From Echinometra lucunter (Eukaryota > Echinodermata > Echinoidea > Camarodonta > Echinometridae): a stretch of DNA of 64,000 bases. The stretch is from assembly GCA_029962745.1 (NCBI GenBank), contig CM057171.1:372750-436749 (forward strand). The letters are read 5' to 3'. Positions 1-64,000 of the stretch are shown in pieces. A program made the translations under genes and the position numbers. The notes below the pieces were generated by a model. The model was given only the letters and a program-made list of their open reading frames with translations, did not search any database and was not told the DNA's origin. Each line of letters begins with the position of its first letter. Within the stretch, counting starts at the first letter, position 1.

Positions 1-2891
1 GATAATGGAGAAAATCTGAACTTTTGTTTACAAAACATATCGAGAGTTGCCCTAAAACTGCCCTTTTGAAGCAACATTGTCAATTTGAGGATTACCATAG
101 AAAGTAAATTGAGACTTTTTTCAAACTTTCGTAACTTTCTCATTTCGTGAAGGAGTTTTTTTTCAAAATTGCTTCTCCCTATCCTCTCCCTCCATTAAAA
201 TGATATTTCCCTTGGGTTTCATTCTCCTTGAAGGATTTATCTCCCGTACATTTACTGCATTGCACTTTTAATTTCGCCTGGAGGGAGAACAGTATACAAA
301 CATTACTTAATCTGGGATAGACGAAATGCAATTTCTTATAATCATAATAATTTCTGACCTTGACCAAACCAAACCCATGCAGTGAGTCAAATAAAAGATT
401 TTCTCGAGTTCCTTCTGCTCCAACTTTTCCTCACATACATCAGTGCTCTAGAGCCCATATCAATGAGATACAGGTTATGAAATAAATCATCAAGTGAGTC
501 TTTCCTATAATTTGATTTTTCTGTCTCAGGAAAATCATCTGAAATTGTTCTTTTTGAAATTTCCAATATATATGTAACTGCGCGTTTTATATTAGGTTTT
601 TGTTTTCCCTTTGTCATGAATGCTTTTCAGTGATAGTTGATCATGTTGATGCAATGCGTGTGTTTCTTGGAAAGTCGAACCCGAATTTTAAAATGAAATC
701 GATCCATCACTCGAGAAAGGATTCCATCCTGAATAAATTGTAATATCCATGTCAAACACCAATTCATCCTTTTCATATATACATTCTAACTTTGCTGCTC
801 ATGAACAAACTATAAAAAAAAAAAAAAAATCTTTTAAAAAATTGTGATGTCAGAAATACATGTAGTATCCGCACAGGAGTAATAAGAAAACGCAGTTTCC
901 ATTGATAAAACAAAATATAAAGAACAGGTAAAGACAGAAAGGAAATATAGGTGAACTTTCATGATGTTCTTATATTGATCAGCCCACATTTTTGACAGTT
1001 TATGATAATAGAGAACATATTTAGCCCCAAAGTCTCTACACATGATCCCTTCCCCTTTCTGTCCAAGTTCAGTGAAGGGTCGTTTGTGCTGAGCAATGCT
1101 CTCATGCGCAAATCACTTTTCTCATACATCGCTAGCTAAAATTGTTATAATTCTACTTTCCCTAATTCAATCACACAGATGTGGGGTCCTATAAAAGTAG
1201 AAGACACCGGCATAAATCTGGAGTGGGGGCTATATTTTCCCGCAATTTCTTCCCTCACACCGCCACGCACAAACTTTTTTTTTTTTTGCGAGCGAGCGAG
1301 CAAAAAATAACCACTTTTTATTTCATCGTCAAAATACACTTTAGACCTATATATTTTGTGAATGGTATATTTGGTCACCACACTATGAAAATAATAATAT
1401 GATATATCTCGCTGGTCCATGTTTGCTGTCTCAAACCACCCGGCTTCTAAAAAAACTAAGAGCGAGCGAAGCGAGTAAGGAGAAACATGATGATAGAGTA
1501 TCATTTTGTCGTCAAAATACACCATAGAAAATATCTGAAACATATTCGGTCACCTTAATAGCATGCCAAATTCGTATGCATGCCTTGCAAAATAATTCTT
1601 TATCTAGATATTATGAGTGAACGCAACGAGCGACCAAAAATATACAAAATACACAAGATGATTTTATAATCTACACCTCTCTGTAAAATTTGAGGATAGT
1701 CGGCCACCATGATATTCAGGCATCTGCTAAAGCATGTAATAAGAGTGACGTCTGATTGAAAACAGTCTCTAGATTTTATGAGCGACAAATGTAGTTAGTC
1801 CCTTTCTGTGATTTTAACGTACAATAATTAATCGGCATATTCTGTTCTCACAGAGCGTATGGTAAGAATAGTCTAATCATGCTAATAGTCACAAGCCGTT
1901 ATCTCCTAAAAATTCATCTATAATTTTAGGTTAACTTGCCGCTCAAATCCTTGCAGTTGTATAACTAACATTTCATGAAAAGAAAAATAGCGTAAACAAT
2001 TGACAGAGAGACAAGAAGCAAACGTATTTCCTTTCTCAAGTTTAGTAAGTTAACCGGCATGGGTTCACCCTAGAAGTTTCACTATTTCAATAAAAGGAGA
2101 TGAATTTGAACAGCATTTTAAAAAAGAAACGAGCAAAATCGGTCAGAGAATAAGAAAATTACACCCATTTCCATTTTCTAGTAAATTACTCTCGGCTCTG
2201 CAAATTGGCAACACTGATGACATCATGTGTGAGCAGGTCTCCATTCACTTGGTACATGAAATTTCACACTTTCTCAATTTTCTTGGAAGTTACACATTTT
2301 CTTACCCCATAGTCAAAGTAAAAAGCAATTATTCTGAACATAACCCCCATAATGAATGTTCATTCTGAACATTCATTACGGGGTTAGAAAATGTGTAACT
2401 TCCAAGAAAATTTAGAAAATGTGAAAGAGTTCTTATTCGAAAATGTAAATAAGTGTAATTTTTTATTCTTTGACTGATTTTGCGCATTTCTTTTTTAAAA
2501 TGCTGTACAAATTTATCTCCTTTTATTGAAACAGTGAAACTTCTAGGGTGGACTTACCCTTCCCTTCAAGCTGTGAGCCAGTGAGTGAGCAAGCTGTCCG
2601 GTTTTTTCCTTTATTTTCATTCCTCTTTTCCTTTTCGCTTTCTATCTCTTTTACAATGTTATTTCTTCTTTGAAAAGTGGGGGTATATTTTTACACGCCA
2701 TCCTCCCGTCTCGAAAAAATGGAATTTATTCCATAAGATCTTTTCTTGAAAAGTTGGGTTTCATTGTCCAAAAAAACACACTGTATAGACCCTATACGAA
2801 GATAATTTATTTGTAATTTTTCATCTTTTATACTTGGAATTGAGAGAGTTAAACCGATGAAAAAATTATGACAATTGAAAAGGACCCTCAC
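1..2891 (-). other. Intron of TRIM-like gene D, repeat-derived
   Basis: This stretch lies 3' of the gene D RING/B-box exon on the minus strand, so it is the left part of that gene's first intron. No coding exon is visible. It closely matches 31770-34470, the same intron in gene B. Sequence from 1 to about 260 matches one arm of the inverted repeat at 31427-31968, so its partner arm probably lies left of position 1. Around 1207-1330, 1460 and 1615 are modules with the GAGCGAGCGAAGCGAGC core followed by CAAAAATAACCAC, which recur in MITEs at 47.9, 59.0 and 61.0 kb. A TTAA-type MITE derivative occupies 2063-2568. Confidence 0.6.
2063..2568. mobile_element. Degraded MITE with long inverted arms, homologue of the TTAA element at 33771
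   Basis: The left arm (about 2063-2180, containing CCCTAGAAGTTTCAC) is the reverse complement of the right arm (about 2430-2560, containing GTGAAACTTCTAGGG). The intact paralogue at 33771-34150 has TTAA duplications and AGGGAAAG termini. Here the left terminus is lost, and the right terminus reads CTTCCCTTCAAG in place of CTTTCCCTTTAAG. The core (2182-2304) is in the opposite orientation to that of the paralogue. A further hairpin around 2265-2440 (TTGGAAGTTACACATTTTCT and its inverse) is present only here. Confidence 0.65.
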
Positions 2892-3524
2892 CTCAGCCTG
2901 TAATTCCATCTCGAAGTCTTCATGAGATTTTATCTTGTGATCACGATGTCTGAGGATCACACACTTAAAACAGGCGTGCTTCTTACATCCCTCGCAGAAT
3001 ATATCTTTGTTCTCTTGTTTATGGATGGAGCACTTCTCAGAGTGATGACCAATGCTGACATTCCCTTCGATGATATCCTCCATGGATACGATCTCATGAC
3101 CCTCAAAGCATGTAAGATAATGATGACAATCCAGGCATTTATCACATATGTAGTTATTACAGGTTCTGCAGAATGAGACGGCATCTTGGTGAAGTTTACA
3201 AGCAGTGCATTTTGGACGCTTCTCAAGGACCGCATTAACTCCACCACACTTGGCGTGGTAATCGTCTACGAGTTCATTGACCATCAGATTGGTGGGGAGA
3301 TCACCGACACGGTTCGGGGAGAACTTCGTGATCTTCCTGCAGAGCGGACAAACCATGTGATCAAGATCCTGGTGTGACAGGTCATATTTCTTGAGACACT
3401 TCCTACAGAAGGTGTGTTGGCATGAAGTCAGTAGGGTTGGCTCATCGAAGATATCAAGACAAAGTGGACATGTCAGGTTCTGTTCATAGCTTGGAGCTGT
3501 CTCTTCTCCACTCTTCTCAGCCAT
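2892..3524 (-). CDS. TRIM-like gene D, exon 1: RING + two B-boxes
   Basis: This is a 211-codon first coding exon of a TRIM-type protein, a probable RING E3 ubiquitin ligase. Seen directly: a C3HC4 RING with ligands C19, C22, C35, H37, C40, C43, C59 and C62; a B-box 1 at about 106-143 (CTAC..CRTC..CDKC..H); and a B-box 2 at about 165-201 (CSIH..C..C..C..C..H..H). The ATG at 3524 is chosen because the upstream in-frame codon is TTG and all paralogues keep MAEK. The exon ends ...LQAE in phase 0 at a GTGAGG donor (2891). The coiled-coil/propeller exon should lie left of position 1. All zinc ligands are present and there is no stop, so the exon looks functional. Closest relative by eye is gene B exon 1, with variation in the B-box 1 loop. 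Confidence 0.88.
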
Positions 3525-3570
3525 TGATACAGTCAAGTTACCGATTTCTTGCCAGTTATAAACAACAGTA

Positions 3571-3970
3571 CCTGCTCAAATTAAAATGCGTTTTACTTTC
3601 CTCATACCTGGTAGAAGTCAGTTGATGAAGCTGAAAACTTTGTAATCTGCTGTCTTGAAAACGAACCTCAGTTAGTGTAAGGCAGCTGTCTCAACTGTTC
3701 TGTAATGCCTCTTTTCGTTGAAAATGTGCTTTACTGTATTGAATGCTTCGAAGAGCACTGTATTTCAACTGCTCATCCTGTAAATTTGAAGTGGTCAAAT
3801 ATCAAGCTTGGGTTTGAGCGTATACGTCGATATATTAGGCATTGATTGTGTTGTGAGACAGACCATGAATTGAAGTGGGTTTTCCCCACGTACCTTTGAC
3901 CTCAAAGACGAGAATGATATTGTCGTGTGATTGTATACAGAGGGCGATATACACATTCATGTAGTTCTCA
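3571..3970 (-). promoter_or_regulatory. Possible 5' UTR exons of gene D
   Basis: The region just upstream of the ATG is conserved in genes B and C. On the minus strand there is an acceptor-like TTTGAGCAG ending at 3572, so the coding exon may start at 3571. There is a small candidate exon 3608-3653 ending at a strong donor (CAG|GTATGAG), and a further candidate exon beginning at or above 3970 and ending at 3894 (CAAAG|GTACGT). The last donor is identical in all three copies. No clear TATA box was seen. These are inferences from splice consensus and conservation; transcript data would decide. Confidence 0.3.
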
Positions 3971-4029
3971 ACTTCGATAGCATAATAGGTCCCAGATTCT
4001 CTTTGAATATTCGCACATAATACATGTTA

Positions 4030-4400
4030 ATTGATATTTATGTAAAATAAAAGAGAGAAAACGAAAGAAAAGTAGAAGGGTAGCAAAGGAGAAAAAGAAG
4101 AGAGGGGAAGAGGAAGAGGGGCATGATACATGTTGATCAATTTGTTGAGAGTCATTTCACATACAGGGAGAAAAGAAGAGGGGTAACAAAAAAAAAAAAA
4201 AAAGAGAAATAAGAGCAAGAGGAAGGGGAGGAGAAGCATACAATATAGATATACATCCTTTCAGAGTCATGGAAAATATAGACATAGAGAGAAAAGGATA
4301 GGGTAATACAATAAGAGAGAGGAATAGAAGAAGGTGAAACAGAAAAAGCAGATGGATCATAATTGGTCGTGTTATGCATAGAGAGGGCGATCGTCCTCAC
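4030..4400. repeat. Purine-rich (GA) minisatellite block
   Basis: Plus-strand purine-rich sequence (AGAGAGAAA, GAAGAGGGG) is interspersed with spacers such as ATGATACATGTTGATCAAT. It is part of the same array family as 8030-9180 and 35640-37270, and lies directly upstream of gene D. Open frames across it are low-complexity artefacts. Confidence 0.8.
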
Positions 4401-4440
4401 GTACGTGGTATAGATCTCAGATCCTCTTCATGATTACCTA

Positions 4441-5290
4441 ATTAATGTCTCTCGTGGATAGTATGAACGCAACGATATAACGTAGATATGGACAGAAATA
4501 TGTCTTGAAACGTGATGACAAAGGGGAAGCATGTCACCCCAGTAGCACTGACGATAACACAGCAATATATAACTGTTCGTAACGACAATATAGAAGCAAA
4601 AAGAAAAAACAAAAACAAAAACAAAGCAAAAACAAAAACACATTAAGCATGACTGATACAGAAATAATTCATCGGAATATGAAAATAAAGGCTATAATGA
4701 AGTATGTCATAACAAAAACAAAATTAAGATGATTGATATGAATACTATGTCATTGCAATGTCATTGTTATTTTCTTGGCGTTGATATAGAGTAATGAAAA
4801 TTTTGATATACTTTGTGATTGACAGTTTACCTTTCATACACTGGAGGTATGACCCTCCCCCCCCCCCCCCCCCCCATCCCGACTACACCTTTTTGCCAGA
4901 GTCTGGTAGCCTTGCTATTCGGGGAATTACGTGTAAACTCAGACATAATGTCAGCTTTTGCTTGTTGATATAATATACAAATTAAAAACCATAAGGGTCT
5001 GTTGTTTATTTATTTTATATCAACAAGTAGAAGCTGACATTGTGTCTATGTTTTATTGAGAAAGAAACTAATCAGAATCTGTGTTTATTTATTTGTTGAT
5101 TTGTTTATTATTCTTTTCTTTCATTTTTTTCTCAGGTTAGACAGAGCATCCCCACATGCCACAGTCTGACAGCCTTAATACATACATAAGATCATGGACA
5201 AACTTGAGCTGATGTCAAATTTTGTTGATATATAAACTAATAAAATCAATTCTTTGTTTGTTGATTTGTTTATTATTGTTTTGTTTACTT
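4441..5290 (+). pseudogene. Degenerate copies of a short exon and a hairpin
   Basis: This sequence has no counterpart between the gene B and gene C copies, so it is an insertion here or a deletion there. Two degenerate relatives of the exon at 5297 are visible: about 5137-5215 (GTTAGACAGAGCATCCCC..CAGTCTGACAGCC, preceded by TTTTCTCAG, with an early in-frame stop) and a weaker one at about 4885-4920 (AGTCTGGTAGCCTTGCTATTC). A hairpin at about 4944-5046 pairs AATGTCAGCTTTTGCTTGTT with AACAAGTAGAAGCTGACATT. A run of C lies at 4857-4875. Confidence 0.3.
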
Positions 5291-5296
5291 TTCCAG

Positions 5297-5458
5297 GTTA
5301 AGACAGAACATTCCATCGTGTCATGGTCCGACAGCATTGCTATCCATATTAAAATGGACCGATTCAGATATGATGTCGGCTATTACGCAGTGGGTGAAGA
5401 GACGGAAAAAGGAAACCTTGTTGTAAACGTAGGCGTGCCTTTGAAATTTGAACATTGA
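5297..5458 (+). CDS. Candidate terminal coding exon, plus strand, unknown protein
   Basis: A pyrimidine-rich acceptor (TTTACTTTTCCAG, AG at 5295-5296) is followed by 53 in-frame codons and TGA at 5456-5458. The peptide begins VKTEHSIVSWSDSIAIHIKM and ends in VPLKFEH. Its composition is protein-like, with no low complexity. Downstream, AATAAA followed directly by a run of A (about 5721-5738) could be a polyadenylation site or the tail of a retrocopy. No upstream coding exon is identifiable, and the family is not recognised. It may be a stranded exon from another gene carried in with the extra block 4441-8020. Confidence 0.3.
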   Translation, partial: VKTEHSIVSWSDSIAIHIKMDRFRYDVGYYAVGEETEKGNLVVNVGVPLKFEH

Positions 5459-5459
5459 A

Positions 5460-6439
5460 TGGACATAATCTAATTCAGTATTCTAAATTATTTTCATCAA
5501 GGTTGTTGTTTCAAGGCAGGATTCCTTGTTACTGTTAAAGTATAACAGAGTTTCTCAATTAAGGCTTGTTCACATATTATGCTATAGTAAACCACAAGAG
5601 AAATGGAGGGGGGGGGGGGGGGGTTAAGTGCACTGGGCCTCTTATTTATGGATCTTATGACACACAGTTATGAACACGCATGTGTATTAGCTCTGTTGTG
5701 TCAGTTATTCTCACTTAAATCAATAAAAAAAAAAAAAAGAAAACAACCCTGTCTTTGTAAGACTATGGATATTATTGATGCCAGTTTTAGATAAATGTCT
5801 GAATGGTGTCTGATTCTTCCATGAAAACTCAAGAATTTGTGTCTTTAACACATACTAATGACCATCATGTGTGGAACTGTATGACCCAATTTACATAAAA
5901 GGTTCTAGTTTAACCGTGGTCTACATACACCTCCGCTAATGACTAAAATAGGCAAAAATAAGTGTAAATAAGCGTATAACTTAATAAGTGCATTGCTGAC
6001 CTCCCCCCCCCCCCCTTCCCCATGGGACAAGATCAGAGTACAAAGTACGCTTATAGAGGTCTAAACCATAATTTGAATATCAACTCTTATGTAAATTCAG
6101 GCCTATGTATCCAGTAATTTTCATTAACCATACTAACATCTTTTATGTCTTTGATGAGGTATTGTGGAGAAAACTGGGCTATATAAAGCTCGGTGGCTAT
6201 CATAATCAAATATCAAGTCTATACCTCTTCTCAATAATAACATATAATATATAATATAATAATAATAATAATAATAGAGCATACTTATTAAGCGCATAAT
6301 AACTGGAGTAGTTCTCTATGCGCTTTACAATAATTGGTGCAAAAGTGCATAAGACAAAATATGAATATCATAGCAAATGCAGGACCCGCAAGGGAAGATC
6401 AGCTGATAATTCTGAAGTGGCTACCCTGGGTAAATAAGG

Positions 6440-6477
<38 letters not shown>

Positions 6478-8029
6478 TATTATTATTATTATTATTATTA
6501 TTATCATCATCATTATTATTATTATTACCTCTTTTAAAACATTGAAGTTATCATGCATTGTAGTCACATACTCATATTTTGCCTTAAATATTATGAAGCC
6601 ATAGTTATCCTAATAAGAAAACTGAAATAACTGATTGATAGATTATTTTTGCAAAATATCTGAAGTTGATCATTTGTTAATCATTGTCAAACTTTTTAAG
6701 TGTCATATAACATTGCTGCCTGAACATGCTTTTAAAATCTATTATGTATCTCGATCTACCATGTTTTCTTGACAATGGAAATTTCTTCTTTGTATAGAGA
6801 AGGAAAGAAACATGTTTTGAAATCTAAAAAATCTGAAATCTGAAAATTGTTTATAATTATACATTTGATTATATGTCATCAGATTTGATAGCGGTTTTAC
6901 TAATGAGATGCCAAAATATATATACATGTGTTGCTTTAGTTCACTGAACTTGTTAATTGACACTGTAAAAAAAGTGTAATTATGCAAATTTGTTATGAAA
7001 CCAGACAAACAGGAAAACAAACAGGAGTGAAATCATGTAATCAGCTGTTGTTTTTTTTTTCATTCCATTCATTTCTTTCATTTATTTGTGATCAATCCTT
7101 GATACAGCTCAGATTTCCTGACTATTTGAAACATTAGCATATAATTATTGTCAGGTCTGTTTGACCATGCAGTTATTAAGACATATAATTAACTGAAAAA
7201 AAAGCTGTGACTTTGTTTTGAGGAAATTAAATTCAAAGACTGCATGCTCGCTTTTGACATGAAAACTAGGTTATGCTATGCAAAATGTTTACAATTGACA
7301 TAAACATAATACAAAGGTCACTCCTGTGACATGAACAAAAATCATGGAGATATTGTTTGTTTAATAGCAAACATGGTATACTTTGTCCACATGAATTGGT
7401 GTGTGGAATGAGATTTGTTTACTTTGACGTCTTAATAAGCCCCCGGTCTAACATTTTACTCAAAAGACTGATTATCAGCAAAACGGGTTACAATTTCCAA
7501 AGTATGGCCCAATAATTATATCAAAGTATTACAGCTTCCAATTCATTATCTGTACACAACACTAGTGTATGTTCATACATAACTATATCAATATTGATTT
7601 TTTGTTGTTGGAACAAGAACATGATTATATTGTATTCATATTTCTGATTCTTTATTTTTAATTCAGTAAAAACATGTTTATCACTTGGCGATTTTCAGTG
7701 GTGATATTTCAATAATAAACCACATCCTTTTAATCCATCCATTTGTTTGACCTTTTTTCACCTTTTATTCTTTTTATTCGATAATAGTCCTTTTGATCAT
7801 AATTGGTTCAGTGTTGTTCACTGTAATTCATTTTCATCTTTAGAAACGATGCACATTGCACTCAATAAAGCATGGTGTATAAGTGCAAACCTAGTAAATC
7901 CATAGTTGAAATGACATTAATATTTACTATGTTTACATGTACTGTAATAGAGATTATGATATAGATAAATTATGCTTAGCTATAACAAAACTAAAAAGAT
8001 TTTGTTGAAGAAACTTCGATGGTAAAAGT
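5460..8029. repeat. Gene-free AT-rich interval with microsatellites
   Basis: No supported gene. Visible features are a G run at 5609-5622, a C run near 6003-6015, (AAT)n near 6255-6275 and a (TTA)n array at 6440-6530. The rest is AT-rich sequence without recognisable structure. The interval is absent between genes B and C at the corresponding position. Confidence 0.5.
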
Positions 8030-8033
8030 GAGT

Positions 8034-8064
<31 letters not shown>

Positions 8065-9180
8065 TAACCAAAAACGAGAAAATAGAAGAAAGACGAAGAG
8101 GAGGAAAAGAATATACATGTTGATACATTCATTGAGAGTTATTCAAAAGAAGAAGAGAGAGAGGGAGAGGGATAACAAAAGAGAGATATGAAATAAAGAA
8201 GAGGTGAAAGAGAGCCACATAATACATAATTATAATGATGATAGATTCATTGCGAGTCATGTAAAGTAAGAGAGAGCAGAAGAGGGGTAACAAGGGAGAA
8301 AAGAAGAAAGGGAGAGGGGTAAGAAAAGAGAGAATTAGAAGAGGAAGAGGAGGAGAGCATAATCCATTTTACATTCATTGAGAGTCAAGTAAACTTAAGA
8401 GAGAAAAGAAGAGATCAAAAGGAGAAGGGTAACCAAAAGAGAGAAATAGAAGAAAGACGAAGAGGTGAAAAAGAATATGCATATTCATACATTCATTAAG
8501 AGTGTAAAACAAGAAGAGAGAAAGGGAGAGGGGTAACAAAAGAGCGAAATGGAAGAGAGAGAGGAAGAGGAGGGGAGCATAATACATTTGGATACTTTCA
8601 TTGAGAGTGTAAAACAAGTAGAGAGAAAGGGAGAGGGGTAACAAAAGAGAGAAATGGAATAAAGACGAAGAGGAGGAAAAGAACATACATGTTGATACAT
8701 TCATTGAGAGTTATTCAAAACAAGAAGAGAGAAAGGGAGAGGGATTAAAAAAAGAGAGAAACGGAATAAAGACGAAGAGGAAGAAAAGAACATACATGTT
8801 GATACATTCATTGAGAGTTATTCAAAACAAGAAGAGAGAAAGGGAGAGGGATAAAAAAAGAAAAGGAAAAAAGGGAGAGGGGTAAGACAAGAGAGAAATA
8901 GAAGTATAGAAGAGAAGCATAATACGTGTAATGTTGATATATTCATTGCGAGCCATGTAAAGTAAGAGAGAGAACAGGATGAGGGGTAACAAGGGAGAAA
9001 AGAAGAAAGGGAGAGGGGTAACAAAGAGAGAAATAGAAGAGGAAGAGCAAGAGAGCATAATTGCATGTTGATATATTCATTGAGAGTCAAGTAAACTAAA
9101 GAGAGAAAAGAAGAGATGAAAAAGGAGAGGGGTAACATGAGAGAGAAACATTAGTGAAGGAGAGGGAGCATAATACATGT
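8030..9180. repeat. Purine-rich minisatellite array upstream of gene D
   Basis: Imperfect units of roughly 70-150 bp alternate purine tracts (AGAGAGAAAGGGAGAGGGG, GACGAAGAGGAGGAAAAGAA) with a spacer core CATGTTGATACATTCATTGA. Strand asymmetry is almost complete: purines on plus, pyrimidines on minus. The array is homologous to 36060-37270. Such mirror-like purine tracts can form triplex DNA, which is an inference. Confidence 0.85.
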
Positions 9181-9189
9181 TGATACATT

Positions 9190-10380
9190 GATTGAAAGTC
9201 ATATAAATTCAATAACCTCAAAGATAATGTTAGGAGTTTGTAGCCAGTGAAAACAGGCCTTGTAGGTTTATAAAGTGTACCATGTTTGTTGTGAGGAAAG
9301 GTGGAGTTTTAGGCAAAGGTAGAAATAATACCTGAACTTTCCCTTTTCATTTATGTTCATTTTGAAGGATATGAAAGAAAAAATGTGCCCTGGAAAGGCT
9401 TGCTCTTCTGATACATTCATATTGAAAATTTGATGACAAAAAATAATAACTAAAAAATTTCAAACAAATTTAATCACAAGGCTAGTGAAGTTAATTGATT
9501 TCATGAAAGTCTTTGTGATTATGGTGAAAGTTGCTATCATCTGATCATTTGGAGACAAAGACGTCGGTCATGCACTCCCATCCTGTCAAAATAGTGGCGG
9601 TTACAGCACCCGTGACTCTATATGCCAATACCCAACAAAGTTATAAGTGATAATTTTTGCTTGTTTGCTCTTCTCTATATTGTCTTCTTTAATTCAAATA
9701 TTCTATGTAATATTTCCCGCTGTCACTCATTCTCTCTCTCGTTTATTTTCCTCCCGTCATCTCTCAACTCGCAGACAAAGCCATTCTTTTCTCCGCGTTC
9801 AGTTTCAATAGACATCACAAACGCTTCTGTTTTTATTGAAATCTATCAGTCTTTATTTTTCCTTATCAGCCCTTGTAAACATCATGTGACATTCAGAACT
9901 TTCTTAACGTTTTGAAAATTTTGAAAATTCATAACATTTCTGAAAAGTAACCTTAAAAACCCACCCCCAACTAACAACTCCAAACAAAAACAAAACAGAG
10001 AAACCAAAAACAACAAATATGACTAAACAAAACAAAATTCCACAGTTTTTTCCGGAGTCTTCTTTATACAAGCAAGCAAGCAAGCATGCAAGCAAGCAAG
10101 CAAGCCCCCCCCCCCCCCCATCCCCGGGCGTCTTTATTTCTTTACTGCCTTTTCTACTTCTAAATTCCAAGGGTTACAAAAACTCGTGTATGTGTGTGGG
10201 GAGGGGAGGGATTCCCTGTCCCCCCCACCTTCCCGACGTCCGCTCATGTTTATGTCTAGCTGTTCTTTTACTTCATGAATTGATCACAAGGATAAATGCG
10301 ATTAAGTATAAAATCTATAGAATGTACAGTGGAAGGAATATCATATACATACAGCTGGTTCCCCCTTTAAAAGAATACAG
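9190..10380. repeat. Duplicated intergenic segment with (AAGC)n
   Basis: This segment is homologous to 37290-38470 by eye, base for base over long stretches, and part of it reappears after the gap at 45923. It contains a tetranucleotide (CAAG/AAGC)n run at 10069-10103 followed by a C run, shorter in the paralogue (38174-38197). No conserved coding frame is seen between the copies. It lies between the 3' end of gene A and the 5' end of gene D. Confidence 0.7.
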
Positions 10381-11393
10381 ACACCCGGTGACTTCCACCG
10401 AAAAATGAATGTCCATTTGCTAACAATCATAAAATTTGCTACATGTCTAGAAGTATTTGAACTACCACGACAAAATTCTCATGAATCAGTGTGAATCAAT
10501 GAGCTTAACAAGCTGTTTAAAAATTTGATTGGCATATCGTTAGGGCTAAACGCATGGAATTTGAGACCAGTCTCATCATTTCTCACCTCAAGTTCTTCAT
10601 ATTTGATTTTTTTTTTTTGGTTGAGAATTTCAATGTACGGCACAAAGATAACTGATAGGCGGTGGACATAAGCCATGTATATTTTCAAGCAATGTTGTAT
10701 ATAGGGTCAGAAATAAGTGAATAAAAGTGTCGTGTCAATGATACCAAGCTGTCATGACCGTTGCACTCTTTTTCTCGCTCAGTGGCAAATAAATGTCAAG
10801 TCTAATGGTTATGTATATACAGTACGTTTAGAGTATTATAATATGCTTCTGGTAATACCTAGTTAATCCGCCAAATTTAGACATGACAGTTTCCTCGCTA
10901 TGACTAGTTTTAGTGATACTATAGTGTTTTTGTGATTCATTGCATTATCACAATGATTATATAATAAGGCATAAAACTTTTACAGCTCTGTACTTACAAG
11001 GAACTGGAAATACATGATATATTTACATACATATAAACACATGATAGACAGATTAATGGACCATGCTGGTCAATTTGATGATATAAGAAGAAAGCTTTCT
11101 TTTACGTGGCATTGCGAGAGTCAGTATGTGCATGTACTTCTAACATAGACATAAAATATACAGAGCAAAGAATAATTTACATGTTTCTATATCATGTATA
11201 TACATTATGTTTAGGGTATGATAATGTGCTTCTATACCAGCCTAAGTTAAACTATTAATCCGGCAAATTTAGACATGACAGTTTGCTCGCTTTGCCTAGT
11301 TTTTAATTCATGGCATAAACACAATGAACAATGACGATACAATAAGTCATAGAACGTTTCAAGAGTGTATTTATCAGGAAAGGAATATACATA

Positions 11394-11628
11394 CACTCTT
11401 AAAACAAATCAGTTAAAAATGACTAGATGAAAGGGTCAGCTGGGTGCAACTATAATACTAGTCACTTTTTTTTTCCTATATTTTATTCATTTGTGAATAT
11501 TTTCTAGGCGTATTTTGACTAGAACTCAGTCATTTCTGACTAGAACATAGTAACTTTTGTGACTAGATAATAATAATTGCACCCAGCTGACCCATAATCT
11601 AGTCATTTTAACTATTTTGTTTAGAGTG
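11394..11628. mobile_element. MITE, about 235 bp, TA target duplication
   Basis: Terminal inverted repeats start CACTCTTAAAACAAA and end TTTGTTTAGAGTG, flanked by TA. Deeper arms also pair: GGGTCAGCTGGGTGCAA against TTGCACCCAGCTGACCC. Homologous copies at 39463-39697 and 47091-47324 sit at the same paralogous site, so the insertion predates the segmental duplications. TA target and TIRs suggest a Tc1/mariner-like non-autonomous element (inference). Confidence 0.75.
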
Positions 11629-11788
11629 TATGTACATATACATAAACACATCATGACAGACAGATTCATGGACCGTGCTGGTCATCTCTTTACCTGGCAT
11701 TAGAGAGTCGGTATATATACTTCTATCATAATACTGGAGGGGGGGGGGATCTTCTTCTCTTTTTCTTGATGAGTACAGTCCACCATCT

Positions 11789-11960
11789 GGGGCCCGTTGC
11801 ATAAAACTTTTGCCAGACCTTTTTTCTGGCAAAAAAAAATCTGGCAAATTTTTATGTAATGGAACACTATGGCAATTTTTTTTTTTTTTTTTTTTTTTTT
11901 GCCGTAGTTTCCTCAAATTTGCCATAAAAAACTCTGGCAAAAGTTTTATGCAACGGGCCC
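11789..11960. mobile_element. MITE, 172 bp, CTG target duplication
   Basis: Near-perfect TIRs (GGGCCCGTTGCATAAAACTT and its complement) are flanked by CTG on both sides (11786-11788, 11961-11963). The paralogous locus at 47486-47488 is an empty site reading ACCATATGGTGTATT, while gene C's flank carries the element at 39864-40026. A 3-bp CWG-type duplication is typical of PIF/Harbinger-like elements (assignment inferred). Confidence 0.75.
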
Positions 11961-12059
11961 CTGGTGTATTCTCGTACTGGTTTGGCTGGCCGGTGCAGTG
12001 TATATACAGTGCCACATAAAAAAGACTACATGATAACTATGTGCAGCTAAAAACAACGG

Positions 12060-12190
12060 TAACCCCTTTTACCGGAGCTGGATTTCCTGTACCTCCTGCC
12101 TAAAGGAGATGGCAGAGGTACAGTTCACAAGATCTCCAGGAAGCGAGTTCCAAAGTGGAATATGCAAGGGCTTATGACAACAGCCTGTTC
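12060..12190 (-). pseudogene. Relic of a LINE ORF2 C-terminus
   Basis: Minus-strand translation gives a short frame containing WNSLPGDLVNCTSAISFRQE and then a stop. This matches the pattern at the extreme C-terminus of CR1/Jockey-type reverse transcriptases, for example LWNSLPESIK...SFKANV in LINE-B of this window. Paralogous relics lie at 40110-40240 and 47580-47694. It is too short to be functional. Confidence 0.5.
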
Positions 12191-13431
12191 CCCACCTCCC
12201 TGATTTCAGCCCATGTTTTAAAAAAAAAATGTTCATTTAAAACAAAAATGTTAATGTTCGGATTTTTTAGCTGATTTTTTTTTTACTTCATGATTTGATC
12301 ACACTGAATTATACATGTGGAGTATATGAAATACCATACATATATGCATACAACTGATGGTGCTCCCTTAAAAACACATACATCAGAGCTGACAACTTCC
12401 ATGAAACGGTCCCCTGGGGACTTCTCCCGAAAAATCAATGTCCATTTGCTAACAATCATAAAATTGCTATATGTCTAGAAATATTTGAACTACTACGACA
12501 AATTGTCATGAATCAAATGAGCTTATCAAGCTGTTTAGAAATTTGATTTGCATATCGTTAGGGCTAAAGGCATGAAATTTGTGATCAGCTTTATTCTCAT
12601 CACTTCTCACAACAAGCTTTTCATATTTGATTTTAGAGCTCACTGAAAGGATGATTTTGTTCGGAACCCCCCTCCCACTTTTGTTCGTAATTTAGGATCA
12701 ATCATAGTGTCATTTTCTCACAAGATTTGATTTTTTTGGGGGGGGGATTTCAATGTATGGAACAAAGATAACTGATAGGCCATTGCATATTTTCAAGAAT
12801 ATAGGGTTTGAAATAAGTGAATAAAAGTGTCGTGTCAATGATACCAAGCTGTCATGTCCGTTGCACCATTTTTTCTCGCTCAGTGACACATAAATGTCAA
12901 GTCTAATGGTTATGTATATACAGTACGTTTAGAGTATTATAATATGCTTCTGGTAATACCTAGTTAATCCGCCAAATTTAGACATGACAGTTTCCTCGCT
13001 ATGACTAGTTTTAGCGATAAGTGACTTTTGTGATTCATGGCATAATCACAATGATGAACATACAAGAAGGCATAGAACCTGGTATATTTACATACATACA
13101 TATAAACACAATGATAGACAGATCCATAGACCGTGCAGGTCAATTTGATGATATAAACAGAAAGCTATCTCTTTTGGCATTGGGAGAGTGAGTACATACT
13201 TCTAACATAGACATAAAATAAACAGAGCAAAGAATAATTTACATGTTTCTAGTGAGTAGAACGGTGCACATACATTCAGGCATTTGATATCATCAAGGGA
13301 GTGAGCAGTTTCTACGCTACATGATAAACAAGGAAATATGAAGCAAAGGTCCGTATGGAGTAGATATATAGAGCAGAGATGGAGATAGCTTTTACAAATC
13401 ACACGTAATGGTGATATAGAGACACTTTGGA

Positions 13432-14844
13432 TTACAGTGATACTTTGATGAAATACAACTTCTGGTGACAAGCAAAGGCGAGCAAGTCTGGGGTGAGGGG
13501 AACCAAGTAACACCATTTCCATGCCAGTGTCAGATTAAGTGCATTGAACTCAACTCTCTCCTTCAGGTTCAGACCATCAATGTCATAGAGCCTGATCACC
13601 ACTTTATCATTCTTATAATCAACACTCGCTACATACACCCTGTCCTGCTCGTCCACAGCAGCATACAGGTAGACATCGCTTGGAGCTTGTAGAGGTTTCC
13701 CAGCATTCCCATTCCTGTCGTAGACTGTCACAATGCTTGGCTCAGTGCAACAAGAACTTGTGATTATCAAACCGGCTTTGGTTGCAAATGCCTGCCTAGT
13801 GATTTGGTGTTTTGTTGGGACAGTGTGTTTGAGCGTGGTTCCCGTTCGATCATAGATGTAGACTTTCTTTTCACCGTTAGCTACAATGATTTCATCTGAT
13901 GGACTTTTGTTTAGTACGAAAACATATCCAGTATCTGTCACCTGGATGCTGGTTGATTTCTTGGAGCCATTGGGAGAATATATGTATGCTTCCGTGGTGC
14001 TACGCGTCGATACGAATAACGACCTGTCTTGTTGAAACACAAGATCACAACACCGCATGTCGCTTGGTATGTGTGTGTACTGCTGCTTATTACCCGCAGA
14101 ATCAATGATATCTATACCATGTGTAATCCAACCATATCCGATAGCCACACTGTCGTCAGAGTACTTGGTCATCCCACACATATAACTCCTTAGATCCACA
14201 CACTGAATGACTTGTAACTCTGGATCTGATTCTGAGATGCTCCCGAGATCAAGTCGAGTATCATCTATAGGCTCCTTCTGTGCTTTCTCTCTTATAACCA
14301 TAACCGCCGCAGAGCTGTGACCTGATTCAGTAGTCTCCTTCACCACGGCACCCTTTGCAGGCTCGAGATCTGGTTCTGTAATTTTCCCGAGATCAAGTCG
14401 AGTATCATCTGCAGGATTGAACTTATTCTTCTGTGCTTTCTTCGTTATGGCTGCTGCAGAAGTGTGATCAGTAGCCTCCTTCAGCATGTCTTTCAGTTCT
14501 TCACAAAGCAAGATATGAGCAGACAGACTGTCTGTCTCTAGACGACCCAGTCTGTCATTAGCTACCAGTGTCATTGAACTAAAAATACTCTTGATCTTCT
14601 GTCGATCTTTTGATTTCAAGACGTCGAAATCGTCATCAAAACTACGCTCTAGAGCATCGATTTGGCCGATGAGTTTTCGCTGATTTACTTCAAGTTGCTT
14701 GGCCTTGACGCTGTAGGCTTGGCTGACATCTTCTCGTAGTTTCTGTATGGCAGTATGTACCTCAAGGCGTTGTGCTTCCATATTCTGAATGTTTTTCTCC
14801 AGTTCTGATTTCTTGGCGGCACATTGCTGCACAAGGTCGTTTAC
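13432..14844 (-). CDS. TRIM-like gene A, exon 2: coiled coil + beta-propeller
   Basis: This 470-codon terminal exon opens at a TTTTTTCAG|GTAAACGAC acceptor (phase 0, matching ...QAE of exon 1) and ends at TAA (13434-13432). Residues 1-130 are heptad-rich and charged (coiled coil, begins VNDLVQQCAAKKSEL). About 130-215 is an acidic/polar linker with DDTRLDLG twice, 48 codons apart. About 215-470 is a repeat-built domain of beta-strand blades (AIGYG, DLVFQQDRSL, EIIVANGEKKVYIYD, IVTVYDRNGN, RVYVAS, VIRLYDIDG), resembling NHL/TRIM56-type propellers that bind substrate or RNA. The partner exon is 25807-26181+, across an 11-kb intron holding LINE-A. The frame is intact. Propeller loop patches differ sharply from genes B and C. 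Confidence 0.85.
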   Translation of the reverse strand, partial: VNDLVQQCAAKKSELEKNIQNMEAQRLEVHTAIQKLREDVSQAYSVKAKQLEVNQRKLIGQIDALERSFDDDFDVLKSKDRQKIKSIFSSMTLVANDRLGRLETDSLSAHILLCEELKDMLKEATDHTSAAAITKKAQKNKFNPADDTRLDLGKITEPDLEPAKGAVVKETTESGHSSAAVMVIREKAQKEPIDDTRLDLGSISESDPELQVIQCVDLRSYMCGMTKYSDDSVAIGYGWITHGIDIIDSAGNKQQYTHIPSDMRCCDLVFQQDRSLFVSTRSTTEAYIYSPNGSKKSTSIQVTDTGYVFVLNKSPSDEIIVANGEKKVYIYDRTGTTLKHTVPTKHQITRQAFATKAGLIITSSCCTEPSIVTVYDRNGNAGKPLQAPSDVYLYAAVDEQDRVYVASVDYKNDKVVIRLYDIDGLNLKERVEFNALNLTLAWKWCYLVPLTPDLLAFACHQKLYFIKVSL

Positions 14845-15381
14845 CTGAAAAAAATAAGCGTTAAAGAAAAAGAAATGAATAAAAGGAAGCTGCTTCAATA
14901 ATAATCTAATAACGATTGAACAGAAGTGTAACTGGATTTCATCGAATCTATGGGAGAAAATTACATGTACCGAAAGTATACGGTAATTTACTAAAGCACC
15001 TTATTATTTGAAAAACCCGATGATTATATTACGAGATAAAATATCAGGAGGAAAATGAGGTCTGCGCTTATAAGATTTGTTAATAATCGAAGGGTTTGTG
15101 TACATTTACTAAGTATTACTTGAATTTTTTGAAAATATGTGGTATTTAAAAGAAACCATTCATGAATTTTTATTTTTACACCATTCCTTTAAATAAAGGA
15201 TAGCTACGCCTATTGCTGTCTGCATGGTCCATATTATTTTGTACATTATTATTCCATTCTTTTACTTTCAGTTTCAGTTTCAGTTTTATTTTTTCTCATT
15301 TCCAACAAAACAGTAGACAAAATCCATCATAAATACAGTTATAACAATTGAAATGTAATAAAGAAACATGTAACACAATAT

Positions 15382-15426
<45 letters not shown>

Positions 15427-15994
15427 TCTAAATTATACATTTGAAACTTAATATGGATCATGAGATATTTGTGGCTGAAAATAACATGCTGGAAATGGAG
15501 AGGTCCACTGTGAAGCTGTGCTTGTAAGTCGTGGACCCCTCAAATCAAATTATTCATTAATATTAAATTACATAATTAAAATAATGATAGTGGCCAAAAG
15601 AGGGGAAGAAAAATGTGAAATAAACAATAACATGATGCATGAAATGAGTAATTTACGAAGAATAACAATGAGAGACGATGAGGAGAACATATCTGCATGT
15701 GGACTAAAATAAGAAAATGTTTCACAGGTGTTGTATAACGAATATGAAGTAAACGCGCAAAGGAAACGGATCAAAGTGTATGACTGGTTGAGAAGTGGTG
15801 ACGAGATCTTCGGATACCAACAATAATAGCAATGACAGTAATAATAGAGATAATAATGTTAATGATATTGTATATATAATATATGTATTGTATATATAAT
15901 ATATATATAATAATAGTAATCATGATACTAATAACAAAAATAATCATGATAATAGTGATAATATTGACAATAAAAGAAGGGACAACAAGGAGAG

Positions 15995-18900
15995 CTAGGT
16001 TTTATACGTAGCCAATAAAAATGTCTTAAGTTTTCTTTTGAAGACTGCGAGTGAGGGGGAGTTTTTCAAATCTATGCGCAAAGTATTCCAAAATTTAGGA
16101 CCTTCAAAAATGAATGTATTTTGTGCTGAAAGTGTTTTTAGTAAAGGTAAATGAAATTCTTCAGACTGTCTAGTGGGATATTTATGAATAGTTTGATTCT
16201 TCATAAACATGTCATGAAAAACTAAGGGAAGGGCACCAGAATTGAATTTATACATAAATTCTCCTAGATGAAACAAGTAGAGATCGTTTACTTTGAGAAT
16301 ATTATGTTCAAGGAAAAGTGGATCTGAGTGGGCACGAAACGGAGCATTGTAGATTATACGAATTACTTTTTTTTGTAACAATATAATTTTTTCTAACAGA
16401 GTTTGATGAGTGTTTCCCCAAAGCAAAAGTCCATAACTTAGGTAGGGTAAAACAAGAGAATAATAAAGAATAAGCAAAGATGGTTGTGGAAGATGTGATT
16501 TTAGTCTGTTAATGATACCAATATTTCGAGAGATTGTTTTGCAAATATTTTCGATATGTAATTTCCAGGAGAGCTTGCTATCAACCAAAACACCTAAAAA
16601 ATTTGTATGAGAAACCTGCTTAAGTGGGGTATTGTCAAACATAATTTGAGTCGGTAATGAAGCTAAGGAGTTACTAAATAATATGTAATTCGTCTTCAAA
16701 AGATTTAATGACAGTTTATTGGTTCTTATCCATTCTAAAACATTTTGCAACTCTGCATTGACGACATCAACAAGAACATTTGGATCTCTGTGTGAAAAAA
16801 ATAAGTTAGTGTCATCTGCAAATAAAATGAATGACAGTGATTTGGACGATTTATGAAAATCATTTATATAAAGAATAAACAACAAAGGGCCTAAAAGACT
16901 CCCTTGCGGAACACCACAAGTAATATTTCTAAAATCAGATTCTTGCTCATTTAAATAAACAAATTGTTTTCTGTTAGAGAGGTAACTCCTGAACCACTCC
17001 AAGGCCTTTCCACGGACACCGATATGATTGAGTTTATAAAGTAAAATGTCATGATTTATCGTATCGAAGGCCTTGGAGAAGTCCAGGAATATACCAACTG
17101 TGTGAGAAGAAGAGTCAATTGAATGGGCAACCTTTTCTACAAAAGTCATTAAAGCGTGAACAGTACTATGTTTCTCCCTAAAACCAAATTGGAAGTTTGA
17201 AAAGATATTATTTTCTTCAAGAAAGTTATCATTCGAGTGAACACTATTTTTTCTAAAATTTTGGAAAAAGAAGACAATAACGAGATTGGCCGATAGTTAC
17301 CTACTTCAAGTGCGTCACCCTTCTTAAATAATGGTATGACTTTAGCAAGTTTCATGGAATTAGGAAATTCACCATGCAGCAGTGATAAATTAAAGATATG
17401 GACCAATGGATCTGCAATGTAAGGAATAATGGCCTTTAAAATAACGTTACTGATTCCGTCAAAGCCGGAACTTTTTTTATTTTGTAAGTTGGAAACAATG
17501 TTTGTGACTTCTTGTCTATTCGTAGGAAAAAAGAAAATAGAACTTGGATTAGCAGGACCTAAAAAGTCAGTAAAACACCTGTCAGAAGGGGGAATATTTT
17601 TAGCCAGATCGTTACCAATTGAGGAAAAGTAATTATTGAAAATATTCGCTATATATTTTGGATCTTCAACAATTTCATTATTATTCCTGATTCTATTTAT
17701 TTCAGAAACTCCTTTAGTTAAGTTCATCGCCTGTTTGATGATTTTCCATGTGTTTTGGGTATCGTGTTTGAACATTTCCAAACGATTTACAAAATATTTT
17801 CTTTTTTCTAAACGAATGATATTGATTAATGTGTTTTTATAGGACGTATACTTAAATTTTGCCTTCTCAGTACCTTTTAATTTGTATTTATAAAAAAGAT
17901 TATTTTTTCGATTAATTGAGCGTAGAATAGATTTTGAAATCCAAGGAAGTTTGGGTGTTTTTTTATAATTTGTTTTGATTTTTTGTTTCGGCATAACTAT
18001 GTCCAGCTGATTGCTTAATATTTGGGAAAAAGCTTCATATGAATTATTTATGTTTTCATTTATATAAACACTCGACCAATCATAATTTTCCAAATTAATA
18101 CCAAGACGTGCCAATCTTTCGGCGTTAACTTTACGTCTGAATAGTGAGGAACTATTGGTATTTATAGGTTGTCCCAGTGGATAGTGCATTGCAGTAGGGT
18201 AGTGATCAGTAATGTCCGAAATTATTATATAAGAATCAGGATGTGGAATTACATTTGAAAATATATTATCAATTAAAGTAGCAGATGTATTTGAAACGCG
18301 CGTTGGTTTGGAAACTAGTGGCAGACAAGAGGCCGATAAAATCAACTCAAGAAGTTCTTGAGAAACATTGTTGAGTTCATGGTTCAATAAGTCTATATTA
18401 AAATCTCCCATCAGAAAAAAATCTTTATTGTCAAAATTAATATCTCTTAATAAATCTGAAAAATATTGTAAAAATTCTTGAGTACTAGAGCTAGGGGATC
18501 TATAAATAACACCGGCGATGATATTCTTATTTCCAGGAATCAAAATTTCAATGAAGAGGGATTCAATAATGTTGTTGCAAACAGAAATTTCATTCAAAAT
18601 AGTATAATTAAGTGATTTGCGAACGTAGAGAGCAACACCACCACCAACTTTATTTTTTCTATTTTTATTGATGAACTCATAATCCTTTATATGAAATGGG
18701 TGGTTTAAATCGTGATTTAACCAAGTTTCCGTAAGGCCGATCAGAGAAAGTGGGTTTGACATGGGCTTATCTATAAGTGAAAGAAGGTCATCAAAATGTC
18801 GATTCAAACTTCTGATATTTAGGTGAAGTAAGGAAAATGTATTTAATTCAAATTCTTTCAAGACACGGGAAAACTGACTGACGGTTATGTAATTAGTAAT

Positions 18901-19110
18901 TCCTCGTTGGGCTGGGTCATCGAAATCAAAATCAAACTCCAAGTTTACAGATGAAGAGTTCATGCTATCTCTGATAAGATTGTCATATAAATTAGTAGAG
19001 GTAAGAGAGGCATCATTAAATTGAATAGGTCGATGTAACTCGAAGAAATCGTCATCACTAAGCCTATGGAAAGGCAATGATTGTCTATCAAAGGAATCAG
19101 ACATCGTCAT
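15995..19110 (-). pseudogene. LINE-A ORF2: endonuclease-reverse transcriptase, one frameshift
   Basis: The 5' frame (19110-17149) begins MTMSDSFDRQSL and carries an AP-endonuclease-like domain (LLHLNIRSLN, LTETWL, GGGVALYV, LMGDFNIDLL, DITDHYP) and the start of the RT domain (NYRPISLLSS). It runs out of frame near 17160-17235. The second frame (17149-15995) continues with FLDFSKAFDTINHDILL, CGVPQGSLLGPLLF, the catalytic FADD box (DD codons at 16816-16811) and the C-terminal WNTLR..F motif. The two frames meet at one point with no loss of conserved blocks, so a single indel is likely. It encodes target-primed reverse transcription machinery, probably dead in cis. Confidence 0.8.
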
Positions 19111-19312
19111 AGATTAAAAAGTATTTTCTCATTACAGATATTTGGCGATTAAAAGAAATCATGTCTAAAATGGCGCTATCAGCAAGATATAGAGGATGTG
19201 GGGAAAGAACAACGTCCACATGAAGTAAGATTGGAGACGAGTAGATGGATAACAAATGCAAATGGAAGAAAGTGGTGATAAGGAACAAAAAACGGTTGGA
19301 GAAATGAACACA

Positions 19313-19384
19313 CGATGATGATGATGATGATGATGATGATGAAGATGATGATGATGATGAAGATAATGATGACGATGATGATGA
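19313..19384. repeat. (GAT)n microsatellite 5' of LINE-A ORF2
   Basis: Near-perfect GAT/ATC trinucleotide run about 200 bp upstream of the ORF2 start. LINE-B has a similar run (52691-52805) about 100 bp upstream of its ORF2. Confidence 0.9.
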
Positions 19385-19459
19385 ATAAGAAAGGAGATAC
19401 AAACACAGAGTCTCTGATGGCACAACAAACTTAGGGCAATCTAAAGGCTGGAACATCAT

Positions 19460-22028
19460 AGGAAAAAATAATCAGCATTAGAGCTAATAACAAAAACTTG
19501 TATATTGAGGAATTTTGATAGAATAGAGGTATAAATCATCGGATATACTTGTAACAAATTCATTCTAATGAGGAAAAAAATGGCAATATTTTCTACAAAG
19601 TAGCAAATACTACTATACTGATAAAACAACCCTTATTTAGATAACTTGGAAGATATTTCATTCGCACCACTAAGGACAAACGAAAAGGATAAACATACAA
19701 ACAGATTGAGGATGTATTCTTCATTCAAATAAGTTTAGGCGTACATGAACGTAAGTCAAAATAAAAAGCCAACTCCTCCCCTCCCCCCCCCCCCAAAAAA
19801 AGGAACACATAGGGCTATCCGCACGGAAAATATAGAAGTGTTACTTACAATACGTACACTGTGACCTTATAGAAAGAAACAATCATTTTGTAATGAACGA
19901 GTGCCAGAATAATCCAACATTTATTCGTGGCAAGTATTTTGTTTTGTGGGATAAACACGACTGTATGAACATGATAAGATTCTGGAATGTGATCGAAGTA
20001 AGCATTTTGTAATATAAGAAGACATGCGCTACTCAGTTATCATGACAGTGGATCAATGATAATCATTGCATATACAAAAAATCATTGTTGAGAATAAACG
20101 ATTGAAAAAAATAATAATTTGACGGCATTTGTGTTTAACCGAATTAAGAACTGTCCATCTGACTAAGCTGTTAAAATACATCTTCTCGATTCTAATCGTT
20201 GAAAAAGAAGAAAATTGAGTCAAAACAAATCAGCGTGACATAACTGCTTTACTAATGTTTTGTTCACATCAAGATAAAATTAGGTTTACTAAGAGTAGCC
20301 TGGGCCAGATATGTTTACCAGGCCAGCAGTATGAATGAAATGTATCCATAGAAACGATTTTACATTTGAAGGCACATGTGCTTTAAAGAAAAAATAAAAA
20401 ACTTCAGCAATAGGAATTTAATGAACCACTTTCGCAATGTGTTGATTTTCTTTTCTTTTCTTTTTTTACAAGTTTGATCAATGATCATCCACTCGACCGA
20501 CAAAACCCTTTCAAAATCCAAACGGTCCAAATGCAAACGCGGGCTCAAAAACTAGGTCAGGCAAACATTACGATTCACTCAACCCAGCAACAAACGGTGC
20601 ATGCAATGTGTATTATGTAAAGGATCTGCACAAGTTATATAACAAATAAAGATGTAAAAAAAAATAAATAAAAAAGAAGAACCGATCACAAGTACGAAAA
20701 GGTTCATTATCCATGTTCATTATCAGTTAATGTATGCAGGAATTCAGCATGTGCATTAATAAAAACTCAGCGGGAGAAATACTGCGATGACCAGATAACA
20801 CTGATCGATGTCAATGAAAAAAGCTATTATTTGATTGTAAAAAGTATATAAGACCCATAAACAGGTAAGTATGTTGTGCTAATACAGCTCAAATGAAAAT
20901 GATTTGAAGCTACCATACTGGATAATCCTTAACTTAAGCTGCACTACCATAAACTTAGTAAGATAATTGGTGGAAGCTTAATGCCGGGAAAACAAAATAT
21001 ACATTCGGAGCATATACTATTTTTGTACAGAGACGTTTTAGAGACAATATAATAAATGTGAACAATACTGATATAAGGCAGAAATCTAATCATCAATGAT
21101 AAAGGTTTTTTGACATCTGTATTATGCGTACTATTGAAACATCAGGTCAAACGAGATCATGTCAACTGATAATTCCTCAAGTGCAATATCATTTGCTTTA
21201 TTCTAAAGAATAAAACAAGTAATAATTCTTTGTTACATATTTCAAATTTTAAGTAAACATGATCAAGCAGTAAACATGTTTATGCTATAGTAGGAACCAA
21301 TTTACTATTATTTAGGCATGCAAGTGGAAAAATCTTATTACAAAATATCTGTTTTTAGATGGATGTATTATGGTCACTTTCCAAGTTATCTAGTTTTTAT
21401 GCAATATTTTGAGTTGTCAAAAACCTTGTGAAAAAAAGAATACTTGCGAAATACAAAATATGTTTGCGATAAATATCACAACACACTATTTGGTTTTGGT
21501 ATTATGAAAAGAAAATGCTTTTCAAAGATGAATTGTGGGACATAAAAATACCAAATATGCTCAACATGCTTAAGGAGACAAGTGGCAATACAAATCATGT
21601 TTAGCATTGAAAACAATGATATACCTGAAATCAGTCAGTGCATGTTTCTAAAGAGTATATTTTTAAATGAAAAAAAGGGCATTTTGATATAAAAATATGG
21701 AAGATATTCATTATCATTAACATGACTATCATGACAAAAGAGAAAAACAATTTTTTAATGGAATGTAGTTGCCTTACTCTGTGGACTGTTGATATAACTC
21801 AAGACACATTAAGTTTTAGGCATGGCAAATAAGCGCTGCTAAGAAAAAACAAATTGATTTTATCATTTCTCTGAAGTTAAAGGTTCAAAGACGAGTCATA
21901 ATCTTGTTGGAAGCCATATAACTCAGTATATCTATCTCTGCTATCTCGGCTCGTACACAGGATGAATGGGCTAAAGCAAAGATGATGTGGATCAAAATCA
22001 GCAAAGATTCTAAGCATTCCAGACTGCA
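19460..22028 (-). other. Non-coding spacer between LINE-A ORF2 and ORF1
   Basis: AT-rich, with no frame of note and no conserved motif. Contains a C run near 19785. CR1-like elements normally have ORF1 and ORF2 close together, so this 2.9-kb interval may hold a nested insertion or separate two different elements. Confidence 0.4.
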
Positions 22029-23138
22029 TCACTCATCCCAGTTGCTCCATGGCGATTGGGGGGAACCATTTGGCGCTTTCTTGCGGGTCTGGAGATATAG
22101 GTTGATTCCGTTGACGCGAATTCTCGTAGAAAGCTGTTTTTCTTTCCTAATCTTGTAGGCGATTGAAGCTAAACGTCCACGTTCACGTTTCATATCCGGT
22201 GGGAGATCCGTACGAATCGTAACGCGATCGTAGCAATTCTCAGGTGTCTGCTGCGGTTGAGGTTGCTGGGAGGTCTGTTGATCTGGATGAGCGGAATTAG
22301 CAGGACGTTGACGGTTGGGTTTCTCGAAGGATTCAAGCAGTCGATTGCGGTCTTCCATAAAGGCGAATCGAACAATAATAGGGCGTGGCGGCGGCGGCGT
22401 TGCCCTCCCAGGGTTTCCTTGCTTCGGGCTCGGGAGACGATGCGCGTTGACAAGTGGCGTCCTAGCTGCCTCAGAGATAGGGATCTGAAGGAATTTGGCA
22501 ATAACTCCGTGTACTGCAGAATACACATTTTCACTTTTCTTTTCCGGGACTCCATACAACAGCAGATTTTGTTTCCTATCATGTAGCTCTAGCAGCATAA
22601 GTTTCTCTTCTATTTTTTTGTTTTTATTCTCAATGGTTTCCAAAATTTGGGGGATGATATCCTTTTCGATCTCTCTAATCTTACTTGTGTTGAAAGTAAC
22701 AGCATTTTCTAAATCTTGTATGGCTTTCCTTGTTTCACCAAGTTCAACTTTCATCATCCGCATATCTAAGCTGACGTTATCGAAACGTGAATTCATTTCT
22801 TTACTCAAATTAGCAAACATTTCCTTCATTTCTGGCAAAAGATTAGACTGACCTGAAGCCATTGCGTGATATTCTGGGCTAGATTGGGCGTTGGCGGTTT
22901 GAGCGGTCACGTGACTGTTCGAGCGTCCACTGGTATTTGAATTACTGCTATGTCGGGGCGAACCACTCGGGGACCTCTGGGCTGGGTTCTCGATGCGTGC
23001 CGTGTTGTGCTTAGCAATTCCTGATGCCCCAGCTTTGCTGGTCTTGGAGGCCGTTAATTTACCCTTTTCCTGAGTTTTTGCTGACGATTTGGAGTTAGAA
23101 GACGATCTAAGGGTATAGGAACGTTCCTCATTAGGCAT
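22029..23138 (-). CDS. LINE-A ORF1 protein (coiled coil, RRM-like, CTD)
   Basis: An intact 369-codon frame starting MPNEERSYTLRSSSN. Residues 1-95 are basic, Ser-rich and disordered. About 101-190 form a heptad-bearing coiled coil (MKEMFANLSKEMNSRF...). About 191-275 contain NLLLYGVPE and IIVRFAFMEDRNRLL, the signature of the RRM-like fold in L1-type ORF1 proteins. About 304-350 (VTIRTDLPPDMKRERGRLAS) match the C-terminal domain. Family role: trimeric RNA chaperone coating LINE RNA. There is no zinc knuckle. The open frame beside a frameshifted ORF2 suggests a fairly young insertion. Assignment to the same element as ORF2 is an inference from strand and position. Confidence 0.75.
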   Translation of the reverse strand: MPNEERSYTLRSSSNSKSSAKTQEKGKLTASKTSKAGASGIAKHNTARIENPAQRSPSGSPRHSSNSNTSGRSNSHVTAQTANAQSSPEYHAMASGQSNLLPEMKEMFANLSKEMNSRFDNVSLDMRMMKVELGETRKAIQDLENAVTFNTSKIREIEKDIIPQILETIENKNKKIEEKLMLLELHDRKQNLLLYGVPEKKSENVYSAVHGVIAKFLQIPISEAARTPLVNAHRLPSPKQGNPGRATPPPPRPIIVRFAFMEDRNRLLESFEKPNRQRPANSAHPDQQTSQQPQPQQTPENCYDRVTIRTDLPPDMKRERGRLASIAYKIRKEKQLSTRIRVNGINLYLQTRKKAPNGSPQSPWSNWDE

Positions 23139-23632
23139 GACTCGAAATAAGGTCCTCTAACATATCCAAAATCTTGAAAATTGAGAGCTCATATGCTGAT
23201 GACGTCCGCACGTTACGAATGCATTACGAATGCATTTCCTTCACAATTCATTGTGAGGGAGAAAGGACAAGAAAATCTCAATGTACGATATCGACTGGTA
23301 ATCGAATTGCATATAATTTCTGGTCAGGATCAAACCCCTCGCTTCGAACACAAAGAAAATCAATGAATCAAATGATTTTCTATTATGTTCCAAATCTTTC
23401 CTCACAAAGTTCAGTGCTCTACAGTTTGTCCCCCCCCCCCAAAAAAAAAAATAAATAAATAAATACGATGGGCTTATAAGTATCGATAATGAAAGAAATC
23501 ATTTTGCAATGTGAAAAATTATGTTAAATTTTTATGAAATTATAACTATTCCTCTATCAGTCAGTGAAGACCCAATCTAATTCTGTCCAATAGTCACGAA
23601 GAAATACAACTATTTGAAACGGACGTCATAGG

Positions 23633-23880
23633 CACGGGCGGCGCCAGGTTATTTTGATAGGGGGCAAGATGACCCATAGGTGAATTTATTGACGCTTTTA
23701 ATGAACAATAGGAGTACTATATAGTTGCAAGCCCCATGCCTCTCTTTCCCCACCCTCTTCTTTCTTCTTCCTCCTCTTTTTTCTTCTTTCTCCTCCTCCT
23801 TTTCTCTCTCTTTTTTTTAAATCATTTGAAAAATCAGGGGGCATTCGCTCCCTGCCCCCCTCCCTGTAACGCCGTCACTA
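23633..23880. mobile_element. hAT-like MITE, 248 bp, 8-bp TSD
   Basis: Flanked by GTCATAGG on both sides (23625-23632 and 23881-23888). Left end CACGGGCGGCGCCAGG; right end CCCTGTAACGCCGTCACTA, imperfectly complementary. 8-bp duplications and C(A/T)..GGCG..CAGG-type ends are characteristic of hAT non-autonomous elements. The interior is pyrimidine-rich and has no coding capacity. Confidence 0.75.
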
Positions 23881-23888
23881 GTCATAGG

Positions 23889-25806
23889 TCCTTCCCGTCC
23901 AAGCTTGTACATATGGAGAACTCAAAGCACAATGAACAATCCCATGATCCCTTTAAATGGTTTATAAAGGAAATCACTGTTTTGCTTTAATTTGCTATAT
24001 GATTGATATTGCAGTGGTGTATCATCATCAGATCACAGTTAATTTATTATTACCGTATGTAGTCCAATAGTAAGAAAGGATTAGAGAGTTTAGTAAAGGG
24101 CGTCATCGGTCACTTTATTCCATCTTTTATCAATAATTTCCTTGGCATCCACAAAATCTAAATATCTTGTTTACCATGTTCACCTGTTCACAGGCTGGAG
24201 ACTAGTTTACAAATCCATTCGAATTTATCCATACTATTTCAAAAACGATTGTCCCAGATTGTGTGTAAAAAAACAAAAACAAAAAATAGCTTTAAAGATC
24301 AAACGAAGGCACTAATGAAATGGTCTCATAATTTTGTTTTGAGCACTGAATTTTATGACTTACAAATGACCAACATCTTCGCAACTCTGAAAACTGCTCA
24401 TCTTTACTCATTCATGATTTATTTTGTTATGGAAAGACATATCCATTTCCCTTTATTTGCAACAACAACAGCAACAACAACAACATCAAGAATGAACTAT
24501 GACAAGAAATAAACTGTTTTCATCACAACCAGAGCACAAATAAAAAGAAAATATTGATTACCCTTGCGGAAAAAAATAAAAAAAGAGTGTGATTTTTCCA
24601 TAGTGATTTGAGGGTCCCTTTTGTTCAAACTTGGACCTTTACAAAAAAAAAAAAAAAAAAAAAAAAAACTATTTCTTTGTGACTACTGAACCGAATCAGA
24701 CGGGGTCTTCACTGACTGGTAGATAAATTATGATGGTTTCATAATCTACATTGACTTTTTATATTGCAAACTAATTTTCTTTCATAATTGATTATAAGCT
24801 CATCGTAATTTCTTTTTGGGACAAACTGTATAGAGACACGTACTGATATCATACAGGTTTATGGAATAATTCAGTTGAGTCTTTTCTGTGATCTGATTTC
24901 TGTATTCAAGAAAAATTAATCATCGAAAAGTGATTAGGTCTATGAATATATTTTGAAATTTTCAATACATGATATTATGTGTTTTATATCATACGTCATT
25001 TTTCCACTTGTCACCATTGATATCTTCTCTTCTTCTTTTTATAGATTATGGGAAGTTGATACAGTGTGTTTCTTAGAAAAGAAACCCGTTTTTTTTTCCA
25101 TCAATCACTAATGAAATGATGATATCCTGATAAAATTTGTTTTTGTAATATCACTTCCAAAGGCAAGTTCATCCTCTCGACTGTTATGATATTATTTTGC
25201 TGCTCAGAAATGAATTCTGCATTGACATGACTGAAGTAGTGTCCGCTTAGAATTTAGTCTCCCACAGATGAAACTACCGTATATCAGAATTAAGTGAAGA
25301 ATGTGGGTACAGACAGAAAGGAAGGAAGTGATCCATCACGATGATCTTTTTTTTTTTTTTCATTTCAATAGCCGACGATTTTTCAGTTTATGGCGAGATT
25401 AAAGCCCATATTTAGCCCAAAGTCTTTAGACATGCATGACCCACCCCCCTCCCACCCCTTTCTGTCAACGCAAATGAAAGCACAGGGAATTTCAGTGAAG
25501 GGATGTTTACTTTGTATATTAATCCTCCCATGCAAAAAAAAAAAAAGTTTCTACATCACTAGATTTGAATTGTAATAATCAAATTTTCCCTATTCCACTG
25601 TCTCAAATTTTGCGTTGTATACCTTTTATTAATGCATTATTAGTAGTAGTACTTGTTATTCCATGAGATATTTCTGTGGGAAAGTTTGGTTTCCTTTTCT
25701 AAGATCAAATTGTTTAAAAAGTTTCTTTAATGTTCATCTTTCATCTTTGTACAAGTAATTGAGTCAACAGATAGCAAGTTTTGGAAAAAAAGAAGAGGAC
25801 CCTCAC
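23889..25806 (-). other. Gene A intron, 5' portion
   Basis: Patchily homologous to the gene C intron (43340-44351) and to 390-1200 in gene D, for example AGCCCAAAGTCTTTAGACATG near 25417. Contains A homopolymers (24640-24668, 25536-25548) and a CAACAA run near 24465-24485. The last 40 bp before the donor (GGAAAAAAAGAAGAGGACCC) match gene C, not genes B or D. No other gene was seen. Confidence 0.5.
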
Positions 25807-26181
25807 CTCAGTCTGTAATTCCATCTCGAAGACTTCATGAGATTTTATCTTGTGATCACGATGACTGAGGATCACACACTTGAAACAGGCGTGCTTCTTA
25901 CAGCCCTCGCAGAACATGTCTTTGTTCTCTTGCTTGTGGATGGAGCACTTCTCAGAGGGATGGCCAATGCTTACGTTCCCCTCGATAATATCCTCAATGG
26001 ATACGATCTCATGACCCTCAAAAGCCACTGTCAGCTGCTTATGGCCGACATCACAATCAGAGCACATGTAGTAAGGGCAGGTTCTGCAGAATGAGACTGC
26101 ATCTCGGTGAAGTTTACAAGCAGTGCATTTTGGACGCCTCTCAAGGACCGCATTAACTCCACCACACTTGGCGTGGTAATC
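25807..26181 (-). CDS. TRIM-like gene A, exon 1 (partial): B-boxes, RING lost in gap
   Basis: The 3' 125 codons of exon 1 are open from the gap edge to a GTGAGG donor (25806). Visible are the linker Cys region, B-box 1 (CTACKLHRDAVSFC, then CSDCDVGHKQL) and a complete B-box 2 (CSIH..CEGC..CFKC..H). Relative to the other copies, B-box 1 is strongly changed after its fourth cysteine (PYYMCSDCDVGHK). The RING and start codon fall inside the 500-N gap. It ends ...MELQTE in phase 0, compatible with exon 2 at 14844. No disabling change is seen in the visible part. Confidence 0.8.
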
Positions 26182-26681
26182 NNNNNNNNNNNNNNNNNNN
26201 NNNNNNNNNNNNNNNNNNNNNNNNNNNNNNNNNNNNNNNNNNNNNNNNNNNNNNNNNNNNNNNNNNNNNNNNNNNNNNNNNNNNNNNNNNNNNNNNNNNN
26301 NNNNNNNNNNNNNNNNNNNNNNNNNNNNNNNNNNNNNNNNNNNNNNNNNNNNNNNNNNNNNNNNNNNNNNNNNNNNNNNNNNNNNNNNNNNNNNNNNNNN
26401 NNNNNNNNNNNNNNNNNNNNNNNNNNNNNNNNNNNNNNNNNNNNNNNNNNNNNNNNNNNNNNNNNNNNNNNNNNNNNNNNNNNNNNNNNNNNNNNNNNNN
26501 NNNNNNNNNNNNNNNNNNNNNNNNNNNNNNNNNNNNNNNNNNNNNNNNNNNNNNNNNNNNNNNNNNNNNNNNNNNNNNNNNNNNNNNNNNNNNNNNNNNN
26601 NNNNNNNNNNNNNNNNNNNNNNNNNNNNNNNNNNNNNNNNNNNNNNNNNNNNNNNNNNNNNNNNNNNNNNNNNNNNNNNNN
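26182..26681. other. Assembly gap, 500 N
   Basis: Exactly 500 N, a conventional placeholder. The left edge is inside gene A exon 1; the right edge is in the gene B 3' flank, about 160 bp from its stop codon. Frames called across N are meaningless. In the other units the corresponding distance is 6.4-9.9 kb. Confidence 0.98.
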
Positions 26682-26840
26682 ATCTTATAATTTATATCAA
26701 TGAGGGAGTGAGCAGTTTGTAAGCTATAAGAATAGTTACTACATAATAAACAAGGGAATATGAAGCAAAGGTCTGTATGGAGTAAATCTAGAGCAGAGAT
26801 GGAGATGGATTACGTAATGGTGATATAGAGACACTTTGGA

Positions 26841-28247
26841 TTACAGTGATACTTTGATGAAATACAACTTCTTCCAACAAGCAAAAGCGAGCAAGTGCGG
26901 AGAAAGGGAAACCAAGTAACAGCACTCATCCCTTAATGTCAGATTAAGTGCATTGAACTCAACTCTCTCCTTCAGGTTCAGACCATCAATATCATAGAGC
27001 CTGATCACCACCTTACCGTTCTCACAATCAACACCCGCTACATACACCCTGTCCTGCTCGTCCACAGCAGCATACAGGTAGACATCACTTGGAGCTTGTA
27101 GAGGCTTCCCAGCATTCCCATTCCTGTCGTAGACTGTCACAATGCTTGGTGTAATCCAACAAGAACTTGTGATTATCAAACCGGCTTTGGTTGCAGATGC
27201 CTGCCAAGTGACTTGGCGTTTTGTTGGGACAGTGTGTTTGAGTGTGGTTCCCGTTGGATCATAGATGTAGACTTTCTTTTCATCGTTAGCTACAATGATT
27301 TCATCTGATGGACTTTTGTTTAGTGTGCAATCATCTGCAGAACTTTTCACCTGGATGCTGGTTGATTTCTTGGAGCCATTGGGAGAATATATGTATGCTT
27401 CTGCGTAGCTACCCGTCGATACGCATAACGACCTGTCTTGTTGAAACACAAGATCATAACACTCCATGCCGCTTGGTATGTGTGTGTACTGCTGCTTATT
27501 ACCCGCAGAATCAATGATATCTATACCAAGTGGATAGTAACCATATCCGATTGCCACACTGTCATCAGAGTACCTGGTCATCCCACACATATCACTCCTT
27601 AGATCCACACACTGAATGACTTCTAACTCTGGATCTGATTCTGAGATGCTCCCGAGATCAAGTCGAGTATCATCTATAGGCTCCTTCTGTGCTTTCTCTC
27701 TTATAACCGCCGCAGAGCTGTGATCTGATTCAGTAGTCTCCTTCACCACGGCACTCTGTACAGGCTCGAGATCTGGTTCTGTAATTTTCCCGAGATCAAG
27801 TCGAGTATCATCTGCAGGATTGAACTTATTCTTCTGTGCTTTCTTCGTTATGGCTGCTGCAGAAGTGCGATCAGTAGCCTCCTTCAGCATGTCTTTCAGT
27901 TCCTCACAAAGCAAGATATGAGCAGACAGACTGTCTGTCTCTAGACGACCCAGTCTGTCATTAGCTACCAGTGTCATTGAACTACAAATACTCTTGATCT
28001 TCTGTCGATCTTTTGATTTCAAGACGTCGAAATCGTCATCGAAACTACACTCTAGAGCATCAATTTGGTCGATGAGTCTTCGCTGATTTTCTTCAAGTTG
28101 CTTGGCCTTGACGCTGTAGGCTTGGCTAACATCTTCCCGTAGTTTCTGTATGGCAGTATGTACCTCATGGCGTTGTGCTTCCATATTCTGAATGTTCTTC
28201 TCCAGTTCTGATTTCTTGGCGGCACATCGCTGCACAAGGTCGTTCAC
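26841..28247 (-). CDS. TRIM-like gene B, exon 2: coiled coil + beta-propeller
   Basis: This 468-codon exon opens at ATTTTTAG|GTGAACGAC (phase 0) and ends at TAA near 26841. The plan matches gene A: coiled coil about 1-130 (NDLVQRCAAKKSEL...), linker with two DDTRLDLG motifs, then six blade-like repeats. Joined to 34478-35113 it gives about 680 residues, a usual TRIM length. The coiled coil is almost identical to gene A, whereas propeller patches differ: YGYYPLGID for YGWITHGID, IPSGMECYDL for IPSDMRCCDL, and SSADDCTL in a third loop. All splice sites and frames are intact, making gene B the best candidate for a complete functional gene here. Confidence 0.88.
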   Translation of the reverse strand: MNDLVQRCAAKKSELEKNIQNMEAQRHEVHTAIQKLREDVSQAYSVKAKQLEENQRRLIDQIDALECSFDDDFDVLKSKDRQKIKSICSSMTLVANDRLGRLETDSLSAHILLCEELKDMLKEATDRTSAAAITKKAQKNKFNPADDTRLDLGKITEPDLEPVQSAVVKETTESDHSSAAVIREKAQKEPIDDTRLDLGSISESDPELEVIQCVDLRSDMCGMTRYSDDSVAIGYGYYPLGIDIIDSAGNKQQYTHIPSGMECYDLVFQQDRSLCVSTGSYAEAYIYSPNGSKKSTSIQVKSSADDCTLNKSPSDEIIVANDEKKVYIYDPTGTTLKHTVPTKRQVTWQASATKAGLIITSSCWITPSIVTVYDRNGNAGKPLQAPSDVYLYAAVDEQDRVYVAGVDCENGKVVIRLYDIDGLNLKERVEFNALNLTLRDECCYLVSLSPHLLAFACWKKLYFIKVSL

Positions 28248-28598
28248 CTAAAAATAAAGGTATACAAATCAAAAGGGAAAGACTTCAATTAATAACCCAA
28301 ATTACAACTATAGCGATTGAGGAGAGGTGTAAATCAGTTTCATATAATCTGTCATGTACATAAGAGAGATTTCTGTTCTATTCTACTGAAGCCTTATACG
28401 TAGCAAAAATATTAACACGAAAATTAACTATACGCGTTACTATTTAGAAAAATCCGATCTTTATTACGAAATAATTATCAAAGAAAGATGAGGTCTGTGC
28501 TGATAAGAATTTGGGTTCATATTAATTATAAACATATTACCTAAATAGGTGGTATTTTTCCATACACTGCCCATCAAGTATAGTCTGATTGCTTTCTT

Positions 28599-31424
28599 GA
28601 TTTGATTTGATTTTTATTGTTTACTTCTGCAATTACATCATTCGTATATAATACATTTTCCATAACATAACAAACATAGTATATTGAGAACTTTTTTTTG
28701 GCATGAATCATAACTAAATGTACTAAAATTATCATTACAAACAAAACTGATCTCATACCAAATTAGTTAACATTTACAATTTGCAGGAGAAGGATTGTCA
28801 TCATAAGCAGATTGCTTGAAAAAAATGACAACCCCAGGTTAGAACTCATTGATTAATATAATACATTAATACAGCAGAATCGATAAACAGTACATTTCAT
28901 GAAAAACAGCAGTAATGTAATTTGAGCAATGAAGATGGAGATGATAAGGATGAAGATGATGGTGAAATGGTGAAGATGAAGGCGATGGAGAGGATGATGG
29001 TGATGATGCTTTAATGATGACACATCGACACAGAAATTTTACTTCAAATATTCTGATATCAACATAGATTTAACGTTTGCCTTAAATGAGTAAAGAGACG
29101 AGGATCTTTTTATAGATTCAGGTAGAGAGTTCCACAAATCAGGACCATGGTGTCTTATGGATCTCTGCGCAATAAGCAATTTGGGGTTGATTAAATGGAA
29201 ATTAGAAGAGTTCCGCGTAGGGTATGAATGGATAGATGTGTTCATAGTATAAAAATTGTGAAATGAAGGTGGGAGCATGTTATTTACGTATTTGAACATA
29301 AGCAGTAAGCTTTGAAATGAGTTTATGTCAAAAATAGTTAGAGTCTTTAGTTTATGGAATAATGGATTTGTGTGTGATAAATATTGCGAATTAGTGCAAA
29401 TTCGAATTGCTTTTTTCTGTAATAAGTATATTATATTAATTTTAGTTTTTGCACACGTTGCCCAAACTATATTGCAGTACGATATATACGGCAATATTAA
29501 TGAATTGTATAGTAGAACGAGTGTAGTATGAGGAATTATGTTTTTCATTTTGTAAAGTACACCTACGTTTCTGGAGATGTTAGTAGTTATACAACGTATA
29601 TGTTCATTCCAATTTAAATGTTCATCTATTGTGACACCTAAAAACTTTGTTTCTTTTTTCCTTTTGAGTGGAATATTATCTATGCTTATGTCGTATGGAA
29701 ACTCAGTAATATGTGAACTTGTATGCGTAAAATACATAAAGTTTGTTTTGTCTATATTAAGTGAGAGCCTATTACATTTAAACCATAAAGATAGTTTAGG
29801 TAATTCACGATTAAATGTATCTACTAAAGTTTCTAAGCTAGTGTTTGAACAAAAAATGTTTGTGTCATCGGCAAATAATACAAATGATAATAAAGGCGTT
29901 ACAGTAGTCAAATCATTAATATATATAAGGAAAAGTAAGGGGCCAAGGATCGATCCTTGTGGAACTCCGCATTTTATTGACTGAAAGTTAGAAGAAATAT
30001 TGTTGTGAGTGACATATTGTTTTCTATCAGACAAATAACTCTCAAACCATGATAGTGCGATTCCCCGAATTCCATAATTTTCAAGTTTTTTAAGTAAAAT
30101 CTGGTGGTCAAGAGTGTCGAATGCTTTGCTTAGGTCCATGAATACTCCTATTATGTGTTCTTTATTTGTCATTGCATTTGTAATTTTATCGTATATTTGT
30201 ATTAAAGCCTGATCAGTTGAATGCCCTTTCCTGAATCCATATTGGTTTGGATTTAGAAACTGAAAAGTATCTAGGAACTTATAAAGTCTTTTGTAAATAA
30301 TCTTCTCAAGTACTTTGGATATGCTGGGGAGAATAGAAATTGGCCTATAATTTGTTATTTCGTGTGGATTGTCTTTTTTTAAAACAGGATTTACCTTTGC
30401 AATTTTTAGGGAATCTGGACATTTACCGGTGCTGATCGACAGATTAAAATATGACACAATGGAGAGACAATATAATGTATGATCTGCTTAAGAAGGAAAG
30501 TACTAATTCTATCATATCCCTGTGATTTGCTGGATTTGAGATTTTTTGTTATTTCAATTATTTCCTGAACATTTGTGGGGTTAAAGAATAGGGAAGAATT
30601 GATGGGTGTGGGAAGAAATTTTGCAAAACTTTGGTTTGGTCTGGCAAGGTTGTTAGCCAAAGAGGGTCCTATGTTAACGAAAAAGGAATTAAAGGTATCA
30701 GCTACATCATCTGAATTTATTGCAGCAGCATGAACTGTGAAATTGTCTTTAGGTAATACTTTGGGTTTCTTGCCAATCAAATCATTGATTATCTCCCATG
30801 TGGCTTTCATGTTTGATTTAACTTTGTTAAGTTTCTGGGAATAAAACAATTTGCGAGAGGCCCGAATTATATTGGTTAGTCTATTTCTATAAGTTTTATA
30901 TTTATTTTTGTTTTGAATAGAGGGGTTCTTTAAAAATGTCTTGTATAGTTTATTTCGGGTGTGTATGGATCGTAGAATAGCTTGAGTGATCCATGGCATT
31001 TTTGCTTTTCTTTTTTTGATAGGTGATAGAGGAAAATTTTTATCGTAATATTTCTGCAATTTTTGGTTAAAATTTGTGTAAGCAATATCTGAATTTGACT
31101 CATTAAATACATCTAACCATTCCTCAATCGCAAGATCACTTTTAAACGATTCAATATTGATTGGTGTTTCTTTACTATACATTATAGATTTAGGTGAATT
31201 TTCTTTTGAAATATCATTATCACATAATAAAAAAACCGGTAAATGATCAGCTATATCAGATATTATTAATCCGCTGGAAGTATCTCTGTTTAGTATGTTT
31301 GAAAATATGTTGTCGATAAGTGTTGATGAATGGCTATCAATTCTGGTCGGTTGATCTATGTGGGGATAATAACCAAATGAATGCATAGTGTGTAGGAATA
31401 AATCGTTTTCATTATTTTGGGATA
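28599..31424 (-). mobile_element. LINE-C, 5'-truncated CR1/Jockey-type element in gene B intron
   Basis: The 3' tail is a tandem of ATCAAA-like units (plus strand TTGATTTGATTTGATTTT). ORF2 covers the RT and C-terminal region plus part of the endonuclease (LIDNIF, DIADHLP) in two frames, 31515-30406 and 30457-29039. They are separated by a missing A near 30443 relative to LINE-B. The FADD codons lie at about 29869-29864. Homology to LINE-B stops abruptly at 31424, the usual 5' truncation. The sequence is almost identical to LINE-B over the shared 2.8 kb, so both are recent copies of one lineage. Inserted in sense orientation with the host gene. Confidence 0.85.
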
Positions 31425-31426
31425 AC

Positions 31427-31968
31427 AAAAAAGGAGAATGAAACCCTGGAGGAAAATCTTTTATTGGAAAGATGGGATAGATAGAAGCAATTATTGCGAA
31501 AACAAGTTCCATCAAAATCGGTTACGAACTGAGAAATTTATGAAAGTTTGAAATGTTTCAATTTACTCACTATGCATTCAAATTGGCAACGTTGCTTCAA
31601 ACTGGCATGTTTAGAAAGACAACTCTCCATATGTTTTGTACACAAAATTTCATATAATTATTTCCCATTATCTCTAAGAGTGCAGCTCGTCTCCTTCTTA
31701 GCTCAAGGCATATCATAAGAAAATGTATTTGACATATTAATCTTGAGTTCACAAATAGACAGGCACCATATTTAGAGATAATGGAGAAAATATGAAATTT
31801 AGTGCACGAAACGTATATAGCTGAAGCACCATTGCCAATTTGAAAATCATCATAGAAAGTAGCTTTCTCATTTCGTAACAAAGTTTGATGGATTTTTTTC
31901 CCAAATCGCTTCTCTCTATCCCCTCCTTTTATCAAAACGGATATTTCCCCAGGGCTTCATTCTCTTTT
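31427..31968. repeat. Large inverted repeat in gene B intron
   Basis: The left arm (about 31427-31690) is the reverse complement of the right arm (about 31765-31968), with a spacer of about 75 bp. For example, AAGGAGAATGAAACCCTGG pairs with CCAGGGCTTCATTCTCTTTT, and AGAGATAATGG at 31774 pairs with CCATTATCTCT at 31668. The right arm also matches window positions 1-260. The left arm starts exactly at the 5' truncation point of LINE-C. Confidence 0.7.
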
Positions 31969-31984
31969 AAGCATGTTAAGGGTT

Positions 31985-33770
31985 CAACACCCGCACATTT
32001 ATTGCACTGCACTTTTGATTTTGCATTTGGGGAGAACATACAAAAATTACTTAATCTGGGATAGACGAAATACAACTTTCTTATTTCTGGTCTTGATCCA
32101 CTGAGTCAAATGAAAAAAATAATCAGTGAATTAAAATCATTATTATTTTCTCTTTCTGTTCCAACTCATTCCTCACATACATCAGTGCTCTAGTACCCAA
32201 TATCAATGAGATACAGGTTTATGAAATAAATGAAGTGAATCCTTCTTAAATCTGATTTTCTGTCATCAAGAAAATCATCTGAAACTGTTCTTTTTAAAAT
32301 TTCCATTACATGCAAATGTGCGTTTTATATTTAGTCACCTATTTTTTTTTTCTTTGTCATGACTGCTCTGTTTTCGGTGATGATGTGAAGTTGATACAGC
32401 GTGTATCTGAGAACGTAAATAATGATGCCATCCTGAAAGAAAATGTATGTCAAACGCCGATTCATTTTCTTAATATGATACGTTCTAATTCTGCTGCTCA
32501 TGAACGAGCTAAAAAAAGTTCTTTTAAGAAATTGCAATGTCAGAAAGTAGTATCCGCAGAGGAATAATAAGAAAACGCAATTTCCATTGATCAGTGCTGA
32601 TTAGAATGAAACAAAATATAAAGAACGGGTAAGACAAAAAGGAACGATAAGTGATCTTTCATGTTGTTCGCGTAATATTATTGATTTCACTGGCCCACAT
32701 TTTTGTCTATTTATGAGACTTAGACCCGAAGTCCCTACACAGTCGTAGTCCCTTCCCCTTTCTATCCAAGTTCGGTGAAGGGACGCTTTGCTGAGCAATG
32801 CTCTCATGCCTGCGCAAATCACTTTTCTCATACATCGCTAGCTAAAATTATTATAATTCTACTTTACCTAGTTCAATCACCACACATGTGGGGTCCTATG
32901 AAAGCAGAAGACACCGGCGTAAATCCGTTTCGGGAAGTGGGGCTATGATCGACATATTTTACCGAAATTTCTTCCCGCGCAAGCCACCACACACAAATTT
33001 TGGGGGCGAGTGAGCGAAGAGGACGAGCCAAAAATAACCGTTTTTTTTTAATCGTCAAAATGCACTTTAGACCTATACATTTTTAATGGTATATTTGGTC
33101 ATCACACTACCAAATAATATGATATTATCGCTGGTCCATGTTGCTGTCTCAAACTACCCTGCTTCTAAAAACTGAGAGCAATTGAAGCGAGCAATTTAAG
33201 AAAGAACATGATGATATTGTCATCAAAATACCATAGCATATCTGAAATATATTCGGTCACCTCAATTGTATGCCAAATTCGTATGCCTTCCAAAATAATT
33301 ATTTATCTAGATATTATGAGTGAGCGCAACGAGCGACAAAAAATATACAAAATACACTAGATGATTTTATAATCTACACCTCCTTGTAAAATTCGAGGAT
33401 AGTCGGACACCATGATATTCAGGCATCTGCTAAAGCATGTAATAAGAGTGATTTCTGATTGAAAACAGTTTCTAGATTTTATGAGCGACAAATGTAGTTA
33501 GTCCCTTTCTGTGATTTTAACGTACAATAATTAATCGGCATCTTCTATTCTCACAGAGCGTATGGTAAGAATAGTCTAATCATGCTAATAGTCACAAGCC
33601 GTTATCTCCTAAAAATTCATCTATAATTTTAGGTCAACTTGCCGCTCAAATCCTTGCAGTTGTATAACTAACATTTCATGAAAAGAAAAATAGCGTAAAC
33701 AATTGACAGAGAGACAAGAAGCAAACGTATTTCCTTTCTCAAGTTTAGTAAGTTAACCGGCATGGGTTAA
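31985..33770 (-). other. Gene B intron, duplicated segment
   Basis: Closely matches 260-2062 in the gene D intron. Contains the GAGTGAGCGAAGAGGACGAGCC / CAAAAATAACC modules near 33008 and 33325, and a MITE-end-like CACCGGCGTAAATCC at 32912. No coding exon. Confidence 0.5.
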
Positions 33771-34150
33771 AGGGAAAGATTACCCTAGAAGTTTCACTAT
33801 TTCAATAAAAGGAGATGAATTTGAACAGCATTGTGAAAAAAAAGAAAGGAGCAAAATCGGTCAGAGAATAAGAAAATTACACCCATTTCCATTTTCTAGA
33901 AAATGTGTAACTTCCAAGAAAAATTGAGAAAATGTGAAATTTCATGTACAAAGTGAATGGAGACCTGCTCGCATATGATGTCATCAGTGTTGCCAATTTG
34001 CAGAACCGAGAGTAGCTTATTCGAAAATGTAAATGAGTGTAATTTTTTTATTCTTTGACTGATTTTGCTCATTTCTTTTTTAAAATGCTGTTCAAATTTA
34101 TCTCCTTTTATTGAAACAGTGAAACTTCTAGGGTGGACTTACCTTTCCCT
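33771..34150. mobile_element. MITE, 380 bp, TTAA target duplication
   Basis: TTAA at 33767-33770 and 34151-34154. Termini AGGGAAAG..CTTTCCCT are perfectly inverted, and the arms pair for about 120 bp (CCCTAGAAGTTTCAC and its complement). A TTAA target suggests a piggyBac- or Kolobok-type non-autonomous element (inference). The central segment 33899-34018 is inverted relative to the paralogue in gene D's intron. Confidence 0.8.
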
Positions 34151-34477
34151 TTAAGCTGTGAGCCAGTGAGCGAGCAAGCCTTCCGGGTTTTTCCTTTATT
34201 TTCATTCCTCTTTTTCTTTTCGCTTTCTATTTCTTTTACAATGTTATTTCTTCTTTGTAAAGTGGGGGTATATTTTTACACGCCATCCTCCCCTCTCGAA
34301 AAAAATGGAATTTATTCTATAAGATCTTTTTTGGAAAAGTTGGGTTTCATTGTCCCAAAAACACCCTGTATAGACCCTATACGAAGATAATTTATTTGTA
34401 ATTCTTCATCTTTTATACTTGGAATTGAGAGAGTTAAACCGATAAAAAAAATTATGACAATTGTAAAGGACGCTCAC

Positions 34478-35113
34478 CTCAGCCTGTAATTCCATCTCGA
34501 AGTCTTCATGAGATATTATCTTGTGATCACGATGACTGAGGATCACACACTTGAAACAGGCGTGTATCTTACATCCCTCGCAGAACATATCTTTGTTCTC
34601 TTGTTTATGGATGGAGCACTTCTCGGAGGGATGGCCAATGCTAACATTCCCCTCCATGATATCCTCTATGGATACGATCTCATGACCTTTAAAGACTACC
34701 GTGAGATGTTGATGACAATCAAGGCATTTATCACACATGTAGTTCTGGCATGTTTTGCAGAATGAAACGGCATCTTTTTGACGTTCACACGCAGTGCATT
34801 TTGGACGCCTCTCAAGGACTGCATTAACTCCACCACACTTGGCGTGATAGTCGTCTACGAGTTCATTGACCACCGCACTGGAGGGGAGATCGTCGACACG
34901 GTTCGGAGACAATTTCGTGGTCTTCCTGCAGAGCGGACAGACCATGTGATCAAGATCCTGGTGTGACAGGTCATATTTCTTGAGACACTTCCTACAGAAG
35001 GTATGTTGGCATGAAGTCAGCAGGGTTGGCTCGTCGAAGATATCAAGACAAAGTGGACATGTCAGGTTCTGTTCAGAGCTTGGAGCTGTCTCTTCTTCAA
35101 TTTTCTCAGCCAT
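34478..35113 (-). CDS. TRIM-like gene B, exon 1: RING + two B-boxes
   Basis: A 212-codon exon, ATG at 35113 (TATCAATGG context), ending ...LQAE at a GTGAGC donor in phase 0. The RING ligands match gene D (C19, C22, C35, H37, C40, C43, C59, C62). B-box 1 is at about 106-144 (CTACERQKDAVSFC..CDKC), and B-box 2 at about 166-202 (CSIHKQENKDMFC..HACFKC..H..H). It splices over a 6.2-kb intron (LINE-C, inverted repeat, TTAA MITE) to 28247. Role: E3 ubiquitin ligase with a propeller recognition domain, probably in innate immunity or development; the pathway is not deducible here. Confidence 0.9.
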
Positions 35114-35157
35114 TGATACAGTCAAGTTACCGATTTCTTGGCAGTTATAAACAACAG

Positions 35158-35545
35158 TACCTGCTCAAATTAAAATGCGTTTTACTTTCCTCATTCCGGG
35201 TAGAAGTCAGTGTATGAAGCTGGAAACTTTGTAATCTCCTGTCTTAAAAACAACCTCAGCTAGTGTAAGCCAGCTGTCTCAACTGTTCTGAAATGCCCTT
35301 TTTCGTTGAAAATGTGCTTTACTGTATTGAATGCTTCGAAGAGCACTGTATTTCAACTGTTCACCCTGTAAATTTGAAGTGGTAAAATATCACACTTGGT
35401 TTTGAGCGTATACGTCGATATATTATGCATTGATTGTGTTGTGAGACCATGAACTGAAGTGGGTTTTCCCCACGTACCTTTGACCTCAAAGACGAGAATG
35501 ATATTGTCGTGTGATTGTATACAGAGGGCGATATACACATTCATG
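35158..35545 (-). promoter_or_regulatory. Possible 5' UTR exon and splice sites of gene B
   Basis: Minus strand: candidate non-coding exon ending at 35478 with donor CAAAG|GTACGT, conserved in genes C and D, and acceptor TTTGAGCAG near 35159 ahead of the ATG exon. The CAG|GTATGAG donor of gene D's extra mini-exon is changed to CCGGAATGAG here and in gene C, so that exon is unlikely to be used in this copy. Confidence 0.3.
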
Positions 35546-35639
35546 TAGTTCTCAACTAGGATAGCATAACAGTTCTCAGATCGTCTCTGAATATTAGCAC
35601 ATGATACATGTTAATTGATACATTCACTGATATTTTTGT

Positions 35640-36229
35640 AAAATAAGAGAGAAAAAGGAAAGAAAAGTAGAGGGGTAGCAAAAAAAAAAAAGGAAAAAAA
35701 AAGAAGGAAAAGGGGAAGAGGAGGAGGGGCATGATGTATGTTGATCCATTCATTTGGAGTCATTTCACATACAGGGAGAAAAGAAGAAGGGTAACAAAAA
35801 AGAGAGATAAAAGAAAGAGGAAGATGAGGAGAAGAATATAATATAGATATACATCCTTTCAAAGTCATGGAAAATATAGACGAAGAGAAAAAAGAATAGG
35901 GGTATATAGTAAAAGAGAGAAATAGAAGAAGGAACGGAAAAAGAAGATAAATACATGTAGATACATTAATTGTGAGGCAGTAAGAGAGAAAAGGAGAGGG
36001 GTAACCAAAAGAGAGAAATGGAATAAAGACGAAGAGGAGGAAAAGATGATACATGTTGATACATACATTCATTGAGAGTTATTCAAAACAAGAAGAGAGA
36101 AAGGGAGAGGGGTAAAAAAAGAGAGAAAAAAGAAGAAAGGGAGAGGGGTAGAAGAAGGAGGAAGGGAGAAGGAAGATGAATAGGCCTACATACATTAATG
36201 GCGAGGCAATAAGAGAGAGAGAGAGAGGG

Positions 36230-36268
<39 letters not shown>

Positions 36269-37270
36269 GGGGGGGGAGAGGAGAGGGGTAACCAAAGAGA
36301 GAAATAGAAGAAAGACGAAGAGGAGGAAAAGAACATACATGTTGATACATTCATTGAGAGTTATTCAAAAGAAGAAGAGAGAGAAGGAGAGGGATAAGAA
36401 AAGAGAGATATGAAATAAAGAAGAGGTGGAAGAGAGCCACATAATACATAATTATAATGATGATAGATTCATTGCGAGTCATGTAAAGTAAGAGAGAGCA
36501 GAAGAGGGGTAACAAGGGAGAAAAGAAGAAAGGGAGAGGGGTAAGAAAAGAGAGAATTAGAAGAGGAAGAGGAGGAGAGCATAATCCATTTTACATTCAT
36601 TGAGAGTCAAGTAAACTTAAGAGAGAAAAGAAGAGATCAAACGGAGAAGGGTAACCAAAAGACGAAGAGCTGGAAAAGAATATGCATATTCATACATTCA
36701 TTGAGAGTGTAAAACAAGTAGAGAGAAAGGGAGAGGGGTAACAAAAGAGCAAAATGGAAGAGAGAGAGGAAGAGGAGGGGAGCATAATACATTTGGATAC
36801 ATTCATTGAGAGTGTAAAACAAGTAGAGAGAAAGGGAGAGGGATAACAAAACAGAGAAATGGAATAAAGACGAAGAGGAGGAAAAGAACATACATGTTGA
36901 TACATTCATTGAGAGTTATTCAAAACAAGAAGAGAGAAAGATAGAGGGGTAAAAAAAGAGAAAAGGAAAAGAGGGAGAGGGGTAAGACAAGAGAGAAATA
37001 GAAGTATAGGAGAGAAGCATAATACGTGTAATGTTGATATATTCATTGCGAGTCATGTAAAGTAAGAGAGAACACGAGAGGGGTAACAAGGGAGGAAAGA
37101 AGAAAAGGAGGGAGGTAAGAAAAGAGAGAAATAGAAGAGGAAGAGGAAGGGAGTACAATGCATGTTGATATATTTAATGAGAGTCAAGTAAACTAAAGAG
37201 AGAAAAGAAGAGATGAAAAGGAGAGGGGTAACAAGAGAGAGAAACATAAGAGGAGAGGGAGCATAATACA
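35640..37270. repeat. Purine-rich minisatellite array upstream of gene B
   Basis: Dozens of imperfect units with purine tracts and the CATGTTGATACATTCATTGA spacer, homologous to 4030-4400 plus 8030-9180. It includes a (GA)n stretch at about 36210-36267. Predicted peptides across it are low complexity and not genes. Confidence 0.85.
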
Positions 37271-39462
37271 TGTTGATACAGTGTACATGGATTGAAAGTC
37301 ATATAAAATCAATAACCTCCAAGATAATGTTAGGAGTTTGTATCCAGTGAAAACAGGCCTTGTAGGTTTCTAAAGTGTACCATGTTTGTTGTGAGGAAAG
37401 GTGGAGTTTTAGGCAAAGGTAGAAATAATATCTGAACTTTCACTTTCATGTATGTTCATTTTGAAGGATATGAAAGAAAAAAAAAACCGTGCCCTGAAAA
37501 GGCTTGCTCTTCTGATACATTCATACTGAAAATTTGATGACAAAAAATAATAACTACAAAATTTCAAACAGATTTAATCACAAGGCTAGTGAAGTTAATT
37601 GATTTACTGAAAGTCTTTGTGATTATGGTGAAAGTTGCTATCATCTGATCATTTGGAGACAAAGACGTCGGTCATGCACTCCCATCCTGTCAAAATAGTG
37701 ACGGTTACACCACCCGTGACTCTATATGCCAATACCCAACAAAGTTATAACTGATAATTTTTTGCTTGTTTGCTCTTCTCTATATTGCCTTCTTTAATTA
37801 AAATATTCTATGTAATATTTCCCGCTGTCACTCATTCTCTCTCTCGTTTATTTTCCTCCCGTCATCTCTCAACTCGCTGACGAAGTCATTCTTTTCTCCG
37901 CCTTCAATTTCAACAGACATCACAAACGCTTCTGTTTTTATTGAAATCTATCAGTCTTTATTTTTCCTTATCAGCCCTTGTGAACATCATGTGACATTCA
38001 GAACTTCCTTAACGTTTTGAAAATTTTGAACATTCTTGATATTTCTGAAAAGTAACCTTAAAAAACCCACCCCCAACAAACAACTAAAAAAAAACCCCAC
38101 AGAGAAACCAAAAACAACAAATAAGACTAAACAAAACAAAATTCCACAGCTTTTTCCGGAGTCTTCTTTATACAAGCAAGCAAGCAAGCAAGCAAGCCCC
38201 CCTCCCCCATCCCCGGGCGTCTTTATTTCTTTACTTCCTTTTCTACTTCTAAATTCCAAGGGTTACAAAAACTCGTGTATGTGTGTGGGGAGGGGAGGGA
38301 TTCCCTGTCCCCCACCTTCCCGAAGTCCGCTCATGTTTATGTCTAGCTGTTCTTTTGTACTTCATGAATTGATCACAAGGATAAATGCGATTAAGTATAA
38401 AATCTATAGAATGTACATTGGAAGGAATATCATATACATACAGCTGGTGCCCCCTTTAAAAGAATACATACATGTAACACCCGGGGACTTGCACCGAAAA
38501 AAATTAATGTCTAGAAATATTTGAACTATCACGACAAAATTCTCATGAATTAGTGTGAATCAAATGAGCTTATCAATCTGTTTAAAAATTTGATTTGCAT
38601 ATCGTTAGGGCTAAAGGCATGAAATTTGAGATGAGTTTCAGTCTCATCATTTCTCACCACAAGCTGTTCATATTTGATTTTTTTTTTCGGTTGGGAATTT
38701 CAATGTACGGCACAAAGATAACTGATAGGCGGTTGACATAAGCCATGTACATTTTCAAGCAATGTTGTATATAGGGTCAGAAATAAGTGAATAAAAGTGT
38801 CGTGTCAATGATACCAAGCTGCCATGTCCGTTGCACTCTTTTTCTCGCTCAGTGGCAAATAAATGTCAAGTCTAATGGTTATGTATATACAGTATGTTAA
38901 GAGTATGATTATATGCTTCTGATAATACCTAGTTAATCCGCAAAATTTAGACATGACAGTTTGCTCGTTATTACTGTTTTTAGTGATAATATAGTGTTTT
39001 TGTGATTCATTGCATAATCACAATGATTATATAATAAGGCATAAAATTTTACAGCTCTGTACATACAAGGAACTGGAAGTACATGATATATTTACATACA
39101 TATAAACACATGATAGACAGATAAATGGACCACGCTGGTCAATTGGATGATATAAGAAGAAAGCTTTCTTTTACGTGGCATTGCGAGAGTCAGTATGTGC
39201 ATGTACGTCTAACATAGACATAACATCTACAGAGCAAAGAATAATTTACATGTTTATATATCATGTATATACATCATGTTGAAGGTATGATAATGTGCTT
39301 CTCTACCAGCCTAAGTTAAACCTATTAATCTGGCAAATTTAGACATGACACTTTGCTCGCTTTGTCTAGTTTTAAGGCATGGCATAAACACAATGAACAA
39401 TGAAGATACAATAAGTCATAAAACGTTTAAAGAGTGTATTTATCAGGAAAGGAATATACATA

Positions 39463-39697
39463 CTCTTAAAACAAATCAGTTAAAAATGACTAGATGAAAG
39501 GGTCAGCTGGGTGCAACTATAATACTAGTCACTTTTTTTTCCTATATTTTATTCATTTGTGAATATTTTCTAGGCGTATTTTGACTAGAACTCAGTCATT
39601 TCTGACTAGAACATAGTAACTTTTGTGACTAGATAATAATAATTGCACCCAGCTGACCCATAATCTAGTCATTTTAACTATTTTGTTTTTAGAGTGT
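39463..39697. mobile_element. MITE copy (TA-type), paralogue of 11394-11628
   Basis: Same TIRs and inner arms as the 11394 copy; the left terminus has lost CA (ACATACTCTTAAAAC). Same paralogous position, so inherited with the duplication. Confidence 0.7.
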
Positions 39698-39863
39698 ATG
39701 TTCATATACATAAACACATCATGACAGACAGATTCATGGACCGTGCTGGTCAACTCTTTACGTGGCATTAGAGAGTCGGTATATATACTTCTATCATAAT
39801 ACTGGAGGGGGGGGGGGAGGGAATCTTCTTCTCTTTTTCTTGATGAGTACAGTCCACCATCTG

Positions 39864-40026
39864 GTGCCCGTTGCATAAAACTTTTGCCAGACTTTTTTTT
39901 CTGGCAAAAAAAAGTCTGGCAAATTTTTATGTAATGGAACACTATGGCAATTTTTTTTTTTTTTTTCCGTAGTTTCCTCAAATTTGCCATAAAAAAACTC
40001 TGGCAAAAGTTTTATGCAACGGGCCC
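39864..40026. mobile_element. MITE copy (CTG-type), paralogue of 11789-11960
   Basis: CTG flanks at 39861-39863 and 40027-40029. TIRs GTGCCCGTTGCATAAAAC / GTTTTATGCAACGGGCCC. Shorter T run in the middle than the 11789 copy. Confidence 0.72.
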
Positions 40027-40109
40027 CTGGTGTATTCTCGTACTGGTTTGGCTGGCTGGTGCAGTGTATATACAGTGCCACATAAAAAAAACTACATGAT
40101 AACTATGTG

Positions 40110-40240
40110 CAGCTAAAAACAACGGTAACCCCTTTTACCGGAGCTGGATTTCCTGTACCTCCTGCCTAAAGGAGATGGCAGAGGTACAGTTCACAAGATC
40201 TCCAGGAAGCGAGTTCCAAAGAGGAATATGCAAGGGCTTA
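40110..40240 (-). pseudogene. Relic of a LINE ORF2 C-terminus (copy)
   Basis: Paralogue of 12060-12190, with the same LWNSLPGDLVN-like minus-strand frame. Inherited with the flank duplication. Confidence 0.45.
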
Positions 40241-41534
40241 TGACAACAGCCTGTTCCCCGACTCCCTGATTTCCGCTCATGTTTAAAAAAATGTTCATTT
40301 AAAACAAAAATGTTAATGTTCGGATTTTTTAGCTGATTTTTTTTTTACTTCATGATTTGATCACAATGAATTATACATGTGGAGTATATGGAATACCATA
40401 CATATATACATACAGCTGATGGTGCTCCCTTAAAAACACATACATCAGAGCTGACAACTTTCATGAAACGGTCCCCCGGGGACTTCTCCCGAAAAATCAA
40501 TGTCCATTTGCTAACAATCATAAAATTGCTATATGTCTAGAAATATTTGAACTACTACGACAAATTGTCATGAATCAAATGAGCTTATCAAGCTGTTTAC
40601 TAATTTGATTTGCATATCGTTAGGGCTGAAGGCATGAAATTTGTGATCAGCTTTATTCTCATCACTTCTCACAACAAGCTTTTCATCTTTGATTTTTAGG
40701 GCTCACGGAAAGGATGATTTTGTTCGGAACCCCCCTCCCACTTTTGTTCGTAATTTAGGATCAATCATAGTCTCATCATTTTCTCACAAGATTTTATTAT
40801 TTTTTTTTTGGGGGGGGGATTTCAATGTACGGAACAAAGATAACTGATAGGCCATTGCATATTTTCAAGAATATAGGGTTTGAAATAAGTGAATAAAAGT
40901 GTCGTGTCAATGATACCAAGCTGTCATGTCCGTTGCACTATTTTTTCTCGCTCAGTGACACATAAATGTCAAGTCTAATAGTTATGTATATACAGTACGT
41001 TTAGAGTATTATAATATGCTTCTGGTAATACCTAGTTAATCCCCCAAATTTAGACATGACAGTTTCCTCGCTATGACTAGTTTTAGCGATAAGTGTCTTT
41101 TGTGATTCATGGCATAATCACAATGAGGAACATACAATAAGGCATAGAACCTTTACAGCTCCAGTGTACTTATAAAGAAAGGAATATGATATATTTACAT
41201 ACATATAAACACAATGATAGACAGATCTATAGACCGTGCAGGTCAATTTGATGATATAAACAGAAAGTTATCTCTTTTGGCATTGGGAGAGTGAGTACAT
41301 ACTTCTAACATAGACATAAAATAAACAGAGCAAAGAATAATTTACATGTTTCTAGTGAGTAAAACGGTACACATACAATCAGGCATTCGATATTATCAAG
41401 GGAGTGAGCAGTTTCTACGCTACACGATAAACAAGGGAATATGAAGCAAAGGTCCGTATGGAGTAGATATATAGAGCAGAGATGGAGATAGCTTTTACAA
41501 ATCACACATAATGGTGATATAGAGGCACTTTGGA

Positions 41535-42821
41535 TTACAGTGATACTTTGATGAAATACAACTTCTTATAGCAAGCAAAAGCAAGCAAGTTTCGAGAGAG
41601 GGAAACCAAGTAACACCACTTATCCCTTAATGTTAGATTAAGTGCATTGAACTCAACTCTCTCCTTCAGGTTAAGACCATCAATGTCATAGAGCCTGATC
41701 ACCACTTTATCATTCTTACGATCAACACTCGCTACATACACCCTGTCCTGTTCGTCCACAACAGCATACAGGTTGACACCGCTCATTGCGCTTGGAGCTT
41801 GTAGAGGCTTCCCAGCATTCCCATTCCTGTCGTAGACTGTCACAATGCTTGGTTCACTGTCCAAAGAATTCGTGATTATCAAACCGGCTTTGGTTGCAGA
41901 TGCCTGCCAAGCGACTTGGTGTTTTGTTGGGACAGTGTGTTTGAGCGTGGTTCCTGTTGGATCATAGATGTAGACTTTCTTTTTATTGTTAGCTACAATG
42001 ATTTCATCTGATGGACTTATGTTTAGTCTGAGAACATAATCAGGATAATATGTACTTGTTACCTGGATGCTGGTTGATTTCTTGGAGCCATTGGGAGAAT
42101 ATATGTATGCTTCTGTGTTGCTACGCGTCGATACGCATAACGACCTGTCTTGTTGAAACACAAGATCACGACACACCATGCTGCTTGGTATGTGTGTGTA
42201 CTGCTGCTTATTACCAGCAGAATCAATGATATCTATACCATGTGCATAGTGACCATATCCAATAGCCACACTGTCATCAGAGTACTTGGTCATCCCCCAC
42301 ATATAATTCCTTAGATCCACACACTGAATGACTTGTAACTCTGGATCTGATTCTGAGATGCTCCCAAGATCAAGTCGAGTATCATCTGCAGGCGTGAACT
42401 TGTTCTTCTGTGCTTTCTTCGTTATGGCTGCTGCAGAAGTGTGATCAGTAGCCTCCTTCAGCATGTCTTTCAGTTCCTCACAAAGCAAGATATGAGCAGA
42501 CAGACTGTCTGTCTCTAGACGACCCAGTCTGTCATTAGCTACCAGTGTCATTGAACTACAAATACTCTTAATCTTCTGTCGATCTTTTGATTTCAAGACG
42601 TCGAAATCGTCATCGGAACTACGCTCTAGAGCATCAATTTGGCCGATAAGTCTTCGCTGATTTTCTTCAAGTTGCTTGGCCTTGACGCTGTAGGCTTGGC
42701 TGACATCTTCCCGTAGTTTCTGTATGGCAATATGTACCTCATGGCGTTGTGCTTCCATATTCTGAATGTTCTTCTCCAGTTCTGACTTCTTAGCGGCACA
42801 TCGCTGCATAAGGTCGTTCAC
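41535..42821 (-). CDS. TRIM-like gene C, exon 2: shortened linker, coiled coil + propeller
   Basis: A 428-codon exon opening at TTTCTTAG|GTGAACGAC (phase 0) and ending at TAA near 41535. Coiled coil about 1-130. The linker holds only one DDTRLDLG motif because a 48-codon block present in genes A and B is missing exactly between the two direct repeats. The propeller follows with gene-specific patches (YGHYAHGID, IPSSMVCRDL, TSTYYPDYVLRL and an extra SAMSG near the fourth blade). The frame is intact despite the frameshifts in its exon 1 at 44352-44985. The intron is 1.5 kb, the shortest of the array and free of LINEs. Confidence 0.86.
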   Translation of the reverse strand: MNDLMQRCAAKKSELEKNIQNMEAQRHEVHIAIQKLREDVSQAYSVKAKQLEENQRRLIGQIDALERSSDDDFDVLKSKDRQKIKSICSSMTLVANDRLGRLETDSLSAHILLCEELKDMLKEATDHTSAAAITKKAQKNKFTPADDTRLDLGSISESDPELQVIQCVDLRNYMWGMTKYSDDSVAIGYGHYAHGIDIIDSAGNKQQYTHIPSSMVCRDLVFQQDRSLCVSTRSNTEAYIYSPNGSKKSTSIQVTSTYYPDYVLRLNISPSDEIIVANNKKKVYIYDPTGTTLKHTVPTKHQVAWQASATKAGLIITNSLDSEPSIVTVYDRNGNAGKPLQAPSAMSGVNLYAVVDEQDRVYVASVDRKNDKVVIRLYDIDGLNLKERVEFNALNLTLRDKWCYLVSLSRNLLAFACYKKLYFIKVSL

Positions 42822-44351
42822 CTAAGAAATTAAGGTATAAAAGAAAAAGGGAAGGACTTTAATAATAACCTATTACCATAGCAATTGAACCGAAGTGTTA
42901 AAGTTTAGATTAGAGTTTCGTTTCAGCTAATATCTATGGGAAAGATTTCTGTTCTAATCTAAGCCCTTTGTGCGTACCAAAAGCATTCACCGTAAACAAG
43001 AAAATAAACTGAATCAAAGTACTTTTAGAAAACTCGATCCTTATTCCGAAATGATTATTAGGAGGGAAATGAGGCCTATGCTGATAAGAATTGTTAATAA
43101 TTAAAAAAAATGGGGTATATAGCTATAAAAATATTACTTGAAAATGTATTTAACAATGATTTTTCTTTACACTGCTCCTTTCAATAAAGTGCACTTCCAG
43201 TGCAGGCTTATCATGCCTATGACTTTCTATATGGCAACTCCCGTATATCTGTTTCATTGCGCTTTTGATTTTGCCTTGAGGGAGAACATAATAAAAATTA
43301 CTGAATCTGGGACAGACGAAATAGAATGATATAATTTCTTGTCTTGAAAAAACTAAAACATCAAGTGAAAAGAGAATCAAGGAATTAAAAGATTTTCTCT
43401 TTCTGTTCCAATTCTTTCCTCACATACATCAGTGCCCTAGAATCCCATACAAATGAGATAAAGGTTTATGAAATGATTCATCAAGTAAGTCTTTCCTATA
43501 ATCTGTCACCAAGAAAACCAACTGAAATTAATTATACGGCCTATAATTTCCAATACACGCAAGTTCGAATTTCATATTTAATCATATTTTGTTGTTGTCC
43601 CTTTGTAATGATTTGCTATGGGTTTTTTTCCCTCGGTGATAATGTGAAGTTGATACAGCGTGTTTCTTAGAAAGGAAATCCAAATTTTAAAATCAACTGA
43701 TCGCTCCAAAATATCCGAAAAAAAAAAATTGTAAACACCGATCCATCCTCTTAATGATGCGTTTCTTTGCTGCTTATGAACGAATATGAACGTTTAAAAA
43801 AAAAAAAAAAAAGAGATTAACAATTAATGTCAGAAGTATGTAGTATCCGCAAAGAAATTACCGTTGATTAGAATATAAACAAAATATAACGGGCAAAGGC
43901 AGATTGAAAGGAAAGATAGGTGATCTTTCATGATGTTCTTATATTTATCAGCCCCCCCCCCCCCCTCTTTTTTGACAGTTTATGATAGAGAACATAATTA
44001 TTTAGCCCCAAAGTCTCTACTCATGATCCCTTCCATCTCCTTTCTGTCCAAGTTCGATGAAGGGTCGTTTGTGCTTAGCATTATATGCTCTCATGTGCAA
44101 ATTGCTAGCTAAAATTGTTATAATTCCATTTGTCCTAGTTCAATCAACACACATGTGGGTTCGTATGAAAATGGAAGAAATTGACTTTTTAAGGTTGTAT
44201 TATTCCATAAGATCTTTCTTGGGAAAATTTGAGTTTCCTATTCTAGGATCAAACGGTTTAAAAAGTTTGTTTTTAGATTTTCATCTTTCATACTTGTAAT
44301 TAAAATAGTCAACAGACAGCAAGTTTTGGAAAAAAAGAAGAGGACCCTCAC
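42822..44351 (-). other. Gene C intron, 1.53 kb
   Basis: Acceptor TTTCTTAG at the left end and GTGAGG donor at the right. It shares blocks with the introns of genes A and D (AGCCCCAAAGTCTCTAC near 44003; GAGGGAGAACATAATAAAAA near 43278) but has no large insertion. Probably closest to the pre-insertion state. Contains A and C homopolymers near 43797 and 43952. Confidence 0.6.
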
Positions 44352-44985
44352 CTCAGCCTGTAATTCCATCTCGAAGTCTTCATGAGATTTTATCTTGTGA
44401 TCACGATGTCTGAGGATCACACACTTGAAACAGGCGTGCTTCTTACAGCCCTCGCAGAACATGTCTTTGTTCTCTTGCTTGTGGATGGAGCACTTCTCAG
44501 AGGGATGGCCAATGCTGACATTCCCCTCCATGATATCCTCTATGGATACGATCTCATGACCTTTAAAGACTACCGTGAGATGTTGATGACAATCAAGGCA
44601 TTTATCACACATGTAGTTCTGGCAAGTTTTGCAGAATGAAACGGCATCTTTTGACGTTCACACGCAGTGCATTTTGGACGCCTCTCAAGGACTGCATTAA
44701 CTCCACCACACTTGGCGTGATAGTCGTCTACGAGTTCATTGACCACCGCACTGGAGGGGAGATCGTCAACACGGTTCGGAGACAATTTCGTGGTCTTCCT
44801 GCAGAGCGGACAGACCATGTGATCAAGATCCTGGTGTGACAGGTCATATTTCTTGAGACACTTCCTACAGAAGGTATGTTGGCATGAAGTCAGCAGGGTT
44901 GGCTCGTCGAAGATATCAAGACAAGTGGACATGTCAGGTTCTGTTCAGAGCTTGGAGCTGTCTCTTCTTCAATTTTCTCAGCCAT
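44352..44985 (-). pseudogene. TRIM-like gene C, exon 1 with two 1-bp frameshifts
   Basis: Homologous to gene B exon 1 over its whole length, but 634 nt instead of 636. An A is missing near 44923 (just after RING position 21, reading MSTCLDIFDEP in the shifted frame) and a T near 44650 (at the start of B-box 1). Both are single-base losses in short homopolymers. RING, B-box 1 and B-box 2 residues are otherwise conserved, start and donor are intact, and exon 2 is open. Either a recent pseudogene or sequencing error; the neighbouring non-coding sequence shows the same class of differences, which favours error. Sequence 44380-44515 resembles gene A, the rest gene B. Confidence 0.8.
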
Positions 44986-45350
44986 TGATACAGTCAAGTT
45001 ACCGATTTCTTGGCAGTTATATACAACAGTACCTGCTCAAATTAAATGCGTTTTACTTTCCTCATTCCGGGGTAGAAGTCAGTGTATGAAGCTGAAAACT
45101 TTGTAATCTCCTGTCTTGAAACAACCTCAGCTAGTGTAAGCCAGCTGTCTCAACTGTTTCTGAACTGCCCCCTTTTCGTTGAAATGTGCTTTACTGTATT
45201 GGAATGCTTCGAAGAGCACTGTTATTTCAACTGTTCACCCTGTCAATTTGAAGTGGTAAATATCACGCTTGGTTTTGAGCGTATACGTCGATATATTATG
45301 TATTGATTGTGTTGTGAGACCATGAATTGAAGTGGGTTTTCCCCACGTAC

Positions 45351-45422
45351 CTTTGACCTCAAAGACGAGAATGATATTGTCGTGTGATTGTATACAGAGG
45401 GCGATATACACATTCATGTAGT
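45351..45422 (-). promoter_or_regulatory. Possible 5' UTR exon of gene C (cut by gap)
   Basis: Same CAAAG|GTACGT donor (intron begins at 45350) and the same upstream sequence as genes B and D. The upstream end is lost in the gap at 45423. Confidence 0.28.
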
Positions 45423-45922
45423 NNNNNNNNNNNNNNNNNNNNNNNNNNNNNNNNNNNNNNNNNNNNNNNNNNNNNNNNNNNNNNNNNNNNNNNNNNNNNN
45501 NNNNNNNNNNNNNNNNNNNNNNNNNNNNNNNNNNNNNNNNNNNNNNNNNNNNNNNNNNNNNNNNNNNNNNNNNNNNNNNNNNNNNNNNNNNNNNNNNNNN
45601 NNNNNNNNNNNNNNNNNNNNNNNNNNNNNNNNNNNNNNNNNNNNNNNNNNNNNNNNNNNNNNNNNNNNNNNNNNNNNNNNNNNNNNNNNNNNNNNNNNNN
45701 NNNNNNNNNNNNNNNNNNNNNNNNNNNNNNNNNNNNNNNNNNNNNNNNNNNNNNNNNNNNNNNNNNNNNNNNNNNNNNNNNNNNNNNNNNNNNNNNNNNN
45801 NNNNNNNNNNNNNNNNNNNNNNNNNNNNNNNNNNNNNNNNNNNNNNNNNNNNNNNNNNNNNNNNNNNNNNNNNNNNNNNNNNNNNNNNNNNNNNNNNNNN
45901 NNNNNNNNNNNNNNNNNNNNNN
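45423..45922. other. Assembly gap, 500 N
   Basis: Exactly 500 N. The flanks correspond to about 35546 and about 38336 in the gene B-C interval, 2.8 kb apart, with a purine-rich array in between. The gap therefore most likely hides such an array. Confidence 0.98.
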
Positions 45923-47090
45923 GTTTATGTCTAGCTGTTCTTTTACTTCATGAATTGATCACAAGGATAAATGCGATTAACTATAAAATCTATAGAATGT
46001 ACATTAGAAGGAATATCATATACATACAGCTGATGCCCCCTTTAAAAGAATACATACATGTAACACCCGGGGACTTGCACCGAAAAATTAATGTCCCTTT
46101 GCTAACAATCATAAAATTTGTTACATGTCTAGAAATATATGAACTACCACGACAAAATTCTCATGAATCAGTGTGAATCAAATGAGCTTATCAAGCTGTT
46201 TAAATATTTAATTGGCATATCGTTAGGGCTAAAGGCATGACATCTGAGATGAGTTTCAGTCTCATCATTTCTCACCACAAGCTTTTCACATTTAATTTGT
46301 TTTCGGTTGGGAAATTCAATCTACGGCACAAAGATAACTGATAGGCGGTTGGCATAGGCCATGTATATTTTCAAACAATGTTGTATATAGGGTCAGAAAT
46401 AAGTGAATAAAAGTGTCGTGTCAATGATACCAAGCTGTCATGTCCGTTGCACTCCTGTTCTCGCTCAGTGGCATATCAATGTCAAGTGTATATCAAAACT
46501 ATATGCAGTATGTTTAGGGTAAGATAACTGAAAGGCGGTTGGCATAAGCCATTGCATATTTTCAAGCAATATTGGATACGTGGTATAGTGTCAGAAATAA
46601 GTGAATAAATGTCATGTCAATGTACCAAGCTGCCACGTCCGTTCCCGTTGCACTCTTTTTCTCGCTCAGAGGCAAATCAATGTTAGATCTAATGGTTATG
46701 TAGGCCTATATACATATGTTTAGAGTATGATTATATGCTTTTGGTACATACCTACTTAATCTGGTCAATTTGATGCTAATAAGAAGAAAGCCATCTCTTT
46801 ACATGGCATAGCGAGAGTCAGAATGTGCATGTACTTCTAACATAGACATAAAATATACAGAGCAAAGAATAATTTACATGTTTATATATCATGTATATAC
46901 ATTATGTTGAGGGTATGATAATGTGTTTCTATACCAGCCTAAGTTAAACTATTAATCCGGCAAATTTAGACATGACACTTTGCTCGCTTTTTCTAGTTTT
47001 TAATTCATGGCATAAACACAATGAACAATGACGATACAATAAGTCATGAAACGTTTAAAGAGTGTATTTATCAGGAAATGAATATACATA

Positions 47091-47324
47091 CACTCTTAAA
47101 ACAAATCAGTTAAAAATGACTAGATGAAAGGGTCAGCTGGGTGCAACTATAATACTAGTCACTTTTTTCCTATATTTTATTCATTTGTGAATATTTTCTA
47201 GGCGTATTTTGACTAGAACTCAGTCATTTCTGACTAGAACATAGTAACTTTTGTGACTAGATAATAATAATTGCACCCAGCTGACCCATAATCTAGTCAT
47301 TTTAACTATTTTGTTTTTAGAGTG
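47091..47324. mobile_element. MITE copy (TA-type), third paralogue
   Basis: TA + CACTCTTAAAACAAA at the left and TTTTTAGAGTG + TA at the right. Same position as the copies at 11394 and 39463. Confidence 0.75.
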
Positions 47325-47579
47325 TATGTTCATATACATAAACACACCATGACAGACAGATTCATGGACCGTGCTGGTCATCTCTTTACGTGGCATTAGA
47401 GAGTCGGTATATATACTTCTATCATAATACCGGAGGGGGGGGGGGGAATCTTCTTCTCTTTTTCTTGATGAGTACAGTCCACCATATGGTGTATTCTCGT
47501 ACTGGTTTGGCTGGCCGGTGCAGTGTATGTGCAGTGCCACATAAAAAGACTACATGATAACTATGTGCAGCTAAAAACA

Positions 47580-47694
47580 ACGGTAACCCCTTTTACCGGA
47601 GCTGGATTTCCTGTACCTCCTGCCTAAAGGAGATGGCAGATGTACAGTTCACAAGATCTCCAGGAAGCGAGTTCTAAAGAGGAATATGCAAGGG
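47580..47694 (-). pseudogene. Relic of a LINE ORF2 C-terminus (copy, split by hAT insertion)
   Basis: Third copy of the relic at 12060 and 40110. The sequence downstream on plus (CTTATGACAACAG) continues only after the hAT element at 48708. Confidence 0.45.
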
Positions 47695-47702
47695 CTTATG
47701 AC

Positions 47703-48495
47703 CAGTGGCGTAGACAGGTTCTTACACCTGGGGGGGGGGGGGGATGATTTGCCGTTCACGAGAAATCGAGGATCAATTTCGTATACAGATACACACACAC
47801 GCACCCGCACACACCTGCACAGACCCCATTACATGCAAGCAAGGGAGCCAAAAATTACCATTTTTCTGGTTTTCAATCGCATTTTCAAATAGAAATTCTA
47901 TATAATGAGTGAGTGAAGCGAGCGAGCCAAAAATAACCACTTTTCTGGTTTTCTATCGCATTTTCAAACAAAAATTCTAAAATAATGAGCGAGCAAAGCG
48001 AGCGAGCCAAAAATAGCGCTTTTCTGGTTTTAAATCACATTTTCAAATAGAAATTCTAACATATGATAGTTGTTTATGACAAATTATTAAAAATTTTATT
48101 GACAATTAATTCAAATATCATTTCTTCCTTAAAAAGTGAAGGGGGAATATTTGTACACGCTATCCCCCTCTTAAAAAAGTGGGGGATATATCCCCCCATC
48201 CCCCCGGGATTTACGCCAATGATGCACAGACATAAATAGAAGATATACGCACCGTGACAAACGAATATAGAATATGGACTGACACACATTATTGCATATT
48301 TGCATCACGCTATTTATCTTTTTTTTTTTTAATTTTGTTGTTACACCACTTCAGAAAAACTGTGACAGCACCGAAATTACCCCAAATGATATAACTACAT
48401 AAATCAGAATAACGATCGATATAGTTATGATAATAATCGTCATTTCAGTCACATTAACGATGATGATGATGATAACTATTATTATTATCATAGAC

Positions 48496-48541
<46 letters not shown>

Positions 48542-48707
48542 TGATGATAATAATACATTACTAATTATTATTATTATAACTATTGTTATTGCTGTTCCTA
48601 TCATTTCTAAACATGTTAATTCAGCTTAATTCCTTTCCTAAAACCTGGGGGGGGGATGCATACCCCTCATCCCCCCCCCCCCCCCCCCCCCGTTGTCTAC
48701 GCCCCTG
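47703..48707. mobile_element. hAT-like MITE, 1005 bp, 8-bp TSD
   Basis: CTTATGAC flanks both ends (47695-47702 and 48708-48715). Ends CAGTGGCGTAGACAGG and CGTTGTCTACGCCCCTG are inverted. The two paralogous loci (near 12175 and 40235) read GGGCTTATGACAACAG without the element, giving empty-site proof of insertion. Internally there are G and C runs, three 75-bp-scale modules with GAGCGAGCC + AAAAATA cores (about 47905-48030), a MITE-end-like GGGATTTACGCCAATG (48207) and (AAT)n at 48495-48560. No transposase. Confidence 0.88.
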
Positions 48708-49221
48708 CTTATGACAACAGCCTGTTCCCCATCTCCCTGATTTCAGCCCATGTTTAAAAAAAAATGTTCATTTAAAACCAATATGTTTAATGTTCGGATT
48801 TTTTAGCTGATTTTTTTTTTACTTCATGATTTGATCACACTGAATTATACATGTGGAGTATATGGAATACCATACATATATACATACAGCTGATGGTGCT
48901 CCCTTAAAAACACATACACCAGAGCTGACAACTTTCATGAAATGGTCCCCTGGGGACTTCTCCCGAAAAATCAATGTCCATTTGCTAACAATCATAAAAT
49001 TGCTATATGTCTAGAAATATTTGAACTACTACGACAAAATTGTCATGAATCAAATGAGCTTATCAAGCTGTTTAGAAATTTGATTTGTATATCGTTAGGG
49101 CTAAAGGCATGAAATTTGTGATAAGCTTTATTCTCATCACTTCTCACAACAAACTTTTCCTAGTCAATTTTTTTTTCGGTTGGGAATTTCAATATACGAC
49201 ACAAAGATTACTGCAATGCGG

Positions 49222-52200
49222 TTTGATTTTGATTTGATTTTATTGTTTACTTCTGCAATTACATCATTCGTATATAATACATTTTCCATAACATAACAAA
49301 CATAGTATATTGAGAATTTTTTTTTTTGGCATGAATCATAACTAAATGTACTAAAATTATCATTACAAACAAAACTGATCTCATACCAAATTAGTTAACA
49401 TTTACAATTTGCAGGAGAAGGATTGTCATCATAAGCAGATTGCTTGAAAAAATGACAACCCCAGGTTAGAACTCATTGATTAATATAATACATTAATACA
49501 GCAGAATCGATAAACAGTACATTTCATGAAAAACAGCAGTAATGTAATTTGAGCAGTGAAGATGGAGATGATAAGGATGAAGATGATGGTGAAATGGTGA
49601 AGATGAAGGCGATGGAGAGGATGATGGTGATGATGCTTTAATGATGACACATCGACACAGAAATTTTACTTCAAATATTCTGATATCAACATAGATTTAA
49701 CGTTTGCCTTAAATGAGTAAAGAGACGTGGATCTTTTTATAGATTCAGGTAGAGAGTTCCACAAATCAGGACCATGGTGTCTTATGGATCTCTGCGCAAT
49801 AAGCAATTTGGGGTTGATTAAATGGAAATTAGAAGAGTTCCGCGTAGGGTATGAATGGATAGATGTGTTCATAGTATAAAAATTGTGAAATGAAGGTGGG
49901 AGCATGTTATTTACGTATTTGAACATAAGCAGTAAGCTTTGAAATGAGTTTATGTCAAAAATAGTTAGAGTCTTTAGTTTATGGAATAATGGATTTGTGT
50001 GTGATAAATATTGCGAATTAGTACAAATTCGAATTGCTTTTTTCTGTAATAAGTATATTATATTAATTTTAGTTTTTGCACACGTTGCCCAAACTATATT
50101 GCAGTACGATATATACGGCAATATTAATGAATTGTATAGTAGAACGAGTGTAGTATGAGGAATTATGTTTTTCATTTTGTAAAGTACACCTACGTTTCTG
50201 GAGATGTTAGTAGTTATACAACGTATATGTTCATTCCAATTTAAATGTTCATCTATTGTGACACCTAAAAACTTTGTTTCTTTTTTCCTTTTGAGTGGAA
50301 TATTATCTATGCTTATGTCGTATGGAAACTCAGTAATATGTGAACTTATATGCGTAAAATACATAAAGTTTGTTTTGTCTATATTAAGTGAGAGCCTATT
50401 ACATTTAAACCATAAAGATAGTTTAGGTAATTCACGATTAAATGTATCTACTAAAGTTTCTAAGCTAGTGTTTGAACAAAAAATGTTTGTGTCATCGGCA
50501 AATAATACAAATGATAATAAAGGCGTTACAGTAGTCAAATCATTAATATATATAAGGAAAAGTAAGGGGCCAAGGATCGATCCTTGTGGAACTCCGCATT
50601 TTATTGACTGAAAGTTAGAAGAAATATTGTTGTGAGTGACATATTGTTTTCTATCAGACAAATAACTCTCAAACCATGATAGTGCGATTCCCCGAATTCC
50701 ATAATTTTCAAGTTTTTTAAGTAAAATCTGGTGGTCAAGAGTGTCGAATGCTTTGCTTAGGTCCATGAATACTCCTATTATGTGTTCTTTATTTGTCATT
50801 GCATTTGTAATTTTATCGTATATTTGTATTAAAGCCTGATCAGTTGAATGCCCTTTCCTGAATCCATATTGGTTTGGATTTAGAAACTGAAAAGTATCTA
50901 GGAACTTATAAAGTCTTTTGTAAATAATCTTCTCTAGTATTTTGGATATGCTGGGGAGAATAGAAATAGGCCTATAATTTGTTATTTCGTGTGGATTGTC
51001 TTTTTTTAAAACAGGATTTACCTTTGCAATTTTTAGGGAATCTGGACATTTACCGGTGCTGATCGACAGATTAAAAATATGACACAATGGAGAGACAATA
51101 TAATGTATGATCTGCTTAAGAAGGAACGTACTAATTCTATCATATCCCTGTGATTTGCTGGATTTGAGATTTTTTGTTATTTCAATTATTTCCTGAACAT
51201 TTGTGGGGTTAAAGAATAGGGAAGAATTGATGGGTGTGGGAAGAAATTTTGCAAAACTTTGGTTTGGTCTGGCAAGGTTGTTAGCCAAAGAGGGTCCTAT
51301 GTTAACGAAAAAGGAATTAAAGGTATCAGCTACATCATCTGAATTTATTGCAGCAGCATGAACTGTGAAATTGTCTTTAGGTAATACTTTGGGTTTCTTG
51401 CCAATCAAATCATTGATTATCTCCCATGTGGCTTTCATGTTTGATTTAACTTTGTTAAGTTTCTGGGAATAAAACAATTTGCGAGAAGCCCGAATTATAT
51501 TGGTTAGTCTATTTCTATAAGTTTTATATTTATTTTTGTTTTGAATAGAAGGGTTCTTTAAAAATGTCTTGTATAGTTTATTTCGGGTGTGTATGGATCG
51601 TAGAATAGCTTGAGTGATCCATGGCATTTTTGCTTTTCTTTTTTTGATAGGTGATAGAGGAAAATGTTTATCGTAATATTTCTGCAATTTTTGGTTAAAA
51701 TTTGTGTAAGCAATATCTGAATTTGACTCATTAAATACATCTAACCATTCCTCAATCGCAAGATCACTTTTAAACGATTCAATATTGATTGGTGTTTCTT
51801 TACTATACATTGTAGATTTAGGTGAATTTTCTTTTGAAATATCATTATCACATAATAAAAAAACCGGTAAATGATCAGCTATATCAGATATTATTAATCC
51901 GCTGGAAGTATCTCTGTTTAGTATGTTTGAAAATATGTTGTCGATAAGTGTTGATGAATGGCTATCAATTCTGGTCGGTTGATCTATGTGGGGATAATAA
52001 CCAAATGAATGCATAGTGTGCAGGAATAAATCGTTTTCATTATTTTGGGATAACAGGTCAATGTTAAAATCACCCATTAAATATATTTGTTTATCTTCTT
52101 TTGTTATGGTATGAAGGCATGTTTCAAGCTCTTCGCAAAATAAATTTGCATTGCCATGAGGGGGTCTGTAAACTAACCCAATAATTATATTTTTGCCTTT

Positions 52201-52600
52201 CGGCTTCATGATTTCTAAGAATAAAGTTTCACTTTGTTTTAATGATATTTCTTTTCTTATTTTAAACTGCAAATGTTCATTGATGTAAAATGCTACACCA
52301 CCTCCTCTTTGATCTTCGCGATCTCGCCTAATAAGATTATAGTTTTGCAAGTTGAATATGTTAGGTGAATTATTATGAAGCCATGTTTCCGTGACACCAA
52401 TAATGGAGAATTTGAAATTATTTAGAGTAAAGAGTAATGATTCCAATGATTCAAAGTTTTTGTTCAAACTTCGGGCATTAACGTGAAGCAAACTGAATTT
52501 GTGTTCTGTGTCTCTAAATTTAGAAGTAAAATCTTCAGTTGAGTAATATTTATTACATGATGCATTGTTTGTATTGAAAATAGAAAACATGTCTATGTCA
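49222..52600 (-). mobile_element. LINE-B, CR1/Jockey-type element with intact ORF2
   Basis: The 3' tail (plus strand GTTTGATTTTGATTTGATTT) is inserted into the duplicated gene flank; the interrupted flank resumes at 54317 (GGCATAAGCC). The 3' UTR contains an irregular GAT/GAA-rich stretch (49560-49640), shared with LINE-C. The element's 5' limit is uncertain: sequence from 52600 to 54316 may be its 5' UTR. No ORF1 was found. No target duplication was identified. Confidence 0.8.
49666..52590 (-). CDS. LINE-B ORF2: endonuclease-reverse transcriptase, open
   Basis: A 974-codon uninterrupted frame. Residues 30-245 form an AP-type endonuclease: HVNARSLN (N38), VTETW (E68), GGGVAFYI, LMGDFNIDLL (D174, N176), SDIADHLP (D236, H240). 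The RT follows, with NYRPISILPS, GFRKGHSTDQAL, FMDLSKAFDTLDHQILL, CGVPQGSILGPLLF, the catalytic FADD at 697-700, then a thumb-like region and the C-terminal LWNSLPESIK motif. All expected catalytic residues are visible, so it may be enzymatically competent. It is not part of the TRIM gene family; it merely sits in that family's duplicated flank. Confidence 0.92.
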   Translation of the reverse strand: MFSIFNTNNASCNKYYSTEDFTSKFRDTEHKFSLLHVNARSLNKNFESLESLLFTLNNFKFSIIGVTETWLHNNSPNIFNLQNYNLIRRDREDQRGGGVAFYINEHLQFKIRKEISLKQSETLFLEIMKPKGKNIIIGLVYRPPHGNANLFCEELETCLHTITKEDKQIYLMGDFNIDLLSQNNENDLFLHTMHSFGYYPHIDQPTRIDSHSSTLIDNIFSNILNRDTSSGLIISDIADHLPVFLLCDNDISKENSPKSTMYSKETPINIESFKSDLAIEEWLDVFNESNSDIAYTNFNQKLQKYYDKHFPLSPIKKRKAKMPWITQAILRSIHTRNKLYKTFLKNPSIQNKNKYKTYRNRLTNIIRASRKLFYSQKLNKVKSNMKATWEIINDLIGKKPKVLPKDNFTVHAAAINSDDVADTFNSFFVNIGPSLANNLARPNQSFAKFLPTPINSSLFFNPTNVQEIIEITKNLKSSKSQGYDRISTFLLKQIIHYIVSPLCHIFNLSISTGKCPDSLKIAKVNPVLKKDNPHEITNYRPISILPSISKILEKIIYKRLYKFLDTFQFLNPNQYGFRKGHSTDQALIQIYDKITNAMTNKEHIIGVFMDLSKAFDTLDHQILLKKLENYGIRGIALSWFESYLSDRKQYVTHNNISSNFQSIKCGVPQGSILGPLLFLIYINDLTTVTPLLSFVLFADDTNIFCSNTSLETLVDTFNRELPKLSLWFKCNRLSLNIDKTNFMYFTHISSHITEFPYDISIDNIPLKRKKETKFLGVTIDEHLNWNEHIRCITTNISRNVGVLYKMKNIIPHTTLVLLYNSLILPYISYCNIVWATCAKTKINIIYLLQKKAIRICTNSQYLSHTNPLFHKLKTLTIFDINSFQSLLLMFKYVNNMLPPSFHNFYTMNTSIHSYPTRNSSNFHLINPKLLIAQRSIRHHGPDLWNSLPESIKRSTSLYSFKANVKSMLISEYLK

Positions 52601-52690
52601 TTACTCGTGAAGAAAAAATGATATTACCAAGATTTTAAGATCGAAGATATGATAACTGGTTTGTATGTAAATTTTCTGTGCCGTAACAGT

Positions 52691-52805
52691 ATGATGACGG
52701 TGATAATGGTGATGATGATGGTGGTGGTGGTGGTGGTGATGATGATGATGATGATGGTGGTGGTGATGATGATGATGATGATGGTGGTGGTGATGATGAT
52801 GACAA
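52691..52805. repeat. (GAT/GGT)n microsatellite 5' of LINE-B ORF2
   Basis: Alternating GAT and GGT trinucleotide blocks about 100 bp upstream of ORF2. Comparable in position to the run in LINE-A (19313-19384). Confidence 0.9.
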
Positions 52806-52909
52806 TGATAGCAAATCATACGGGAGGTCAATGAAGTCATAACCTGCGAGCATCTGGCCACCTTTACGTTAACAGAAAGTAGAACCAGAATTGTTGTAAT
52901 CACAAAAGT

Positions 52910-54101
52910 GAATAAAGAAATGAAACCTGTCTAAATAATTCTATAAAAATTTCTCGATAAACCTTGGTCAAAGAACCAAACATAAATTAAAAAGAATAGT
53001 AAAAATCGGAATACATGCAGTGTAAAATTGCGGGTAACAGATCGATTAAATTCAGTATAGGTATTAAAGAGCATTTCATGTTGGATTACAATTAACGAAA
53101 TTAAGCAAACATGTGGTGAGAATCAAGGCTAGTACAATGCCTTTGAGAAAAATGGATACAGAGACAGTTATATACTAAAATGATTTAAAATGAATACCAC
53201 TGAGCATGTACTTGCAAGATATTGACAGCAAAAAGTATTTAAAGGCTCCTTCGTATATTGAAAATAAATTAGACAAACTGTTTTTTCCTACATTACAATA
53301 CCTGTAATCGGTTCGATTGACTTTACCTGTGTTGTAATGTTAAATTTTGTTATGTATTAATTTAATAGATTGCAATATCACCAAAGGTAAAAATAAAGCA
53401 GGCATCAAGCCGTCCAGAATGCAAAGAGTGTACGTAATGGTGAACTTGGCAGCAATCGATTGCTGGTAATCAAATAGTAAGCCATTAATCTTGAAAGTTA
53501 TTTTCTCAAGTGTGAATTCCAGCAATCGATTGTAAGTATTTCTTTAGCCATTACATATTTTGAATCATTATGTACTTTAATGAATGAAAAAAAATTGTCC
53601 ATTCAATACAAAATGGTTGAGAAATTCATCATGAGTCGAAACCCATACATGGCAACATTACAAACACAAGTTGGTACTTTTTATCACTATATCGATGTAA
53701 ATTTCGTTGGTAAATTTATAAGTGCTAGTAATCGATTGGAAGTATTCAACTCACTCTAGCATACAGGCTAAAACCAAAACAGTCCAAAACATGTACAGGC
53801 ACACATCCTGGATCATTTTATTTTTTCTTTTGGTGTATGAAAACATGTAGACCATTTCGTAAAAAGGATTGAGAAAATCACACATGGCAACATCACAACA
53901 GGTAAGTTGGTGCTTTTCACTTTACACATATTCTATATTGATATAAATTTATAATAGAGTTGATTCACAATCTTCTTTATTATCGTCAAAGGCGAAAATA
54001 AAGAAGGCATCAAGCCATCTAGAATGCAAAAAGTGTATGGAACTGTGAACCTGGCAGCAATCGATTGCCGGTAATCGAATAGCAAGTCATTAATCTTGAG
54101 G

Positions 54102-54143
<42 letters not shown>

Positions 54144-54316
54144 CAAGTGGAAGTTACAGCAATCGATTGTAAGTATTCGAATTTGTTTAGCCTTTACATA
54201 TCTTGACAAACCAAAGTAACTACCTGTAATCGATTGTACAAGTTCAATTGACTTTACCTGCATTGTAATACTAAACTTTGCTAGGAATTGACTTCGAAAA
54301 TTGCAATATCACCAAA
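52910..54316. repeat. Shuffled direct repeats rich in AATCGATT palindromes
   Basis: Three kinds of block recur in the same orientation but in changed order: P (53295-53390 and 54225-54316; TTGACTTTACCTG..TTGCAATATCACCAAAGG), Q (53390-53545 and 53985-54180; AGGCATCAAGCC..TCTAGAATGCAAA type), and S (about 53605-53745 and 53865-53980; CATGGCAACAT..AAGTTGGT). CAATCGATTG-like palindromes lie at 53450-53465, 53523, 53729, 54057, 54159 and 54237. A T homopolymer covers about 54105-54143. Possibly the 5' UTR of LINE-B. Confidence 0.6.
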
Positions 54317-55045
54317 GGCATAAGCCATTGCATATTTTCAAGCAATGTTGTATAGGGTCTGATATAAGTGAACGAAAATGTGTCAATGCTACCAAGCTAC
54401 CACGCCCGTTACACTCTTTTTCTCGCTCAGTGACTTAATGTCAAGTCTAATGGTTATGAAGGCCTATATTATACAGTATGTTTAGAGTATGTTATATGCT
54501 TCCAGTAATAACTACGTTAAACCCATTAATCCGCCATTCTTAGTCATGACAGTTTGCTCCTTATGACTACTTTTTTGTGATATTATAATGTCTTATATAA
54601 TCCATAACATACTAATCACAATGATGATACAATAAGGCATAAACTTTTTTACAGCTCTAGTGAACTTATAACGAAAGTCGAAAGGAATTTACATGATATC
54701 TTTTCATACATAGAACCTAAACACATGATAGATAGATTCATAGACCGTGCTGATCATAAGAAGAAAGCTATCTCTTTACGTGACATTGCGAGAGTCAGTA
54801 TATGTACCTCTAACACAGACATGAAATATACAGAGTAAAGAATAATTTACATGTTTCTAGTTAGGAGAGGTGTGTATACAGGCACTTGATATTATCAATG
54901 AAGTGAGCAGTTTGTAAGTTATAGGGATAGTTACTGCATAATAAACAAGGGGATATGAAGCAAAGGTCTGTATGGAATAGATCTAGAGCAGATATGGAGA
55001 TGGCTTTTACAAATCACACGTAATTGTGATGTACAGACTGTCACA
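54317..55045 (-). repeat. Orphan 3' flank of a lost TRIM-like unit
   Basis: Continues the flank module interrupted by LINE-B and runs to ACAAATCACACGTAAT, the sequence lying just downstream of the TAA codon in genes A and C. Homology stops about 15 bp short of where the stop codon should be, and no propeller exon follows. A remnant of a fifth unit. Confidence 0.65.
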
Positions 55046-56000
55046 TTTTTTATTATTTGTATGTTTTTGTTTAACAGAATTAGGAACGATCACACTTATT
55101 CACAACGAAATTGGAGATGATTAAAAAAAAAAACTAATACAAATACAAACAGTGGCAGGCATATAATTCACATGGGCAAAATTTCATAGGAAACATTAAT
55201 TTGCTGTTTTTCATAAAATTGGCTACATCCCCAGAAATATTTGTGCGCTATGATCCCTTTGATATCATACAAAAAAAGCTTATTGATTTTATTTGACTAC
55301 ATGCCGTGACAGGTGAAGTAATTTTAGGCATGATTCTGTTTAAAAAGATTTTCCTTTTTTGCAAATATTTGCACATATTTTGAGCTGATTATTTCTCCCC
55401 TAAGCATTTCATATCAGATTTTGTTGTCGATGAAATTTTGATGAACGTCCATCAAAGGTCCATGAGTCATGGCATATTTTAAAACAATGTATTACAGGGG
55501 TCTGAAAAATCGGACGAAAGTAATATGATACACAAACCGCCATGCCCATTGCACTCCTTAATTATACATGCTCAGTAACCAATGTCATGTCTAATAATCG
55601 TTATCATGTATTATGTTTAGTGCATGATTATGAACTACTTTTGATATGTATGTTAGACTGATAATTCCAAACGAACATGATTATTTTCAAAATGGCAGAC
55701 ACGACAGCTAGCTCATTAATACCCCCCCCCCTACTTTTTCTAATGGTACGTTTTGTGTAAAGCGGGCAAAATACAATGATGATACAATAAGGCACACTGT
55801 ACTTGTAAGAAAAGGAATGATATTATGTACGTAAATACAGATAATGGACACACGATAGACGGATTCATGGACTATGCTAGTCAACATCTTAATAATTTCA
55901 AGAAAGCTTTATGATTTTCTGCGGTGGATTGCGATAGTCAGTATGTCTCCTAACATAGACACAAAATATAAGAACACCATATACAGGGCAAAGGGTAATT
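55046..56000 (-). repeat. Older, diverged 3' flank module
   Basis: After about 35 bp of unrelated sequence, clear but diverged similarity to the flank module resumes: CATAAAATTGGCTACATCCC..AGAAATATTTG (55218), CATTGCACTCC..GCTCAGTAACCAATGTCATGTCTAAT (55548) and GATAGACGGATTCATGGACTA (55852). It ends at a gap, in which a more divergent propeller exon could lie. Confidence 0.55.
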
Positions 56001-56500
56001 NNNNNNNNNNNNNNNNNNNNNNNNNNNNNNNNNNNNNNNNNNNNNNNNNNNNNNNNNNNNNNNNNNNNNNNNNNNNNNNNNNNNNNNNNNNNNNNNNNNN
56101 NNNNNNNNNNNNNNNNNNNNNNNNNNNNNNNNNNNNNNNNNNNNNNNNNNNNNNNNNNNNNNNNNNNNNNNNNNNNNNNNNNNNNNNNNNNNNNNNNNNN
56201 NNNNNNNNNNNNNNNNNNNNNNNNNNNNNNNNNNNNNNNNNNNNNNNNNNNNNNNNNNNNNNNNNNNNNNNNNNNNNNNNNNNNNNNNNNNNNNNNNNNN
56301 NNNNNNNNNNNNNNNNNNNNNNNNNNNNNNNNNNNNNNNNNNNNNNNNNNNNNNNNNNNNNNNNNNNNNNNNNNNNNNNNNNNNNNNNNNNNNNNNNNNN
56401 NNNNNNNNNNNNNNNNNNNNNNNNNNNNNNNNNNNNNNNNNNNNNNNNNNNNNNNNNNNNNNNNNNNNNNNNNNNNNNNNNNNNNNNNNNNNNNNNNNNN
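56001..56500. other. Assembly gap, 500 N
   Basis: Exactly 500 N. The left flank is the diverged TRIM flank; the right flank is unrelated. Confidence 0.98.
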
Positions 56501-57852
56501 CTACCATTGCTATTTTACATTCATAGCAGTCTTAGATTGGCTTAATGTCTAATTGCCACTTTGTTGCCCCTGTCCCCTGCCTCCCCACCCCCCACAGGCC
56601 AAAGAATGACAGAAGAAGAAAGAAGAGAGAGAAGAAGAGAGAGAGAGAGAGAGTAGTAAGATAGAGAGAGAGGGGAAGACGAGAGAGGGTAGAGAGAGCG
56701 GGGGTGAGAGATAGTAAGAGCGCTCGGGCGAGATGCTCTCGAGGCTTAACAGAAGAGGATAGAACAAGATAGAAGATGAGTAAAGCCATCCCTCATCTAA
56801 ACATGACAGACTAAAAATGTAAACTTTAACGAAATCTGATAGTGAATATCAACTCCATATCTTAGTACTTTCCTTGATAAACAGTGATAAACCACAATAC
56901 AACACAGCGGGCTAGAGCAGAACTTCGTTCTGATGAAGACCCACCTATTGAAACTGGTTGAAAGGCCTGTGGATCAGAGAGAACTACCACGGCACAAATG
57001 CTTAAACATGTTTATATCAGGATAGGCTTATCACTTACTTCTAAGGATGTTTATCCAGGATATTTCTCGTTCGACGTAACTTCATGCAGATTCCACAGTT
57101 CACTTCATGACAGCAGTACATGTACTTTTTATCACGTGACCTATCCTTGGTCAATAATTATTGCAGGGCGAATTTGAAGTTTCCCGTTTCTAAAGCCCCC
57201 CCCCCCCTTCTCTCTCTCTCTCTCTCTCTCTCTTACTTTCTTCATCCTTTTCTCCCACGTTCTCTATATTCGTGCGATGAGACTGCTATGAACAGGAGCT
57301 AGCACAAAGATAGAATTAGTCAAGATAAGTTTACATGGTAAAAGCAACATTTTTTTCTGTGTATTCATTCATGTATTTGCTTCGTAATGGTTTAGGTGAG
57401 AACAAGCTATTAGGGTATTTACGTTCTGCAAGTACATGTAGTTCTGCAACCAGTTCTAAGGGGTCAGATTTTGCATTTGAAATAAATTTAGAATATAGCT
57501 TTATGTACACATTGTGGGATTATTGCTAGATGATTTCTGTGTTCATAGACACTATGTATATTTTGATACTCAAATGATATGTTATATTCATAAACTTTAT
57601 TTTCCTCATAACATAAAGGAACAAGCTTGATAAAATTCAACTAAAAGGATAATTTCCCACGCAGTGAGAGATCCCTTTACGATTTCGGGCAGAAAAACAA
57701 ATTTGAACAGGAGATGATAACAATGATTCCTTTTCAACCTTACACAGTGTTATGAATGCTTCCACAAATCTTGCCTTTGCTTTTCAATTTGAGCGAAATG
57801 CATGGCGGTTGGGTTTTTCCACGCAAAGTTATTTAATCGATTACAGCTCGTT
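56501..57852. repeat. Gene-free interval with GA and TC microsatellites
   Basis: (GA)n-rich sequence at about 56600-56700 and C9 followed by (TC)n at 57195-57232. A short hairpin CAGAACTTCGTTCTG lies at 56918. No coding frame with protein-like composition, no RNA gene recognised. Confidence 0.5.
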
Positions 57853-58287
57853 TTTATTCCGAAGGTTCGTTATTCCGATGGTTTGTTATTCCGAAGGTTC
57901 ATTTGTACGGAGGTTCATTATTACGAAGTCTCGTTATTCCGAAGGTTCGTTAATCCGAAAACGAAATAGGATTCGTTATTCCGAAGGTTCGTTAGTCCGA
58001 AAATGAAATAAGGTTCGTTGGTTCGTTAGTTCGTTATTGTTACTTTCGGACTAACAAACCTTATCTCATTTCCGGATTAACGAACCTTCGGAATAACGAA
58101 CCCTTATTTCATTTTCGAAATAACGAACCTTCGGAATAAAGAACCTAATTTATTATTTTTTTTTCGGAATAACACCAAAAATGTTCGGATTAAAGAAGCC
58201 TTTTTCATTTTCGGAAAAATGAAAAAAAAAATTGCGTGTTCCGGAATAACGAACCTTCGGAATAACAAACCTTCGGAATAACGAACG
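57853..58287. repeat. Foldback element built of TTATTCCGAAGGTTCG units
   Basis: The unit GTTATTCCGAAGGTTC recurs many times in forward orientation (57855-58005) and as its complement GAACCTTCGGAATAAC (58080-58285), giving a long imperfect hairpin with a short centre (about 58010-58060). It ends beside (CA)n(CT)n at 58288-58320. No coding capacity. Confidence 0.75.
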
Positions 58288-58494
58288 TCACACACACACA
58301 CACACTCTCTCTCTCCCTCCCTCCTTCCATTTCTCGCTCTCTGTTTCCCCCTTTGCTACCCCTCCTCCCTGCCCTCCTTCTCTGTCGCTCTAAACATTTT
58401 TACTTTTTTTTTTGGGGGGGGGGGGTGCCGAACAGAGTTGCCGATGGCCTCATTCTTGCAGAATGCTTCTTTCATGTCTGTTAAATATAAACTG

Positions 58495-58631
58495 GGGAGT
58501 GTTTCATGGAGAGTCTTGTCGGTGATTTTCACTAACTAATTTCCTGTCAGCCAACCAGATGCGAAGATTTTCCGTAGCTTATAACAGTTGTCAGTGAAAA
58601 TCACTGACAAAACTCTTCATGAAACGCTCCC
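58495..58631. mobile_element. MITE, 137 bp, CTG/ATG flanks
   Basis: Inverted ends GGGAGTGTTTCATGGAGAG / CTCTTCATGAAACGCTCCC, with inner pairing GTCGGTGATTTTCACT against AGTGAAAATCACTGAC. Flanked by CTG (58492-58494) and ATG (58632-58634). It shares the interior phrase CAGCCAACCAGATGCGAAGA with the element at 62095 (CAGCCAATCAGATGCAAGGA). Confidence 0.68.
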
Positions 58632-58856
58632 ATGGTCAAGCATTACAGTCAACACGGTCAGTGTCAAACTATTTTTAAGCAACTGGAAAAGGTGTGTTAG
58701 GAGGTATATGTTGTCATGGTTGTGTGTCCGGACAGCAGGGGCGTAACAGGTACCTGTTATCAGGGGGGGCAGAGCCCAAAATTTCCCGGTAACTAGTCTA
58801 TGTCTAGAATCTGTGGCGTATAGCTACGACTGCATATTAGGAGGACGGTAGTGCTC

Positions 58857-59362
58857 CACCGGCGTAAATCCAATTTGAGGAGTGGAGGATGAAAAACTTT
58901 TTTAACGATTTTTCCCCTCTCACACACATTTTGATATCTATTTTGCGAGCGAGCGAAGCGAGCGAGCAGAAAATACCCATTTTTCCTGTTTTGAATCGCA
59001 TTTTCGAATAAGAATTCTAAAATATGACGAAAGATCGAAGCGAGCGAGCCAAAAATAACCACTTTTCTCGATTTTAATCGCATTTTTGGATGGAAATCCT
59101 AAGATTTTGATGAGCGAGCGAAGCGAGCGAGCCAAAAATAACCACTTTTTTGTTTTCCGTAGCATTTTTCAAATAGAAATTCTAAAATATGATGGTTGTT
59201 TATGATAGATATTCAGAATTTTTATTAACTGATTAATTAAAATATATTTTCTTCCTGAAAATTATGTCTGCATGGGGGGAAATTTTTACACAGCATCCCC
59301 CCTCTCCCCGAAGTGGGGGTGATAGATCACACAACCCCCCCCCCCCGGAATTTACGCCAATG
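58857..59362. mobile_element. Nested hAT-like MITE, 506 bp, 8-bp TSD
   Basis: TAGTGCTC at 58849-58856 and 59363-59370. Ends CACCGGCGTAAATCC and GGAATTTACGCCAATG are inverted. Carries three modules with GAGCGAGCGAAGCGAGCGAG followed by CAAAAATAACCACTTTT. Inserted inside one of the host element's 150-bp repeats. Confidence 0.85.
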
Positions 59363-59930
59363 TAGTGCTCCCTAGAGGGGAGGGTGCAGGGAGGGGGGAG
59401 TTTTCCCCCTCCCGCGCGAAGCGCGGAAGCTCCGACGTTTCTTTGAATTGTTAGTTGTCGGTAATTAAGTCTATCTTCTGCGGCGTAACTAGGAATTCAT
59501 TTTAGGGAGATGGTAGTGCTCCCTAGGGGGAGGGTGCAAGGAGGGGGAATTTCCCCCCTCCCGCGCGAAGCGCAGAAGCTCCGACGTTTCTTTGAATTGT
59601 TAGTTGTCGGTAATTAAGTCTGTCTTCTGCGGCGTAACTAGGATTTCATTTTAGGGAGATGGTTGTGCTCCCTAGGGGGAGGGTGCAGGAAGCTCCGACG
59701 TTTTTTCGCTATCAGTTCCCGCTCTTCTTACGCTTTCTGCCTGTTATCGGGGGGGGGGGGGGAGGGGGGCATACACATAGCCAAAAATTTCCCGGTAATT
59801 TAGTCTAGAATCAGTGGTGTAGCTAGGATTTCATTTTAGGAGGACGATAGTGCAAAGCACGCTCCCTAGGCATGCATGCTAGGGGGAGGGTGCAAGGATG
59901 GTGATTTTCCCCTCCCGCGCGAAGCGCAGA
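59363..59930. repeat. Tandem repeat, about 150-bp unit, inside the composite element
   Basis: Units start TAGTGCTCCCTAG near 59363, 59514, 59663 and 59848. Each contains GGGAGGGTGCA, CCCGCGCGAAGCGC (absent from the third), AAGCTCCGACGTTT and, in most, GGCGTAACTAGG plus TTCATTTTAGG. A further partial unit (58800-58856) lies before the nested MITE. Confidence 0.8.
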
Positions 59931-60533
59931 AGCTCTGACGTTTCTTTGAATATTGTTCGTTGGCTGTTCCCGGCCTCTTACATTCTCTGCCTGTTATCGG
60001 GGGGGGGGGGGGCAGAGCCGAAAATTTCCCGGTATAGTCTAGAAATAGAATATGCGGAGGTGAGCCCGCACCGCGAGTTGCTTGTTGCGAAGCCCTTAGC
60101 GAGTGGGGCCCAGGGTCCTGGCTTAGGGCCCCTGATGGGGGTCTACAGGGAAAGCCACTGCAGGAGTCCAGGGAGTGGAGCCCCCGGAAACTCCGGGGTT
60201 TGGGTACTAAATTTTCCCTCATTTCTTTTGTTTCCCTTTGCCTTTTTTCTTTTTCCCCCTTTCCCTCTGTTCCCTCTCTCTCTCTTCTTCTTTCTCCCCT
60301 TTTCCTTTTTTCTTTCCCTTGCTCCTTCTTTCTTTCGCTTTCTCCTTCTTTCTTTTCCTTTCTTCTTCTTTCTTTTCCTTTCTTCTTCTTCCTTTCCGTT
60401 TCTCCCTTCCTTTTTCTTCCTTTCACTCCCTTTCATTTTTTCCCGGTGGTTTGGTGGATTTTCCCGCTGAAATCCTTCAGGGGGGGCACTCTGCCCCCCC
60501 TGCCCCCCCGGCTGTTACGCCACTGCCGGACAG

Positions 60534-60785
60534 GTTGTGTATCTGGACAGCAGATTTCAAACAGCCATTTAAAGAAGTTTGCAAGCAATATTTCTTAAAT
60601 TTTCTAACAGTTGCGTTAGGCAATATTATAGAGAATAAATATTGATGATGATTGGTGCTATTTAATGAATAGTTTTGGTTGAATCCAAAGACAAAAGAGA
60701 AGGCTTCATTTTTGTTGAGTGTCCGGATACATGACCCTTCATCCTACGTAAAATTGGTGTATTCCTTGAGATTTCAAGATAAGCA
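60534..60785. other. Unremarkable short interval
   Basis: No gene, repeat or RNA signature seen. Confidence 0.4.
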
Positions 60786-60789
60786 TATG

Positions 60790-61190
60790 CGCTATACACC
60801 ATTGGCTTAAATTCCGGGGGGATGGGGGATACCCCCCCCCCCATTTTTTTTCGAGAAGGGGATGGTGTGTTCAAACATCCCCTCCCCTCATTTTAAGGAA
60901 ATAATGATATTGTAATTAATCAGCTGGTGATTTTTTTGTAATAAAAATGTCATAATTGGCAGTCATATCGTGGAATTTTTATTTTAAATGCTCTTAAAAA
61001 ACATAAAAGTGGTTATTTTCGCTCGCTCGCTTCGTTCTCTCGCAAAAATAATAATATTATATGGGGGGGGTTGCGCGGGTGAATGAGGGTATGTGTATGT
61101 GTACTTAAGTGTGAGTTCACGGACAACAAAAAATCGGCAAAAAAGGTGATCACCCCCCCCCCCCCCTCCCCAAAATTTACGCCGGTGCTA
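60790..61190. mobile_element. MITE relative of 58857-59362, opposite orientation
   Basis: Left end CATTGGCTTAAATTCCGGGG and right end CCCCAAAATTTACGCCGGTG are inverted and match the ends of the nested MITE. Inside is one module in reverse (AAAGTGGTTATTTTCGCTCG at 61005). No clear flanking duplication, so its borders are uncertain. Confidence 0.6.
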
Positions 61191-61350
61191 CATCAGAAAC
61201 GGGAGCGGGGACCACATTTTACAAAGTAATATTCGGGCCCAACACTCGGGCTTATCTTTTCATGTTTCAACTACGTTGGCATTTGGAAAGCAATCCCTTT
61301 CAAGGGACATTTCTATCATGATATTCTTCCAAACTGATTTATATTAAACA

Positions 61351-61623
61351 TTATATAACACCTCAATAGATCCCTGTCATTTGATTGGTTGTTTGATATT
61401 GATCATTTGTCCCATTGCACTATGACGTCATTATTCGTGCAATTGTGGCTCCATTTACCGTGCAATCTTGGAACCATACGATTTGCTCCATTGCACGAAC
61501 GCCGAGAGCCCGGCACACAAAGTACGTAAAGCGCTTGAGTTTGGAGTGTGCACCACGAACAGCGCGGTAGCGTATATTGCTATTGATTTATTGCGATTTG
61601 ATCTATTTTTAGGTGTCATATAA
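61351..61623. repeat. Inverted-repeat element, 273 bp
   Basis: TTATATAACACCT at 61351-61363 pairs with AGGTGTCATATAA at 61611-61623; AATAGATC and GATCTATT continue the pairing. The interior has CCATTGCAC, TGCAATTG and similar short motifs. Possibly a MITE; target duplication not identified. Confidence 0.55.
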
Positions 61624-61626
61624 AAC

Positions 61627-61757
61627 AAATAATGAATGTTTTTTCATTCGAGCAATAGACAGAATATTTCATTCGGTGAAAGATGAAATTATTGATCCAT
61701 TCAATCTTTCACCTCATGAAATATTCTAACCATTGCACTCATAAACATTCATTATTT
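61627..61757. repeat. Inverted-repeat element, 131 bp
   Basis: AAATAATGAATGTTT at 61627 pairs with AAACATTCATTATTT ending at 61757. Inner arms AATATTTCATTCGGTGAAAGAT and ATCTTTCACCTCATGAAATATT-like sequence also pair. Abuts the previous hairpin with only 3 bp between. Confidence 0.6.
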
Positions 61758-62094
61758 GTATACTGTTAAAACTCACAGATTATTTTCCACATTTCTCAGA
61801 GTACAAGCTTCTCTTCAAGATTGCATCATGTCAGAGAACACATGTTGCTGGTTTTTCCTGCGGATTTCCTCCTCCTTCGTTTGGAGATTACAGCATGTTC
61901 AAAGAATGTTCAAAGAATTTTCAATGAACCTGATGAATTGTTGCATAGGAAGAAAAAGAAGAAGACAAAAAAGAAACTATTGTTATCCTTGGTTGTTGAT
62001 CTACCTACAGCGCAGACAAAATTGAATCAGAGAGTTCCACCCCCACCCCCCCCCCCCCCCCTTGATTGAATGTTGGCTTAGAGACTTTGAATCA

Positions 62095-62242
62095 GGGCCA
62101 CGTTTCATAAAACTTGTTATCAGTAACAAATGCCACTTTTCTATGACAAATTTGCTCTCAGCCAATCAGATGCAAGGATTTCAGTAGCTTACAACAGTTA
62201 ATACCACTTGTTATTGATAACAAGTTTTATGAAACGGGGCCC
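62095..62242. mobile_element. MITE, about 148 bp, CAG flanks
   Basis: Ends GGCCACGTTTCATAAAACTT and AAGTTTTATGAAACGGGGCC are inverted; the arms continue through TTGTTATCA. CAG is present on both sides if the element is taken as starting at GGCC. Related to 58495-58631 and to the CTG-type MITEs at 11789 and 39864. Confidence 0.7.
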
Positions 62243-62378
62243 AGGGACGGAATAGGTCTGAAATTTGGTTTAGGAATTCGATATAACAGGCTAACATTGT
62301 GGCTTACTTGATCTGCAGATCGATCAGTCGGCCTCACACCACAAATACAGCGGTCCTCAAGGACATATATCGAATGGC

Positions 62379-62574
62379 CCAGAAGAAGAAGGAGAAGAAG
62401 AAGAAGAAGAAGAAGAAGAAGAAGAAGAAGAAGAAGAAGAAGAAGAAGAAGAAGAAGAAGAAGAAGAAGAAGAAGAAGAAGAAGAAGAAGAAGAAGAAGA
62501 AGAAGAAGACGAAGAAGAAGAAGAAGAAGAAGAAGAAGAAGAAGAAGAAGAAGAAGAAGAAGAAGAAGAAGAAA
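62379..62574. repeat. (AAG)n microsatellite, about 195 bp
   Basis: Almost uninterrupted AAG/GAA repeats with a single GAC interruption near 62509, followed by GA-rich sequence to 62640. Poly-Lys and poly-Ser/Leu frames here are artefacts. Confidence 0.95.
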
Positions 62575-62640
62575 GCAAGGAGAGAGAGCTGGTGTGTGAG
62601 AGAGTGAGTGAGAGTGAGAGAGAGACAGAGAGAGGGAGTA

Positions 62641-63305
62641 GGGGAAAGGGGGGAGGGCGAATAGAAAACAACGCATACTAGTATACTGTATTACTGGGAA
62701 AGAGAAAAATTAAGAGATGGCGCTCTCCATATCGAAATTAATTGACAAAATGAGTGTTCTGGTTTGACTCTGCTAACTGTCATTTTCCTGTGACAAGAAA
62801 TTCGTAAATGGTTAATGGAGGGGGTATTTTGAAAGGAAGGACTTCCTCCAAGGATTTCCTCCAGGCTGAGACAAACTCATTGAATATAATTTGGAAAACT
62901 CAATTTGTGGCTTGAAAGCTCCCTATTGCACCTTTCGACTCATTGTACCCCCTCTCTTTTTGCTCTTTCTCGCCCTCCCTCCCCCTCTATTTTTCTATGC
63001 CTATATATCTTCCTCGCCCTCTATCTTTCGTACTTATCTATAGCTTCATTCCCCCCCCCCCCCACCTCTCCAGAAACATGACCAAAGGGGGGGGGCTGCA
63101 TTTGTCTTTGATATTACAGTATTGGGACGGGTGCATTGTTCGTAATGACTTGTACATGTACTATGTTGTAGGGTCTTAATTCATAGCATAAGAACGTCTT
63201 TACCTCCGAGGGTGATCCCGTTTCCTCTCCTCATTTTTACAATTTCGTTTTAATGAATTAGACAGAACCTGATAGCATTACAAATAATTGCCAGTACTTT
63301 ATGAA
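62641..63305. other. No gene recognised
   Basis: A C run near 63051-63063 and a G run near 63087. No conserved frame, hairpin or RNA gene was seen. Confidence 0.4.
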
Positions 63306-63307
63306 CA

Positions 63308-63658
63308 CTAAGAATAAAAGGTTCAATTTTGCACCCTTCAAATGCAACACTGGGAGTTCCTTTATGGGTACAACTGCTGCCAAAGAATCATTGTGCATTA
63401 TTAAGGGTGCAATGAGCTACATTTTGTACCTTTAATTAGGGAAGGCACAACATTTTCCCCGGGGAAGGTGCAAATTTGCAGCCTTTTGAATGCAAACATT
63501 TCTTCACCCTTATACATGATAAAGGTGCATTTCCGGGTGAAAACAAGTACAAAAGGGTGCATCTTTAAATCTTTTTTTTTTATGTAGGGTGCAAGATTGC
63601 ACCCAAAAGGTGCTGCCATTGTTGCATTTAGAGTGCAAAATTGAACCTTTCATTCTAA
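63308..63658. mobile_element. MITE-like element with GGTGCA motifs, about 350 bp
   Basis: AGAATAAAAGGTTCAATTTT at the left pairs with AAAATTGAACCTTTCATTCT at the right. The interior is full of inverted pairs such as AAGGGTGCA / TGCACCC, so the whole element could fold. Target duplication not clear. Confidence 0.65.
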
Positions 63659-63659
63659 A

Positions 63660-64000
63660 TGTGTGAGGTTTCATCACTTTCACAAAGTCTACGCCCGTTT
63701 GCTCTTTTTATTGTACTGGAAATCGATGCATCTTGGAGCTTTACAAACAGATTATTGATATTCATGCATACTCAAGTATATTTCAAATACTCAACCATAG
63801 GGAAACTATTGACAGAACAAATAGTCAGATTTTATTTACCATATAAATAAAATTCATTTCAAAGGGACTCCCCCTCATCTTTTGACATAGAAAGAAAGAA
63901 AAATATTACAACAGTAGATCGAACTGAAACGAGCCACGAGAAAGAAATACTAGTATGTCATTAGAAATGATTGTTTCTAAACCATGGATTTAAAAAAAAT
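63660..64000. other. Right edge, no gene recognised
   Basis: AT-rich sequence without a protein-like frame or repeat signature. Confidence 0.4.

Follow-up and report, generated by a model that had tools for sequence, protein, structure and literature searches.

Tandem TRIM-type genes of the sea urchin Echinometra lucunter carry diversifying selection on one face of an NHL-type propeller

The window studied here is a stretch of 64,000 nucleotides of Echinometra lucunter DNA (GCA_029962745.1, CM057171.1, positions 372,750-436,749), and all the genes described lie on its minus strand. Three second exons, W1 (13432..14844), W2 (26841..28247) and W3 (41535..42821), fall exactly where an earlier note on this DNA had placed them; reading them on the plus strand gave translations full of stops, and that strand was rejected as the wrong one. 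Each encodes a coiled coil (14440-14844, 27843-28247 and 42417-42821, respectively), then a linker and a six-bladed propeller (13435-14217, 26844-27626 and 41538-42338). The linker of W1 and W2 contains an extra repeat of about 40 residues that is absent from the short linker of W3. Four first exons are found in the window. That of the W2 gene (34478..35113) comprises the ATG, the RING and the B-boxes, and ends at a phase 0 donor (GAG/GTGAGC). For the W1 gene only the 3' part, with the B-box part, is visible (25807..26181), and the RING part would fall inside a 500-N gap (26182-26681). The first exon of the W3 gene (44352..44985) shows RING/B-box similarity across three frames, that is, two frameshifts, because of which this gene may be broken or mis-assembled. 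The last one (2892..3524) is part of a fourth gene (locus L029), the second exon of which sits immediately beyond the left end of the window, at C21:370859-372127.

In a Pfam search of positions 34409-35164, the RING finger was matched by PF13445 (E 2.7e-10) and by other models over their cut-off, and the B-box zinc fingers, C-terminal to it, by PF00643 in two stretches (E 3.1e-09). The coiled coil follows the B-boxes, and forms a helix at residues 201-305 in the model of the S. purpuratus relative P0003 (mean pLDDT 69). Moreover, the family profile matches TRIM28 structures, with a best E of 1.5e-17. All parts of the tripartite motif (RING, B-boxes and coiled coil) are therefore present in the family, the RING of the W1 gene being hidden by the gap. 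The C-terminal domain has the fold of a six-bladed NHL-type propeller: Foldseek ranked by E-value the WD40 propeller of Tup1 first and the NHL domain of Brat third, and the fold comparison with the full-length P0003 model, which is of low confidence outside the coiled coil and propeller, again gave NHL. At E<=1 none of the three second exons matched a Pfam NHL model, and the domain is therefore filed by fold as NHL-like only. The best Pfam propeller match, THOC3 (E 1.8e-4), was rejected as far under its cut-off (21 vs 305 bits). Pfam gave no SPRY match, so that the B30.2 (PRY/SPRY) domain that marks finTRIM or class IV proteins was not found, and no filamin domain was seen with Pfam or in the P0003 model. 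The genes are best read as tandem, lineage-specifically expanded TRIMs that end in a divergent six-bladed NHL-type propeller.

Selection was analysed among paralogs within one genome, in which copies from small contigs may in some cases be alleles, with W2 as the reference for residue numbering and for the structure model. For clade A, 23 intact near copies were aligned, 3 of 26 loci being dropped for in-frame stops (L026 and L038) or because the contig end cuts the locus (L039). Four of the 12 loci fetched for clade B were dropped (L042 and L048, one stop; L054 and L091, broken). For the C12 family 11 listed loci were fetched and 10 entered the dN/dS analysis; L104 is 98% identical to L102. 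The first-exon set of 22 consisted of the W1 and W3 exons and the best 20 listed matches, from which L058 (stop), W3 (frameshifted) and W1 (partial) were removed. L050 and L051 served for the joint alignment and tree only, and L052, L053, L055, L056 and L077-L090 were fetched and stand outside all counts. The comparison with other species used 115 of 120 listed proteins, of 252, five unnamed records being omitted. dN/dS fits were made with our own program instead of PAML, with IQ-TREE branch lengths and one free scale, after columns rich in gaps had been taken out. The null models first lay at the limit of the scale grid, which was widened for the single-change models, bringing the clade A value from 667 to 661; the grid of the multinucleotide models was left as it was, and their 465 may be somewhat too high.

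Across the 23 aligned copies the coiled coil hardly varies and the strands are conserved, with about 12 short patches that are hypervariable. This bears out what the earlier note had read from three exons alone, namely near-identical coiled coils and blade strands with short clusters of codons replaced. All the patches it had named were found: YG-WITH/YYPL/HYAH-GID, IPS-DMRC/GMEC/SMVC, VDYKND/VDCENG/VDRKND, ITSSCCTE/ITSSCWIT/ITNSLDSE-PSIVT, TGYVFVL, SSADDCTL or STYYPDYVLRL preceding N(K/I)SPSDEIIV, and, near the C-terminus, LAWKWC/LRDECC/LRDKWC with CHQK/CWKK/CYKK. Its claim of diversifying selection also holds in a site-wise test: dN/dS exceeds 1 at the patches, including in clades that were not used to define them, and amino acid change there exceeds chance by far.

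On the structure model the patches recur at the same phase in every blade and, as had been thought probable, lie on one face: among the 35 selected codons of the propeller, 32 are in face-1 loops, none in face-2 loops and three in strands, so that the variable sites are not scattered through the core. Selected patches occupy the top-face loops of W2 (all minus strand) 1 with its edge (residues 216-221, 27585..27602), 2 (236-240, 27528..27542), 3 (254-264, 27456..27488; patch at 260-264), 4 (278-282, 27402..27416), 5 with its edge (300-308, 27324..27350), whose length differs among copies, 6 (321-324, 27276..27287), 7 (342-348, 27204..27224), 8 (362-368, 27144..27164), 11 (431-442, 26922..26957; patch at 437-441) and 12 (458-459, 26871..26876), while loops 9 (385-389, 27081..27095) and 10 (408-411, 27015..27026) hold one selected site each. 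Positive selection is concentrated in recognition loops, as expected of immune recognition TRIMs, with four of the 39 selected sites (residues 7, 31, 60 and 143) outside the propeller. Each of the 12 loops on one propeller face thus holds sites under strong diversifying selection, with conservation prevailing on the opposite face and in the strands, coiled coil and RING exon. The pattern of clade A returns in clade B and the C12 family and also, in protein variability only, in three other urchin species. Of the 17 sites mapped in clade B, four are in strands, and only seven sites stay above 0.95 when multinucleotide changes are allowed. Some signal of selection is left in the RING exon (M8 vs M7 11.1; omega 1.8 at 7% of codons; one site above 0.95).

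Several known systems resemble this family. The TRIM-NHL proteins Brat, Mei-P26, TRIM2, TRIM3 and TRIM71 share the tripartite motif, or parts of it, and the six-bladed NHL propeller. Their genes are few and mostly developmental. Several of them have a filamin domain, whereas the urchin family has none that was seen, lacks a Pfam NHL repeat and has a hypervariable top face. TRIM56 differs in being a single human gene. In fungal NLRs of the HET-D/HET-E type, diversity arises by repeat shuffling. These too use variable propellers in non-self recognition, a likeness drawn in part from PMC12222747 and PMC4986451, but theirs are repeat propellers within NLR proteins. According to the consulted part of PMC2657112, the finTRIMs of teleost fish are likewise a large TRIM expansion whose recognition domain has positively selected variable loops, tested for selection with site models like those used here; their domain is B30.2 (PRY/SPRY), whereas the urchin family has an NHL-type propeller in which all 12 loops of one face are affected. 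The same part of that source describes TRIM5alpha, a TRIM with hypervariable patches under positive selection in its recognition domain, which has the B30.2 fold and was compared across primate species, whereas the urchin family is compared among tandem copies.

Repeated change of one propeller face fits a family in which recognition differs from copy to copy, the targets probably being pathogens. As a whole, the observations are best explained by a tandem family of TRIM-NHL type whose variable face is a ligand-binding surface with paralog-specific targets, a reading we consider likely. The coiled-coil dimer would present two such faces, and each paralog would bind its own or a shifting target in the cytosol, most likely derived from a parasite or virus; the constant RING could then tag this target or its surroundings with ubiquitin. 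The repertoire would be germ-line, made by duplication, selected substitution and occasional exchange between paralogs. The cytosolic site is deduced solely from the RING/B-box architecture. A published rise followed UVB damage rather than a microbe, which counts against an immune reading. The earlier note's reading is supported overall, the immune function and the ligand being putative.

In TRIM-NHL proteins the top face is the binding face, as the available portions of PMC9070667 and PMC9634614 indicate. The urchin face could bind RNA in the manner of Brat, Lin41 and Mei-P26, the family having diversified into many RNA specificities for sensing or controlling viral or transposon RNA. Indeed, the net charge of the top loops is positive in 18 of 23 paralogs and that of the other face always negative (-4 to -8), and arginine makes up 11.2% of selected sites vs 2.4% of the rest of the propeller. 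However, the top-loop charge spans -3 to +8, being negative in four paralogs and zero in one, and acidic residues are enriched at selected sites too (D 8.8% vs 6.9%, E 7.2% vs 2.7% elsewhere). We regard RNA binding as unlikely, if the strongest of the alternatives.

It is less probable still that the surface recognises variable self components, through allorecognition or co-evolution with gametes or endogenous substrates, instead of pathogens. Diversifying selection by itself leaves the partner unnamed, and echinoderms have fast-evolving self-recognition proteins such as bindin (PMC4063459, in the portion consulted); however, a large tandem repertoire in which the RING is constant and the surface varies is like finTRIM, proposed in the consulted part of PMC2657112 to bind diverse ligands.

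Finally, the patches could be hypermutable, or gene conversion could swap them among paralogs, with constraint relaxed and no selection for amino acid change. One exchange tract is clear: W3 and L024 are identical at all 222 polymorphic sites of residues 249-468 (0 of 300 permutations). L027 and L028 have 26 differences in 1701 bases, 13 of which fall within 31 codons. This L028 stretch, for which no single donor was found among the 23 genes, is one base apart from W3 and L024 at codons 258-268 and 7 bases over 258-288. A PHI-type test gave p 0.021 (100-base window), 0.022 (third positions) and <0.001 (30-base window, confounded by multi-base codon changes), and third-position variation is higher at selected codons (0.19 vs 0.05 elsewhere). 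However, a globally significant tract occurs in only 1 of 253 pairs, the signal survives local trees and multinucleotide changes, and conversion alone would not be expected to spare one whole face. The extent to which genes share patches does not fall off with distance (for lags 1-5 the mean correlation is 0.12-0.17) and therefore offers no argument for linked patches. Codons with several changes, which the earlier note had pointed out, are real: two or three bases differ in 2453+520 of 6196 differing pairs at the 35 selected codons, while for the remaining propeller codons the figure is 485+10 of 7048. Selected codons have a nonsynonymous rate of 9.4 vs 0.51 elsewhere, against synonymous rates of 1.32 and 0.90 (1.29 and 1.23 in clade B). 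On the codon-pair counts, exchange tracts and rates, local hypermutation and pure conversion were judged insufficient, and the absence of selection is very improbable.

Returning to a repertoire of ligand-binding propellers, the part of a TRIM survey consulted (PMC2533329) contrasts a conserved group 1, whose C-terminal domains are of various kinds, with species-specific SPRY TRIMs, which are missing from the invertebrates it covered; that group 1 includes the NHL types is our own reading of it. Here, three clades of one genome by dN/dS, and three more urchin species by protein variability, point to an NHL-type propeller acting as a fast-evolving recognition domain. Innate gene families are very large in these animals. 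We suggest tentatively, with slightly less than even confidence, that urchins hold germline-encoded cytosolic propeller receptors, in which several independently expanded TRIM-NHL clades would vary the whole top face, elsewhere used for RNA, on a constant ubiquitin-ligase chassis, with patchwise exchange between paralogs adding to the diversity. The 35 positions on one surface are open to direct tests of ligand binding.

The TRIM-type genes of the window (C21:372750-436749, C21 being contig CM057171.1) are encoded on the minus strand and have two exons, the first comprising a RING and B-boxes (Pfam) and the second a coiled coil, a linker and a propeller, joined in phase 0 (donor GAG/GTGAG, acceptor AG/GTRAACGAC). 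The three second exons described in the earlier note are present on that strand: W1 (13432-14844), W2 (26841-28247), used for residue numbering, and W3 (41535-42821). First exons, also on the minus strand, lie at 25807-26181 for the W1 gene, 34478-35113 for the W2 gene, 44352-44985 for the W3 gene (with two frameshifts) and 2892-3524 for a fourth gene, its second exon lying beyond the window. Three runs of exactly 500 N (26182-26681, 45423-45922 and 56001-56500) are probably assembly gaps, and the RING part of the W1 gene falls in the first of them. Two minus-strand LINE-like reverse-transcriptase elements, at 28820-31521 within the W2-gene intron and at 49447-52623, are 99-100% identical over the stretches compared; a third, different from these two, occupies 15995-19113 in the W1 intron.

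Searching the 743 Mb genome with W1 returned at least 118 exon-level matches, pieces of one exon being counted separately. Clade A, the near copies of W1-W3, has 26 members among the matches listed, 23 of them with an open frame throughout; clade B, a second cluster (C21:13.67-13.96 Mb), is 65-69% identical, and remoter families are found on C12, C18, C4 and C19, among others. In 10 of the 23 copies, including W1 and W2, the clade-A linker is long and carries a roughly 40-residue motif in duplicate; in the other 13, including W3, it is short. RING/B-box exons gave at least 153 matches genome-wide, many in additional tandem clusters on C4, C6, C7, C10, C17, C20 and C21.

Diversifying selection, proposed in the earlier note from alignment by eye, is borne out by codon models, fitted with our own GY94-type program (F3x4; not PAML) on IQ-TREE codon-model trees and branch lengths, with one scale factor left free. 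The M8-M8a comparison clearly favours M8 in clade A (2dlnL 667; 661 once the scale grid was widened), in clade B (101, and 104 with the wider grid; 8 genes) and in the C12 family (256, omega 6.3, 10 genes). In clade A, where M0 omega is 1.06, M8 assigns 10.6% of codons to omega 8.0, with P>0.95 at 39 of 422 codons. With double and triple within-codon changes allowed, 2dlnL is 465 (37 sites) in clade A and 43 (7 sites) in clade B; with a separate tree for each of 10 segments, clade A retains 335, omega 6.1 and 31 sites, 29 of them shared. The RING exon, used as a control (19 genes), has omega 0.26 and an M8-M8a value of 2.7. M8-M7 gives 11.1, 7% of codons having omega 1.8 and a single site exceeding 0.95; the exon is therefore conserved overall, with at most a weak signal.

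Sites were set in clade A first and then looked at in other clades and species. Of 18 clade-B sites with P>0.95, 17 map onto W2, and 11 of these are among the 34 mapped clade-A propeller sites (259 positions; Fisher 2.9e-7). In clades not used to define the sites, dN/dS exceeds 1 at the clade-A columns, as the earlier reading required of its patches: 3.46 in clade B versus 0.63 at the remaining propeller columns, and 2.55 in the C12 family versus 0.83 elsewhere, the latter from a less certain alignment (26-28% identity to W1). Moreover, 16 of 30 selected C12 sites are clade-A sites, and most of the remainder adjoin them. This agreement across clades shows that the selection result is not circular. 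The C12 family, a distant TRIM-NHL-like cluster at C12:2.0-2.43 Mb (loci L094-L104), is hypervariable on the same face. For S. purpuratus, L. pictus and L. variegatus the comparison concerns protein variability, dN/dS not being obtainable from protein data alone: mean entropy at clade-A columns is 2.39, 1.97 and 1.72 bits, respectively, and the 35 most variable columns include 25, 25 and 22 of these sites. Mean entropy is 1.68, 1.29 and 1.15 bits in the top loops (the 12 face-1 loops of the NHL-type propeller) and 0.38, 0.27 and 0.28 bits on the other face (p 3e-12, 3e-9 and 7e-8), which holds 2 of the 35 most variable columns in each Lytechinus species.

RNA is a possible ligand of the top face. 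Of the 23 paralogs, 18 have top loops of net positive charge, 4 of net negative charge and 1 of zero net charge, the extremes being -3 and +8; the other face is negative in every one, a pattern compatible with RNA that does not demand it. Paralogs also exchange sequence, and such exchange can shift patches from copy to copy. Over residues 249-468, W3 equals L024 (a family member at C763:4309-5730) at all 222 polymorphic sites, although their coiled coils and linker types differ; this reads as a recent conversion-like or unequal-exchange tract, the only globally significant one in 253 pairs. Similarly, 13 of the 26 differences (in 1701 bases) between loci L027 and L028 fall inside codons 258-288. 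Exchange, however, fails to explain the one-sided pattern on the propeller. A mutational hot spot, which would lift synonymous and nonsynonymous rates alike, is disfavoured, since in clade A the nonsynonymous rate is 9.4 at selected codons versus 0.51 in the rest of the propeller and the synonymous rate only 1.32 versus 0.90 (selected versus other columns, 1.29 and 1.23 in clade B, 1.61 and 0.91 in the C12 family). Heterozygosity at selected codons is highest at positions 1 and 2 (0.44 each); at position 3 it is 0.19, lower than this but above the 0.05 found elsewhere.

The nearest named relatives are Strongylocentrotus and Lytechinus proteins (60-76% identity). A tree rooted at its midpoint and including 115 proteins from three other urchins, drawn from the best 120 of 252 so that clade-B relatives may be missing, places the 23 clade-A genes in a single clade (support 1.0) and the 60 S. 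purpuratus proteins in a separate one (0.77). The expansion (or concerted evolution) is therefore lineage-specific. In a survey of TRIMs, group 1 is conserved, SPRY TRIMs are species-specific and the sole invertebrate expansion noted is that of worm and fly filamin-type genes (PMC2533329). The nearest design is that of finTRIMs, whose selected loops sit in B30.2 (PMC2657112); here, they sit in an NHL-type propeller. Among the papers listed from an open-access library with few subscription papers and no bioRxiv preprints, none, judged by title and abstract start, dealt with selection in echinoderm TRIM-NHL propellers. In UVB-treated phagocytes the genes that rise include TRIM45 and TRIM71 genes (PMC13043383); the main text of that paper yielded no TRIM locus numbers matchable to the genes studied here.

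Our analysis establishes a constant chassis, a variable face, selection and lineage-specific tandem growth. The encoded protein would act as an E3 ligase in the cytosol; its coiled-coil dimer would display two variable faces, and ubiquitination would follow from ligand binding.
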